Source of the DNA: Stachybotrys elegans
Taxonomy: Eukaryota; Ascomycota; Sordariomycetes; Hypocreales; Stachybotryaceae
Direction of reading: 5' to 3'
Assembly: GCA_020746835.1 (NCBI GenBank)
Contig: JAGPNK010000021.1
Coordinates: 62,001 to 126,000, forward strand
DNA: 64,000 nt
Positions 1-64,000 of this stretch are shown here, one piece after another. Position 1 is the first letter of the stretch, and every line of letters starts with the position of its first letter. The position numbers and the translations under genes are program-made. The notes below the pieces were generated by a model. That model did not search any database, was not told the DNA's origin, and saw nothing but the letters and a program-made list of their open reading frames with translations.

Positions 1-67
1 GTATGCCTCGCCTGCAGAGACAATTGGTTTAACTGAATTTGGAGCTAAAATAAATCTACGAATCTAG

Positions 68-1154
68 GACGCGCATTGGGGATGGATGTCGTGGAATCGC
101 ATGGTAACGTCTTGGCTCTCACATCTGGATAATATTCTAACCCGCCCCACAAGACCGGTCGTCTTGAACGTGAGAAGCAGCCGCTTTCGAAGAAGCTCAA
201 AATTCTACTCCTCTTCAATCCTATTACAGAATGGATCGATACTACCCATGCCATGAGGCTGTACATACACGATAAATCTTTGAGCGAGGGTACAGTGATA
301 GCCCTGGAGACAAGATCTATAGCATCTTTGACTCACAATCTCATAGGGAAGAAGGAGGGAGCGCCGTCCTCGAGAGAGCGGATTCGATCTTTTGTGGATT
401 TCTACGGCATTGACATGGATGAATTCGAACCGTCAGATGTCTCCAAGTATAACTCCTTCGAGGACTTCTTCACACGAGCCCACAAGCCGGGATCTAGGCC
501 AACCCACAAATTGGAAGACGAGAAACATGCAGTTGTCGTTGCCGACTCGCGTGCCGTCACATATGACTCCGTTGCCGAGACGAAGAAGTTGTGGATCAAG
601 GGCAATGACTTTAACATCACCAACTTAGTTATGGACACGCAACTTGGATCCCGCTTCAATGGCGCCGCAGTTGCAAGTTTCCGATTATCTCCTCAGGATT
701 ATCATCGATATCACTCTCCCGTCACGGGGAAGATCAAGCTTTTTAGAAGCATGCCTGGCGATTATTACCAAGTGGACCCTGTTGCATTGCAGAGCAAAGT
801 GGATATATTAACGCGGAATAGGAGGGACTATCTTGTGATAGAGACGAAGTCATTTGGCGATGTCTTATTTGTAGCCATTGGCGCAACTCAAGTTGGTTCC
901 GTTAGGTGAGTATTGTCCCCCAGGTTTTCTATGATACTAACACAAGAAGAATCCACGAGAAATTTCAGGCAATCGGACAAGAGGTGAAGAAAGGTGATGA
1001 GCTGGGATATTTCCAATTTGGTGGTTCTTCAATCATTGTTGCTTTTGAACAGGGTCGTATTGTTTTTGACAAAGATCTAGTGGATATGAGCAAGCAAAAG
1101 ATTCAAGTAGCGGTACAAGTAGGTATGAGCCTGGGACGCGCACAACCTCCTTGA
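68..1154 (+). CDS. Phosphatidylserine decarboxylase (5' truncated by window edge)
   Basis: Converts phosphatidylserine to phosphatidylethanolamine; family members mature by self-cleavage at a Gly-Ser bond to give a pyruvoyl enzyme. Visible family marks are the acidic ADSR segment, the DYHRYHSP histidine motif and the C-terminal FGGSS cleavage motif (the LGST equivalent) inside GYFQFGGSS. I read exons 68-103, 154-905 and 947 (or 950)-1154. The first intron has GTAACG, CTAAC and AAG; the second is GTGAGT with ACTAAC and CAAG/AAG, and leaves the frame open across VGSVR..IHEKF. The segment before the first long exon, LLLFNPITEWID, is still family-like, so the true N-terminus probably lies to the left of position 1. 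The protein ends 13 codons after VAVQVG, which is normal. No operon logic applies; the next gene is 1.4 kb away. Function is confident, start is not. Confidence 0.85.
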
Positions 1155-2595
1155 AAATGCTTGAATAGAGGAATGGAACACTGGGTGCGTACAGTGATAC
1201 AATAGTTATTGAGGATTTTGGGTAATCTGAATAATGACTGGGTACCTGTGTATGTGGGATTTCCTGTTTGTGTGTCCCAATGGGATATAGACGAGCGACT
1301 CCAAGGAGGCCCCCTCTGATGATAAACTCGATGAAGTTGAAAGATTCCAAGGTAAGTAGGAAGCTGTTAGCACAGAAAGAGAATGATAAGGTGTGGTGCA
1401 TATGCTGCAAGCACTGGTCTCTAAATTAGAATTTGAAGACATATTTTGAGGCCACGCCTCCGTTTTTGAACCCGCCACTTTGCGTCCCATCACCCACTCT
1501 CAACTGTGGAATAGTATTTTCTCAGACATACAGATTCACGTCTGAGCATTTCTTACTTCTGACCTTATTTACCGTGAGCGTCTGTCAGCATACTTGTGCT
1601 ATCGCCTGCTGGCCCTTACGAAAGGTTGACGTTCCCTCACTGGCTCTAGATGATAATCCCCGCTGGGTTACTCAGACCGCTGGCTGAGATGTAACAGGTG
1701 CAGTCAGGTAGATGGTACCATGATAGCGACTACATAGTACGAGTATTGAAATTCGCACCGCACTTTCAGGCAAAGGAATTGTAGTAAGGGTCACATTGGC
1801 GGTGGGATAGTGGAAGGAGTCAAATTAAGAAAGGGACTATATACCAGGTAGCTAAGCGAAGGCCAGGATCGCGTTCACTGGAAGCCTAGCGCGCTTATGA
1901 CTTGTCACAGGCTCTCCAACATACAGCCCCTTTATCGTTCGGAGTCCTGCCACTCCGTACCGTCCCAAAATTAGTTTAATAGTGTCCCTTTTCCAAGCAT
2001 ACACTCGGAATATAAAAGGTCCCGCTACTCACCGTCAAATGTGCCACCGGTCTACTCAGGATTGTAGAGGTCGACTTGTAGCCCTTTCAAGTTGCGAGGC
2101 GATAATGAAAGCTTGCATGATATAACCCTTGTATCGCAATTTAGGTGAAAATGCATGGGGATGATAAAGCTATTAGGAAAGGCGGTGTGATTGCATGCAG
2201 CTCGTACTGTCGTAGGATTTATTACATCCACATGTAGGATCTGATGAGTAAGGGCACCAGCCATTTTATTACACGGCCGTACACTACTGAATTTTGAAAC
2301 TCACCTTCTCAGCCTATTCCATGGGAACAGAGGCTGTGATCAAAATTTACAAGGTAAAAGGCTTCACGTGCAGTATGCCCTCCAATGGGAACTGCCGCAG
2401 CCCTGGTCAAATCGATTGACGTTACTCATCATCCTAAATTATTCGGTCTCGCGTGCTAGCCGGGGGCAGGAAGGGAACGGATCCTACATATACATTAAGT
2501 TCTACTCACCCACCTTGTTCAGTCGCTCAAGCAATACTCCAAGCCCTAGATCAAGATCTGCCCCCTTCTATTCCCCCTTTCCACAAGTTGTTATC
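1155..2595. other. Intergenic spacer with one repeat copy
   Basis: No supported gene. It holds copy A of the dispersed repeat (about 1253-1345). The short open frames have alternative starts, no domain and no flanking splice signals. A pyrimidine-rich stretch and an AT-rich TACATATACATTAAG segment near 2485-2500 are plausible promoter of the next gene. Confidence 0.6.
1253..1345 (+). repeat. Dispersed SINE-like repeat, copy A
   Basis: Begins TGTGGGATTTCC, then has the family's shared blocks CCCAATGGGATA, GCGACTCCAAGGAGG, CCCCCTCTGATGATAAA and ACTCGAT. It matches copies at 22066, 42744 (reverse), 43497 (reverse) and 62929. The 3' half is shorter and more diverged than copies B and C, and I see no clear flanking duplication, so this is an old or truncated copy. 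Confidence 0.8.
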
Positions 2596-3252
2596 ATGAT
2601 TGCTGCCAAGCTGCTCGTGGCCATGGCCGCCTGCATCAAGGCCTCCCCCGCGGTCTCGTCTGTGCCTTCAGCCCTCGAACCTGCAACAACAGACTGGAAG
2701 CCTCTTCCTTTTCCAACAGACGACATAAACTGGGACAACATCGATATGGATTCCTTCAATGATCCAGCCAACTGGAACAACGAGAAATATATCGATCTGT
2801 TCGAGAACGCCTTATCGGCTGTGAATACTTCATCGAACCCTGCCAAGGATGTTATTGGCACTATGAGCGGACCTTGTGAGCAAGGCTGTTTTCCCGACTA
2901 CAACAAAGCATTCGATGCGTTATGGACCTGGCAGGAACATCCTGTTCCTGGGGACCCTCCTCTGACTGTATTCTGGACGGAGACCTTTCTCCGGATCGGG
3001 GACTGTGGTGAATGCTTCATGCATAAACTTGGCTCTAGCCTTGGTGGACACAGTGGAGGGTGTTGGGATTTTCGATCATGTGGCAGGGATCAACTGATCT
3101 GTATTGATCCACACAACCACCGCGCCCATCGTACTTGGAAGGGTTATGTTAAAACCTGTTATGAACTAGGGTATGTGAGTCTGGGAGATTGTGGTTTTAT
3201 AGTTCAACGCGCCATTCTTCACCCTGTCCGCGAAGTCCCTTGCACTTGGTAA
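2596..3252 (+). CDS. Cysteine-rich secreted protein, unknown function
   Basis: About 218 residues from ATG 2596. The N-terminus (MIAAKLLVAMAACIKASPAV) reads as a signal peptide. The mature part has an acidic, Asp/Asn/Trp-rich stretch (residues ~30-75) followed by a C-terminal half with ten cysteines in clustered patterns (GPCEQGC, GDCGEC, GGCWDF, RSCG, ICID, KTCY, GDCGF, VPCTW), as in disulfide-rich extracellular fungal proteins and effector candidates. The open frame continues upstream of 2596, but the signal peptide favours this start. A GTATGT near 3170 with an AG 35 nt later could be a small intron, which would change the last ~25 residues. I do not recognise a named family. It stands alone between the PSD gene and a decayed PKS. 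Confidence 0.6.
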   Translation: MIAAKLLVAMAACIKASPAVSSVPSALEPATTDWKPLPFPTDDINWDNIDMDSFNDPANWNNEKYIDLFENALSAVNTSSNPAKDVIGTMSGPCEQGCFPDYNKAFDALWTWQEHPVPGDPPLTVFWTETFLRIGDCGECFMHKLGSSLGGHSGGCWDFRSCGRDQLICIDPHNHRAHRTWKGYVKTCYELGYVSLGDCGFIVQRAILHPVREVPCTW

Positions 3253-3528
3253 GGGAGTTTGTATTGGAATGTGGACTCGTGGGATTGACGGCTGGGAACA
3301 CTATTCAGTTCCCTATGTGACGGGATGCCAAGCTCAGACACAAGGCATACCATCATAGATTTTCATGTCCGCTTTGTTGACAACTGTCTTGATTGCTAGG
3401 ACAGACTGCCATTAGTCTTGTTACTGCCGGTTCTTTGTATCTTTTACATACTATTGTCATCCTGATGCTGTATTAGGCCCGTCTATGAAGTAAGTTAGGT
3501 GATGGGCTGAACATTGGGTTGCTCAAGT
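3253..3528. other. Short spacer
   Basis: Separates the secreted-protein gene from the 3' end of the decayed PKS. Nothing else supported. Confidence 0.5.
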
Positions 3529-5460
3529 TTATTCGCCCATGTTGATAGTGAAATTCATCACACTCTGATTCTTTATGATATCAAACACCGAAACACCAAC
3601 ACTGGCCTCTTTCCGGAACCAGTTTCACAGCTGCACAGCAATGAGAGAATCCATGCCTTGTATACAGAGGTTTCTCAGGTTGAATCTCGGCGTGCCCCGC
3701 TTGGATCTTCTGCTAGTTTCAAGACAAGCGGCTGCGGTATAACCTGAACAGATTCCGCTGCTGATTAAGGCTCTTTGAACAAGTTTGAAACGAAGACTTG
3801 GGCCGGAGGCTGTTTGGATACAGTTGCTGACTTGATGCGCGTGCGATGGAGCTGCGCCATTGCTCACCAACGCGGGCAATCGTAGTTGGCCTGCGTAGAG
3901 GGGCCAATAATCCCAGCCACGGAGGATGTAAGTATGAAAAGGGCAAGTCACGCAGAAGCTGAGAGAGGTTTTGAGTTCCAAAACTCAAGTAGCAATGGTC
4001 AAAGTCCATTAATCGATCATAAGTCAAACTGTCAAAGATGGAGCCCCGAAGAACAAGAGCACCGTGGACACAACCCATCACAGGGGAAGTTTTAAATGCT
4101 CAATACCGATTTGTAATGCTTGAGCGGAGGTGATCTCGCAGCCTGGTGAGTTAACTTGCACATTGTGTGCGGCAAGTTCAGACACTAGTGATGACACCGC
4201 GGGAGACTTGGGGCCAGATCTCGACAGACGCAAAAGGTTTCAAGCGCTGCGATTGATCGTCCGTCGGAATATACTTTGTGCAACACCGCCGAATTTACCA
4301 GCGATGGCATATCTCACCTCAGGGGCCAGTGAAATAAACAACTCACCCCTTCCTTTTATATGATCGTTGACAGCCGCTGCTGGCCTAGCCCTGCTGATCG
4401 ACAACTGTCATTCCACCTCAACGGACTATAGTTCGACTATAAGGCGAATGGAGAATTTGGTGGACTATGGATAATTTTGTCAATAACATTCTGGGGGAAA
4501 ACTGCAGGTGTGGTATTGCTTGTCTGGGCTTCCCACTGTAGGACACATCAACCATGTGAATTTCAGTGACCCCACTTTCGTCCCTCACCCAAAGATGTTA
4601 TCACTTTCAGAGAACGTCCGGACAGTCTCAACGTCGTCCTCGGTGATGAACGCCCACATGGGCTTCTTCAAATCCATGACAATCATGCACAACGTTCGCA
4701 AAGTCGTATGTGCTGGCTTGGGGGCGACAGCATGTGTACAGAGCTCGTTTGACGCTTCAACACCATCGTCTCTACACCTTTCGCCGTATCTATACTGTCG
4801 TAGTCTGCAAGGATCACAACTTCAGGCAAGGTATAGCTTTCAGTTGCATAGCAACCAACCCACTGTGCATGCGAATTTTAGTGCCCCTAGTATCATAAGG
4901 CACTGCCCGCTTCAAGGAACAAATTGTGCGGCAATGCATCTTCCCATAAAAGCCGAGACGCAAGGGCCCGGACCTGGTTTCCGGTATTTGCCGTTGTTCA
5001 ACCACCAGCCTGGTACAGTTCCAGAAACAATCTGTGGGGTCCCTTGGTTTCTAGTGATTTCCAAAATCTGGCTTCCAGGCAACCTCATAACAGTTGCTGG
5101 GTGCTTCAGGCTCCACCATGCTAATAAATGTTGTCTTTAAGCACTTAGAAGACATGACAAGGCTGCCATCACTGTCATGGACTCGATCAGCGTGCGGTTC
5201 TCCAAGTTATGTTCAAGCTGAGCACTGGCTTGCAGAGATGACCGGGCAGGAAGGACGCTTTATCCTTATCCATACATTGTCTACGCGTAGGTACTGCGGT
5301 TGTTATCTTCTGGTTGATAGTTTGGATGAGGGCAACAAAGATGGACTGGAAAATGCAGTCTAGTGTAATTGGATGGATGGCATGACCTAGCTGATGATAT
5401 ACCGGGTCCTGGTACAACTGAGATCTCGGACATGGGGCGGAAACCAAGCCCAAGGGTTAA
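3529..5460 (-). pseudogene. Decayed highly reducing polyketide synthase (DH-MT-KR-ACP remnants)
   Basis: No intact frame, but translating the minus strand gives PKS pieces in the right order. From about 5414 down: dehydratase core (HPITLDCIFQS), 5100-4915: end of the C-methyltransferase (GTVPGWWLNNGKYRK), 4690-4588: the linker before the ketoreductase (KKPMWAFITEDDVETV), 4320-4140: KR Rossmann start and LSRSGPKSPAVSSLVSEL, about 4080-4000: KR VHGALVLRGSIFDSLTYDRL, about 3900: QANY, and 3665-3529: carrier domain GMDSLIAVQL with the phosphopantetheine serine, then NWFRKE. Frames shift between pieces and inner segments are missing, since DH to MT spans 0.4 kb instead of about 2 kb. In-frame TGA codons replace the conserved Arg in the KR (before NLLRLSRSG) and the ACP (LxNWF), as C-to-T changes of CGA would give. 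KS and AT were not found. It is dead as a polyketide synthase. Confidence 0.85.
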
Positions 5461-6204
5461 CACCATTGCGTCAGAAGTCTTGTACAGGGACTCATGTGCC
5501 ACACCTCCTGGGATTTCGCAGTACTTGGGACTCAACAGCCGACGAAAAAGGTGCCGTAAATGATAGTCACACTTTTTGGTATAAAACATCAACTCATTGT
5601 TTTAGAGGATCGACCCTATTACCAATGTGCCTGACCGTTGGTGCTAGCATTCAAATTTTACTATTCTGCTCTTCATATTTTCCGATGGGAAGCTGCTGCA
5701 CCTGTAGTAGGCACGGATCAAGGATGATAATGAAACAGAAAAGTGAAGCTCTAACAATGAAGGGTATAATGGCAGTCCCTTAGACAGACTTAGAGTAGGT
5801 CTTCAAATTAGACAAAAGGACACATAATTATGATCATATAGAACATGTACGTATTATCTTGCACATTGGAGCCCTATCTCACCGAACCTCATCACGCCAT
5901 TGCCAAGAAATATGTAGACCGTGCTACCCCGCCATTGCATGGATTTCTTGATGGTGCCATTTGAGCTATTTGCACGTCATAGGATCTCTGGGTTGTCATA
6001 GGTCCTTCTGCTTCGGAACCACATATCTATGCGCAAGATGATGATTTGGCAGGGGTTTCTAATTGCCAAGACAGTGACCGTGTTAACTTAGCCCCTGAGC
6101 ATAGTTGATCATCCATCAAGTTTGTCCATAAATATGTTTATAGCCTGCGATTTTTTATGACCCGTGTTGGCCTTCGGTCCGGTTGATGCAACGTGCTGTA
6201 GAAT
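5461..6204. other. Spacer between PKS relic and MFS gene
   Basis: A minus-strand stretch up to ~5590 may be more of the PKS relic, but I cannot recognise it. The rest presumably contains the promoter of the permease that starts at 6205. No KS or AT motif was visible here on either strand. Confidence 0.4.
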
Positions 6205-7965
6205 ATGGCAAGCCCACAAGAGGAGAAGCTTCCTCACGAGGATAGCTCGTCCGCCGAGCAAGCAACTTCTGGGGAACAGCAATGTGACTCTAAGCAAGAA
6301 AAACAAGCACGGTTCAAGTCAGTCTTCTCTCCTCCCCTCTGTTGCTTTCTAACATTCGCGCTTAGAGCCGATTGCTCAGTTCTGTTCCTCTTGTTCCTCG
6401 GCCTATTTGTGTTCCAGCTAGATCGGATGAATCTGGCTAGCGCTCTGACTGGAGGATTTGCTCAAGACATTGGCGTAACACAAGACACGATCAACCTCGG
6501 CAATCAGCTCATGTTTATGGGTATTGTGGTTCTGGAGATTCCATGCAACATGGCACTTCAAAAGGTAAGAAATGTCCCTTTTCTGGGAATCGCATTGACC
6601 TGGTCACAGTTTGGTCCTCGTAAATGGATGTCGGCCCAGGTTTTCATGTTCGGAACTGTGGCAACCATGCAAGTCTTTTTGACAAACAGAACCGGGTTCC
6701 TTTTGTGTAGGCTGGTTTTGGGCCTCAGCGAAGCGGGCTACATCCCCGGGGCCGTGTATACGCTGTCGACATGGTATAAAAGGCATGAACTAGCCAAAAG
6801 AGTTGCCATTCTATTCTTTGGCATGTTTGGGGGCAACGCTCTCAGTCCACTCTTAGCGTCTGGCATACTAAGACTTGACAATGCACGCGGTCTTCGTGGA
6901 TGGCAATGGCTCTTTATGTGTAAGTATATCCCGGGTTATCAATGCCATGTGCTAATTGTATTCTAGTGGAGGGACTATTTACGATTTGCGTGTCGTTCCT
7001 TTTCCTGTTTTTCTTACCTGGTTCTCCTGATCAACCACGCCCTCTTCTGGGACCCGGCATTGTACGCATAGCCAATGACGAGCAGTCTATTTTGCAACGC
7101 CGACTTGAGATGGATGACACGGAAAAGCGACCTGGATCCCAGGGTCTAGAAATACCTTGGAGTCTTGTGTGGCAGACTCTGAAGCATTACAGGCGATGGC
7201 CACACTACGTGTCAACATTTGCTGTCTTCTCTACCTGGAGCCCCTTAACGACGTACACTCCGTCCATTATTATGTAAGTCCCAAGCTTACTCTTCCACGA
7301 AAATTTCCAACATGCTATAGGTCCCTTGGTTTCGACCGCATTACTGCCAATGCCCTTGCTGCTGTTGGCGCATCTTTGGCTCTTGTCGTTGTATTCTTCT
7401 TCGCTTATATGAGCGACCGAACAAATCTCCGTGGTGGATCCGTCATCACCGCTCATCTTTGTTACCTCGCCACCCTCATTGCTGCTCGGCAGATACATCC
7501 TCATGTTGGGAGATGGTCTCGCTGGGGTTTGTGGACTGCTGTCAACAGTTTCGCTGTTGGTTATCATCCCATTCACAACTCCTGGGTTCAGCTCAACTGC
7601 AGGGAGCCCGGAGAGAGGAGCATTGCTATCGCGTAAGTAAATTCTGATATCATGCTGATCACTTTTGACCCTGTAGCAGAATGTGGGTGATGTCGGCAAT
7701 CAGCGGGCTTATGGTCGGTACGCAGTACTTTCGTGCAAGTGATTTACCATTGTAAGGACCAGCTCTAAACTCTGAAGCCAAATAATGGTTACTGAGGACG
7801 CATTCTAGTTACCGAACCGGGCTACGAACGATGATCATCATGGTTTCTTTCGGAGCTATCTTTGCCATCATCCAAGAGACTATCTATCTAGTCCACAATC
7901 GGCGAGTTGCTGAGGGTAAAGTAAAGAGATCAGATGGAAATCCACCGATGAAATATGTACTGTGA
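6205..7965 (+). CDS. MFS permease, DAL5/TNA1-like anion:cation symporter family
   Basis: Plasma-membrane 12-TM transporter for a small organic anion; members of this family carry allantoate, nicotinate, tartrate and similar acids, and the substrate cannot be told from sequence. I read seven exons: 6205-6317, 6366-6564, 6610-6919, 6967-7273, 7321-7632, 7680-7751, 7809-7965, giving 489 residues with all phases consistent. Family marks include FVFQLDRMNLASAL in TM1, GPRKWMSAQ after TM3, GLSEAGYIPGAVYTLSTWYKR, the LRGWQWLFMLEG turn before the central loop, SLGFDRITANAL and VGTQYFRASDLP near the C-terminus. The first intron (GTCAGT ... TTAG, 48 nt) is in frame and optional by frame alone; removing it gives the usual short N-terminus. 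It lies beside a second permease on the same strand. Confidence 0.88.
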
Positions 7966-9393
7966 AGAAAAGCATATAAGAGACAAACTCTTAGTTTTCT
8001 ACCGAAGGACAATGGATGACAGTAGACAATAGATGAATACATCATACTGAAAGTATGCAGAAGGGTTAGGGAACCGCTATGAATGATCATGACGACCGTT
8101 ATGTCTTTGACGATTCCACTATCTGGGAGTGTCCGGAGGACGGATACGAAGATAATAAATATAAACCGGAGGTTCCGAGAATTGCTAACGTCTAGTACGG
8201 TGCCAAGAGCAAGACAGTCGGGTAACCAACAAGCTTAGGCAAGAAGAGCACAACCCTGTCAAGTACTTCTAGCTCCAGCTTTCAGAAAGCCAGTGGGTTT
8301 ACTACCTCTAAGTCCGCAAGATATGCCCTGTTGGATGCAAGTGATACATGCAATATATTTACTGAATCTGTCGCTTAGAGCTGCCGTTTCACTCTTCAGA
8401 CTGAAGGCGATAGCATCGAAAAATAAAAAATCAGGCATAGCAGATCAACAAATAGAAAATCTTTCTCGTTTGTAGCGGAAGAGTGTTATGACCACACTTA
8501 GGATACTAGGATATTGTCCATATTAAGTTTCTTCCAACTCTTAAAGTAAGAGTAGCAAAGTCCACCTTATTATCCATATTTGAATGTGGTAAGTTATATT
8601 GCACTTTATCTTGCTATCTGCATATAAAAGGAATTGTTACAAGCAGAGTTTTGATGGTTTCGGCTTAGAAAGCAATGCAAAATTGCGCACATGGCCGCAA
8701 ACAAGCCCTTAGACATTCCACAGCCACTACCTAGTCAGGCAAGATACCCGGTGCTTCATTACCCCGAGAGCGTATCTCTCCGCAATGTCTCGAGAGAGTT
8801 GGCATGTCCTTATCTCATGCCACGACTACATCCAAGTTCATGTGGATCATCACGTCTTTATTTATTGAAATGTCGACTGTCTTGGCTCGACCCGAACCAG
8901 CTCCTGTTGGTCGGCTTTCACATCAGCATTTCGCCATGGCTACGATGGGAGAGTCAATACGGTGGAGATATTGGCTACACATAAATGAAAGTAATTCTTC
9001 GTAGCTTTCTAGGCTTTCAGTCCTCCCATCACTATAGAGACTGGCTCGAGCCTGCTGACATTGGGATGCCAGCTACGTTGGGGTGGGGTCGTTATCCCAC
9101 ACTGAGATGGCGTCAGTGTTCACCATGCAGCACGACATGCAGTTGGGGGTCGTGGGGGGTGAATTGATTGCGCGATTCATGAGTCGGGTGGCGGAACTAC
9201 TGTAGATGGGAGGTATCAAGGTGGCGACCAGACAACGGAAGTGGCCTACATTAATTACGTTCACCCTACAAGATATAGAGCTATAATACTCTGGTGTGTC
9301 GAACCGGTCACCTTCTACGCAGACCGGCCACTTCCCTACTCCCTTTGTTGGCTTTAACAAATAGAATATTTCCCTTTCTTTGTTACCAGAGTC
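7966..9393. other. Intergenic spacer
   Basis: No supported gene; AT-rich between 8400 and 8650. The short open frames lack domains. The last ~300 nt are the likely promoter of the permease at 9394. Confidence 0.5.
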
Positions 9394-11932
9394 ATGTCTA
9401 CAAAGCCGGCTCTCCAGGTCTCGTCAGAGGACGAGATTAGTTCTCGCTCGGACCGTAGTAGTCAGCAGTCCGCAGGTGAGAGAAAGAATGGCAATGGCCT
9501 GACTCCCTCTGGGCCTCTGGATCTGGCAACGCGGGAGACGATTCGTATGGAGGCGGCCATGGGCGATGCCATACTGCGTTTTCTCAGGATCCGGAAGGGC
9601 CCAAAGAATGATCAATATGACCTCGACGCCATTGCTACACAGCCGAGCATTTGGGATTCAGAGAACATCGACGAATACAAGAAGCTCTACATGCATCCAA
9701 AGTGGGAGAACGCTTCAGCCTTCGACCCCAGCTTCCGCTGGACATTCAGGGAAGAGAATCAAGTACGGCGCAAGGTTGACTGGAAGATTATGGTGAGCTA
9801 AGATTCTTGGACTGGTCTTATACAACTGAAAGTTGGCTAGGTCTGGGTTTGCGTCATGTTTGCTGCCCTCAATATCGATCGCGGAAACATCAACAATGCG
9901 GTTTCAGACAACATGCTCGACGATTTGGGACTGACTCGGGTTGACTATGTAAGCATTTTTGTCCAGGCTGGAACATTGATTGAAACACTTGAATAATAAC
10001 TCTCGACACTAGAATATTGGCCAAACCATAGCTCGACTCGGCTTTCTTGTAGCAGAACTTCCATCCCAGCTCATTTCTAAGCGGTTAGTCTTCAACCAAG
10101 ATCACCTCACAGGTCACGCTAAGTGCAAGAAGAATCGGCCCAGACTTGTGGATTCCCATTCAAATCTGTATTTTCAGCGCAATTTCTGCCCTTCAATTCT
10201 TCCTCAACGGCCGGGCATCATTTTATGCCTGTCGATATCTGATGTTAGTAACCATCCTAAGCACAATGCCTTTACTCACCATTCGCAGTGCCACATTCCA
10301 AGGCGGCTTCATTCCGTAAGCTCTACACATGCTACATGAATCAACTTTTGTTGACAATTCTCGAAGCGACACAATCCTGTATCTCAGTTACTGGTATACG
10401 GGGACGAGAGTGAGTGATGTTGGTCAACCTGTACCATCCAGCATCTGGCTGACCCTCCTAGCTCCCCATCCGCCTATGCTGGTTCTGGATGTCTTCTCAA
10501 CTAGGTTTGCGTGCTGCCGCTGGATATCAGGAATGTTTACTGACATTTCCTAAGTTGATATTGGTGTCGGCTTTGCCGCCGTCGGACTTTTGTCGATGCG
10601 AGGTGTTTTAGGCTATGCTGGCTGGCGATGGCTATTCCTTATCGAGTAAGCTTTCCCAAGTTCATTCATCGACTCTCGCTTACACGTGCTTCAGAGGCGC
10701 ATTTACATGTAAGCTACAACTCCAAACAAGCCGGGCTGCAGTGATTAACGGTATAGTCCTTATTGGGATCATGTCTTTCTTCTTGATGCCCCAATCTCCA
10801 GCAAGGACCAAGAGCAAATGGTTTCCCAAGGGCTATTTTACTGAGAGAGAACAAAAGATTATCGTCAACTCAGGTAAACCATTCCAACTGGGCATCGCTG
10901 GTCAATTCTAACTATACTGTTAGTCATTCGCGACGACCCCCAGAAAGCCGGAATGCATAACCGCCAAGGCCTTACTGTTGGACAGATCTGGAAGTGTGCC
11001 AAAGACTACACCATGTGGCCACTCTACCTTTTGGGCTTGCTGTTCGGCCTGCCGAAATATCCAGTCGGCCAGTATCTCACCCTCTCCTTCCGAGGGTTAG
11101 GCTTTGATGTGATCGAGACTAATTTACTGGCAATCCCTAACATAGTCGGAGGAGCCATCACCATGATACTCATCACAGCTCTCAGCGAGCTTGTTGGTAA
11201 TAGAGGGTTTGTATCCATGGCACAAGATGCGTGGTTACTACCATGCTTTATAGCCCTGATAGCCCTGCCAGATCCGATCGGTCCGTGGGCATACTTTGCA
11301 ATTGCAACGGTCTTGCTTTCTGCACCATAGTGAGTTCATGACTCGCAACAAGGATCACAGAGCCTAACTGTGGCCAGCACTCACCCCATCCAAGTCGCCT
11401 GGACAAGTAGAAATGCTGGGTCAGTTCAAAATAGGACTGTGTCTGCCGCGTAAGTCACACTTTGCTCTCACAAAACTTCTCCATCTTACAATTATAGCCT
11501 CTACAATATGGCGGTGCAGGTCAGTGGCATGATAGGTGCCAACAGTGAGTATAGTGCTCTTTCGTCCCTGGCTGAGGGCTAATGTAAGCAGTTTACCAAC
11601 CTTCGGATTCGCCGAGGTACTTCAAAGCAAACAGAGGCCTCCTCGTCATTTGCTTTTGGATGTGTGTAAGTGGCAGTGTTCCTGTGTTCTATTACTATCC
11701 GAATGCTAATTAGCTGGAAAGTTCATCCAATATCCTGGAACATACTTTTTTTACCGGTGGAGAAACAGGTCCAAGGCTAAGATTTGGGATGCAATGACAC
11801 CCGAGGAACAACATCAATATCGAATGACCACTACAGATGAGGGCAACAAGCGGTGAGTTGCGACATCCAATATTGCGATCTGTGCTCATAGCTAACAATT
11901 GGTCTAGGCTCGACTTTCGTTACGCATCTTAG
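9394..11932 (+). CDS. MFS permease, Seo1/Liz1 (pantothenate/allantoate-like) family, 16 exons
   Basis: Membrane transporter of the DAL5 superfamily, nearest to Seo1/Liz1/Fen2-type permeases; substrate unknown. A 120-residue hydrophilic N-terminus ends in VRRKVDWKIM, then TM1 NIDRGNINNAV. Exons as read: 9394-9792, 9841-9948, 10013-10083, 10133-10243, 10289-10315, 10367-10409, 10462-10504, 10555-10645, 10695-10708, 10757-10873, 10924-11329, 11378-11449, 11498-11544, 11592-11663, 11714-11852, 11908-11932. They sum to 1785 nt, i.e. 594 residues with every phase matching. Landmarks: IGPDLWIPIQ, FQGGFIPDTILYLSYWYTGT, GWRWLFLIEGAFT, YTHPIQVAWTSRNAGSVQNRTVSA, IYQPSDSPRYFKANRGLL. Very intron-rich, with a 14-nt exon 9. 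TGTR replaces the usual TGTE before LPIRL. Confidence 0.85.
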
Positions 11933-12389
11933 GGCGTCAACTCGCACATTTAAGAACTTGACAGCCTGGGACACTGGTCAGACGCTACGTGGTTGAGAAT
12001 GCAAAGCAGCTCCGTGATTCAAGATGTAATGAGGGGGGGTGGCTAGAATACCAACTGTTAAGGTAGTTGGAACACTGAATAAAGAGAAGTTGCGACTTCG
12101 CGAAAGCCAATAATACTTCGGGCTGGACCGACCAGCTGACAGACAAGCACAAATGGTCGCACTGAAAAGTAAACCCGCAACCAGCTGAATGTGCAGACGG
12201 TCATACATAGCAGCATCAAAGGTCATCTTGTAGAAGAAGAACAGTATTCCTGTATTCTCGCAGCTCCTAACTCTAACTAGTTACTCATCTCTTGTAAGAG
12301 GACAAGTAAGCAGTCCGATTTCAATCTGGGTCCTGATCCCCCTACATCACTCTGTCCTTCTTGGTAGTTTCATGTTGCCAATCAGCTAA
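11933..12389. other. Convergent 3' spacer
   Basis: About 460 nt between the convergent ends of the permease and dioxygenase genes. Only 3' untranslated sequence is expected and no gene is seen. Confidence 0.5.
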
Positions 12390-13669
12390 CTAAGCCTTGA
12401 AAGGCGTTTGGAAGGGCCGTTCAGCCTGTGGGGTAATCCTGGCTAGGTGCCTCCTTTCTCCAGTCTTCCAGTCGGCCAATGCAGAGTGCTGCGTAACACG
12501 ATTATCCCACACTACAACAGTGTCCTTCTCCCATCTAACGCGGACGTGAAAGTCAGCTCCATAGGCGAGATGGTTGTACAGGAACTTGAGAATTGCGTCG
12601 GACTCTTCCTTCTTTAGGCCGACAATTTCACGAGTGACTGTAATGTCTCGTTAGCCTATTCTTCTTTCCCAGAGTCTGTTGTTGTGACATCACAATCGCA
12701 GTCTGAAACTCACATCCTGGGTTGACATAGATTGCCTTCTCGCCGGTGACAGGATGAGTTCGGATGATAGGATGCTCATTCACCACAGGCTCCCTCCTGA
12801 GAATACCCCCTCGCTTTACCGAAGCTTCAGCCTGCTCAATAGCAGAATGAACAGCCTTGAGCCCATGCAGCCTCTCTTGGAACAGTGGGCTCAGCCGATT
12901 ATAAGCCTCCACGCCATCAGCGAAGAGCGTGTCGCCTCCTGTCGAAGGCAGGTCAAGGATGTAGAGAAAGGTAGTGCCTGGTGGTTGCTCCTCATAAGAT
13001 ACATCCGAGTGCCAGCCAACAGAACTGACCCTGTTAGCAAATATCCTATCATAGGTGTTATCTCCAGCGCTCCGGTGCACAAGGTGGATCTCCGGGTAGC
13101 CTTCGGGGCATCCCGATGCTGGATGAATATGATGGCGACCGAAGAAGCCTCCAATCCTAAGAGCCTCTGGGATCGGGAGTCTAGCAAAGTCTTGATTGCG
13201 GAAGGCTACCACCTTGCGCTCAGCCACCAGACGCGCAAGCTGAGACTTTCCTGCATCAGTGAGACTGCTAATCTGAATGCCGCGGACCTCAGATCCGATG
13301 GTAGGGGTAAGGTGGGATATTTCGACGCCGTCACCGAGAAGGTCGGGATAGGTTGGATCAGCTTGAGTGCCGGGGTCGATGTGGTCGAAAGGGGGGAGTG
13401 GAGGATATTTCTGCTCCGGGTCCCACGTTGGCAAGTATTTTTGGTACTGCAAATGCGTCAGACATGCGTATATCATCAAATCTCCAAGCTCTAAAGGCCC
13501 AAAGTCTGGGGGTGCATACCGTTGCCGGCGCAAAGTCTCCTGTGCCTTTTGTCTCAGCCTCCTTACTGAAACGCCTGATCCCGATCTGCTTGTAGTCATC
13601 TAGGGGCACAGCTGCCTTCTTGGTCGCCGGATGCTCTGCTGTAGTCGTCTCGACAGCAGAGGGAGCCAT
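12390..13669 (-). CDS. TauD/TfdA-type Fe(II)/2-oxoglutarate dioxygenase
   Basis: Cytosolic oxygenase of the sulfonate/alpha-ketoglutarate dioxygenase family (yeast Jlp1-like), which releases sulfite from alkyl sulfonates or hydroxylates related acids. Exons on the minus strand: 13669-13520, 13446-12714, 12637-12390, total 1131 nt, 376 residues. The facial triad is visible as HxD in GWHSDVS (about H196, D198) and the distal His in NRVTQHSALADW (about H345), with the 2-oxoglutarate-binding Arg in RRHLARITPQ. NPG|FTREIVGL across intron 2 is the standard family join. Introns are GTATGC...GCAG and GTGAGT...ACAG. It converges on a Seo1-type permease, which would suit uptake and use of an organosulfur or organic acid, but substrate is an inference. 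Confidence 0.9.
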
Positions 13670-15802
13670 TGTAAAGGGAAAGCTTTAATGGAATGTAAGA
13701 GATGCTGGGGATGCTTGAGAAGGTCTTGCGGTATGACATATAGATGCTAGGCTTCATCAAACAGGTCAAATCTGGGATTCTGGTCCATATATATGTCTTG
13801 CAGATGATTGTATCGAATACTCTGACCCCGCCCCCACGTTTCTTGTACTTATTGACCAGATGTCTTCGTCTGCTGTGCACAAATTGCGTGCGCTGTCGAG
13901 TCTATCACGTAACGTGAAGATCCTGTGGCAAGAGCATTCATTCGCGCGCAAACAAGTTACCACTTCACTCCGCTCCTCGTTTGGGATGCATAAATGCAAG
14001 ATAAAGTGGAATCTAGATCATGGCATCTCTTGACCATATCACGCCATACCACCATTTGAGATATTGATGGTTGGTAGTGATAAGCAGCGATATGAAATTC
14101 AGCCAATAATAAGAAGCACTATTCGTTAGCGATGTCCCTTTGGTCCTTACTCAACCTCCAGCAGCTTCAGAAATAGAGATTCATATTGGCTGATAGTTTT
14201 TGGACAGATCCATTGCCGTTGAACATTGTCAAAATAACCATCTAAAAGATTCAAGCTAATCGTAACATCATGGCCTCCAAGTTGCTGTGTTGCCCAATTA
14301 AACTTCCAAGATGCTGATGTCAAGCTACTACCTCCACGCCCGTGAGATAACCGACTTATAGCTTGCCAGATGACCATTAACCGTCCGATGTACGCCACAC
14401 TAGCTACCTCCAAAGCTCCAGTGATTTAGATACCTTTTCCGGGCACATGTGGCGGACAATTTTGCTCATGGGTCTTTTATTCTATTCTTCCCCGACAGAT
14501 CTCACAGCTTCTTCCCTATGGTTTTGACTTACCAGAGTGAGGGAGGAGTATTTTCTTTGGTGCAATTCTCCTTTGTTAGAGCAGTGCAAGATGAAGAAAA
14601 GAAAACTGGTGTGTGCGAACGGTGATGCTTCCACACTTGCCAGGTTATCAGAACAGATTAAGACGACGATGGGATCGTCAGACTCCCAGTGGTCACCAGT
14701 TCTTTCCTATTACTTTGATACTTATTGTCTGTGCGCCTCAAACCACTGTTACCCATCCTGTTGCGCCCAGGGTAAGGAATTCTCGCATCTCAACCACCCG
14801 AGGAGCATGTTTCAGATGTTAGACAAGCGACGGCCCTTTCCTGCGTGCCAGTCAATGTGATGACCCTAGCGAAGTGGAAAATGTCCCATTTACAGATACC
14901 CAGTGTCGCCACAATACCAGCTGACTGCATAGACCCTTCGCTATTTCTGTCGCAACTCCACGGGCGGTGGGTGAGAATGAGACCAGACGCAACCATCCAT
15001 AGCCACGGAGAAACACTGCGTACCTAAGTAGCCTAACCCTGCGTACGTGGACCGAATGCAGGTCAGACCGGGTAGGGCTTGGCGCGGATCCCCCAGATGA
15101 TCAAAGCTACTACACGCATGGATATTTAACGCGACCAGATTTCCGACCCAATTGCAGCGGACAGCTAGCTTGATGATCTCATAACAAGGCAGAGATCTCG
15201 GGAGGTAGACGTCCAATATATTTCCCTTTGACACTCGTTACTAATACTGGCCTGGCTAACGATTTGGTGTTCATGGTACTGCTTAGAATCAAGGAAGGAA
15301 CTATTTGTCTGGCCAAAATCATATTGGCAGTCATCCGTGGAGCCACAGATGAAAACAGTAATGACTTCATGGTGTTTGCATTCATGCCGTGTCTTACTCT
15401 TGGAATGTGAAACCAAGGGACTGCCCGAACGTGCCGGCAAGGGCAATCGCCAAGCCGCGTACCAGACCTCCCTTCTCACTGGAAACCCGGTAACTAATAC
15501 ATCCCATTCCTCTGTACTGTATGATTGGCATCCCCTTCTTTCTTGAGTTCCCCCCTACGTGTCTTCTACCCGCCCCTAAAAACTCCTGTCCGCTTCGTAT
15601 TGTTTTCTAGGTTTTCCTTTCCCTACCGATTTATCCATCCAATGCTCCTACATTTTGCTCTGCCGCATCTCGTACTGTACCCCTCAAGCAAATTATCGGC
15701 GTCGTCAACACTATGATTGGATTCCCCCGCTCATGCATCTAGTTTATTCGTTTTGGTGCTTCTGTCATAGCCAAAGGTTCCTTGCACTTCTGCACATTAT
15801 TT
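13670..15802. other. Long intergenic spacer (2.1 kb)
   Basis: Between divergent genes, so it holds both promoters. A minus-strand open stretch at about 14413-14149 (88 codons, TTG start, AT-rich codons) reads somewhat like protein but I recognise no family and see no splice partners. Nothing else is supported. Confidence 0.45.
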
Positions 15803-17401
15803 ATGAATGGATACGCCCCCCTCAAAAGCTCCTACCCCGACGGGGAAACGATGATTCTCGAGGACCGATACGTTTCGGATATAGAGAGCGAAAGCGGACA
15901 TGGAGATGTTGACACTCGCACAGCGTTCCCACGGTGGGCTGCTGTTATAACGGTCCCTATGCTTGGAGCTTCCTGGCGCATGCTTACTCGTCTCCTCGTC
16001 TTTTCGATACCCAGTTTCTTGCAGCCCCGTCACATCCACGAACCCATCCGCTCGGGTAAACCTGCCCCGACGGCTTACCTTAATGGGCTACGTGGCTTGG
16101 CTGCCCTCTTTGTCTACATTTTCCACTACTCTTACCAGGCATACAACGTCAATGAGGGCTGGGGCTGCGATGAGACCAATTATCACTTCCTCAAGCTACC
16201 ATTCATCCGCATTCTCTACGGGGGGCCTGCAGCAGTCAGCATTTTCTTTGTCCTCTCAGGTTATACCTTATCGTACAAGACTTCTCAGCTGATCCAGAGT
16301 CATTCATATGCCGAGTTTGTCAATACCATAAGCTCTCTAGCGTTTCGTCGTGGTATCCGGCTATTCCTACCTCCTGCTGCCTCGACAACTATCATCATCT
16401 GTCTAATACGACTTGGTGTATATGAGCACAACGAGGAGTTTGCTCACAATAAGACATATATGAGATATTACGATGAGGAACATCCTCACCGTATGGATAC
16501 AGCTTCCGAGCAGTGGAGTACCTTATGGTGGCTGGCTCTCCATGTCTTTGATTGGGACAGAACACCTCCACCCACAAGTAAGTCTATTCCTACGAGTTTT
16601 GTATAGGGGAAAGCCTAATAGCGTGGCATTTTAGACTTCGATGGACATCTATGGACGATACCTGTCGAGTTCCGTTGCTCTCTCTATCTATTCATCACTG
16701 TCATTGGAACTGCGCGCCTTCAGACCAAATGGCGATTCCTTGCTGTTACTGGACTTATATGGATCATATACCGAAACTGCAACTGGCCGCTTATGCTCTT
16801 CCTATGCGGTATGCTTATCGCCGAGCTCGACCATATCCGCGGTGCCCACGTCCCCCCTACCTCTTCACTAGATCAGAGGCCCAACCCCCTTTCGCCATCC
16901 ATTTGGGGTCGAATGATGACCTGGCTTTGGAGTCTGGTCAGCATCCTTGGTTTCTATTTGATTTGTCAGCCTCAAGCTCGGGCTGAAATTACACCTGGCT
17001 GGATCTACCTGTCGTCCTTGATCCCTGAGTGGTGGCAAGATGCTCCCTTCCGCTATTGGCAGTCAATGGGCGCTGTTATCTTCGTCCTTGCTATAGGCTA
17101 CAGCCCTGCCTGGCAGCAGTTCTTCAACAATGCATTCATACAATACTTGGGCAAGATTTCATATGCCCTCTACCTTATACATGGGCCTACTATACATTCT
17201 CTAGGTTTTATGTTTGAGAGGTGGGCCTTTAGTCTGACTGGAATAGAGGACGACTGGAGTTTCAACACCGCCTTTATCCTAGGTGCTGTCCTTTCGACTT
17301 CGATGGTTATTTGGTGCGCCGATGTCTTTTGGAGGGCCGTTGACATCCCGGCTATCCAGTTTGCTAAATGGGTGGAGGGGAGGCTTATTGTCAAAAGTTA
17401 G
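15803..17401 (+). CDS. Acyltransferase 3 family membrane protein
   Basis: Integral membrane O-acyltransferase of the acyltransferase-3 family, which moves acyl groups to sugars, lipids or secondary metabolites. Two exons, 15803-16577 and 16635-17401, joined by a 57-nt GTAAGT...TTTAG intron, give 513 residues. The family opening NGLRGLAALFVYIFHYSY (with the catalytic His in FHYSY), then IFFVLSGYTLSYK, FRRGIRLFLP, the LWTIPVEFRCSLYLF segment, LGKISYALYLIHG and multiple hydrophobic spans are all present. I chose ATG 15803; upstream in-frame codons exist but no earlier ATG. A second in-frame ATG lies 23 codons down. The neighbour at 17504 is convergent. Substrate unknown. Confidence 0.9.
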
Positions 17402-17503
17402 ACAGGACGTGCGTGGGTTTTAATATGAGAGGTCGGTAGATGCCAGAAAGAAGCATTTCGGTACATAGAAATAGAAAGACTGTTGTAGGATTGCTGCCAG
17501 CAT

Positions 17504-18985
17504 CTACCCGAAATACAAATTAATAGGCAAATCATGATACATCTGGTAGTCAAATTCGTTACTCCATTCCACCACAAACAGCTTTGTCAAAGCAACGACT
17601 CCCTGTAGACCGAATTCTCTTTCTGGTAGTGTCCAGAAGCTCACCTCGTCTAGCCTTGAGACAGGCCAGTCATCTACTAGTGCAAGAACAATCTCCGTCA
17701 CCACCCGAACAAGGTCACCCGAGTTTCCTCCTCCGGCCAGAATGGCTGATGCTGCCATATCACCCATATTGTTGCGGACGAATGACGGATTCCAACCACG
17801 ACGGTCCAAGAGATGGGGCTTCTCGTTACATGTCCGCTTAAGCAGATCTGCCAACTCTTTGCGATGCTGATCCATGACTGGCTTGGCGTAGGCAACGAGG
17901 ATGTCTTTCAGGCCTCTATGAATGCTCCACGAAAGAGAGGCCCAAGGAAGGTGGTCGAGTGCTTTCTTTATGATCTCCTCTTCTGTTTTGGGTATAATGA
18001 ATTGGGTTTTCTTCCCCTTTTCGGTAGAAGGCACCAAAAGAACAAGCCCATCTGGAGGGGCGACTTGGTCTGTTTGTCGTGCATACATAAAGTCCACCTC
18101 AAAGACTTTCCCGCCCATCATGTTGAAAAGATGGCGACTTCCATGCGCTCCAGGAAACCCTTTGGCGACATGTTCCAAATTGTAAGTTCCCGGAGGTTTT
18201 CGGCCGCAAAACGCAACCTGAAACTCACCAGCCTCAGAGCTAATGATGCCACAAACCATCTGTATGCAACGATCAACTCTCTGCTTGAACGACACGGGAT
18301 AGACGTCGGTAGCAGCACTGTGAGAATCATGCGGCGCGAAGCTGACAACAGCCTCCTGGCCGATTTGCCAGGTAATGTACCACTGACCACTATACGAGCC
18401 ATAGCCAGCGCGGAACCCGGCTGCATCGCAGTACTGAAAGACGACGCGGGCATTGGTTATGCACATCATGGTGACAAGTGTGGTGCGGGAAATAGTGATG
18501 CATGCATGCCGTTGGTGGCGAATAAGGGGCTGCTGCTCAAGGGGAGACCATTCGCAGTTGAAAGGAGTGAGTCTTCCGGAACGCTTTGTTACCGCTGCAT
18601 CATCGGACGCCTTCTCGGCCTGGCCGTCACTTGTCGGATTCACCCGCTTTGGGGCATGGATGTTAAATATGGATAGTATGACAGCCCAGCCGGCCTTTCC
18701 AGAGGGCCTCAACGGGACGCGAACGACATGCAGCGTCTGTTTGTTGCAAAACCCCGCAGACAAGTTTGCAGAGATGGACGGCCCTTGCAGAGGCGGCTTC
18801 ACAATACGCCACCAGGGGAAAGCAGCCTGGCGCTCGAACCAAACGCCCAGGTACTCGACCGTCCGATGCTCATGAAATGGGTCCATCTTGTCGTTGATGG
18901 CACTCGCCTGGGAGATCAGACCACCGAGGCCGATGGTGGTAGCGGCAAAGGAGAGCCATCCTGCGGTGCTAGAGGAGTAGTCCAT
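17504..18985 (-). CDS. Conserved fungal protein of unknown function (493 aa)
   Basis: A single uninterrupted frame of 493 codons from ATG at 18985. I recognise no catalytic motif. The first ~35 residues include a hydrophobic stretch (WLSFAATTIGLGGLISQAS) that could be a membrane anchor. The body has Trp-rich and Cys-containing segments (WERQ-like, NCEWSPLEQQ, GQWYITWQIG) and the tail is WSNEFDYQMYHDLPINLYFG. Length, codon use and lack of stops argue strongly that it is a real gene. It converges on the acyltransferase gene with about 100 nt between stops and is divergent from the MYND/RNase H gene, 413 nt away. Confidence 0.75.
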   Translation of the reverse strand: MDYSSSTAGWLSFAATTIGLGGLISQASAINDKMDPFHEHRTVEYLGVWFERQAAFPWWRIVKPPLQGPSISANLSAGFCNKQTLHVVRVPLRPSGKAGWAVILSIFNIHAPKRVNPTSDGQAEKASDDAAVTKRSGRLTPFNCEWSPLEQQPLIRHQRHACITISRTTLVTMMCITNARVVFQYCDAAGFRAGYGSYSGQWYITWQIGQEAVVSFAPHDSHSAATDVYPVSFKQRVDRCIQMVCGIISSEAGEFQVAFCGRKPPGTYNLEHVAKGFPGAHGSRHLFNMMGGKVFEVDFMYARQTDQVAPPDGLVLLVPSTEKGKKTQFIIPKTEEEIIKKALDHLPWASLSWSIHRGLKDILVAYAKPVMDQHRKELADLLKRTCNEKPHLLDRRGWNPSFVRNNMGDMAASAILAGGGNSGDLVRVVTEIVLALVDDWPVSRLDEVSFWTLPEREFGLQGVVALTKLFVVEWSNEFDYQMYHDLPINLYFG

Positions 18986-19398
18986 GGCTTAGGCCGGTAG
19001 GGTCCATTGGCACGATGCGGGGAGTGAAAATCAGGCTCCTATGAAATTTCGATCGATACTTGCCTAGAAGCTTGCTTACCACCTTCCTAATATTGACATC
19101 GCATGGGTATGATTTATTACCAGCAACCCAGTATGTACCTTATCCAGACACATCCTACGGAATACTCCTCGACATTTTTTTTTACTGGGTTAAATTAAAT
19201 ACAGATTGGGTTGGTCCATAATCTGCTAATTAAGTCTCGTTCTCAACCCCTCTAGTGCAGAACGAGGCTCCTTTGCCATGTGAATAGTGCCTTAGGCATC
19301 CAGGTTCCAAGCTAATCAATGTATTTCCCCACCTCTATTGACCGTTCATCCATGAAGTCCTTTCTTAACTCTCTAACTTGAGGCACGAGTTTAATGCA
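18986..19398. promoter_or_regulatory. Divergent promoter region
   Basis: 413 nt between the starts of the 493-codon gene (minus) and the MYND/RNase H gene (plus). It holds a T9-type run near 19171 and AT-rich TTAAATTAAATACAG. No specific site is assignable. Confidence 0.4.
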
Positions 19399-21849
19399 AT
19401 GGACTACAGCAATATCATCGGAAGAAGCCTCTACGGCCGTTATGCTGCGAAGGGTTGTTTCGTATGCAACAAACGAGAAGGAACCCTCCGCTGCAGCGGC
19501 TGCCGGGTCATCAACTATTGTGGCAGGCAGCACCAGGCCAGCCATCGCCCAAGACACAAGGCAGCATGCCAGAGCATCAAGAAGACCCGAGAGAAGTTGG
19601 AGTCCGAGACGGCAATTCTCCAAGCATTCCCCGGCGACGTCTTCACGCCGTCTGACCTTTTCAATACCGGGGTGGGCCTTTTCTGGGGCATAACCGAAAC
19701 CCGCGATTACATGAGGGCACGGTTTGCAGCCGCAGAGGCACTCATTCATGCCGCCACGCCCGTCGCCGTCGGAGAAGCACTTGCGCACTTTACGGACATG
19801 CTGCGTCTCTGCAGAAGCGACAACCTCGGTGTTCGTGATATCATTCCTAATCTGCTGCTCAGGCTTGGCCGGGAACAAGAATGCTACGACTTTCTTAAAT
19901 GGTGGGCGGTCATAGGTAGCAACTCCAAATATGATTGGAGTAATACGACACTGCCGTATCTGGATATCCACAACGCAGATGCTTTTGAACCTGTCGACGT
20001 CTTCCGCTCGATGCTTCCGGATCTTAGCCACGTTGTGACACTCACGCTTCTCAAGCTCCGCATGCTACTCGATCTTCAAGCACTGGAATCTTCCTTTGAG
20101 GATATCTATGGAGGGAGCAATGGTCTCGATCTGGATTCCTCGGACGAGTCGGATATCGGCATGAGTGGAATCGACCGACCCCTTGGGAAGCTTGTACGCG
20201 CAAGGTTTCGGGGAAGGGGAAGACACAATATTTCGGGCCAAGTCAAGATTCTGGAGGCTCAGTACCATAAGCTTTGTGACGTCGTGCACCAAAGAAATCC
20301 CTATTTCTGGGAAACTTTGGTCGACGAAGCAGATGATCTCCCGCGTCTGCCACAGTCTTACACCATGGGTAGTCTAGAGGAGGCAGAACTAGCCGTGCGT
20401 AACTGCAGACAGGCCTGGATTGAGTCTGAGGACGCAGTTTTGATGGTCTCCGCGGATACACGCAAGTTTGCTCGTCCACACCAAGGCGTTACATCTAGGT
20501 CTGTGGTCAAAGGCGTTGGAGCCTTACCGAGAAGCTTTACGGGAGGTTCGGAGTCCTTGAAAAGACCCTTTACAGGATCCGCGCTTCCGACGAGATTCAG
20601 CCCTCCATCCCCAACGTCGTCTCCGATTCAACTTTTCCCCGCCACCTCCTGCGATGCGACGCCTGCGGGGCTCGGCAGGGCTACCCGGTTTATCTGTGTC
20701 AATGATAAGGAACATGCCCTTGTTTATGTGGATGGCGCATGTATGGATAACGGACAGCAGAACTCCCAGGCCGGCTGGGCTGCTGTACGAGGGCCACCAG
20801 AAGGTTCCGGGGGCAACCGCGATCACAAGGTATCTGGTCGATTAGAAGACCATGAATCACTCAAGGCGACCAGCAACCGGGCTGAGCTGTATGCAGCCTT
20901 GTCTGCCCTGCGCTTATTTAACTGGTCGAGCGAGGGATTCACTCGGCTTGTCATTACAACCGACTCGTCGTACGTCGTTGACGGTGCTACTGGCTGGGTC
21001 AAGAGCTGGCTGCGAAACGGCTGGACAAAGACATCCGGTGGCGATGTCAAGAATAAAGACTTATGGGAACAGTTCTTGGGTGAGATAGAGTGGTCGAAGA
21101 ACAGTGGACTATCTGTGCAACTATGGAATATCCCAAGGGAGCTGAACAGCGAGGCGGACACAGCAGCCAAAGCTGCGGCTAGATCACCTGGCCAACCGAA
21201 ATCTTCTGGCAGCGCCAGAAACGCTTCATCTGGCTTCGGCGCGGCGGACGCTGGCAAACTTGGTCGGTTCCTTGGCATAGCCCTGGATTTCGAGCCCCCA
21301 AACGAATTGCTCAGGGGCCTTGTATCTCAAGTCACGGCGAAAGTGAGCTTGGAGTGGGCCACAACACAAGAGTCTGCTTTGAGCTTACTGACCCAGAGGC
21401 AACCGTTGTCCGTCATTTTGATTACCGATGCAGCTCTTACTCGACGGAGAAAAGTGTGGGACGCCGTCATTGACCAAATCTTGCAGGGGGCTACAGCAGT
21501 CATTACAGGCTTTTTTAGTACCATGTCAACTTCTGGCGAGTTTGATCGCTTCTTCGCCAGGCTCGGCCTGCCCTGGGAGAAAGGATCATACTACAGAGCT
21601 ACGATGCAGTTGAACCGAAATGCAGTCGACCATCGTGTGGCCTGCCACCTCCCATTCTCTTGCAACCAAAAGGTTGTGTACGTCAAAAATGTGGACAGCT
21701 CAGCAGTTTGGTATACAGATGGCAGCTCCAGTGAAGCAGGGATTGCATTTGCTCAGGTTGGGAAAGGGAGACTGGGATATATTGGGGACGTGAACTTTCA
21801 GCAGGAGTCTCATATCATAGCTTTAGCCATGTGTGGTCTTCTGGGCTAA
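19399..21849 (+). CDS. MYND zinc finger + RNase H domain protein
   Basis: 816 residues in one exon from ATG 19399 (an out-of-frame ATG sits 5 nt before). Residues 20-57 form a MYND zinc finger, with ligands C20, C23, C32, C35, C41, H45, H53 and C57, a protein-protein interaction module. Residues about 438-600 are an RNase H type 1 domain with the four acidic catalytic residues in place: D445 (YVDGAC), E496 (RAELYAALSALR), D522 (TTDSSYV) and D587 (NSEADTAA), so cleavage of the RNA strand of RNA:DNA hybrids is predicted. The C-terminal ~200 residues (LGRFLGIALDFEPPNELL, ITDAALTRRRKVWDAVI, YTDGSSSEAGIAFAQVGKG, GYIGDVNFQQES) look like a separate alpha/beta domain, perhaps class I glutaminase-like; I am unsure. 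No retroelement context is seen around it. Confidence 0.88.
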   Translation: MDYSNIIGRSLYGRYAAKGCFVCNKREGTLRCSGCRVINYCGRQHQASHRPRHKAACQSIKKTREKLESETAILQAFPGDVFTPSDLFNTGVGLFWGITETRDYMRARFAAAEALIHAATPVAVGEALAHFTDMLRLCRSDNLGVRDIIPNLLLRLGREQECYDFLKWWAVIGSNSKYDWSNTTLPYLDIHNADAFEPVDVFRSMLPDLSHVVTLTLLKLRMLLDLQALESSFEDIYGGSNGLDLDSSDESDIGMSGIDRPLGKLVRARFRGRGRHNISGQVKILEAQYHKLCDVVHQRNPYFWETLVDEADDLPRLPQSYTMGSLEEAELAVRNCRQAWIESEDAVLMVSADTRKFARPHQGVTSRSVVKGVGALPRSFTGGSESLKRPFTGSALPTRFSPPSPTSSPIQLFPATSCDATPAGLGRATRFICVNDKEHALVYVDGACMDNGQQNSQAGWAAVRGPPEGSGGNRDHKVSGRLEDHESLKATSNRAELYAALSALRLFNWSSEGFTRLVITTDSSYVVDGATGWVKSWLRNGWTKTSGGDVKNKDLWEQFLGEIEWSKNSGLSVQLWNIPRELNSEADTAAKAAARSPGQPKSSGSARNASSGFGAADAGKLGRFLGIALDFEPPNELLRGLVSQVTAKVSLEWATTQESALSLLTQRQPLSVILITDAALTRRRKVWDAVIDQILQGATAVITGFFSTMSTSGEFDRFFARLGLPWEKGSYYRATMQLNRNAVDHRVACHLPFSCNQKVVYVKNVDSSAVWYTDGSSSEAGIAFAQVGKGRLGYIGDVNFQQESHIIALAMCGLLG

Positions 21850-22914
21850 CTGGCCCTCTTAATCCGTAGCTAAGTTGTTTCTCAGGCTCGCCCTAGGCTC
21901 TTTTCAAGAACGTGTGCATTGAACAATGAAGTATTAACGGAATCCATATCTTCTCTCCTCAAAGTCCCGTAGCTTCAAAAGGTTGGCGCTAGCAGTAGAC
22001 GGAATGGAATGACCAAAACAATCGACGGCTACTTTGTCTCTCTTGGAAGGGCTGAGAACCTATAATGTGGGATTTCCCCTTCGTGTGCCCCAATGGGATA
22101 CAGACCAGTGACTTCGAGGAGGCCCCCTCTGACGATAAAACAATATTAGATCAATAGATAACAATTGGTTAGAAAATACACTCGATTGAGAAAAGCTGAG
22201 AACCCATTAAAGCCAATGGTAGATCCTTTTAGGACGAGAGCAGGCAGCGAGTTTTGTGTTGTTTTGAAGATGGGAATCAATCATGCGCAATAGAAAACAC
22301 CGGCTCATAGCATGTCAGTGCGTGGAACAGCTTCGGGTTGGGATGAGACGGCTTGAAGGAAGCGATTGGGGACTAAATACAAGATACGCTTTTGAATTGA
22401 CAACAATCCACTGGAAAACCATGTAGATTTAACCAGAGTGTCCTTCTTGTACATGGTTAAACGACTCTATCGGAATACCCCTGGACTATAGCTCAACGCT
22501 TCATCTTGGTTACTTTTTAGTATTGCCATTATATGTAAGGGGGACAGTATCGTCCAGTCAGAGATACACTGATGGGTGCATAGGCCATGGCCCATAGTAA
22601 CGTTTTCAACCCTGGCAAAATACCATTATCGATACAGTAAAAGGAACCATAAACTGCGTTGCTCAAGTCCTTCTAGATCGCGTTGCTTCCATGACCGTCC
22701 CACCTTGTAAAGCACTCTCCATGAGTATCGCCGCGGCAGACATGCAGAATAGATGGGTGGATCAGTCGTCGCTGATGCTTGGATCGCCATTGTAGGATGA
22801 AAGAGACAACTGCCTCCAGAGATATTCACATGCCGAAGCCGTACCTCGACTCCCATGGGACCAACAGTGCTCCATTAACGTCCCTTGGACGCTTTATTTG
22901 CAAATACTGATGAC
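21850..22914. other. Intergenic spacer with repeat copy B
   Basis: Contains repeat copy B and its flanking duplications at 22051-22210. The other short frames, including a 76-codon minus frame at 22626-22856, have no recognisable features. Confidence 0.5.
22051..22210 (+). repeat. Dispersed SINE-like repeat, copy B, with flanking direct repeats
   Basis: The element runs 22066-22194, from TGTGGGATTTCC to GATTGAGAAAA. It is flanked by GCTGAGAACCTATAA (22051-22065) and GCTGAGAACCCATTAA (22195-22210), an imperfect ~15-bp direct repeat like a target-site duplication. Inside it aligns end to end with copy C, including ATCAATAGATAACAATTGG and TTAGAAAAT. No tRNA-like A/B boxes and no open frame are visible. 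Confidence 0.85.
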
Positions 22915-23277
22915 TTAGCTTGATGAATTGGCAGGCCGGCCGCAATTCAGCTGGCGGGCTTCCAAGCCGGACTCCGTTTCGTTGAACATGGCAGCCTCGA
23001 ACTCCTCAAGGTCCGCCAGGGCATATGCAGTAATATAACCACTGTCCGACTCAAAATACTCAACAATATCCCACCCGTTCTTCTTGATCTGAGCGGGAGG
23101 AGGCCCAGCAGCTCGAGCGAGCCCAGGCGCTGTCTTATCAGCATGTTCGATGTCTTCCTAGGGGAAGCTCGTTGCTAGTCTGGGTGTGGGGAGAGCTGTA
23201 TCCTTTAGTGGAGGCAAGTATCTTCGCAGGCTAACGGCGAGGAACAGAGTTAGTAGGGTGGGGAGAGGAAGAACCAT
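22915..23277 (-). CDS. Possible small secreted protein (one intron) or pseudogene
   Basis: Minus-strand ATG at 23277 opens a signal-like MVLPLPTLLTLFLA. Splicing out 23235-23158 (GTTAGC...CCTAG, 78 nt, phase 0) joins it to a second exon 23157-22915, giving 94 residues: a helical, Glu/Ala-rich stretch (NGWDIVEYFESDSGYITAY, ADLEEFEAAMF) and a short tail with one Cys. Without splicing the same frame is open apart from a single TAG at the putative acceptor, so the alternative is a ~120-codon gene with one nonsense mutation. I recognise no family. Evidence is the signal peptide, splice signals and protein-like composition only. Confidence 0.4.
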
Positions 23278-23529
23278 GGTGATCCTAGTGGTTTTCTTGA
23301 TTCAGAGCCATACTGGTTGGTGCTGTACCATTCTTCATTCAGACGGGATTGAAGGCTGTAGTTCTACCTAACCCAGCCCAATTGCTTGGTGATCAGCTAC
23401 TTTATTCTCAGGACTCATGTTTAATGGTGTCTATCTTTGGTATGGATTAAACAAGGAGAAAACCGATGGTCGTTGAGGGATGAAGGATTGCCAAGACTAG
23501 TTGTTAGTAACCAAATCATAGCTATTACC
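23278..23529. other. Short spacer
   Basis: Nothing supported. Confidence 0.4.
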
Positions 23530-23966
23530 CTAACCCATTGGCTGGGTCTGTTGGTGTGGAAGTTTGCGGTTCGTGGTTTCCCAAGGCAAGCTATTAGGTG
23601 ACATTAGCACTCTGTATTTTATCGTGGCATATACCCACCAAGGCTGTAAGTAAACAGTCCAACTGTAGAGGAGACAACACATGCCCATGTACTCAATCAA
23701 GGGCTTGTTCTTGTAGTCTACCGATTGCGCTCCACTGGTAGTATAGAAATGCTTCACCGCTGGGTCATCATGCAAGATCTTAGCTTGGTTTCTCCACGAG
23801 CGTCTCTTTCTGATATAGCGGTTCACAATGTAGTATTGTTTGATTCTGCGAGTGAGTCATACATAACTAGTGTCCTGCATATTATCTCATGTTTTGCATA
23901 ATTGCTGATAATGTCCGATGCTGAAGAACACGTCACCTGTCAAATACATCTTTCAAGCCGTTATGT
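23530..23966 (-). pseudogene. Orphan coding-like block, unrecognised
   Basis: The minus strand from about 23842 to 23530 is open for >100 codons with protein-like composition (IKQYYIVNRYIRKRRSW, HDDPAVKHFYTTSGAQ, NKPLIEYMGMCC). A CGCAG acceptor at its start can be joined to a short upstream piece at about 23966-23942 (LKDVFDR) through a GTGACG donor, giving a continuous reading. No ATG start, signal or known motif is found, and stops surround the upstream piece, so this is likelier a gene fragment than a whole gene. Confidence 0.3.
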
Positions 23967-25353
23967 CTTTCTTGTCACAGGCGTTGAGGCTTCCTACATT
24001 CCTACAAGATTTCGGGGCTCTTTCATTGCCGTGATTTAATTCCTCCTCTGCATCTTCCTATAGCAGTGAAATGGACCCCACACTTGTTTCTCGTCGAACG
24101 CCATTATGAAGTAAACAGTGGCTAATATGGCGCGCAAATAAAAGAATGTGGGGAGTGCAGGAAGTAACTTGGCAGATAAGAATATGTCCATCATGGCGGC
24201 GAGCAGGGGGGCAAAGGCAATGGCTTTGCGTTGAGTGTATAATTAGTTGGACCCAATTATTAAAAGAGGCCAGAATGAAACTGTGCAGGCTGCCCACAAT
24301 TAGCATGACCTGTGGGTTAGAGGAGGCGGTGTGTGGCTTCTTGGCCGAATGAAGGAGAGGCTTGGCATGGCGTTGTCCGAAGGGCTGTGCATTCTGCTCT
24401 GGGAAGTGACCGAAACTTTCCAATCTCAGGAATGATTGTCACTAAGGACCGGGGATCCCGCTCCGCTCTAACAATGGGGGTTGTGAGAGAAGGAAAAGAG
24501 AAGAGAGCACAGCTAGTCATGAGGGCGTGAGCCACTCGTACATGTTCAGTCCCGCGGCTTTGTGTCTGGAGTAGAATTGCCGGGCTCCTTCAGTTCTTAG
24601 CGGGTGCATCCCGCAACAAAAGTACCTACAGACCCTTGCATGCCGGCGAGCGCCCACTTGTGGATACGACTTAGACTTGAACTTCAGGCTCGCCTTCAGA
24701 GACATATTGCACCGTTTCAGTGACACAAGAGTTCAGGATGCGTACGGTTCGGGCCGACAGGTACAGTGAGTCAAAGTGGAGGCTTCTCAGGTGAGCACAT
24801 CACACGATCAGACAGTTTATACATAATATGGTATGGAGTGGGTAGATTCACACCTCTGGGAGTGGCTAGCGGAACTAGGTTCAGTTTGTTATCACCCTAT
24901 GACAACGCCCGCCTCGCCGTTCGCTGGCAGTAGGCACAAGGCAATGCCACAGGAACACTTTGACTTAAAATGGGAGCCTTTACTGGATACATCCAGCGAA
25001 TCCAAAAATTAATAGCTGCTTGCAGCCATGATTCAGTGCCAAGGTTAGGCTGTCAGGGTCTAGACCTGATTGCCGCCGTTAGCGAATAATTCTTGGTGGA
25101 ACACAGCTGCATTAAGGTTACATTGAAACTCAGCTTTCAGCTACACCGGGTAATTGTCCTTTTACGATACCCCTGCAACAGGTTATATTCGATGTAACTG
25201 ACTCGCGGCGAATGCGTTTGGCATGAATGGTTATATAGGTAACGGATGGTGGTATTTGCACCGTCCTTTGTTGAGAAGTTGATACAGCAATCTTTTCCCG
25301 GGCTTCACCAGACTCACATTTCTTCCGTTTCTTGAGCCATATACAACTTCATT
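23967..25353. other. Intergenic spacer at left border of the diterpene cluster
   Basis: 1.4 kb without a supported gene. Short frames on both strands between 24058 and 24726 overlap each other and lack motifs. The last 300 nt should be the promoter of the dehydrogenase. No copy of the TCGGAGG motif was seen here. Confidence 0.45.
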
Positions 25354-26594
25354 ATGGGCGACGCAAGTTTATTGGCCGACCATAGCCTCATTTCAAATGG
25401 CAGATCCGCCGGAGCAGGTTCGGCCCCTACCATGTCTGCCATTATTTACAAACAACTGGGCGAGGTAGAGCTTGTTCGCCGGCCAAAACCGCAAATCCAA
25501 GCACCAGGAGATGCTATAGTCAAGGTTCTCCACGCCAGCATTTGCGGAACAGATCTGCATATTCTCCAAGGCCACGTACCGACATGCCAGCCTGGCCGTA
25601 TTCTGGGTCATGAGGGTGTTGGCATAATTGAATCACTAGGAGCAGGCGTTACGTCTTTGTCTGTGGGAGACAAAGTACTGATTGCCTGCATCTCGTCTTG
25701 TGGTGTCTGTACGCCTTGCCGCGGGGGGCTGTCCGCACACTGCTCTACAGGTGGCTGGATTTTGGGACACACGATTGACGGAACCCAAGCAGAATACGTC
25801 AGGGTTCCCCATGCAGCGTGTTCGCTATTCCCACTGTCTGCAGATGTAAGCGTTAGGGCCGCCTTGCCACTCTCCGACTCGGTGCCTACGGCGTACGACG
25901 TTGGTCTCCTGCCTGGCAACATCAAGCCGGGGGCGAAGGTGGCCATTGTGGGAGCTGGCCCCGTCGCGCTGGCCCTGGTTATGCTTGCGAAGCTTTACAC
26001 TCCGAAATGCATCGTGGTTATCGGACGGGGGGGATCGCGTTTAGAGACAGCCAAAACGCTCGGGGCTGACTATGCGTTCAGCGTTTTGGACGGTGATGAG
26101 GCGGCCGTTCAGAGTGCTTTAGAAGTTACCAATGGCGGAGGGTTTGACCTGGTTTCGGAGTGTGTTGGCTCACCCGAGTCGTTCGATATTTGCCAAAGGC
26201 TACTGGCCATAGGTGGTACATTGACAAATGCAGGTGTTCACGGATGTCAAGTGAAATTTGACTTGCACGACTTGTGGAGCAAGAACATCAGTAAGTTTCC
26301 TGCCATTCCCCATATCGCGTCTTTGAAGGGTGCTGACTATGGCCGTCCCAGACATCGAGAGCAAGCTAGTTAGCCATGATCACACATCATGGCTGATTGA
26401 CTTGGTCCAAAGCAATCTGCTAGACCCGCAACTGCTCGTATCTCATGGTAGGTTTATTCAACAGACATCGAACGAGAGTATTCACAACTGACCAACTGGA
26501 CTTAGTATTTCCTCTCACATCTGCTCAAAATGCATATACGGCCTTTAAAGCCGGTTCAAAGGAAGGTGTTCTCAAGGTAGCGATAGAGATGTAA
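25354..26594 (+). CDS. Zinc-dependent alcohol dehydrogenase (MDR family)
   Basis: NAD(P)-dependent medium-chain alcohol dehydrogenase. Exons 25354-26290, 26352-26447 and 26506-26594 (introns GTAAGT...CCCAG and GTAGGT...TTAG), 373 residues. Catalytic zinc ligands are C64 (SICGTDLH) and H86-E87 (GHEGVG); the structural zinc site is C116, C119, C122, C130 (SCGVCTPCRGGLSAHC). The nucleotide fold starts at VAIVGAGPVALAL. A second in-frame ATG (MSAIIYK, residue 27) begins the usual conserved part and could be the true start. It sits tail to tail with the diterpene cyclase (172 nt between stops), so it is a likely tailoring enzyme that oxidises a terpene alcohol, though cluster membership is inferred from position only. 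Confidence 0.9.
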
Positions 26595-26766
26595 TAGACG
26601 TCGGGGGAGCCTGCAAATATCACTTATCAGAGTCTGAATGCCAGCCTGACTTTGAATACAAAGCAAATCATTCAGTGAATCTCAAACTATTCTATATGAC
26701 TATGTAGAACTAAAAGAAAGGTTGTTCCAGTCTTGATTCCTGATAAGCATAAATAACATACTTTGC

Positions 26767-29700
26767 TTACGCCGTTATCTGTACCCGACTCGCGATATCT
26801 TTGATGACGTAGATCTGGCCATAGAGGTCTGTAACGTCGCAGAACATTCCCCATATCTTCATTCGCCTCTCGCCCAGCGCAGCCGCCTCAGCACCCTTTA
26901 TTTGCTTTTGCTCCTGGGTGCTGCTGGTGGTAGCATTACTCAAGCGATCAAAAGCGTCGCGGAAGCAGTCGCGCTCATAGTCGGCTATCTGGTAGAGCAC
27001 TCGTTTGCGCTCTTCTGCTCCACCGACGCCGGAGAATTCCGCAAAGTCGGCCGAGTTCACGTTAGCCTCGTCACGGTCGCGGGCCACAGAGCCAAGGTCG
27101 TTGTAAATACGGCACATGGTGGCCAAGTGTCGGCATGTGGCTGCCGCAAGGTACTTTTCGCGTGGGGTTGGGAAGCAGTCGGTTCCCAGTGTTTGCTTTG
27201 GCGAGGTACGTGGAGTCATTGTAGCTCCCAGCAGACACGCCACGAATGAGAAGGAATAGGGACACGATGTGTGGTCCGCTGACGTGCTTCGCACCCATCG
27301 GAAAAAGGTCTCGGGTGTCTCGCCCCATACATCGGCAGGCTCCTTCTGTTCTTCGCGGTCTTGTAAAAACGCCTTGAAGCCTTGGTTGTCCCGAATCTGC
27401 TGGACATGCGCATCGAGGAAGATGTGCAGCTCCTGTGCTACCAATTTCCGGTCCCACAAACTCGCATTGACAATTGCGTCTGCGTGTAGAACATGGTGGG
27501 CGAACTTGGAGAGCACAGTAAAGACTTCCTGCTGCTCCTCGGTATAGCCAGCCTCCCCGGTAGACTTAGGCGCGACATCCATAGCTGAAGCGTCGCTGCC
27601 CAGACTGGCCTTAGCCTTATCCATGACGTTGGCAATGACTTGGTGCAGCTCGTTGAGTTGCCCGTCAAAGGCTGGGCCGGCGACCGATTCCATGTACTCG
27701 TCGGCCTGGAAATTTAGGAATGAGATGGTCATCATCTCGTAAAGGAATGCAGCAGAGGGGTACGTGCGGGTGCGGTTGTTGCAAGCCGTCCATGTGAAAG
27801 GAATCATCTCGAAGTACTTGTCCTCAGACATATTCTTGCGAGGGAAGATACTGGACCTGTTGGCGCGAAGCATTGGCTCATAAAACTTGGCCTCGAGCAT
27901 GGAGGCACTTAGGGCCCACTCGGGCATTTCGGAGAACAGCGGTGTCTTCTTCAGCAGTTTGACCTGCTTCATGGCTGATTCTGGGCTACCGCCCTTGGCC
28001 ATGAGTCGGGCGAGCGAGATACCTACCATCGACGCATCCTTAGGCACTGGAGTGCCTGCGGCCTTCAGCGCGGCCAAGGTATAAGACTTGGTCACAAGAG
28101 GCGTGGTATAGCTGACCTTTTCGATCCATAGATGATCCCAAGCTCCGCTGTCCTCGGGGCTGCTAATCGCCGTCATGGCCGTCATGGCGTCAACGGCTCG
28201 CTGTATGGCCGCATCGATAGTCGGGCGGAGATGGAAGAATTGAAATAGCCGTCGCGCCTCACACAGGATGAGGACGGCAAATGAAGACTCCTCAATTGAC
28301 TGGTCCCAGGAGCCGTCTTCCTGTTGGTCAAGCAGCGCCCTTAGACAGGCCTGAAAGATGGCGATGTAGACTTTAGACCAAGTCGTATCGTCTAGGATGG
28401 AATCGTCAAGCTCTCTCTTATCGACTTTATCAAGAAGGTCCACCAGAGCTTCCACCAGCAGCATGGTAGGGTAAAGGTGGCTCGTATTCTGCGCGATATC
28501 TACATTAGCATCTCGGTTCTTCGAGCATCGAGGGTGCGAGCACAGTGGTTTAAACTCACCCATTTATCCTTGATCTTGCTGTCTGCGTTCCACCAGAACT
28601 CGGCCAGAAACCTTACAGTTTTGGCAATCTGAGAAGAATACATCCTCACGTCCCGCTGGGCGAGAAGCGCTACAAGAGCGTTGGTATTGGCGCTGCAGCT
28701 GGCATCGCGCTCGCCAGGATAAGTACGGAAGTGCGTCGGTGTTTCAAACACCTCAAGCATCCTCTGGACGTCAACGTGGTGGCCCAACATACCCAGCGAG
28801 TAGATAGTTTTTGCCGTGTCATCAACATCAGGGTCAAAGAAAGGAGCTGGAAATTATTAGCCTGTGGATGAAGCGTCAGACTGAGAAGCTTACCAAATCC
28901 GATGACACCCTTCTCGTCCTCGATAGCTCGCGCCAAGCAGTTTTGCATTTGGCTCACTTCGGAGGATGGGAGATCGGCTGGAGAGAAGCGGCCTGGGCGC
29001 AACAGAGTGGACAACGCCTAAATTCGATGATATGTTAGAATCGTGGAATTTTTGACTTGAATCAGAAAGGGGTGACTTGCCCAAGAATACTCAAAATAGG
29101 TGGACGGATAAGCGCTTGGAACACCTCCGCTGCCATGGCCAGCGGCCGTCTTGACCACGTGGGCGAGATAAGCCTCAGCTTCGTCGTCCCACTGTGAAAC
29201 GTGCATCAGGTAGGCGGCCGTGGACGATGGAGAGCCTAACATGGAACCATTGACCTTGTGGTGTGCAACCCTGTCAAAGTCGATGGTTCCAATAAACGAC
29301 TCAAGCGAGTGCACTGCGGTGATGCGCACTGGGCTGTAGAGGAACTCGGGCTTGAAGCGCGCCATCTTGGCAGAGTACACTCCCATTAGCGGCGCCTTGC
29401 TGGGGAAGTCAAACGTAAAGCCCTCGCGATCGAGGTACTGCAGCATGGCCGGCACGATCATCTCGAAGCCGACGTGGTCTGTCTTGGAGACGTCCCACTC
29501 CATCAGCTGGGCCTGAAGAGACGACCTTGCCCGGATGATGCGATCCTCCAAGTCGCAATCCATAGGCTGTGTCTGTCGCTCGGACGCCGGAGCGGAACGA
29601 TGCCGCGCCAGCGCCAGCAAACCTGCGCTGGTGTTGAGGATGCCGTCGATCTGCGCCTTGCGGTTGACACCCCAGCTGCCGTCGGGCAACTGATGGTCAA

Positions 29701-29905
29701 GCACATAGCGAAAGCACTCTGGGAAAAGCCACTGCTGCTGACCGTCAATGGGTTTAGTAACCATCGACACCCATGCCGTGTCGTATATAGCGCAGCTCAT
29801 GGTGCCATAGCCATACTTGTCGTCGTAGGCCCCGACAGCACCCTTGATCATCTGCGTGGCTTCCTGCAAGAGCAGGTCTGACTTGGCTGTAGGATAACTT
29901 CCCAT
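26767..29905 (-). CDS. Bifunctional diterpene cyclase (copalyl diphosphate synthase / kaurene-type synthase)
   Basis: Core enzyme of the cluster. It should protonate GGPP to a copalyl-type diphosphate and then ionise this to a tricyclic or tetracyclic diterpene hydrocarbon. Exons on the minus strand: 29905-29081, 29017-28894, 28846-28560, 28488-26767; 2958 nt, 985 residues. The class II motif DVDDTA is at 323-328 ([18 protein letters not shown]). The class I metal site is DEYME at 675-679, the fungal substitute for DDxxD, and the second metal motif begins at N875 ([12 protein letters not shown]). Both active sites look intact, so a bifunctional enzyme is expected. Other marks: [19 protein letters not shown] near the N-terminus and QLPDGSWG. 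Intron 1 uses a GC donor (TGG|GCAAGT) with TTTAG. Which skeleton forms (ent-kaurene, a pimaradiene or other) cannot be told by eye. It shares a 1-kb promoter region with the first EthD-like gene. Confidence 0.95.
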
Positions 29906-30915
29906 CTTGACCTAGCGAGAGATAGAGAGATAGCCTGTGAAGCTGGTGTGCTTGGCCCAAACTATGGCAGGATGGGTGAGTGAATGAGTAATGAAGGGCA
30001 GCAACGCGAGAGAAGATAAATTGAGTGAAACAATGAGGTATTGAAAGTAAACAGACAGATGTAAAGGTATGCGAGCAGAATTGCCAAAGGTAGGTTGTCG
30101 TTTGTGTGGATAGCCTTGAATGAAAGGTGGGAGCGACGCCTAAAGTATCTCGTCAGAAGCGAGAAGTGTCACATCTTGATTTCAGAGAGAGTGCCAGCAG
30201 CATATCCGTCAGGACGATGTTGATTCCGATTCCGTCACTGTTGTGCCTCCTTCGGCCACCTTAGTTCACATGCGGCACGCCCGTTGCGTCCTGAGCTCCG
30301 ATACGGCGCGCAGTGTAGCAGAGAACCCTTGAATCGAGCCCCGGCGCCCAATATGCAGGGTCCTTGGCTTGTGGTTGGCAGCAATGCCGATAACATCGGC
30401 CTCTCCAAGTAGGGTGGGAATCCACCAGCCCACAGAGCCCGCCGAAGCGTCCGGGTTGCTCCGTTCCCAATTCATAAATAGGCCCCACCTCGTCCATTTC
30501 CCTTTTCAGATAGGCAGGCATCGGAGGGAACATAACGGTAAGAGATCTACAAACCGGAGGACACTGGCCAATAAAAGAAGTATACCTATTACCTCACACC
30601 AAAGAGTTGTCGCTCTCGTTGCAGGTACATCGGAGGTGGACTGCTCATTCAAGAAAAGCCTCCGTGCCATTGTGGTAGCTCACTACAATTACATACAATG
30701 TAGGACTTTGGTGCACTATTTATTGGTATCTGTAATATAAAAGCTCTGCTGTGCTCATTATGTCAATCGACGTATGATACATTGCAAAGCTCTTCATTTA
30801 ATATCGTTTTGCTGCAGAATTGATCCGCGCCTGCATGTATGTATACACATTCTTCTCTTCCAGACGTTAAACGAGAATCCCTTGAGTAACCAGAGCAGTG
30901 CGTTCCTCGCCCATA
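29906..30915. promoter_or_regulatory. Bidirectional promoter, cyclase / EthD-1, with two TCGGAGG sites
   Basis: 1.0 kb between divergent cluster genes. It has two copies of TCGGAGG (30521-30527 and 30630-30636), the same 7-mer found in the GGPPS/EthD-2 promoter and before the first P450. A TATAAAAG box at 30736-30743 lies about 175 nt before the EthD-1 start. The motif as target of the cluster's Zn2Cys6 protein is an inference. Confidence 0.5.
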
Positions 30916-31224
30916 ATGACTATCACCGTCATGAGCATGTACCCCAAGGGTGCCGAGTTCAACCTTGAGTACTATACCAAGGTACACAAGCCGCCAATCT
31001 ACGAGGCCATGAAACCGTTTGGCTTCTCCAACCCGCGCATCATGGTACCCAAAACAGAAGACAACCCTTACGAGATCATCAGCATGGGCGATTTCCCGGA
31101 CTGGGAATCATTTGAGAGATACAAAGCCGAGACCCCTGCCTCGTACTGGGAAGAATGGCGAGGGCGTGCCAAGAACTTTACCAAGATCGTCCCGATCCAG
31201 GTCGTGATGGAGACGACGCACTAA
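30916..31224 (+). CDS. Small EthD-like (dimeric alpha+beta barrel) protein 1
   Basis: 102 residues, single exon, ATG at 30916. The pattern MTITVMSMYPKGAEF, then EYYTKVHKPPIYEAM, and GDFPDWESFERYK is that of EthD/dimeric alpha-beta barrel proteins, including the Tyr-Tyr-x3-His-x-Pro signature. No signal peptide or membrane span, so cytosolic. It is paralogous to the protein at 33776 (shared MKPFG, SN.R, VPK, MGDFP.WE.FE). It is transcribed away from the cyclase and ends 0.7 kb before the convergent GGPPS gene. Family members act as small oxygenases, decarboxylases, cyclases or non-catalytic partners, so no reaction can be assigned. The location in a diterpene cluster suggests a helper or tailoring role. 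Confidence 0.85.
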   Translation: MTITVMSMYPKGAEFNLEYYTKVHKPPIYEAMKPFGFSNPRIMVPKTEDNPYEIISMGDFPDWESFERYKAETPASYWEEWRGRAKNFTKIVPIQVVMETTH

Positions 31225-31941
31225 ATGATGAGCGAACTTGGGAATAGAGTATTGGGGTTTGGGGAGGGAGATAGATGCATGTTAGGGTTAGATTTCATAA
31301 ACACGGGAATCGATATCTGTTTATCTACACTGCAAGATGTGATGCAAATATTCAAGAACTCGATTGTGATTTTCGTGTGGATGGATCGAGAGAACCATAA
31401 AGTGCCCACCATTCTCCAGCAATAGGAAGGAATCTAATGTTAATGCAGTGGAGATATCATACTGCCACATGATGTAGCCGATAGAAGCGAGTACTCATCA
31501 TTGACGTTCAAAGTACTATGACTGTCACATCTCCAATCTCTCGGCGAGTTAGAAGACAACAAGGAAACTGGGATTGATCAACACAGCAGCTCATTAATTT
31601 TGGGAGTAACATGCAATCACAACATGGATGAAATACCTGCCTCATAAGTTATCCCGCCACCTGTTTTCCATGATCATGTACGAAAGTCTATCCTAACTAG
31701 CTGCCTACGACAGAAATTATTGGGACGAAAACAGGAGAAGGGCGAGCACGGCTGTTAGAACAGAGACAATGAGGCAAGATAAAACAACGCGGACCTTGTA
31801 ACTATCTGTTATTCTAAAACCAAGGCTAGAAAGAGGACATAAGAAACGAGTATTCCCTGCTGATAACACAGATCTTCGAGACTAGCGATTGCGTTTTATT
31901 TTTCTTTATGCTCAGATCCAAACCCAAAGCACTCCTTGCGC
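31225..31941. other. Convergent 3' spacer
   Basis: About 720 nt between the convergent EthD-1 and GGPPS genes, AT-rich, with no gene or repeat recognised. Confidence 0.5.
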
Positions 31942-33075
31942 TCATGCGCCAATCGCGCTGGCCTTGTCGAGAATAGCCAGGAACGCTTTGGCCTTGCCGG
32001 TGCCGGCGTCAAGGCGCGTGGCCAGGGCGCGAGCTCTTTCGGTCAGGATGGCAATGACTTTCCGGGTATATTCTAGACTGCCTTTTTTCTGCATGTGGTC
32101 AATGGCGTGGCGCTTGATGTTGTCGTCGGTCGTCTTGGAGCGCAGGATGCTCAGTAGGCGAGTGTCGGCGCGATCCGTATGGATGCTGTGGACGACGGGG
32201 AAGGAGAACTTGCCCTCGGTGAGATCCTCATAGAAGCCCTTCTGCTCGATGTACTTCTCGTCCGTCATGTTGCGGTAGTCATCGACAATCTGGTAAATCA
32301 GCCCCAGCAGCTGTGCCAGCGATACAAATCCATCTGCCTTGGGCTCCACGTCCGACTCCTCTTGCAGCAGACGTACTGCAAGTCGGAAGAGTCCCGCTGT
32401 CTTGTTGGAAATCATCTCAAGGTAGTCATCCTCACTCGGGCATGTCAATGTCTCTCGCCACATGAGTTCCATACCCTGACCACGGTGAAGCTGCACCAGC
32501 TCCTCGTTGAAAATATCGATGGCGCGACGGCTGCGCAGCTTTTGCAGCTCACACGCCGCCTGGAAGTAGATGTAGTTGGCCGAGTTGATAGTCTGTGCCA
32601 GGCCAAAAATGGTGTGTGCGACTGGTAAGCCTCGACGCAGCAGTGACTCGTCTTGGATGTCATCGATGAGCAGCGACGCTGTGTGAAGCATGCTCACTGA
32701 ATGCACAATAATGTCTACTTTCTCCTCGGATACCCCGAGCCAGGCGTTGAATGCGTTGATTAGCGCCATCCTGAAGTCCTTGCCTGGCGCCGACTCGAGA
32801 TAAGAGTATGGCGCCTTGACAGCAAATTCCTTGCTGTCGTCCCAAGTCTTGTCTGGGCTGAAGTCGAGATCGGCATGTTCAAAGCGGGTAGCGTCGAAGG
32901 CTGGTGGCTTGCTTTGGGCTGGGGACAATTTCTCCTCCGAGTTGCTCAGGCTCAGTGGTGCCGCTTCTTGATTCTTAGATGTGATTCTCGTCGTGTCCAT
33001 CTCATTCTCTGCTGATAGAGGAGGACTAGGACATTCCATGCTGAATGCATCCTTGGACGACATGACGGCTGCCAT
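31942..33075 (-). CDS. Geranylgeranyl diphosphate synthase (cluster copy)
   Basis: Makes the C20 precursor GGPP from FPP and IPP. One intron-free frame of 377 residues from ATG 33075 (a second Met at residue 5). After a ~85-residue Ser/Pro/Glu-rich N-terminal extension, typical of cluster GGPPSs, come KAPYSYLESAPGKDFR, the first aspartate-rich motif DDIQD at 138-142 (LLIDDIQDESLLRRG), the GQGMELMWR block and the second metal motif DDYRN at 265-269 (YQIVDDYRNMTDEK). The catalytic surface is complete, so the protein should be active. A dedicated GGPPS beside a diterpene cyclase is the usual sign of a diterpenoid cluster. Divergent from EthD-2 with 0.7 kb between. Confidence 0.95.
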   Translation of the reverse strand: MAAVMSSKDAFSMECPSPPLSAENEMDTTRITSKNQEAAPLSLSNSEEKLSPAQSKPPAFDATRFEHADLDFSPDKTWDDSKEFAVKAPYSYLESAPGKDFRMALINAFNAWLGVSEEKVDIIVHSVSMLHTASLLIDDIQDESLLRRGLPVAHTIFGLAQTINSANYIYFQAACELQKLRSRRAIDIFNEELVQLHRGQGMELMWRETLTCPSEDDYLEMISNKTAGLFRLAVRLLQEESDVEPKADGFVSLAQLLGLIYQIVDDYRNMTDEKYIEQKGFYEDLTEGKFSFPVVHSIHTDRADTRLLSILRSKTTDDNIKRHAIDHMQKKGSLEYTRKVIAILTERARALATRLDAGTGKAKAFLAILDKASAIGA

Positions 33076-33775
33076 TTTTGTGCGAGACTGAGTTTCTAAG
33101 GAGATGAAGAGTGTAGGAGGCGGTGTTCACTTCTATCACTGCCTTGTTTCTTTAATCTTTGGCGGGTTTGGATGTTTGCTTTATTGAAGGCACTGTTAAG
33201 CAGAGGAGAAAGAGGATAAAGAAGAGAAAAAGAGACAGTTGTGAGATGTTCGTCGACTTGTACAGGATGGTGGTAAAGCTTGACTTTATTTATACCGTTA
33301 TGTAGCTGTTGCAGGCCACCGTATAAAATGACTTCATTGCATATGGTCACCCCAACTCAGACTTGCCAGCTTCGCCGAGTGCCATATGCGCGAGATACTA
33401 CAAGGCTTTACCTGCGGCATGAGGCCGTCATAGCGCCGTACCTCCGAGCTGCTCCCCTCCGAACCGATTCCAGGAATTGTGGGCCTCCGATTCGAATCCG
33501 GAAGCCACCTCACGGTGTCCCTGGATGCAAGAGGAAAACGGCCGATACGGAGCAGAATTGCCTTTGGGTATCACCAACGGGAAAGATCGACGACTAGAGA
33601 CTATAAAGCGCCGGCCCGATTCCCGAGATATGTTTTTTGGCATCTCAACCCTGTTAACCAAGACGGTCATTACCACACTGCCATTCTTACCTACCTTTGT
33701 TGCACTCCACTAGCTCAAACGCATACGGGCATCGATTCGCAGAATTACAGACTCAAAATCCGGTCCATCGCCACC
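33076..33775. promoter_or_regulatory. Bidirectional promoter, GGPPS / EthD-2, with three TCGGAGG sites
   Basis: Three copies of the 7-mer on the minus strand (CCTCCGA at 33441-33447, 33456-33462 and 33484-33490) lie within 50 nt. TATA-like boxes are at 33287-33294 for GGPPS and at 33602-33608 (TATAAAG) for EthD-2. This tight triplet is the best evidence that the motif is a regulator site. Confidence 0.55.
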
Positions 33776-34102
33776 ATGCCCATCACCATGATGACCAGGT
33801 ACCCCAAGGGCGCCGACGTTGATGTCGACCACTACATCAACAAGTACTCTCCTCCCACCTGGGAAGCTATGAAGCCTTTTGGGCTAAGCAATATCCGCTG
33901 CCTCGTTCCCAAGGACCCCGATGATAAATACGAGCTGATCGCCATGGGCGACTTCCCCAGCTGGGAGGCCTTCGAGAAGATGCAGGCCGGAATCTCTCCC
34001 GAGACGTGGCAGAAGTGGACTGAGGACCTCAAGTCGTGCTCCAAGATCATGCCTGAATCATCTATCTTGGACGTCAAGGATCTTGGGGAACACCAAATCT
34101 AG
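33776..34102 (+). CDS. Small EthD-like (dimeric alpha+beta barrel) protein 2
   Basis: 108 residues, single exon, ATG at 33776 in a good CACCATGC context. It is a clear paralogue of the protein at 30916: YPKGAD.D, PP.WEAMKPFG, SN.R.LVPK, MGDFPSWEAFEKM and ETWQKW align without gaps, at roughly 45% identity by eye. The position that is His in copy 1 (TKVHKPP) is Tyr here (NKYSPP), so one of the family's likely active-site residues is lost. Either the two form a heterodimer with one modified face, or they have split functions. It also has a short extra C-terminal tail (ILDVKDLGEHQI). Function unknown. Confidence 0.85.
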   Translation: MPITMMTRYPKGADVDVDHYINKYSPPTWEAMKPFGLSNIRCLVPKDPDDKYELIAMGDFPSWEAFEKMQAGISPETWQKWTEDLKSCSKIMPESSILDVKDLGEHQI

Positions 34103-34295
34103 CTGTCTGAATCACTCAGATGAATTCTGTTCTGAGGGGAGATAGCAACGAGCCGGGAATCCTATGCTGATGGCGCACGCTGTGTGGTGGAATGAGCGGT
34201 GGAATATGCCGCAGTTCGTCTGTATGCAACTTGTCATAATCCCAATTCAAGACATAATAGGCTCAATCTCGTTCACCCTGCATTGATTGTACATG

Positions 34296-34440
34296 CACCC
34301 CAACCCCTGAATGATTTATTGGCAGTGACTTTAAGTAGGGATACCCTGTAAATTTTAGAAAAAGCCAACGAGATAGCTAGAATTTTTATCAATATTATAA
34401 TGAAGGCAATTTTTTCTAGAATCATTCAGGGGCTTGGGTG
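34296..34440. mobile_element. MITE-like element with 21-bp terminal inverted repeats
   Basis: 145 bp with AT-rich interior bounded by inverted repeats 34296-34316 and 34420-34440, matching at 19 of 21 positions (core CCCCTGAATGATT). No coding capacity. TA dinucleotides lie just outside (TACATG on the left, TAAG on the right), as in Tc1/mariner-type insertions, though the left TA is offset. It lies between EthD-2 and the regulator gene. Confidence 0.75.
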
Positions 34441-35215
34441 TAAGGGAAATCTCTGTGCCACGCGTGTTCGGGGCGTGGGGGGTCCTTGGGGTCGAACCCC
34501 CGTCTTGCTCACATTTGGACCCCCGAGTACGGAGTACATACGTCAGGAGGCCTAAACGAGCCTGTATGTACATTTCTGCCAATGTGCCCCTCTCGGGTAC
34601 CTATGGCTCGACGTTGCAGGTGGCCAGTGGAGACCCAAGCTCCTGATTTCTGCTTCCATGGCGCGGAGTCCGTGGTTCCTCTATGGAGGGTTTTCCTTCT
34701 TCCCCAGCCGCCCCTCTCTACGGCTATGGAACCGGCTTGCTTCCTTTGCTGCTGGGACCAGGGCAACCGGCGCTGCTGGTGGTTTTGAGCCATGGTTATG
34801 TCTGTCTTCAACCCCACACATAACGTTATGGCCCCCAGCAGGTGGCGTGTTGTGGCAGCGAGCATCGTGATCGTGAAAGAGGTGCTCACTCCTCGAGGAT
34901 ACGAGTCATACGTGAAACACCCAAGTTGAGTAGGAGTGATTCAAACACACTCTACATATGAACCACGACCATGTCAATTTAATTAGCAATTCAAGCGACT
35001 CCCTGTAATAGCGGGTTATTCATGGGGGTAGTTTCGATCGAGGGATGGTTCGAATCCCCCCTCCTAACTTGCCGCAGGGCAGAAGTATACCAAGTTCGTT
35101 TGCCACTGTTTAGATGCAGTCAATCATTTCGAACGGCTTTTACCATGTTATTATTTTCCAGCCACTTTATACTAAATCCAAAAAAGAAATTAAGAGATTA
35201 CAGGTTGTCAGTCCT
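34441..35215. other. Spacer with G/C-rich hairpin
   Basis: No gene supported. An inverted repeat GGGGGTCC (34478-34485) / GGACCCCC (34517-34524) encloses a second hairpin GGGGTCGAACCCC (34488-34500). A sequence matching a pol III B box (GGTTCGAATCC) occurs at 35047-35057, but no tRNA can be folded around it. Confidence 0.5.
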
Positions 35216-37010
35216 TCATTTTGTCGTGCAGCCTTCAGTCAACTCGTTAAGCCGGCTTTGCATCTTACGTAGCACCGTCTGATGGCCAGACCAACCCTCG
35301 CGCTCAATGATTTCCTCCATGGCCGACATGAGCGCCCGAAGGCTCACCACGCGGTCCCAGAAAAGGCTCCGTAGCATAAGCATCAAGTCGTCATCGTCAA
35401 CAATCCACTGGCCGACCGGCGCATCCTGTTGCCTCCAGCCCGCTCCCGATCCAGCCCCCGTTGCAGCCTCGCCGACGTCTGCTGCTACTGTGGCTGCTTC
35501 TCTTCCCAAAGGGGCGATATATGAAGCAGCCACATTAGTCGTTTTTTCTTGGCTGACTGTTGTGGTTTGTGTTGCTGTTGCTGTTGCTGCCGTCGCTGTT
35601 GATGTCATTGCTGCCATTGGCACTTCTGCTACACGTCCCATGATGGCTGCTCCCGGATTCGGGACGTGGATGGATGCAGTGATGGGCAATGCAGTGTTAT
35701 TTACTTGACGCAAGGTTTCCACCACGGTGAAGATGTTGGCAAGGAGCTGCTTGCACATGGAAAGCAGCAGCATCATCCACTCGGACTTGCGGCGGAAGTG
35801 CTTGCACTCTAGCAGTGCGCAGCACTCGGTCAGCGCCTTCTTCTGGAGCTTGAGAATGCCTTCATGATACCCAAGTGCAGAGGATGATGCAGAAGACACG
35901 ATATCGCCGGCCCCCCCTCGCCATGAAGAAATATTGACCTGAATAAACTCATACGTCTTGAGGCCCCTCATGAGGCAATCACACGATCCTGTGGGGGAGG
36001 AAGCAGGGGATGACGTGTGAGCTTCTGTCGCCGGCGCCAAGGGGTTACGGGACCGTCCTCGGATTGAGAAGTGATCATTCATATCCTCCGAGGCGGCTAC
36101 GGAGCTCCCGTGCAATGTAGTGCCGAATAATGAGTCAAAGTCTGACATCAAGTCCAGGGACTGATCGACGTCATCTCCGTCGCCGCCATACCATTCCAGA
36201 GGGTCCAGGGAGGGAGGTTGCCACAGAGGGAAGGCCTTGTGGTTGACTGACTGTTCATCCATCGTGATGTTTGCACCAGTGCTGCCTGATTCGTTCCCAT
36301 TGCTTCCCTGAAGGAGCGGGCTGTCCCAGAGCATCGAGTCCATGACAGCTGCCGTATCATCAGGCACCAGATCCGTGTTGAAATCGAGCACACCCGATGA
36401 CAGCGCATCCATCGGGTCTTTGTGGGACGAGCATGCCGGTTGCTTCAACAGTGGCTGCAGCACCTGTGTAGGCACGGAGTCTGAGCCATCTTGCATCTCA
36501 GTATCCTCGCACGATGTAGACAGCGGCTGCGAAGGAGATTCTTGGTGCAGAGATGGCCGCTGCGTAGTGGGTGCGCTACGAACACTCCCCGTTCGGCCTC
36601 TGGATTCCCCGGTGCTCCCTGAGCCGACACTGCTGCCGCCGTTGCTTTTGGTCCGGCGGTGGCTGCGGGTGCTTGGCTGATTCCCGGCGCCACCAGTGCG
36701 ATTCGTGGAAGACTGTCCATTTCCCTGAGCTGGATCTGGGCTCGAGTTTGGGTAGCAGCATTTTAATCCCTTGTTCTGGCACCGCTGGCAAGCACTCGCC
36801 TCTCCAGTGCACTTAACCTGTGGAGAACGGATCTGTTAGCTGGAGCTCGAAAATGCAGGGGAATGGCTGGCTCGCATGCAACCGCCTCTCACGTACCTTA
36901 CTAACCCGGCAATTGGAGCAAGCTTTTTTTGTGAATTTGGTGTGTAGCTTTGCTGTCATCAGATATGACACATCCTTGGGGATATCGTTGACTTGAAATG
37001 TCCCGAACAT
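35216..37010 (-). CDS. Zn(II)2Cys6 transcription factor, AflR-like (cluster regulator)
   Basis: Nuclear DNA-binding regulator, 571 residues from exons 37010-36897 and 36817-35216 (intron GTACGT...ACAG, 79 nt). The intron cuts the zinc cluster, and the spliced frame gives C-x2-C-x6-C-x6-C-x2-C-x6-C (ACSNCRVSK|VKCTGEASACQRC...LKC). Then follow a Ser/Thr/Gly/Arg-rich linker, an acidic middle region and a C-terminal part with LLECKHFRRKSEWMMLLLSM, which resembles the C-terminal domain of AflR-type regulators of secondary metabolism. Ser/Ala/Thr-rich repeats occur near residues 440-480. It lies inside the diterpene cluster between EthD-2 and the MDR reductase. Role as pathway activator is the standard inference. 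Confidence 0.9.
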
Positions 37011-38497
37011 GGTGTAGAAAATGTGCCCTCTGTCTCTTTCTTTCCCAAGAGCTGTGCGGTTGCTCGTCTTAAAGACTTATTGCCTTGCTGACGATCACAG
37101 TATATCCCACAGCCCGCTTATCTGCAGGATGGACATGCAGGCACCCTGCCCACGCTCTATGACGACGCAGCTTCGTGTGCATCGTATAGCTCGTTCATGT
37201 AGGCTTACCTGACTAAAAGTGATAGGGATTACATTCCCTGTCTTCGATCCAAGCGGATGATGAACATACAGGACGCTGATGCATAGTCTCACACAACCTC
37301 CCACGCGAACATGAACCATGAACCATTCAATGGCACAAACTTGACGAAATCAGAATTTGAAGTTGCTATGACTGTTTATTAAACCCCCGTTAATGCTCAG
37401 TTCCTTAAGTCCCAAGCTTCCTGCTCAATCTACACTTGAATTCCCCAAACTTGTGTCAGTAGTTTGTCAATCTTGCCTCGATGGTACCATTGGATCCACT
37501 GGCACGCGGAAGGCTCACCACGATAGCCATTTGTCATCATCCACACTTCTTCTTCCTTCTCGTTCAGCCAGCACAGCTTTGGATCCGTTTCAAGCATACA
37601 AGTTCTCTCCCTGCCTTATGTTGGATTCCGAACCTTGTTAGCTGTGGATTTCAGTGGAGGCTGCTAGCTTGAGTTTCTAGAGAACAGTGCGATTTTGAGG
37701 CAGGGCAAATAGCGCGAACGGAACTTGGCGAATGGAAGGCCTTGATTTAGGTATGGCTACCTATCTACCCAACCAGCCCTGTTGGCCCTTTATAGAAGCA
37801 GTGGGCCTACTACCTCAGGCTTTAGAACCTTGGAAACAGGGCCTTCCGCCCTTTAGCTCATCCACCCGAAACTTCTTACCACGGTTTCCAAGGCTTCAAG
37901 AACATAGCCAAGAGCGTACAAGCGAGCTACCCCTGCTTTCCTCGCGCCCCATTGTTCCTCCTGCCTCGAGCTAGTAAAACGTGGCTTTGGGGGCCATTAT
38001 GTAATTATCTACTTGGTTTCAATCGCTTTGTCGTGAATTGCCGAGGTTACGGAGTATTATGGGCGAAGATCATGTTCGGGGGATGCAGCCGTAAACGGCA
38101 GATCTTTTGTCCCATCCCGATCAGCGGCAGATTAAACCCTGAGGGTTACGTCGGCCGTAACTCGGCTCTCGGCTAAGTTATGTTGTGCCTTCCTAGACGG
38201 GAGGCCCGGCACGGATGAGCCCACTTTGCAGGCTTCCGAAACAAGAAGCGTTATGATTAGGCGTTATGATGACATTATGCTTTGGCGTCATAACAACATT
38301 ATGCTTGCAGTATATCCACATTGCATCCCCATCGTAACGGCGAGCCCGATATCTAGACACTCAAATAACACACTAGTAAACCACAAGCATCGTCCCATTA
38401 TCTCCCCGGGTTTTCTCCAGTCTCTTGCCTCGCCCACATACAGCAAGCATCCTCATCCGCTACCTTCCTAATCAAAAATAATCAAGCCCTTCTCATC
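37011..38497. other. Divergent spacer, regulator / MDR reductase
   Basis: 1.5 kb holding both promoters. Short frames on the plus strand near 37393-37974 have no motif. A run of CATTATGC/CGTTATGA-like short repeats is seen at about 38255-38310. No TCGGAGG copy was found. Confidence 0.45.
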
Positions 38498-39553
38498 ATG
38501 GCGGCTCCTACAATGCGGGCTTGGCTATACTCCTCAGCCGCCAACGGTCTTCACAAGAGCCTGACACTGAACAACGCCGCACGCCATGTTCGACCAACCA
38601 TCCCACCCGCCTTGGCCAAGGGAGAGCTCCTCGTCCAGGTCCGTGCCTCGAGTCTCAATGTCGCCGACTATAAAGTCCCAGAGCTCCCTTACGGCATGGG
38701 GAAAATGCTCATCTCAGTACCCGCCAGCCCCGGCATGGACTTTGCTGGAACTGTTGTGGCGGCTGGCAAGCCCGGACTTATCTTCGCCGAGGGTGACAAT
38801 GTCTTTGGCCGGCTAGACCCTTGTCAATTCGGCAGTCTTGGCGAGTTCATAGTCGTCCGCGACTCGTGGTGCGCCAAGTTGCCAGCAGCCGTTTCCATGG
38901 AGCAGGCTAGCGGCCTAGGATCTGCAGCCCAGGTCGCGCTAATATCAGTGGCCCCATACGTACCGGAGCCGACCAAAGAAGGTTCTGATGCCAACAGGAT
39001 GTTCCACGTTCTAGTCAACGGCGTGGGCGGCGTGGGCTCCTACACGGTTCAGATCGCCAAGGCACTGGGCTGTCGCGTCACGGCTGTGGCCTCGACGGGT
39101 AAGGCTGAGCTCTGCAAGAGCCTTGGCGCCGACGAAGTCATTGACTACTCCAAGTGTGACCTTGTAGGCCACCTAAAAGCCAAGGGTCATGTCTTTGATC
39201 ACGTTGTCGACAATGTCGGCCTTCCCTACGACCTCTACAAGGCCGCATCGGATTTCCTCAAGTCATCAGGAACCTTTGTGCAAATAGGTGCCGACATGAC
39301 CGGGGCGGGCATGACCAACATTACGTCGCGCATGATGCGACCTGGCTTCCTCGGGGGCGGTAGCCGCAAGTTTGCTCTTCTCCAGGTTAAGACCAAGCAG
39401 CAGGATCTAGAGCGCTTAGGGGCATGGATGGCCGAGGGTAAGATCAAGACAGTCATTGACGAGGTCTTTGAGTGGGAAGAAGCGCCCAAGGCCTTTGAGA
39501 AGCTCCGGCAAGGGCACGCCGCAGGCAAGGTTGTCATCAAGGGTCCTCAATAA
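38498..39553 (+). CDS. Zinc-free MDR oxidoreductase (quinone/enoyl reductase-like)
   Basis: 351 residues, one exon from ATG 38498. NADPH-dependent reductase of the quinone oxidoreductase/enoyl reductase branch: GROES-like N-terminal half (ELLVQVRASSLNVADYKVP, PGMDFAGTVVAAG), then VNGVGGVGSYTVQIAKALG as nucleotide-binding turn, the LGADEVIDY segment and FVQIGADMTG. The Cys ligands of zinc enzymes are missing. C-terminal KAFEKLRQGHAAGKVVIK is typical. Similar enzymes act as trans-enoyl reductases or double-bond reductases in metabolite clusters. A tailoring step on the diterpenoid is possible but unproven. Confidence 0.88.
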   Translation: MAAPTMRAWLYSSAANGLHKSLTLNNAARHVRPTIPPALAKGELLVQVRASSLNVADYKVPELPYGMGKMLISVPASPGMDFAGTVVAAGKPGLIFAEGDNVFGRLDPCQFGSLGEFIVVRDSWCAKLPAAVSMEQASGLGSAAQVALISVAPYVPEPTKEGSDANRMFHVLVNGVGGVGSYTVQIAKALGCRVTAVASTGKAELCKSLGADEVIDYSKCDLVGHLKAKGHVFDHVVDNVGLPYDLYKAASDFLKSSGTFVQIGADMTGAGMTNITSRMMRPGFLGGGSRKFALLQVKTKQQDLERLGAWMAEGKIKTVIDEVFEWEEAPKAFEKLRQGHAAGKVVIKGPQ

Positions 39554-40688
39554 TAGGCCAATGCGGAAGGAATCATGTTGATTTGTAAGTTGCGATAGGT
39601 CAGAGAACGGAAAACATAGAGAGACAGGATAATGCGCCAGAAGATAAATGCTGGTCAGCAGTCTCATTGGCATTCACTATTCATAGAAAAGAACATAATA
39701 AACTCAAACTCAAATTCAATTCATGGGAATTGCATATCGAGTGTCTCTACAGAAAGAGATCAGTGACTTTAAGAATATCGCCTCTGATACTATAAACAGC
39801 ATCAAATCATTAGAGAATGTTGGCCTGACCACTCGGCTACCCTTTTGACGATGGCCTCGTTCTTCCTCCTTGGTTGCCGGGGCACTACGCACCACTGCCC
39901 TACTGTATTGACACTCTACTGCTTCTTCCACCTCCAACTGCATACCTCTTTTCATCATCGCAGTTGGCAGAAAACTACGTGAGTAGGTACGGTCACGGAA
40001 GTATGAAGGTTTTCTTAGCAACCGGCATTGGTCAGAAGTTTTGAGGGCGACAGTGGCGTCAGGCTTATTGCCTGACCCTCGCAGTCGTTGATGCATTGGG
40101 ATATCGGGTTGACTTCGGAGGTCTAGGGCGGCTGGGCTCAACGGACTCACCGAATGGAAAGCACCGCTGGCGATGGGAGGTTTGCCTCTCCGAAGACGCT
40201 CCCTGTACTGTCGGAAGGCAACTCACTGGGAAATGGAAGAGTCGAAGAAATCTGCCGGGACATGATGGCAGTTTCCTAGTATGGAGAATGACCGACACAG
40301 CTGATCCGTAGAGACATTTACGGCAGGGCTAGTGAGCTTTCCGCAGGGCTTAGGCATGGTTTTCTCGGTTGAGGGGCTCCGGCTGATCCCTGCAGCATCG
40401 GAGCCCACATCCTCGTTGGATTACCCTTCAGGGTCCTCCAGCAACGGAGTGTTGAGCCACTGTGCCACTCGGGAAAGATCGGCACGAAGAAGACCGGACT
40501 ACTATCCACGTGTAGGTGTATGCCGAAGAATGATTGAGACAGCACGTCTCTGCTGGCAAGTCACGTATGGAGCCTCGCCGAATATATAAAGTCAGGTCAC
40601 ATCGGCTCTACACCATTCAACCAACATTCACTCAGCATAGCAACCAAGAAGAAAACCCCGGAGAAGATATACCATCTATCGATTCACC
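39554..40688. promoter_or_regulatory. Promoter region of first P450 with TCGGAGG-type sites
   Basis: 1.1 kb. One exact TCGGAGG at 40115-40121 and two variants, TCGGAGA (minus, 40187-40193) and TCGGAGC (40398-40404). TATATAAAG at 40583-40591 lies about 100 nt before the P450 start. A minus-strand open frame at 39716-40150 has no ATG start or motif and is not called. Confidence 0.45.
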
Positions 40689-42388
40689 ATGGATATAACT
40701 TCCAGATTCAACGCGACCATGAGCCCTCGAGGCCCGGCACACATGGACATAGGCCGGGGCTTGCCTGAGGGCAAGGTTGGTCTCTTCTTCGTCACCGGTC
40801 TCTTCGTACTCTCGATTCAGCTGGCTAGGTCGGCGTGGGACTACATGACGACCATCAAGGCGCCCGTTGTGGGCTACCGATCGTGGTTTGAGCCAGCGCT
40901 TCTCGTGGGCTTCCGGTTCGTGCAGGGAAGTAAGCCCATGATCCGCGAGGGCTACGACAATTTCAAGAACGCCATGTTTTACGTGCAGCGCAATGACAGC
41001 AAGATCCTCGTCATCTCGCACAAGCACGTGGATCAACTGCGCAACATGCCCGAGGAAAAGCTCAGCGCGATCCGAGCTCACCTCAAGAATTTGGTGAACA
41101 AGTATTCGGTCGGCGACATCCTGCTCAAGACGGACCTTCACTTCCGCACGCTGCAGACCAAGCTTACGCCCTCTCTCAACAACACGATTCCGCTGCTTCA
41201 GGACGAGATGGACTTTGCGATCGAGGCTGAGGTGCCCAAGGGCGTTGAGAGCGACTGGACATCGGTGCAGATCTACGATATTGTCCTGCACATTGTGGCT
41301 CGGTTATCGGCGCGTGTCTTCCTGGGCCCTGAGCTGTGCCGCAACCGAGAGTGGCTGGACACGTCAATTCACTACACCGAAAACCTCTTCGAGACTGTCA
41401 TCTTCCTGCGCGCGTTGCCCACCTTTGTGCATCCCTTCGTGGCTCACATGCTGCCCTCGTACTGGCGCATGAAGGCCAACTTTACCACCGCCAAGCGTCT
41501 CATCACCCCCATGGTGCTTGAACGTCGTTCTAACGAGGCCAACTTCGCCAGTTACGAGAAGCCCAAGGACATGCTGCAGTGGATGATGGACGGTGCTCAG
41601 AACGACTATGAAAAAGACACGGCCACCCTTTCCCACCTGCAGCTGCTCCTGTCCCTGGCCTCGATCCACACCACCACCATGGCCTGCGCCCACTCCATCT
41701 ACGACCTCTGCGCCCACCCCGAGTTTTTTGAGCCCCTACGAGAGGAGATTAGCTCTGTCCTCTCCAGCAGTGACATCAACCAGAAGCAGACGCTGCAGAA
41801 GCTTGTCAAGGTCGACTCTCTGATTAAGGAATCCCAGCGAGTGAACCCCCCGAGTCAACGTGAGTTTTTCTTCCGTTCCATCTACCAAAATTGAAGAGAA
41901 AGTTAATCTGAAATCCCTCTTTAACAGTCGCCTTCAACCGTATTGTCATGGACAAGCCCCTGCAGCTCAAGGACGGTCCGACTCTGCCCGCAGGAACACA
42001 CTTCGCCATGGCTTCTGACGCGGTCTTGCATGATGCTGCGTACCTACCCGGAGCGACCCAGGGCGCCAACACGGCTGAGTTTGACCCTTTCCGATACTCA
42101 AAGCTCCGTGAGGAGGCGGTTGCCAAAGGCAACTCCGAGGCCGGAAACAGGTACCAGTTCGCAACCACAGACAACTCGTCGCTGCACTTCGGCCACGGCA
42201 AGTACAGCTGTCCCGGACGTTTCTTCGCCGCCAACGAGATCAAGCTCATCCTTGCCCGTCTGTTGCTCGACTACGAGTTCAAGTACCCTGAGGGCCAGGG
42301 TCGTCCTGTCAACTTGTCTGCCGACGAGAACCTGTACCCGGACCCCAATGCCCGAGTGATGATGCGCAGGAGGCAGCAGAAGGCTTAA
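40689..42388 (+). CDS. Cytochrome P450 monooxygenase (diterpenoid oxidase candidate 1)
   Basis: ER-bound haem monooxygenase, 543 residues from exons 40689-41859 and 41928-42388 (intron GTGAGT...AACAG). An N-terminal membrane segment (VGLFFVTGLFVLSIQLA) precedes the P450 fold. The K-helix ExxR is at E381-R384 (IKESQR), and the haem-binding loop FGHGKYSCPGR has Cys485 as iron ligand. The I-helix reads ASIHTTTMACAHSIYDL, without the usual AGTDTT, as in fungal P450s of the GA-pathway/ent-kaurene oxidase type. Sequence style (YRSWFEPALLVGFRF, GYDNFKNAMFYVQ) fits that group, so stepwise oxidation of the hydrocarbon is likely. Promoter has the shared TCGGAGG motif. Confidence 0.93.
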
Positions 42389-42612
42389 GGTGTCCCTAGA
42401 CGATCAGAGACTTTGATTTGATTTTCCTCTACATCTAGTGCGGCCTTAGATGGCAAGCGATGATACTTGGCTGCGTCGGGTGGTTGGTCACTTGCGCAAT
42501 GCTTGTTTTTCATTAACCCATCTATCTACATCATTTGTTGAGGTTTTGTTCAGACAATTTGAGAAGAGGGCATTTAAAGAAGTTTTATTTGTTAGAGTAT
42601 GAATATCTTGTT

Positions 42613-42759
42613 TTACATCTATGCCAGATCGAATTTTCTAACCAATTGTTATCTATTGATCTAATATCGTCTTTATCGTTAGGGGGGCCTCCTCGAAGTC
42701 GCTGGTCTGTATCCCATTGGGGCACACAAACGGGAAATCCCACATTACATCTATGCCAG
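42613..42759 (-). repeat. Dispersed SINE-like repeat, copy C, with perfect 15-bp flanking repeats
   Basis: Element 42628-42744 in reverse orientation, opening TGTGGGATTTCCCG and ending TTAGAAAATTCGAT. It is bracketed by a perfect direct repeat TTACATCTATGCCAG at 42613-42627 and 42745-42759. A duplication of this length is expected from target-primed (non-LTR) insertion and is too long for LTR elements or most DNA transposons. Best preserved copy with B. Confidence 0.9.
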
Positions 42760-43380
42760 CTTCGAGGTTCTCCTTCTCCGTATATCATGATCCAGTGTGA
42801 AACTGCCTGTAGAAGTTTGATAGTTCTTGGTAAGTGCTCAAACAATAGAACAGCTATGATGGAGTAGGTGCGTGCAGTGTAAAAAAGGAACAATAGTATA
42901 TGCGAATAATAGTGGCCTTGCTGCCTGCAGGACCAAAGAACAGAGTCAAACAATGAAGGGATCGTCAGACTACTGACATCACCCGTTGGCCGGAGCCAGA
43001 GAATAATGAGGGATGGAACAGCTATTTCTGAAAATTTTATTACAACACCAAAGGGCCAATATAGACACTCTTAGCGTCTTGCGTGCTTAGCAGCGCTGTA
43101 AACACAATCTGGTCATGGCCAAAACAAGGATGTGTGGTGTAGGTATAAGACATCAAACGACATTTATGTTATGGGGCTTTACCAGCTTCTTGCCGGTTTC
43201 AGTTACTGTCATTTTCTCTCCCCTATTGCTCTAGGTATGTGCCAATGAAGAAGAGTGGTAGCTCGGATCGAGTCACCAGGCAGATGACTTCTCGGACGCC
43301 CGGCGCTACACTGGCATTGTCACGGAAGCTTCCGACTAAGAACGGTAGCTAGGAAACCCTTGATATCGCTATTATTATAG

Positions 43381-43497
43381 CCACAAAATTTTCTACCAAG
43401 CGTCATCTGTTAATTTGATAGTCTTTATTGATATAGTGGCCTTTCTTGAAGTCACTGATCGGTATCCCATTGGGGCATAGGATCGGGAAATCCTACA
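43381..43497 (-). repeat. Dispersed SINE-like repeat, copy D
   Basis: Reverse-oriented, more diverged copy: TGTAGGATTTCCCG start, CCCCAATGGGATACCGATCA block, and TTGGTAGAAAATTTT end. Flanking duplication not recognisable. Confidence 0.75.
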
Positions 43498-44270
43498 CTC
43501 CTCTAGGCATCAAGCTGGTACATTTTGTCACAGTCCTGCAAGCTGTTTACCCTGGTTACAGGATAATAGCAACCCTTGCTAAGATTTGCGTGAGGTGTGT
43601 TTACTTGTATGATGTCTTTTCCCTTTTTGCTCTTCTTCCTTTTTTAGCAGCATATCGTTTATTCTGCGCGGCTGGGGCAGTCAAAGTTGCAGTGACGTTT
43701 ATCGACTACATGGAACTTGATTTTCACAAAAAGCCCAATAATCAGCAGGATCTTTACTAGCCTTGTAGAAGTCCTGGGTGTGAACTTGGCCACTGCATTC
43801 ATTGTCATGGCGAATTCTGCATCTCAGTTCGGTTCTGACGTCGATTGTGGTTGCACGTCATTACAAGGCTGGCCAAACAATCATCATAGCCCGATACCCC
43901 ATCATAGGGCAGGGGGCCTAGAACCCACGGGCCGAGATGGACTTGGTTAGAGGTACGTAAGCGGCATGTCGGTAATTTTCTGTGTTCGGAAGAGGCTCAC
44001 TTTGCCCTGCCGCGAAGTGGCTCCTAACCAGGAATGCCGGTCCCCACCCGCGTGTCTCAAAACGTGCGGATGTCAGGCTTGCACCGATGGATGTAGACCG
44101 GCGCTCCGAGTGGTTGTACATAAATACAAAGCTTGTCAACCAAGCCAGATCTTGCTGCCGAATTTCAGTTGAATTGTTTATCAACCATCTTGTTCTTGGA
44201 GACCGGTTCAGTTATCTTCCTGCACTGCCACGTCTTCGTTGCAGATACCTATTCCTACATTCGTACAGCC

Positions 44271-46086
44271 ATGGCTGTGCTGGACGCAGTGTCCGCCGAC
44301 ATCATCGCGGAGCTGGCCGCGGTTGTGGCACTGGCTATTTTCGCGCGAAAATGGTACGAGGGATCCTATCTGAGAAGCCTGCCATGGGCTGGTATTATTC
44401 CCAGGACGTGGGCCGACCTGGCCAAGGCTAAGAAGGACTTCATCGCCCGAGGCGCCGATATCATCGACGAGGGCTACTACAAGGTAAATGAATGTTGCAG
44501 ATACATATCTGTGCTTTCAAAAAGCGCGTTACAGACTTGCTGACCCTTCAATCTTCATGTAGTATAAAGATGACAAATTTTGGGTTCAAACGGCAGATAT
44601 GCCTCGGCTGGTTCTTAGCCGTAAATTCATTCCCGAAATCAACAACAACAAGATGGTTCCCGACGGCACCCTGAGCTTGACGGGAGCTCTAAAGGATGTG
44701 AGATTTACCCGGACATCATACACTGCTATGTCAACTGACCCCAACCTAGAGGCTTCTCACCAAATATACCGACCTGACTCACATTTTCGAAAGCCCGCTG
44801 CACAATGATGTTTGCAAGATCCAACTTACTCAACATCTGCGTAAGTCTGATACTTGGTGTAGATGACCTAAATCAACCATGTTCAACATGCTAACGCCTC
44901 AACTAGACAAGCTCATTCCAGGCATGCACGAAGAGACGGAGTATTGGATCTCGCAGAAGATTGGAGACGGCTGCGAGACCAACGCCTACGATGTCATGGT
45001 GACCTGCGTTGTGGGCATCATCTCCCGCGTCTACGCCGGTACCGGCGCCAGCCGTGATCCCGAGTGGCTGAAGACAGCCCGAGATTACTCAATATCGCTG
45101 TTCGCAGCATGCATCGCCCTGCGGCCCTATCCTGCCTTCATTCGCGGCTGGGTAGCCCCATACATGGAAACCCAGAAGAAGCTAAAGGAACATCTCGACA
45201 CAGCCAAGCGACAGTTCAGCCCAATCTTTGCCGAACGCCTCCGTTTGGCTGATGCGGGACTCATCAAGGAGGAAGACAAGCCTAACGATATGGTCCAGTG
45301 GATGGTGGATGCCGCCAAGGGCGATGACCGCGACCCCGACCGTCTGTCCCATAACCTTCTGTTCCTGACCGTGGCCGCTATTCACACGAGTGCCGCTGGT
45401 GCCGTCCATGCTCTTTTTGACCTCTGTGGCAATCCCGAGTATATTGAACCACTGCGTGAGGAGATCCGCGAGACGTTTGAAGAGCGCGGCATCACCATGG
45501 CAGCTTGGAACCAGATGAAACGTCTTGATAGTGTCATGAAGGAGTCGCAGCGAATCAATCACCCAGGAGTCTGTGAGTCTCTCTTTCCATCTATTCCGTC
45601 TGTCCAGCCACCACCGAGCCATTTTCTCTAATAAAACTAGTGAGCTTCAACCGCAAGGTGGAGAAGCCCTTGCATCTCTCAGATGGAACTACGATCCCAG
45701 CAGGGACCATGGTGACGATCCCTAGTTCTTCCATCGCTCGCGACCCAGACATCTACCCGAACCCGGAAAAGTTCCTGGGATTCAGATTCTATGAATTGCG
45801 CATGGCTAAGAAGGAGAACGCCATGAGATACCAGTATACGAGCACTGGGCCCGATAGCATGCAGTTTGGCCACGGAAAGCTAGCATGCCCCGGCCGCCAC
45901 GTCGTCGGCGCCGTCATCAAGGATATTCTAGCCGAGATCCTACTCAAGTATGATGTGTCATGGCCGGCAGGTACCACTCAACGTCCAAAGAACGTCTTTT
46001 CAGGCGAACATATTGGGCCCGACCGATCTCAAAAGATTGTCTTTACTAAGAGGGTGGCGGATAAGACAGAGAGTAAAACACAGTAG
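44271..46086 (+). CDS. Cytochrome P450 monooxygenase (diterpenoid oxidase candidate 2)
   Basis: 516 residues from exons 44271-44483, 44563-44697, 44750-44840, 44907-45572 and 45641-46086. An N-terminal anchor (IIAELAAVVALAIFARKWY) and LPWAGIIP proline-rich hinge precede the fold. ExxR is E359-R362 (MKESQR); the haem loop is FGHGKLACPGR with Cys451. The I-helix reads AAIHTSAAGAVHALFDL, again lacking the standard Thr pair. The join over intron 3 (TQHL|HKLIPGM) is the least certain. It is related to the P450 at 40689 (same SIYDLC/ALFDLCG and PLREEI context) but clearly distinct. Likely a second oxidation step on the diterpene. Confidence 0.9.
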
Positions 46087-46857
46087 ATACAGAGCAGAAG
46101 GAAGTGGTCAATTACATGGTGGTTATTTAAGAGTCCGAATAGCATAATTGAGAATCGACCGTTGCTGGCCGCACGGTTTCAGTCTCTTACGTGGAACGAG
46201 TTTCAGCAAAGGGAAATTTGGTCCCGCGATTTTCGGCACGTGCATCAATGCTTTAGCCAGCAGCACCAGGCAATTAAACGAGCGAGCAACAAGCTAGTTA
46301 GAATTCCACAGTCAACTGAAAGGGAATGTTTTTGTCAGACAAGAGAAGCGAGCCCGTACTTGACGCATCATCAAGCTATTTCTATTGTAGTGGCTGTCTT
46401 CATCTTGTGAGAATACACCTGCTGTTTTACTCATCAGCCTCATCCAGCAGGCGGACAAGGCGGGCGGCTAATGTAGCTGATCGTCAGATGGTGATTGGGA
46501 ACTAGAAGTCGATTAATCTCCTGGCGGCAACGGTGTCGAGTAATAGGTCGCCACAGACAAACAAAGCCCGCTTTTTTCATGCGCCGACATGGGCTGGCCC
46601 ACCCATGGCCCTGTTCTTACACGAGGCAAGGAGCACTGTCGGCCAGTCAAGCGAGTCAAAGGACCCCAACCTTTGACGAAACTTGTCTTGGCATCAAGGC
46701 AGGGACCCCCTGATGGAGCACTTCGACGTCATACTAATATTTGCGGATGTCCGCCCTGTGGGTTGGTCACCTGCCTCCAGATCATCCATCACCACCTTTT
46801 TTTTATGCGTTGGCTTGACGTTCTGAAACTCTGTTGAGTGCCAGTGCTGGTCGCTTG
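46087..46857. other. Intergenic spacer
   Basis: 770 nt, no gene seen; holds the promoter of the membrane protein gene. Confidence 0.45.
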
Positions 46858-47939
46858 ATGAGTACGATGTCTCTGACTAGGCCTGCAAGCTGTACCTTTG
46901 CCCCCGAGGCAACCGCCAGCGACGCCGGCGTCGCTGGTACCGGTGTAAGCTCTGCCGTTGCCATTTGATTCATTGATCGCCTCAGCGGTCCAGTCGCTGA
47001 CCGTGTTTGCCCCAGATTCTCCTTTCATTCATGATTACCGCGGCCTTCTCCATAATCCTATCAGCCAGCGTAATCTTCGCCGAATTCCGAGGAAAGCAGT
47101 CCATCATCCGCAGAAAGCTGCTCAACAGCTACAGTGACTCGCAGATACTCCAGGGCATTGGGATCCAAAGTGAGTCCGCTAGTGGCCCTGAGCTGGCAAT
47201 TTCGAAATGATCCTCGGCTCACACAGCAACTCCTCCAGGTGTCGGGCTCGCTAAGATGAACTCGCTGGTTCCATATCACTTCTTCCTCATCTGGATGCTA
47301 TCGCTGCTGTCTATGGCCACCCACAATGCGACTCTGCTGGCGCTTGTCTGCGACTACCGTCGGGACTGGGTCATTCGATGGCTGCGACAGCTCCTCATGT
47401 TTGTCAACTTGGCCCTTTCATGCGTATCTGGAATCTTCGTGCTTCAGGCCGTGTCGATGGGACTAGACGATCAGACTTTGCCAATTGCATGTGTCTGGCA
47501 TACCGAGGGCAGAGGCGCCCCCTCCACTGCAGGCTTGTCCTATGCTGGTACTATCGCGGTGATTGCTGGGAACTGTGCCATATTTGGCCTCGCCACGTGG
47601 TACTTACATAGTCGCACTCAGAGATTCTACAAGGCAGTGCAAGTTGTGGGTCTTTTGCTGATGACGGCTATTGCCCTCGGGGCAGCCATCAGAGTCATTC
47701 TTCTCTCCCAAGCTTTTGGAAATCCCTCTGTTCAGCTCAGCGATCAAGGGGAAAGAGAGTGGAGTTTCGGGCAGCTCTTGTCCATGCTGGTGCTCATATT
47801 CCCGCTTATCTCGGTTGTTGAGATTACTCGTGGCGAAATCAAGGTGGCACCGCCTGTTGACGACGATCGTCAACCCTTATATGATGGGGAACTCCAGTCT
47901 ATAGGCGGTGGCTTCCAGACTAATATGTTTAAGAAATGA
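46858..47939 (+). CDS. Six-TM fungal membrane protein, unknown function
   Basis: 313 residues from exons 46858-46944, 47016-47169 and 47239-47939, phases consistent. About six hydrophobic spans are visible: ILLSFMITAAFSIILSASV, YHFFLIWMLSLLSMATH, LLMFVNLALSCVSGIFVL, GTIAVIAGNCAIFGLATWY, VVGLLLMTAIALGAAIRVI and SMLVLIFPLISVV. The N-terminus is short and hydrophilic, the C-terminus acidic and cytosolic-like. It has no transporter signature that I know. It follows the second P450 on the same strand, so it may be the right end of the cluster, or just a neighbour. Confidence 0.75.
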
Positions 47940-50176
47940 GTGATGGCCATGAAGAGCCCTCGCATGAGATGGGAATCTCGAAGACTCTGAAATTGGCGAG
48001 GAGGAATGAATAGACTATAATAATGTCCAGGACATGTTTTCATTTGACGACACACCTTCATAAGGCATTGGGCAAGGGCTGGATTAGAATGCTAGTATCC
48101 GATGACATTTGGAAGAGCTGTGAAGGGAAAATTCACTACCAGATAACCTACCGTGCATAGCCTCACAGCCTGTCTTGTTTGCACTGCAAATCAACAATTA
48201 TAGGACGAAGAAGCAACCAGGGATGAACAAAGAGTGTCCTGCTTTAATATTTGGCTGTATTTCCTTTTTCTCTGTACCCGAGGCTTGGGATTGCATCCCA
48301 GCAAAGAGCTCCTTTCTATGGCTTCCCTTTTCAATTGACAGACAACATGGATGGGTAGAGAGCGCAAACCATGAACCATAGTAAAGAGGCTATTGGGGGG
48401 GTTTTTAATTTACGTCAAATTGATTGTGTCATCATATTCTAAGCAGCTCACATGTTAAAGTCACGATAATGCAGATCCAGATCCACACAAACCGTTAGAA
48501 GTAGGATACATTAATGATCCTCACCTATATAAGGATTTAAGGTTGACACTATACCAAGAGCTTAATTGGACCAAAATGTTGCAAAATTCGTAGCTCATCT
48601 GGTTCTTTTCTTTTCTTGTTTCCTGCTTAAACCAACCCCCTGGACGTTCGTCCGGTGACCCCTCATCGGCACTCCTCCGTTGCAGCGGATCATGTCCGGA
48701 CGGTGACCAGAAGCGAGCTTGGCATATAGCACAGGCCATCATACGAATGCGGGGAAGTGCAGAGCGAGTGTGGGAATCTGGGGACTTGGCGCTCGCCGCT
48801 ACCAAAGAAGTGACGACAAGCACGATGAATCGGAAAGCTGTCCGTTGTCCGATAAGGAGGCATTCATATTCAACCAACCTGAACGAAGGCGGCGAGGTAG
48901 CTTATATCTTCATCGACCACTGGAGCAGCGAATCCGAACGAGATTAGTAGATATAGATGATAAGAAACAATGCATTTGGATACCCATACAGTCAACGTAA
49001 TGCAATAGCATAGCACATTGTCATGCAGGTTCAAGGGCATAGCGAGTCAAATGGCCGACGAATGTCGGCTTGTCGCGCAGCTCTTCCCACCACTCCTCGA
49101 GCTACTGTACGTGATACCAAGGGTACTGTTCTAGAGTGATGCCATGCGGTGTGATTAGGTCTAGGCGTAGTTGGTGCACTTGGATGTCTCACAGCTGGAC
49201 CTCATCTTTCGGACGCACACCATTGGCAAGCGGGAGTGCTTGAACTGGACGACATGCACATATTCACCGACCGGAATATCATCCGTGGCGCCCATGCAAT
49301 TCCCAACATGAAGCCAACCCCACAATATCGCCGGGCATGGCCAGCAGAGCCACCAGGCTCCCAGCTCCATACTCTATTATGTGGGTATCATGTGTTAGCT
49401 CACACGAACCGGCTGGTTCTTATCTACTGGGGCACATTCACTGAATGATCCGAACTTGTAAATGGTGACTTTGCGCCTGACTCGGGTAATTTGGAGGGGA
49501 GGGTAGCTAGGATTGGAAGACACGGCAATACATGGATCTTGCTCCATATTGCGCAACTGAACCAGAGCTGGGAATCTCATCGTGCTAGAGCAAGATTGTC
49601 TTGCTGTAGGAGTCTTCCCCGGGTTCGATTCACGTACCCTAGATTGAGTATCATCAAGTACACAAATCAAGTCACTCCTCATGATCGCCGAGCTCTTCTT
49701 CTCACTTCATGTTTGCTGCATATCACTAAAACTCCGGCGCGCAGACTCGTAAACACATCTAGGCTCTCAAACAAATGTGTACGATTTAATATGTACCCTC
49801 GGTCCACCACCGATGGGCCACGGATTTGTCGTCGGACCACCACCGAAATGGGTCTGCTGATGAGCCCCATCGGCTAGCATGTTGGGGAAAAATCCGGGGT
49901 CGCTCTGGGGTAGCCTGCGGTAAATGGAGCAGACTTCTTGTTCAGAACAAGCTTCGAGCGCCTAGACTGCCGAGCCCTTGTCGCCGTGAGATTTACTTGC
50001 GGGCTATAAAGACGAGGCGCGGTCCAGCACTTCTGTCAATTCGTTAACCAGCCTACCTCTCTCTTCTATCCCAGTCGAGACAACAGGTTGATACCTTGAA
50101 CGGTCACTTCGGGCAACGCCGACGTTTGGGAGCAACACAAAACCACACCTTTGACGCATTCGTCAGATATTCCAAC
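47940..50176. other. Long intergenic spacer with one decayed frame
   Basis: 2.2 kb. Apart from the decayed minus-strand frame at 49021-49362, no gene or repeat is supported. Confidence 0.45.
49021..49362 (-). pseudogene. Decayed coding sequence, unrecognised
   Basis: The minus strand reads protein-like in pieces: PVGEYVHVVQFKHS, then after a frame change NGVRPKDEVQL, DIQVHQLRLDLITPHGITLE and finally LEEWWEELRDKPTFVGHLTR to a TGA at 49021. Two in-frame stops (TGA after VQL, TAG after WYHVQ) and a frameshift interrupt it. I cannot name the family. Confidence 0.4.
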
Positions 50177-51912
50177 ATGCCTGCCGGTTCAGTCAGGCTT
50201 TCTCACGATTCCAAAGATGACAAGGACCCCGCGTCCTTGCATGTTGAGAACAGTGCCAATAATGGCCTCGACCTGCATGCCCTCAGACAGCGGTATCCTC
50301 TGCTTGCAGATGCCTCAGAGGAGAAACTGGAGGAGCTCAACAAGGCTGTCAAGAAGAAGCTCGATTGGGTGTTTCTACCTGTCGTAACCCTTATGCTTCT
50401 GATGAAGTAAGCATGTCGAATGTCATTTATTGATGTATAGCTAATGTTTCGTCTTTTTGTGCAGCTATCTCGATCGTATCAACGTCTCCAACGCGCGTCT
50501 GGCCGGCATGCAGGAAGACATGCATATGTCTGATGTGGAATGGTCCGCAGGCATCTCGCTTTTCTACGTCGGCTACATCATCTCCCAGATCCCTGCAAAT
50601 GTTGTCATTGCCAAGGGTAAACCTGCCCTTCTACTTCCCATGGTGATGCTGGGATGGTCTGCAGTGACAATCTGTCTGCCGTTGGCTACCCAGCCATGGG
50701 GATTCATGCTCTGTCGCTTCCTGGTGGGCATTACAGAGGGGCCTTTCCTTCCTGGCGTGGCATTGCTCTCTTCCTCGTGGTATACCAAAGAAGAGTCGTC
50801 TTTCCGCATGGCGATATGGCATGCTGGAAACATCGTCTCTAATGTTTGCTCTGGCTTACTCGCTGCCGCCATCTTGACCAATATGCACAATATTGGAAGC
50901 CTCAGCTCTTGGCAATGGTTCTTTATCATTGAGGGTATGTTTTTTTGGCCCAACCACGCAGGATTGTACTCGCTAATTGTTCTCTCCAGGTGCTGTTAGT
51001 ATCTTGGTTGCATTCATTGGCTTTTGGGGACTTCCCAACTTTCCCAACAATACAAGCACCAGTTATATGACTGAAGAGCAATTACAAATGGCGCAGTATC
51101 GTATGCTTGTCTCAGCCGGCGGCATTTCGGAAGATGACGAGGGCGATTACTGGACTGGCTTTGTGATGGCCTGCAAGGATCCTTTTACTTGGATGTTTGC
51201 TTTCCTTCACTTTGCTATCATCATAGGCCAGTCGTTCAAGGACTTCTTGCCTTCGGTCAGTATTTGCAGGAACACTTTACTTCAGATTGCATGCTGATAT
51301 CGTCGGTAGATCATGGACACTCTCGGCTACAACAGGACCATCACGTACCTGATTCAAGCCCCCCCATACGTCATCGCGTACTTGGTCACACTAGCTGTCT
51401 CGTGGTCTTCCGGCAAATACTTCGAGCATTGCTATCACATTATTGGCCCCATGGTAGCCGCTCTTGTAGGCGCCGTGATCATGATCAGTACTCTCAATGT
51501 CGGTGCCCGATATTTCGGCATCATTCTTTTGTGCAGCGGTCCGTTCGTTGCTCTTAACGTGAGTACCTATTTTCCCATTGCCTTTTGGCCGCTGGAATCT
51601 CTTGCTTATGGATATCTCTAGATTCACATCCCATGGGAGACAGCTGTTGTCCCCCGTCCGAGAACCAAGCGTGCTGCACTTATTGCAATTGTCAACTGCT
51701 GCTCGTCTGTGTCACACTGGTTTACTCCTTACTTCTTCCTGCGTAACCAGGAGCCACGCTATGAAACCGGTGGTGGACTTATCATTGTAGGATGCGGCCT
51801 ATCCATCATATCGTGCTTGGTCATACGATGGTACTGCCAGAAGAAAAACAAGGAGATTGAAAAGCGTGAGGAGGAGACCGGAGAGCTTACTTCTTTCCGG
51901 TTTGCGATATAA
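50177..51912 (+). CDS. MFS permease, DAL5-like anion:cation symporter family
   Basis: Plasma-membrane transporter, 501 residues from exons 50177-50406, 50465-50934, 50990-51255, 51310-51558 and 51622-51912. TM1 reads YLDRINVSNARLAGM, then AGISLFYVGYIISQIPANVVIAK, LVGITEGPFLPGVALLSSSWYTKEE, SSWQWFFIIEGAVS before the central loop, FGIILLCSGPFVALN and, near the end, NQEPRYETGGGLI. Substrate unknown. It is the first gene of the 50-59 kb group that also has a regulator, a second permease and a sulfatase. Confidence 0.9.
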
Positions 51913-52378
51913 ATATGAGGCTTTAGGGCTCTGATTTGATGGCTCTTAAATAAGCTATATGAGGCTATGAACAACCCCGACCTAGGCTTGGGAATATGTG
52001 TATCAAAGAGAAACGAAAATAAATAGCAATCATGACCTGATTAAAAGCTCTAGCTCCTTATGGTCTCAAACTAATATTGCCCTAGAGCCTACTGAAGCGC
52101 AAGTCTCTACGCAACCATAGGGATACCATTAGCTTGTCGCATGAAGTACCTCAATCCATCTCCAATTTCGTGTCATAGGCAGATCAAAGCTTGCCCGAGG
52201 GAAGCCGACAAGGGTAACAGTAATATGTGCGAGAAAACGAACACAACTGTCAGACAGATGCATATATACACTCATCCATAGACCTTTAACTGAGCAGATG
52301 AATTGGAGTCGTTGAAGAGTTGAGGACGGAGCAATCTCCACCCAAGGCGTGTTCTGAGTAGGAGCGGGAAGTCATTAT
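51913..52378. other. Convergent 3' spacer
   Basis: 470 nt, nothing supported. Confidence 0.4.
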
Positions 52379-52723
52379 TCAGTCTGTCCAACGGGGGGCA
52401 GCCCGAGGATCAAAGACCAATGTCCCCAGCGGGGGATTTCGAGAAATGTTTGCCGCGTGGGAGGTGCTGCTCTCGCTAGATGGAGGTGTGGTGGAGGTAG
52501 TAGATGATGGAGTGTGGATAGCAGCTGTGCGGCTTGCTTCTCCCAAGGCCCAGAGCTTATCCATGATGGCGTCACGGAGAACGGGCTCATTCCTCTCTGG
52601 TATAGCTTGGGCAATGCTAATGGTACTGAGCTGGCGAGCTGACTGAACATCGAGAGTGCATATTCTGGCCTTGATCTGCGGTGATGCAACTCGAAGGCTG
52701 CGACAGGCAGTTTGCAAGGACAT
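52379..52723 (-). CDS. Small protein, presumed mitochondrial, unknown function
   Basis: 114 residues, one exon, ATG at 52723. The first ~40 residues are basic and Ser/Ala-rich with no acidic residues before CTLD (ACRSLRVASPQIKAR), like a mitochondrial presequence. A middle Ser/Thr/Pro-rich stretch (HTPSSTTSTTPPSSESSTS) is followed by NPPLGTLVFDPRAAPRWTD at the C-terminus. The overlapping frame on the same strand at 52375-52788 lacks such order. No known domain; it could be a real small gene or a chance frame. Confidence 0.45.
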   Translation of the reverse strand: MSLQTACRSLRVASPQIKARICTLDVQSARQLSTISIAQAIPERNEPVLRDAIMDKLWALGEASRTAAIHTPSSTTSTTPPSSESSTSHAANISRNPPLGTLVFDPRAAPRWTD

Positions 52724-53196
52724 GTTGAAGAGAGGCTTTGGTGTGAGAGATGAGGCAATTTTAGGGTTGTTGCAATGAATCTAGGCACAAAGTATGGCAG
52801 TATGAAAGTGTTGCGCAGGAGAGGGTGATTGTTGACTGGCGGAGGAGCCCACTTACATACTTCAGGTGGTCGGCTAAATGTTTAAAATGCAAAATGCCGA
52901 GGACAACGCCCGCTTCGGGTGAACGGAGCTGGACATTCACCCTGGCTCCACAATACCCTCCCCGAAGGGTCGCCGAGCATTCAAGTCACTTACCACATCA
53001 AGAGCAGGTGGAATGAGTTCTCTGAGATGTGGCCTGATTATTGAGAAACGCGAAATAACGAGCCAGTTACCCCAGTCAAGTCACCTTGAATTTACTAATA
53101 ATATGCTATCCGGCACAGAGATTGCCAGTCAGCTGGATAGACCTGCGAGGATAGAAGTTCCGCCAAACTCGCAATCCAGCCTTATTATTGAAGACA
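52724..53196. other. Intergenic spacer
   Basis: 470 nt between two minus-strand genes, without supported features. Confidence 0.4.
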
Positions 53197-55438
53197 TTAT
53201 TCAGAGGCTGCTGGGACGTCATCCATGAGAAAAACATTACCCAGCTCATCGGCCGTGACATTCCACATGAGATCATCCATTGTAAAGCCCCATGCGGTCA
53301 TGAAACTAGTGCTGGCATCTGTTTCTTGCGATTGCATCATCCCTCTCAGTCGAAGGGATATGTTTTCCGCCAGCCCCCATGTCGCCGACATTTCTTCCAC
53401 AAAGCCTTTGAGCTTCTGCAGATTAGGGTCAACGAAGGCGTTCACAAATCCCAGGCGATTCTCCAGGTGAGCAATCGATAGTACTGTGTCTATTGCAATC
53501 GCTGCACCATGGATAAATGCCAAAGGAACGTTCCGCAGTCCATGCTCCACGCGAAACTTGGACAAGATCAAAACGATCCAATCAACCGATTCAAGGCAAA
53601 TTTTCCGCGCCGTACTCGGTGTGTCCGTCGTGCTTGCAGTAGACAGTCTCTGCTCCACCATACGGAGCAATGGACGGTTGAGAGAAATCAGTGCGCTGTG
53701 GTACAGCATGCTACACTTTGTAAGTGGATGTGACGAAAAGCTGAAGCTGTCTTACTGAAGGACTGCCACGTGAGCTGGCACACGTTCTCCTAAGCTGGAC
53801 CACTCGTTTATCCTCATCTCGGCAGGCAGAGTGTCCTTGAACTTCGATAACTTGGCATTTATCCTGTCCAACGCCATGAGCGCGCCGACGCGGCTTGTTG
53901 ACTTCCGAGGGGAATAGACAACCGAAAGACCTTCACCTATAAGGGTTCCAATCTCGACTTGTTTGTTAAAGACGAGGGTTAGGCGAGGAATGAGTGGTGC
54001 TGTGGCTTTCTGTTGTGTCATCTCATACTCTACTGGTTGTTGATCGATCCATCCGTTGAACACCGGCTCTTGTCTGGAAGAGTTAGATATCCAGGCGATA
54101 ACGAGTAGGATGGGCGTTGCGTACGGTAGTGGTCGGCAAGGCCTGACGTCGGCATCAGACTGATGCATAATACTTGGTCTGCCCAGCATGAGGCTGATAA
54201 TCCTGCGGTATTGTTACATGGATCCATTTCATTGCGGTTTTCAGGATTCAAGCCATACTTATCGGACATATAGCTTCCCCAATACAATCTGCGTTTGAAC
54301 TCAAGAATGGAAGATGGCGCATGGCGGTTCTGTATGTCGGGGTCGCGCTGAAAGCCGATATCCTGACCCATCCTAACAGCCAGACCTAATGCATTTTGAC
54401 GTGTGAGTAGTGTTCTCGAGTCTTATCAAGTTACCTACCAGAGTATAACCAGCTCTTTGATAGATTTCCTTGTCCAGCTTCATAAAATGCACAGCACAAT
54501 AGCGCCTGAACTGACGTGATATGAGGTTCCGTAAGCCCTCGACCCAGCAGGAGGCTTGTTGCACGCTCCGAGAAGTCGCTAGCAGTTGCACGGAGTTCCG
54601 GGTCGTCGGACATCAAGGCTCCAATCGAACAGATTGCGTTGATAAGAGCAGAGGAGCAAAACTGTGAATCAAATGACTTGTTTCGAAAGTCCTGGATAAA
54701 AGCTTCCCGGTTGATGAACATATGTTGGGCATACTGCCAGTAGAAGAAGAGCGCTATGCACTTGTTGACCTTCTTTTCTCCCTGGTCATGGATATATGAC
54801 AGCGGTGATGGTAGTTCACGTAGCGGGTCCTGTTTGGTGAGTTGCGACAGAAGACCGCTGTATATGCTGGTTGGCCCGTGATAGATGTAGGGTCCTGATG
54901 CCTCTCATCAGCAACTACCTTGCATAAAAAGAGAGCCTCAAGAGCACACCAAAACTCATTCGTAGTCGGCATAGTTACCTTTGTCCTTTTCTTGCAATAG
55001 CAATATTTCATTATCATCAGCGATGTCCCCGGTGCTTCTCGAAAGCTCGTCCGATAGCCTAGAGGTCGATTGCCGGCCATGATCCTGGAAGTTGATCTGC
55101 TCTATCATGCGTCCCTGCTGATCGGGAGGCGCGGCCTTCAGGTCTGCGATCCACCCTTCAAGCATAGCTATCCGAGCTTCTAGGAGTTCAACATAGGTTC
55201 TCGATACAGGGAATCGACGTTGCCCGTCATGCCGAAACTCGCATTGGACTCCAGCCATCGAGCAACTGACGCATGGCTGCGTCCTGGAACACCTTATCTG
55301 TGTCTTTTGTAAGCCGTGGCCACTATTTGAACCATAGACACACCTTTCGTTTCTGGCATCGCTTGCATCTCTTTGGTGTTAGCCCAGTTGAGGTAATTTA
55401 GAGGTACTTGCCGCACGAGATCTGCCTTTTCTGTCCAT
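53197..55438 (-). CDS. Zn(II)2Cys6 transcription factor with fungal_trans domain
   Basis: Nuclear regulator, 621 residues from eight exons: 55438-55412, 55370-55344, 55297-54979, 54894-54439, 54385-54259, 54202-54125, 54073-53756, 53710-53197 (1866 nt, all phases fit). The zinc cluster is split by introns and reads C-x2-C-x6-C-x5-C-x2-C-x6-C (RCKRCQKRK|IRCSRTQPCVSCSM...C), followed by a basic linker and a coiled coil (RTYVELLEARIAMLEGWI). The fungal_trans domain shows CIALFFYWQYAQHMFINREAF, RMGQDIGFQRDP, FKRRLYWGSYMSDK and VLHMLYHSALISLNRPLL. Intron 1 has a GC donor (GCG|GCAAGT), and the nine-codon exons 1 and 2 are the least certain. Likely controls the neighbouring permease and sulfatase. 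Confidence 0.87.
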
Positions 55439-55887
55439 CCATTTGGAGTCTGTCACGAATGGTCAATGGTCAAGGTCTTAGGGCAAAGAATCTGGAGACT
55501 AAATGACCTAAATATTTGTCTTTTTGATGATTCTGAGAGGTAGAAGGAATTGGTGGTTGAGGATCAATACAGCAATACCCCAATACCTGGTTTTAAGGCC
55601 AAAAGGAGGAGACATGTGAAGTGGCGGTAGCCCTTTTTATAGTTTTCATCTACTGTAAGTGGGGTTCAGTCCGATTATTACTATCCTAGACTAACAAAAG
55701 ATGGCATCGAAGCAGCCAAGATGTTAGCCTGGTTCTCTTCAATATCAAATGAGGCAGGCGCATGTGTTCATGGGAATTTCACAACTAACACCGCTTTTCT
55801 AACCTCTAGTGATTGCAAAACGGAGGTCATCAGCCCTCTCACCATTTTGATGTCAGTGTACCTGTTATCGCAGCCTCCGGGGCCGAG
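55439..55887. other. Spacer upstream of regulator, downstream of permease
   Basis: 450 nt with the regulator promoter. Nothing specific seen. Confidence 0.4.
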
Positions 55888-57496
55888 CTAAAGCTGAAAC
55901 CTCCAGTTTTCTTTTTCACCAGTCGTTTCTTCGGACGTGGTATTTTCCCGGCTCAGTCTCTTATTCTTCCACGTATAAATGCCCATCTGGACTCCCACCA
56001 TTGCCATTGATCCAGCGTACAAGGCGAGAATGGCAATGAAGGCCTTGGTATACCGGGGAGCATCTTCTTCCTGGAAGAGCTGCTGACCGGCCAAACCACC
56101 CAGGTTACTACCAATTACGCACAAAGCCAGACCAATACTGCGCTGTTGGTGGCTCTGCGCATTCGAGCTTAGCCAGGCGTCGTTCAAGGTCTGCACAATT
56201 CCATTGGCTGAACCGAGCAGTGTGAAAATGCCATATCGGGTCCACCGGTCCGTTCCGCTTGGCAATCCGAACAAGACGCCAGAGAAAACCATGGGAAATG
56301 CGCATATAAAGATACACCAGGGCCCACGAAGGCCCATTCGGTCGGAGAAGTATGAGACGATGAATGATATCACACACACTCCGTAGTTGGGCACCGAGGC
56401 AAGGGCATTGGCGGTTGTCCTGTCAAAGCCAAGCTCCCGGATGACAGTAGGTGTGTATAGTTGCAATCCGCCCTTCGGAACCAGCCCCAAAAGGTTGATG
56501 AAGCAATGCGTCCACAGGTTGTAGGTGGACAAGGTTCTGAGTATCGACTTCACACTCATCTCGCTAAACTTGGCACCCTTGCTAGGGTCATCCAGTAGGA
56601 CTCGAGATTGCATGACATGTCTTTCCTCGTCAGAGAAGAAATCCAGTTTCTTTATTCGACAGATGGGCAATGTGCGAAGAGGTGAGTAAGGGAGGAGAAA
56701 GAGGAAGGCGATGCACATTATCAAGGTGGCAGAACCATCAACTGGATAAAGTCAGCGAACGAATGCCCAGCATGCATGGGATGCACTCACTCAGGAAAAG
56801 CCACTGCCAACCGGCCAAACCATGCAATCCAGACATACGCAAAACACCAGCGGCAATAAGAGATCCTGTACCGGCGGAGAAGTAGTTGCCGAAGTAGAAA
56901 ATAGCGGTACGACGGCCAATCTCGTTTCTTTTGTAGAACAAGCTCATGATGAGCATAGACCCAGGGATATAACCGGCCTCGAAAAAGCCAAGCAGAAACC
57001 GAGTTGCAAAGTAAGAACTTCGGTTATGGATGAATGCTTGAAACATTCCTACCATGCCCCAGCAAAAGCACTGAATAACAAGCCAAGGTGCGCTTCCCAC
57101 TTTTTGCAGGAGAAGGTTGGCGGGGATCTCGGCGATGATGATGCCTGCCAGCTGCAGCTGGTTGCCTCCACTAATATCTCTTCTGGTGACACCCAGGTCC
57201 TCGGTGATAGTAGACGTCAGGGCATTTGAGATATTACTTCGGTCGAGCTGAAGTGCGAAAAAGCCAAGCACAAGGAGAGGCATCAATAGGCAATCGAGCC
57301 TGCGTAAAGGTGGCATTAGCTCCCTCCAGTGTATAGGTCACGAGTTCAACTTCACTCACTTGCGTACAACCCTTCTCTCTTCTTCCTCAGACCAGGTCTT
57401 GGTGACAACGTCCGTTGGCTTGCGTTCCATTTCGGCACTTTGGCTTGCCTGCTTCTCCGTGATGCTATGCTCTTCCTTGGGGGCGGTAGGATCCAT
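55888..57496 (-). CDS. MFS permease, DAL5-like anion:cation symporter family
   Basis: 499 residues from exons 57496-57360, 57299-56791 and 56741-55888 (introns GTGAGT...CGCAG and GTGAGT...TCCAG). A charged N-terminus (SEEEERRVVRK) leads into TM1 FFALQLDRSNISNALTS; then GGNQLQLAGIIIAEIPANLLLQK, FEAGYIPGSMLIMSLFYKRNE, LAGWQWLFLIDG, IRELGFDRTTANALASVPNYG and LGGLAGQQLFQEEDAPRYT. Of the same family as the permease at 6205 but distinct. Divergent from the sulfatase (0.5 kb between starts), as for a transporter that imports the sulfatase's substrate or product. Specificity cannot be read. Confidence 0.9.
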
Positions 57497-57996
57497 GGCA
57501 GCAGAAAATAAGAAGCTTTTGTGGACGTGAAATGCGGTTCAACCGATGGTAACAAACAGCGAGGCCGGAACGACAAGATATACTTGGCCGTCGCAGGTCA
57601 ACCACCTACTGCTCGCAATCGTCATCTCCACAAAAAACGATTTTGGCTGCGAGCACGCAATTCAGTGATCTCGCCTAGTTGCGCTCACAGCAAATGTGAT
57701 TGGTCCTTGAACCGCAATAACTCCACAATCAACGAACAGACACCCAGTCCTATCAGCTCATGGCATTAGCGTCACGGAGTTGAACTCCGTGGCCCGTGCA
57801 GACCGGGTCAATAACGCAATGCATTCGGTGAACAACATGGCCTGCATCGGAGAGCATATGAAACCTCTGTACTTTCCTTAACCCTTGCCGGAAGCATTTG
57901 GCGGTATCAGCCTGGCTCACTATGTATATTCGCCTTTCCGACCTACCAAGCACCCAGGCTCCTGCTACAGACCAGCCCCCTCGTGCACCCAGTACA
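57497..57996. promoter_or_regulatory. Divergent promoter, permease / sulfatase
   Basis: 500 nt between divergent starts. An upstream in-frame ATG for the sulfatase exists at 57922. No specific regulator site recognised. Confidence 0.4.
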
Positions 57997-59333
57997 ATGT
58001 CCCATCCTAACAAACCAAACATTGTCCTGATCCTGGCGGACAACCTCGGCTGGGGCGAGCTAGGATGTTACGGCGGAGGTGCATTGAGAGGAGCGCCAAC
58101 CCCTCGAATCGACTCGTTTGCCAGAGAGGGCCTTCTTCTACAAAACTTCAATGTCGAGAGCGACTGCGTGCCAACGCGCTCTGCAATTATGACAGGCCGC
58201 CATCCCATTCGAACAGGGTGCCGGCAGTCGGTTCCACCGGGCTTTCCCCAAGGGCTCACATCGTTTGAGAAGACACTCCCAGAAGTCCTCCGCGACGCTG
58301 GTTATGTCAGTGCTCACCACGGCAAATGGCATCTCGGTGATATCCCTGGTCGTTACCCCTCTGACCGGGGCTTCGAGGAGTGGTATGGCATTCCGCGCAC
58401 TACGGACGAGACGCAGTTCCCCACAGCGCTAGGTTTCTCAACAGACGTTGCCGAGTTGGGATATGTGATGAAAGGCAAGGCTGGCCAAGAGTCCGAGAAT
58501 GTCTGTGTATACGACTTGGACCAGAGACGAAGCATCGACAAAACATTGGTCGACTGCACCAAGGACTGGCTGAGCCGCAAAGTAGCAGCTCAGCAACCAT
58601 TCTTTCTCTACCACCCTCTTGTCCACCTTCACTTTCCTACACTTCCCCATGAGGACTTCAAAGGAAAGACGGGACAGGGCGACTTTGCTGATTCCATGGT
58701 TGAGATGGACTACCGCGTCGGTGAAATCTTGGATCACATTGATGAGCTTGGGATTCGTGATAATACCATTGTCATCTTCGCATCCGACAACGGTCCAGAA
58801 TTCCGCCCGCCGTATCGGGGCACCGCAGGGCCATGGACTGGAACGTACCATACAGCCATGGAAGGAAGCTTGAGGGTCCCATTCATCATCAGATGGCCCG
58901 GCAAAGTCCCCGAAGGAGTCTCTTCGAATGAAATTGTGCATTGCACAGATTTATTCACCTCAATCATTGCCATGGCAGGAGCTCAAGTGCCAACCGACAG
59001 GCCCATTGACGGGGTAGATCAGACCGACTTTTTCCGGAACCCCGTCGGTACCAAATCGACCCGTCAGGGTTTTCTTTTTATATCAAGGACGAGTTGAGGG
59101 CTATCAAATGGCGAGACTGGAAGCTCCATTACTTCTGGGAACCCAAGGTCAACGAGGGTCAAGGGAAACTCGAGAGTCCGTACCTTTTCAACATTACCCG
59201 GGATCCAAAGGAAGAAACAGATGTAGCAGCCTACAACACTTGGGTGCTTCAACCAATGCTTCGAATCCAGTACGATTTCCTGAAAAGCCTTAAACAACAT
59301 CCCGCCCCTCCAGATCCGCTGAAGGAAATATGA
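57997..59333 (+). pseudogene. Type I sulfatase (arylsulfatase-like), 3' end out of frame by one base
   Basis: Hydrolyses sulfate esters with a formylglycine made from Cys. The signature C57-V-P-T-R61 (DCVPTRSAIMTGR) is the CxPxR modification site. Metal and substrate residues appear as LADNLGWGELG, HHGKWHLGD and IFASDNGPE. From ATG 57997 the frame is intact to about 59080, then reaches a TGA at 59095. The expected continuation, YIKDELRAIKWRDWKLHYFW...NITRDPKEETDVAAYN, follows in the +1-shifted frame to a stop at 59333. The break is at CTTTTTATATC, where one more T would restore the family reading. It is either a recent one-base loss, giving a protein short of ~85 residues, or a sequencing error. 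An upstream ATG at 57922 would add 25 residues. No secretion signal, so cytosolic. Confidence 0.88.
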
Positions 59334-61092
59334 GCCAGAGCATATTGCATGGTTTGTTCGACAAGTCTGTATTTATACGTGTACTAGATATTCTATACTC
59401 AGATAGTTGGATGCGATCGCACAAAATGGGCTTTGAAACAATTTACATCCGAGGATGTGACAGGTGACCTCACACAACCAAGAGCCTGCGCCAAAAAATT
59501 GTGCCAGACACCCACTGCTCCATTAGAGTAGCTGTCTGGTTTCAATGACAGCCATGCCAGAGTAACAATACTGCGAGGTCTAAAATCGCTCCACAGCAAC
59601 GTTTGTTTCACTGATCAGACAGCCTTGGACTTGGGGATGCTAATATTTTCCGACTCAGGTTCTGTGAAAGGGCAGAGGCCTTAGTTGCCTGCATCGGTGC
59701 GTGATTCGCCTAGTAGCTATTGTTTAGGTGCGTGCGGAGGAAGTGTAAGTACCATTTGGGGTTAGTCACAAAATAGGGGTCCTTTGATGCTTCTAGAAGT
59801 CGAAAGGGATGGAAGTGGCACCACTTGGCATTCTCAGGGGCGGAGGTGCGATGGCATAGCTCGACTGCTCTAACTCCATCACAGAAAAGGGGGGTTTGAA
59901 TGAGGTGGATGCAGAACAGCCCTTAACCCCGAAACATTGCGTATTTAGGAATAGAAACAATTAGGGTCTTCTTCACATTCTGTGCCTAGCTTGCAGGCCT
60001 CAGACTGTCGATACTTCACATATTCCGTCTCATTTCCAGATACTTCATAGTTGTAGGACGAGCAAAGCAGACCAAGTTAAGATATTCAGGAATTGAAGTC
60101 TGCAAGAGCAGACTCAGAAGAACTTCCAGCCATTAAGTCACGAAATTCCAGAGAGGACATAGTGAGAAGATTATAGAGTGATGAGAATGCAATGAGGAGC
60201 TCGAGGAACGAGTAGTAATACAGGAACGGAGAGAGACATGTCAAAGGAAGCACTCCGGCCGTGAATAAATTTGGCAGAGTCAGTACTGAGAGAGAACAGC
60301 ATGGACGCACCTGCAAGGAGATGTTCAGCCAATTCACCAACCGCTTGGGTCTTTGTCTACCTTGTCCTTGACGAACGAGTCGGTAAAACAAGCGGACTAT
60401 AAGCTTGCTCTGCCCGCAAGTAACTCCCACAAAATCAACCACCCAGACCTTGATGCAAGAGGAATGGACAACACATCAGATGCCGCTGCAACACTGACCC
60501 AGCACCACATCTTTCGGTTCGTCATTTCCAAGTTTCAGATAACAACCCGAGCAATAACACAGCCAGTCTCGATGTCAGACGAGCAAGCATACCCAAAGTG
60601 TCGACCATATTGATTGCCTACTGCTGTAACTCAAGTAATCTGCCAGTGCGAGATTGTTATACTCCAGGAATTCCCCCCACTCCTGCCGTGTGATCTACAG
60701 AATACGGAATGCAAAATTCTTAGCGGAGAGATCACGACTCAAATCCCTGCATTGTCCAGCGTGGCTGTGAATAATCCGCTAATAATCGCGACACTACTGA
60801 ACTCTGAAGTCCGGTCTAGATTGCGCGCTAGGGGGATTAATTTCCACAATATCCGACTAGGTACCTGCAGCTGGAAGACAGTTGGGTACCAAATGCAAGC
60901 GACAGGAGGAGCCGCGGGCTATTGACCAAGCTATTGGCTGGTCTGTGCCAGTATTCTAGACCTCAGCTCAACATCGTGGAATCGAGGCCTGCTGTTCCCT
61001 GATGTATAAGAACCCGTTTGACCAGTTTCACACAAATTCGAATCACAATCTGATCCATCTCACCAATCTCATCACTTCTTCCTCCCTTCATC
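59334..61092. other. Long intergenic spacer
   Basis: 1.8 kb. Open stretches at 60086-60442 (minus) and 60614-60925 (plus, about 100 codons) are somewhat protein-like but lack ATG starts or recognisable motifs. No repeat copy found. Confidence 0.4.
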
Positions 61093-62173
61093 ATGAAGTA
61101 CGCTCTTACTGGTGCCCTTCTGGCTGGCCTTGCTGCCGCCGGGCCTTGCAACAACAATTGCGGTCGCGCAGTTTTTGGAACTGCCAGGGCAAGCCCTGCA
61201 CTGGCCGAGCGATCTGCTCTATGCGCCGAGTTTGTCAAGACGACTAGCACGGTGACCCTTCCGTAAGTCAAGCCGCGGATTGTTTGTCCAAAATTACTCA
61301 CAATTATACAGTGCCGTCACTGAGACTGCTGTTTTGTACAACCGCAATGTACACGCACGCGCAGACGCTGTTATTACAGGACATGTGCCTGCGTACGCCT
61401 CAGCCTGCGCCAACGTTGAAGCCTACTGGAATGCCTGCCAATGCTTCAGCGACGTCAAGGCCACAACAACCACCGTTACTGCTCCGGCGCCAGTCGAGAC
61501 CCTGTCTGCTACCTGCGCTCAGGGAATTGAATATGGTATCTACGGTGTGGATGGGGATTCTCGAAGGAGTAACCTGGCCGGTGCTGCTAACGGCCTGGGA
61601 CATGGTTCAGTTGACCTGCATTTGCAATTCTCTGGTCGAACCCCTGATGTCAGCGGGGTTTCGCCGACTATTGGAACCATTCTGCAATTCACAGATCCCG
61701 ACAACGTACCTGTGAGCCTTTATGGCACGCATGGCCCTGCAGGCTCGACGATGGGATTCGGTGTCGTCAACCACCGCGGTTATCTTATTCCGAGCAAGAT
61801 TGGAGACTATACCATCTACTTGGACACCTCGGACAATGCATTCTATGCTTGGGTGGGAGAAAGCGCAATTTCTTCCTGGAGCTTTTCGAATGCCGCCATC
61901 AGCCGTTTCTGGCCCCCGGTGGAGGGAGAGAGCTACTCTCATGTCATCTCAGTCACTGAAGACACCATCAATATCCCGGTGGCTCTCCGATTTGTTTGGA
62001 TGAACTATGGAGGACCAGGTGCTCTGAGCGCCAGAATCGTCGATCCTGAGGGCGTTGTTATTCTGGGTGAGGATAGTACCAAGAACCACCAGATTGTGGC
62101 TCACTGCTCTGGCGCTGCGTCCCCTGTTCCTCAGTGGGCAGAATGGGCAAACGAACTACTACAAGAGAGCTAG
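61093..62173 (+). CDS. Secreted GLEYA/PA14-type adhesin-like protein
   Basis: 343 residues from exons 61093-61262 and 61312-62173 (intron GTAAGT...TACAG). A classic signal peptide (MKYALTGALLAGLAAAG) is followed by a Cys-rich N-terminal part (CNNNCG, CAEF, CANVEAYWNACQCF), a short Thr/Ala/Pro linker (KATTTTVTAPAPVETLSA) and, from about residue 140, a GLEYA-type beta-sandwich (GIEYGIYG, IGDYTIYLDTSDNAFYAWVGE, WSFSNA, ALRFVWMNYGGPGALS). Such domains bind surface glycans in fungal wall adhesins. No GPI tail is evident, so it may be released. No clear functional link to its neighbours. Confidence 0.88.
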
Positions 62174-62256
62174 ATAATGGAGGGATAGTTACGGGTTCGT
62201 TAGTAATAATATATCTATACGCGGTCAAGCAGCCATGCACGTACATGAGGAGCCGA
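62174..62256. other. Short spacer
   Basis: 3' untranslated region of the GLEYA gene. Confidence 0.4.
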
Positions 62257-62895
62257 CGGCCAGATCCCACAGCCCGCCCATGATGATCGGAGATGGTTTG
62301 ATAAGGCGCCGAGCAGGGACCCATCGTCGTTGGACAGCATGACCTCGGACGACATCGTGTGCGTGGCCTTGTTAAACCAGTCAAATGGCGTGAGCCTGGT
62401 GGCACGCCTTCATGGTGGTGGAGAGCAGCATGGATATGAACACTTTATATTCATTACGTCTATGCCCTTGAGGGTGGACAAGGCTTAGGGCGTGGTGCAG
62501 TCGTGTACATTGTCAACATGAGGCGCGATTGGAATGAACAATACTCTGTTCATTGCCTCGGGCTTCCTAATTCACGTACAGGGAGCTGACTTTGAACATG
62601 GATAGGGTCCCAAGGTGTGGCCTGATTATGGGCTCAATGCCGGATGGAACGAAGACGTCGACAACAGCACGACTCCCACCATGGGCGGATGCGAATCTGA
62701 GTGTGTACGCAGCTTGCCCAGGGTGTTTAGCGATGGTCGCGAACGCATCATCTCCCCGAGTGGGTGCGTGGTCTGGACCAACCCCAAGGCTGAATTCGGA
62801 ATCTTACAGGCACAGAGAATCGAAGCCAAGGAGCAACCCGAGCGCATGTTGATGTTGGATGGGCGGCACAACCCCCCCCCCCCCCCCCCCCATCT
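62257..62895 (+). pseudogene. Decayed coding sequence, unrecognised, ending in poly-C
   Basis: The plus strand reads protein-like in pieces: DDIVCVALLNQSNGVSLVAR and QHGYEHFIFITSMPLRV to a TAG near 62490, then VVYIVNMRRDWNEQYS, then from about 62608 in another frame VWPDYGLNAGWNEDVDNS and CVVWTNPKAEFGIL to the poly-C tract. Frames change at least twice and no start fits. Family not recognised. Confidence 0.4.
62872..62891 (+). repeat. Poly-C tract of 20 nt
   Basis: Twenty consecutive C residues, the longest homopolymer in the window. Length is likely unreliable in assembly. Confidence 0.95.
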
Positions 62896-62928
62896 TTAAG
62901 ATTCCTAAGAGATGGTCAAGGCAAGTCA

Positions 62929-63035
62929 TGTTGGATTTCCTGTTCATCTGCCCTAGTGGAATATAGACTGGCGATTTCGACGAAGACCCCCTGACGATAA
63001 AGACATCAAGTCAGCAAATGACACTTGGAAAATAC
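62929..63035 (+). repeat. Dispersed SINE-like repeat, copy E
   Basis: Diverged copy: TGTTGGATTTCCTG start, GGCGATTTCGACGAAGACC block, CCCCCTGACGATAAAGAC and TTGGAAAATAC end. Flanking duplication not recognisable. Confidence 0.75.
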
Positions 63036-64000
63036 GCGTCAATTACAGCTCGGCCTATCTATGCAGTAGGAGGTGGTCGACGTGACACTCCGGTATAACT
63101 TCAGCACATTTCACCAACTTTAAGCAGCCCTCTACTACCCTCCCACACCGCAGCACTGTGCCACCTCTTGAAGCATCCGCTCAACAATCTCAATATCTGC
63201 ATCTCTTGCCATGGATGGACCGCTTACCATTCTTCAACGCTCGTATACTTTATCCTCCTTCCGTCGACTATAAAACGGTGACCACTGCGCCGACCAACCG
63301 GTGGTTTAAACGTCGTGCGGTCACGACCGATAAGAACCTAGCAAGCTTGACGCGCTTTCACTCAGCACGAATTCTCTCCCGACCAGCGACATGTGCCGCC
63401 CGCCCTTCGGCACCGAGTCATACATCAAGCTCCGGACTCTCGCCGCGAATATTAGGAACATACATGCCATGCCTTGGTGTGTTTCACCACAGGCCAAGGC
63501 CCAGGTGTCTCTTGAGATCTACGTATCAAGTAACCCTAACATACTTCGCGCGGCTATTGATACTAAGCTTTTGAACAGGATAGTCCGGTCGGTTTCATGA
63601 GTTTTGAACATTCGTTCCACAGCATCCATGTCTTCCGCCTGCATCTCACAGCCGAGTGCTCCAGACAACAGAGTTAGCTCAGCGCCTTCGCCCAGGTAGA
63701 CACGTGAAGAGCCTGGTTAATTTCAGAATAGCCATCCCCATTCTGTCACATGGATCAGCGCCGGGCTTGTTTCTCGGCGCGCTTGGCCCGCGACGAAAAG
63801 AGAAGGAATCGGGTTCTCCATGTCTTGGCCTTGTCGCCTCCAACCCGGGAACATCACATTTTGGCCGCGTATTTGTCCACGCTGTGCAATTTCCGCTAAT
63901 GTTAATACCAAGACTTTGCTTCGCAGGCCCAGACGGCGCTATCCGAATCCCAGACCAAGCAAGTACAGTCCGTCTTGGGAGAATTGATCGTCCCAAGGCC
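63036..64000. other. Right-end spacer, coding status unresolved
   Basis: Open stretches exist on both strands (plus 63391-63600, minus about 63690-63520), each with protein-like composition, but they overlap and neither carries a motif or clear splice partners. A gene running off the right edge cannot be excluded. Confidence 0.35.

Follow-up and report, generated by a model that had tools for sequence, protein, structure and literature searches.

A predicted labdane-related diterpenoid gene cluster in Stachybotrys elegans with a serine at the helix break of its two-site cyclase

Here we present a locus of ten genes from the fungus Stachybotrys elegans, found within a window of 64,000 nucleotides (the whole stretch of DNA that was analysed). 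We consider it fairly probable that the locus is a functional-looking cluster for a labdane-related diterpenoid, with a product of the pimaradiene type made along the route proposed below. Its core, which consists of a cyclase with two active sites, a geranylgeranyl diphosphate (GGPP) synthase, two cytochromes P450, two MDR dehydrogenases and a Zn2Cys6 protein, is the usual one for fungal clusters of the CPS/KS type, a familiar class of which this locus is an uncharacterised member.

Introduction

S. elegans is a mycoparasite of Rhizoctonia solani, and trichothecenes and atranones have been reported from it during mycoparasitism, according to the part of that work available to us (PMC4413796). 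The Stachybotrys diterpenoids named in the accessible text of two reviews are dolabellane-type diterpenes and atranones; a labdane-related product would be new for the genus, as far as a limited look at the literature goes.

Results

Gene models and extent of the locus

The genes lie at 25354-47939 of the window. All ten were built by hand as spliced models and checked by translation, which gave no internal stop in any of them; the ten genes that an earlier note had placed on this stretch are thus present, each with a complete spliced frame. The final models contain 13 introns, 12 of them GT-AG and one, intron 1 of the cyclase gene, GC-AG. At one end stands the gene for a Zn-dependent alcohol dehydrogenase of the MDR superfamily (25354..26594, plus strand, 373 aa, a spliced model of 3 exons), and at the other a gene at 46858..47939 (plus strand, 3 exons) that encodes what by eye is a membrane-protein-like sequence and that has two open splicings, of 313 or 317 aa, differing at the second intron.

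The limits of the cluster were set by gene content alone, and the membership of this last gene, which has no Pfam match above the cut-off and no clear role, is uncertain. These points favour a cluster of fewer than ten genes, in which the terminal alcohol dehydrogenase and the last gene would be unrelated neighbours, and a repeat that sits between the two P450 genes adds to the case for a narrower cluster or for a silent locus. However, all ten frames are open, and a comparison of coordinates places the repeat outside the coding regions; we regard a narrower or silent cluster as on the unlikely side, though to be taken seriously.

The repeat itself, at 42628-43022, is an interspersed one and accounts for 48 of the 52 listed genome matches to window positions 28100-47900 (74-95% identity), in a search that scored 39 of 940 candidates; positions 39870-39959 account for another 3 of the 52, and a related copy of the repeat seems by eye to lie near 43.43-43.50 kb. 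No transporter is found among the ten cluster genes. An MFS transporter gene was seen at 50178-51912 (ends by eye, Pfam on one exon), 2.2 kb past the last cluster gene, and we take it for a permease of the allantoate/nicotinate type and not for the usual kind of terpene exporter. On the other side, a TauD-type dioxygenase gene lies at 12631-13599 on the minus strand (Pfam 1.3e-41), about 12 kb ahead of the cluster, and a frame at 19369-21846 combines a MYND finger with an RNase H domain.

The cyclase and its helix-break residue

The gene at 26767..29905 (minus strand, 4 exons) encodes a bifunctional class II/class I diterpene cyclase of 985 aa. Its class II acid motif, DVDD, which fits the pattern DxDD, spans residues 323-326, and its class I metal motifs are DEYME at 675-679 and an NSE motif from residue 875. 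A confident structure model predicts the gamma-beta-alpha three-domain fold. The earlier note was right to credit the enzyme with both DVDD and DEYME sites. Among the 117 aligned cyclase rows described below, DxDD occurs in 111, DEYME in 21 and DEFME in 71. On these features the protein is a fungal bifunctional CPS/KS-type diterpene synthase, predicted to make a labdane-related diterpene from GGPP.

A deposited protein of the same gene (P0001, Stachybotrys elegans, 978 aa), named 'aphidicolan-16beta-ol synthase [Stachybotrys elegans]' by its source, matches the present model in 977 of 985 columns; the only differences lie at the GC-AG intron (29080-29018), where it is seven net residues shorter. 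The stretch that P0001 lacks (LSTLL) is present in two PDB relatives and in a 59-sequence consensus, and because it is conserved in relatives in this way, we consider the GC-AG model the better of the two.

For the phylogeny, a quick likelihood tree was built from 117 rows: the query, its paralogue on contig C23, and 115 of 120 listed matches, which were the best 120 of 379 and bear the names given by their sources. P0001, as the same gene, and P0029, P0098, P0100 and P0113, by length, were left out of both the tree and the residue counts. The query stands alone on a long branch (0.62) within a clade of 37 rows (SH-aLRT 98), the other members being 7 rows around PbACS of Phoma betae and 29 from sources that include Xylariaceae and A. 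versicolor. Row P0087 is taken as PbACS since it has all ten of the residues checked against the available text of the PbACS paper (PMC5902962). The query resembles it in cyclase architecture and falls in the same supported clade, at 42% identity. For another relative, SonA of Paraconiothyrium archidendri (P0037), the literature found deals, by title, with taxonomy and ecology.

The residue of most interest for the product is Ser820, which lies at the G1/G2 helix break and corresponds to residue 813 of the structure model, where helices 800-811 and 814-828 are separated by a break at 812-813. PbACS has an alanine here, A786, which the accessible part of its description places in the G helix (PMC5902962). 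Replacing alanine by serine at the helix break (A723S in AgAS, and likewise in a bacterial KS) short-circuits diterpene synthases to pimaradienes, as the literature available to us reports. Across the 117 rows, which are related and not independent, the residue is Ser in 75, Ala in 38, Gly in 3 and a gap in 1. Alanine occupies the position in all 18 rows of the clade with proteins that their sources call ent-kaur-16-ene synthase, including the Fusarium rows, and in 7 of 7 rows of the clade of PbACS, the aphidicolanol synthase, whereas the S. elegans cyclase has serine; the 92 rows outside these two clades have Ser 75 times, Ala 13 times, Gly 3 times and one gap. This fungal pattern would fit a rule, by analogy and with the kaurene clade known by source names, in which alanine permits a long cascade and serine cuts it short at a pimaradiene; no fungal version of such a rule was found in the parts of the literature examined. 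The rule is not universal, given the 13 alanines and 3 glycines among the other 92 rows and an isopimaradiene synthase, Sat1646, that is described in the accessible text with Tyr183-Gly184-Ala185 at helix G, that is, without a serine. The hydroxyl residue at the helix break of the cyclase thus suggests a pimaradiene type without defining it, and the predicted product is probably an oxidised (iso)pimarane-type compound.

A longer cascade would instead give a tetracyclic product, either kaurane-like or, from syn-CPP, resembling an aphidicolane or a stemarane, in which case the cluster would lead to an aphidicolin-like diterpenoid and the source name of P0001 would be near the truth. That name is one point in favour of such a product, and another is that the 37-row clade, the smallest starred clade with the query, includes PbACS; since the query sits there on its long branch, its product may have a skeleton that derives from syn-CPP. 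The aphidicolin cluster, moreover, is built round the same core set, a GGPP synthase, a cyclase and two P450s. Yet the identity to PbACS is only 42%, and A786, F789 and Y658 of PbACS are Ser, Tyr and Phe in the query, while the four PbACS-clade rows of a 20-row alignment keep A, F and Y and the A786 position is alanine throughout that clade. A tetracyclic product seems to us distinctly unlikely. The same 20 rows were used to try the class II histidine (HSLE) as a marker of copalyl diphosphate stereochemistry; it is identical in 20 of 20 and so cannot discriminate.

The cascade might also end sooner, if the cyclase stopped at, or hydrated, a bi- or tricyclic cation (manoyl oxide, copalol or 8-hydroxypimarene type) to give a labdane or a hydroxylated pimarane. 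The related fungal enzyme MoDiTPS1 makes ent-manoyl oxide (PMC10512213), and a plant kaurene synthase mutated to Ser or Ala yields some hydroxypimarene (PMC5118566), both as given in the text available. The class I motifs of the S. elegans cyclase are complete, which tells against this outcome, but weakly, since they presumably are in MoDiTPS1 as well. We judge it very unlikely, and retain the pimaradiene type as the preferred prediction.

Precursor supply, tailoring and regulation

The cluster GGPP synthase (31942..33075, minus strand, 377 aa, single exon; Pfam polyprenyl_synt 5.9e-67) is a second copy in the genome. Its paralogue on contig C12 is 55% identical; at three more polyprenyl synthase loci the identity to it is below 30%. 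The earlier note took the locus for a labdane-related diterpenoid cluster that carries a GGPP synthase of its own, and this reading is well supported. Near the start of contig C34, at 3362-4144, an extra polyprenyl synthase gene, FPP synthase-like by eye, could mark another terpenoid locus.

P450 A (40689..42388, plus strand, 543 aa, 2 exons) and P450 B (44271..46086, plus strand, 516 aa, 5 exons) share 35% identity, and both have normal heme and ExxR motifs: ESQR in each, with FGHGKYSCPGR in A and FGHGKLACPGR in B. The terminal alcohol dehydrogenase has the Pfam domains ADH_N and ADH_zinc_N and the zinc motifs GHE at 85 and C-x2-C-x2-C-x7-C at 116; the other MDR oxidoreductase (38498..39553, plus strand, 351 aa, single exon) matches ADH_zinc_N_2, and a motif scan for zinc motifs saw none in it. 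Pfam and the motif scan therefore confirm two P450s and two MDR dehydrogenases. Two absences that had been claimed for the cluster also hold: the sole HMG-CoA reductase locus found in the genome lies on contig C61, and no desaturase model was found by Pfam among the ten proteins.

The Zn2Cys6 transcription factor (35216..37010, minus strand, 571 aa, 2 exons) has its Zn_clus domain at residues 29-64 (Pfam 1.4e-06), and its gene is divergent from that of the MDR oxidoreductase, with 1487 bases between them. It had been called AflR-like, a label we drop: at E up to 10 there is no AflR C-terminal domain, the matches being Zn_clus and one DUF below the cut-off.

The small-protein pair and shared promoters

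Two single-exon genes on the plus strand encode small proteins, small protein 1 (30916..31224, 102 aa) and small protein 2 (33776..34102, 108 aa), which are 44-45% identical to each other. Each is transcribed away from a core gene, the first sharing a divergent intergenic region of 1010 bases (29906..30915) with the cyclase gene and the second one of 700 bases (33076..33775) with the GGPP synthase gene, lengths that follow from the gene-model coordinates. Because of these shared regions the two are probably tailoring or accessory proteins; the arrangement is support, though not proof, for a place in the pathway.

In the genome the two match only each other. Searched against about 5.8 billion proteins by a method that needs shared five-letter words, and so is of a limited sensitivity that remote relatives could escape, small protein 1 alone returned only itself (among 1 candidate), and a profile of the pair returned small protein 1 together with one 94% relative of small protein 2, encoded on a JGI contig of 1673 bases (among 4 candidates). 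With one relative outside the locus at that word-match sensitivity, the pair is rarer than the earlier note implied.

That note had also called them EthD-like, and here the searches give no backing. At E up to 10, Pfam and NCBIfam return nothing for either protein; PF07110 (EthD), run over the genome, picks out eight pieces at five other loci and neither small protein; and hhalign against EthD fragments from three of those loci scored 13.7, where 100 column shuffles gave a mean of 11.8 and a maximum of 19.3. A profile search of the PDB brought four matches, all unrelated (best E 0.16), and Foldseek with a low-confidence structure model (pLDDT 44, built from two sequences) brought unrelated folds at a best E of 2.6. 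Membership of the EthD family is thus unsupported by every one of these approaches. The element order of that model, E-H-H-E-E-H-H-E, fits a dimeric alpha-beta barrel (EthD superfamily, ferredoxin-like), which is a possible fold for the pair. A literature search joining EthD with diterpene gene clusters and copalyl diphosphate found nothing.

No shared promoter motif in the cluster, the region between the cyclase and small protein 1 genes included, survives correction. CCG-N12-CGG occurs in 5 of 7 promoters with P about 0.003, the minimum of a test with 300 resamplings and uncorrected among 98 patterns, and the longest exact word common to the promoters, of 13 bases, was equalled or exceeded in 33 of 100 resampled sets. 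The word CCTCCGA is found six times, in 3 of 6 promoters, where the remainder of the window would lead one to expect 0.24; the expectation from 74 kb of other loci is about 0.7, and the word fails correction for 4264 words.

Related loci elsewhere in the genome

A second, apparently intact cyclase lies on contig C23 (2306728-2309684), with DADD, DEHME and a serine at the switch position, and groups in the tree with proteins of Seiridium, Biscogniauxia and Monosporascus. The 40 kb around it contain transporter- and transcription-factor-like frames by eye and no P450 or GGPP synthase frames that could be seen in this way; the GGPP synthase family search of the genome has no match on C23, and a P450 search that scored 92 of 352 candidates has none in those 40 kb. 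Near the end of contig C4, at 1485698-1488849, a broken class II cyclase fragment with stops adjoins a P450 that is 36-45% identical to P450 B, and we read the two as the remnant of another diterpenoid cluster. A fragment of 289 bases on contig C16 (69462-69750) is 89% identical to part of the MDR oxidoreductase gene (window 38576-38864) and appears to be a captured or duplicated piece of it; the frames around it look by eye like LINE-type reverse transcriptase.

Comparison with known clusters

The gibberellin cluster of Fusarium fujikuroi has a CPS/KS-type cyclase, a GGPP synthase, four P450s and a desaturase; the S. elegans cluster, whose ten proteins include two P450s and match no desaturase model, is not of that kind. 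The aphidicolin cluster combines a GGPP synthase, two P450s and a dehydrogenase with a transporter, which the S. elegans ten lack, and the small-protein pair of S. elegans is a further difference. A closer likeness in predicted product is offered by the ent-pimara-8(14),15-diene (PbcR) cluster of A. nidulans, AN1592-AN1599, which is co-expressed when PbcR is over-expressed and likewise joins a GGPP synthase, a CPS/KS-type cyclase, a P450 and a Zn2Cys6 regulator; in the text available, however, it also has HMG-CoA reductase, EF1-gamma-like, SDR and methyltransferase-like genes and a single P450, whereas the S. elegans cluster has a pair each of P450s, MDR enzymes and small proteins, and no HMG-CoA reductase (PMC3323652). 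The cluster around MoDiTPS2 of Magnaporthe oryzae, a pimara-8(9),15-diene synthase, is similar in placing a GGPP synthase, P450s, a dehydrogenase and a transcription factor round a CPS/KS-type cyclase, but as far as the accessible description goes it has a transporter and adjoins an NRPS, and no small-protein pair is described for it (PMC10512213). The Talaromyces labd set, too, differs from the S. elegans gene set. The claim that no characterised cluster matches this one therefore stands for the A. nidulans, Talaromyces and Magnaporthe sets, with which it was compared by published description, seen in part.

Discussion

The genes, their motifs, the predicted fold, the residue Ser820 with its place at the modelled helix break, and the paralogy were obtained directly, and from them we infer the reactions, the product class, the regulation and the roles of the small proteins and the last gene. 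In the proposed scheme, the local GGPP synthase would supply GGPP, which the class II site of the cyclase (DVDD) would turn into a copalyl diphosphate. The class I site (DEYME and NSE) would then ionise the copalyl diphosphate and close the third ring, and Ser820 would allow early deprotonation of the pimarenyl cation, so that a pimaradiene or isopimaradiene is released and not a kaurane or an aphidicolane. The two P450s may oxidise this hydrocarbon, the zinc alcohol dehydrogenase and the MDR reductase may adjust alcohol and ketone or enone states, and the Zn2Cys6 protein would switch the cluster on, with the two small proteins as putative tailoring or accessory proteins.

A bolder version gives the small proteins a larger part: they would be a lineage-restricted family of enzymes or accessory proteins, duplicated in the cluster, with each member tied to a core enzyme through a divergent promoter and steering or tailoring the product of the cyclase, which with its serine switch would yield, together with them, a pimarane-type scaffold of a sort not known from Stachybotrys. 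We think this version unlikely as a whole.

The split between alanine and serine at one residue would offer a cheap and testable way to predict whether the many uncharacterised fungal cyclases form tricyclic or tetracyclic products. If the proposed reading is true, S. elegans can make a labdane-related diterpenoid beside its trichothecenes and atranones, which would bear on its attack on other fungi.
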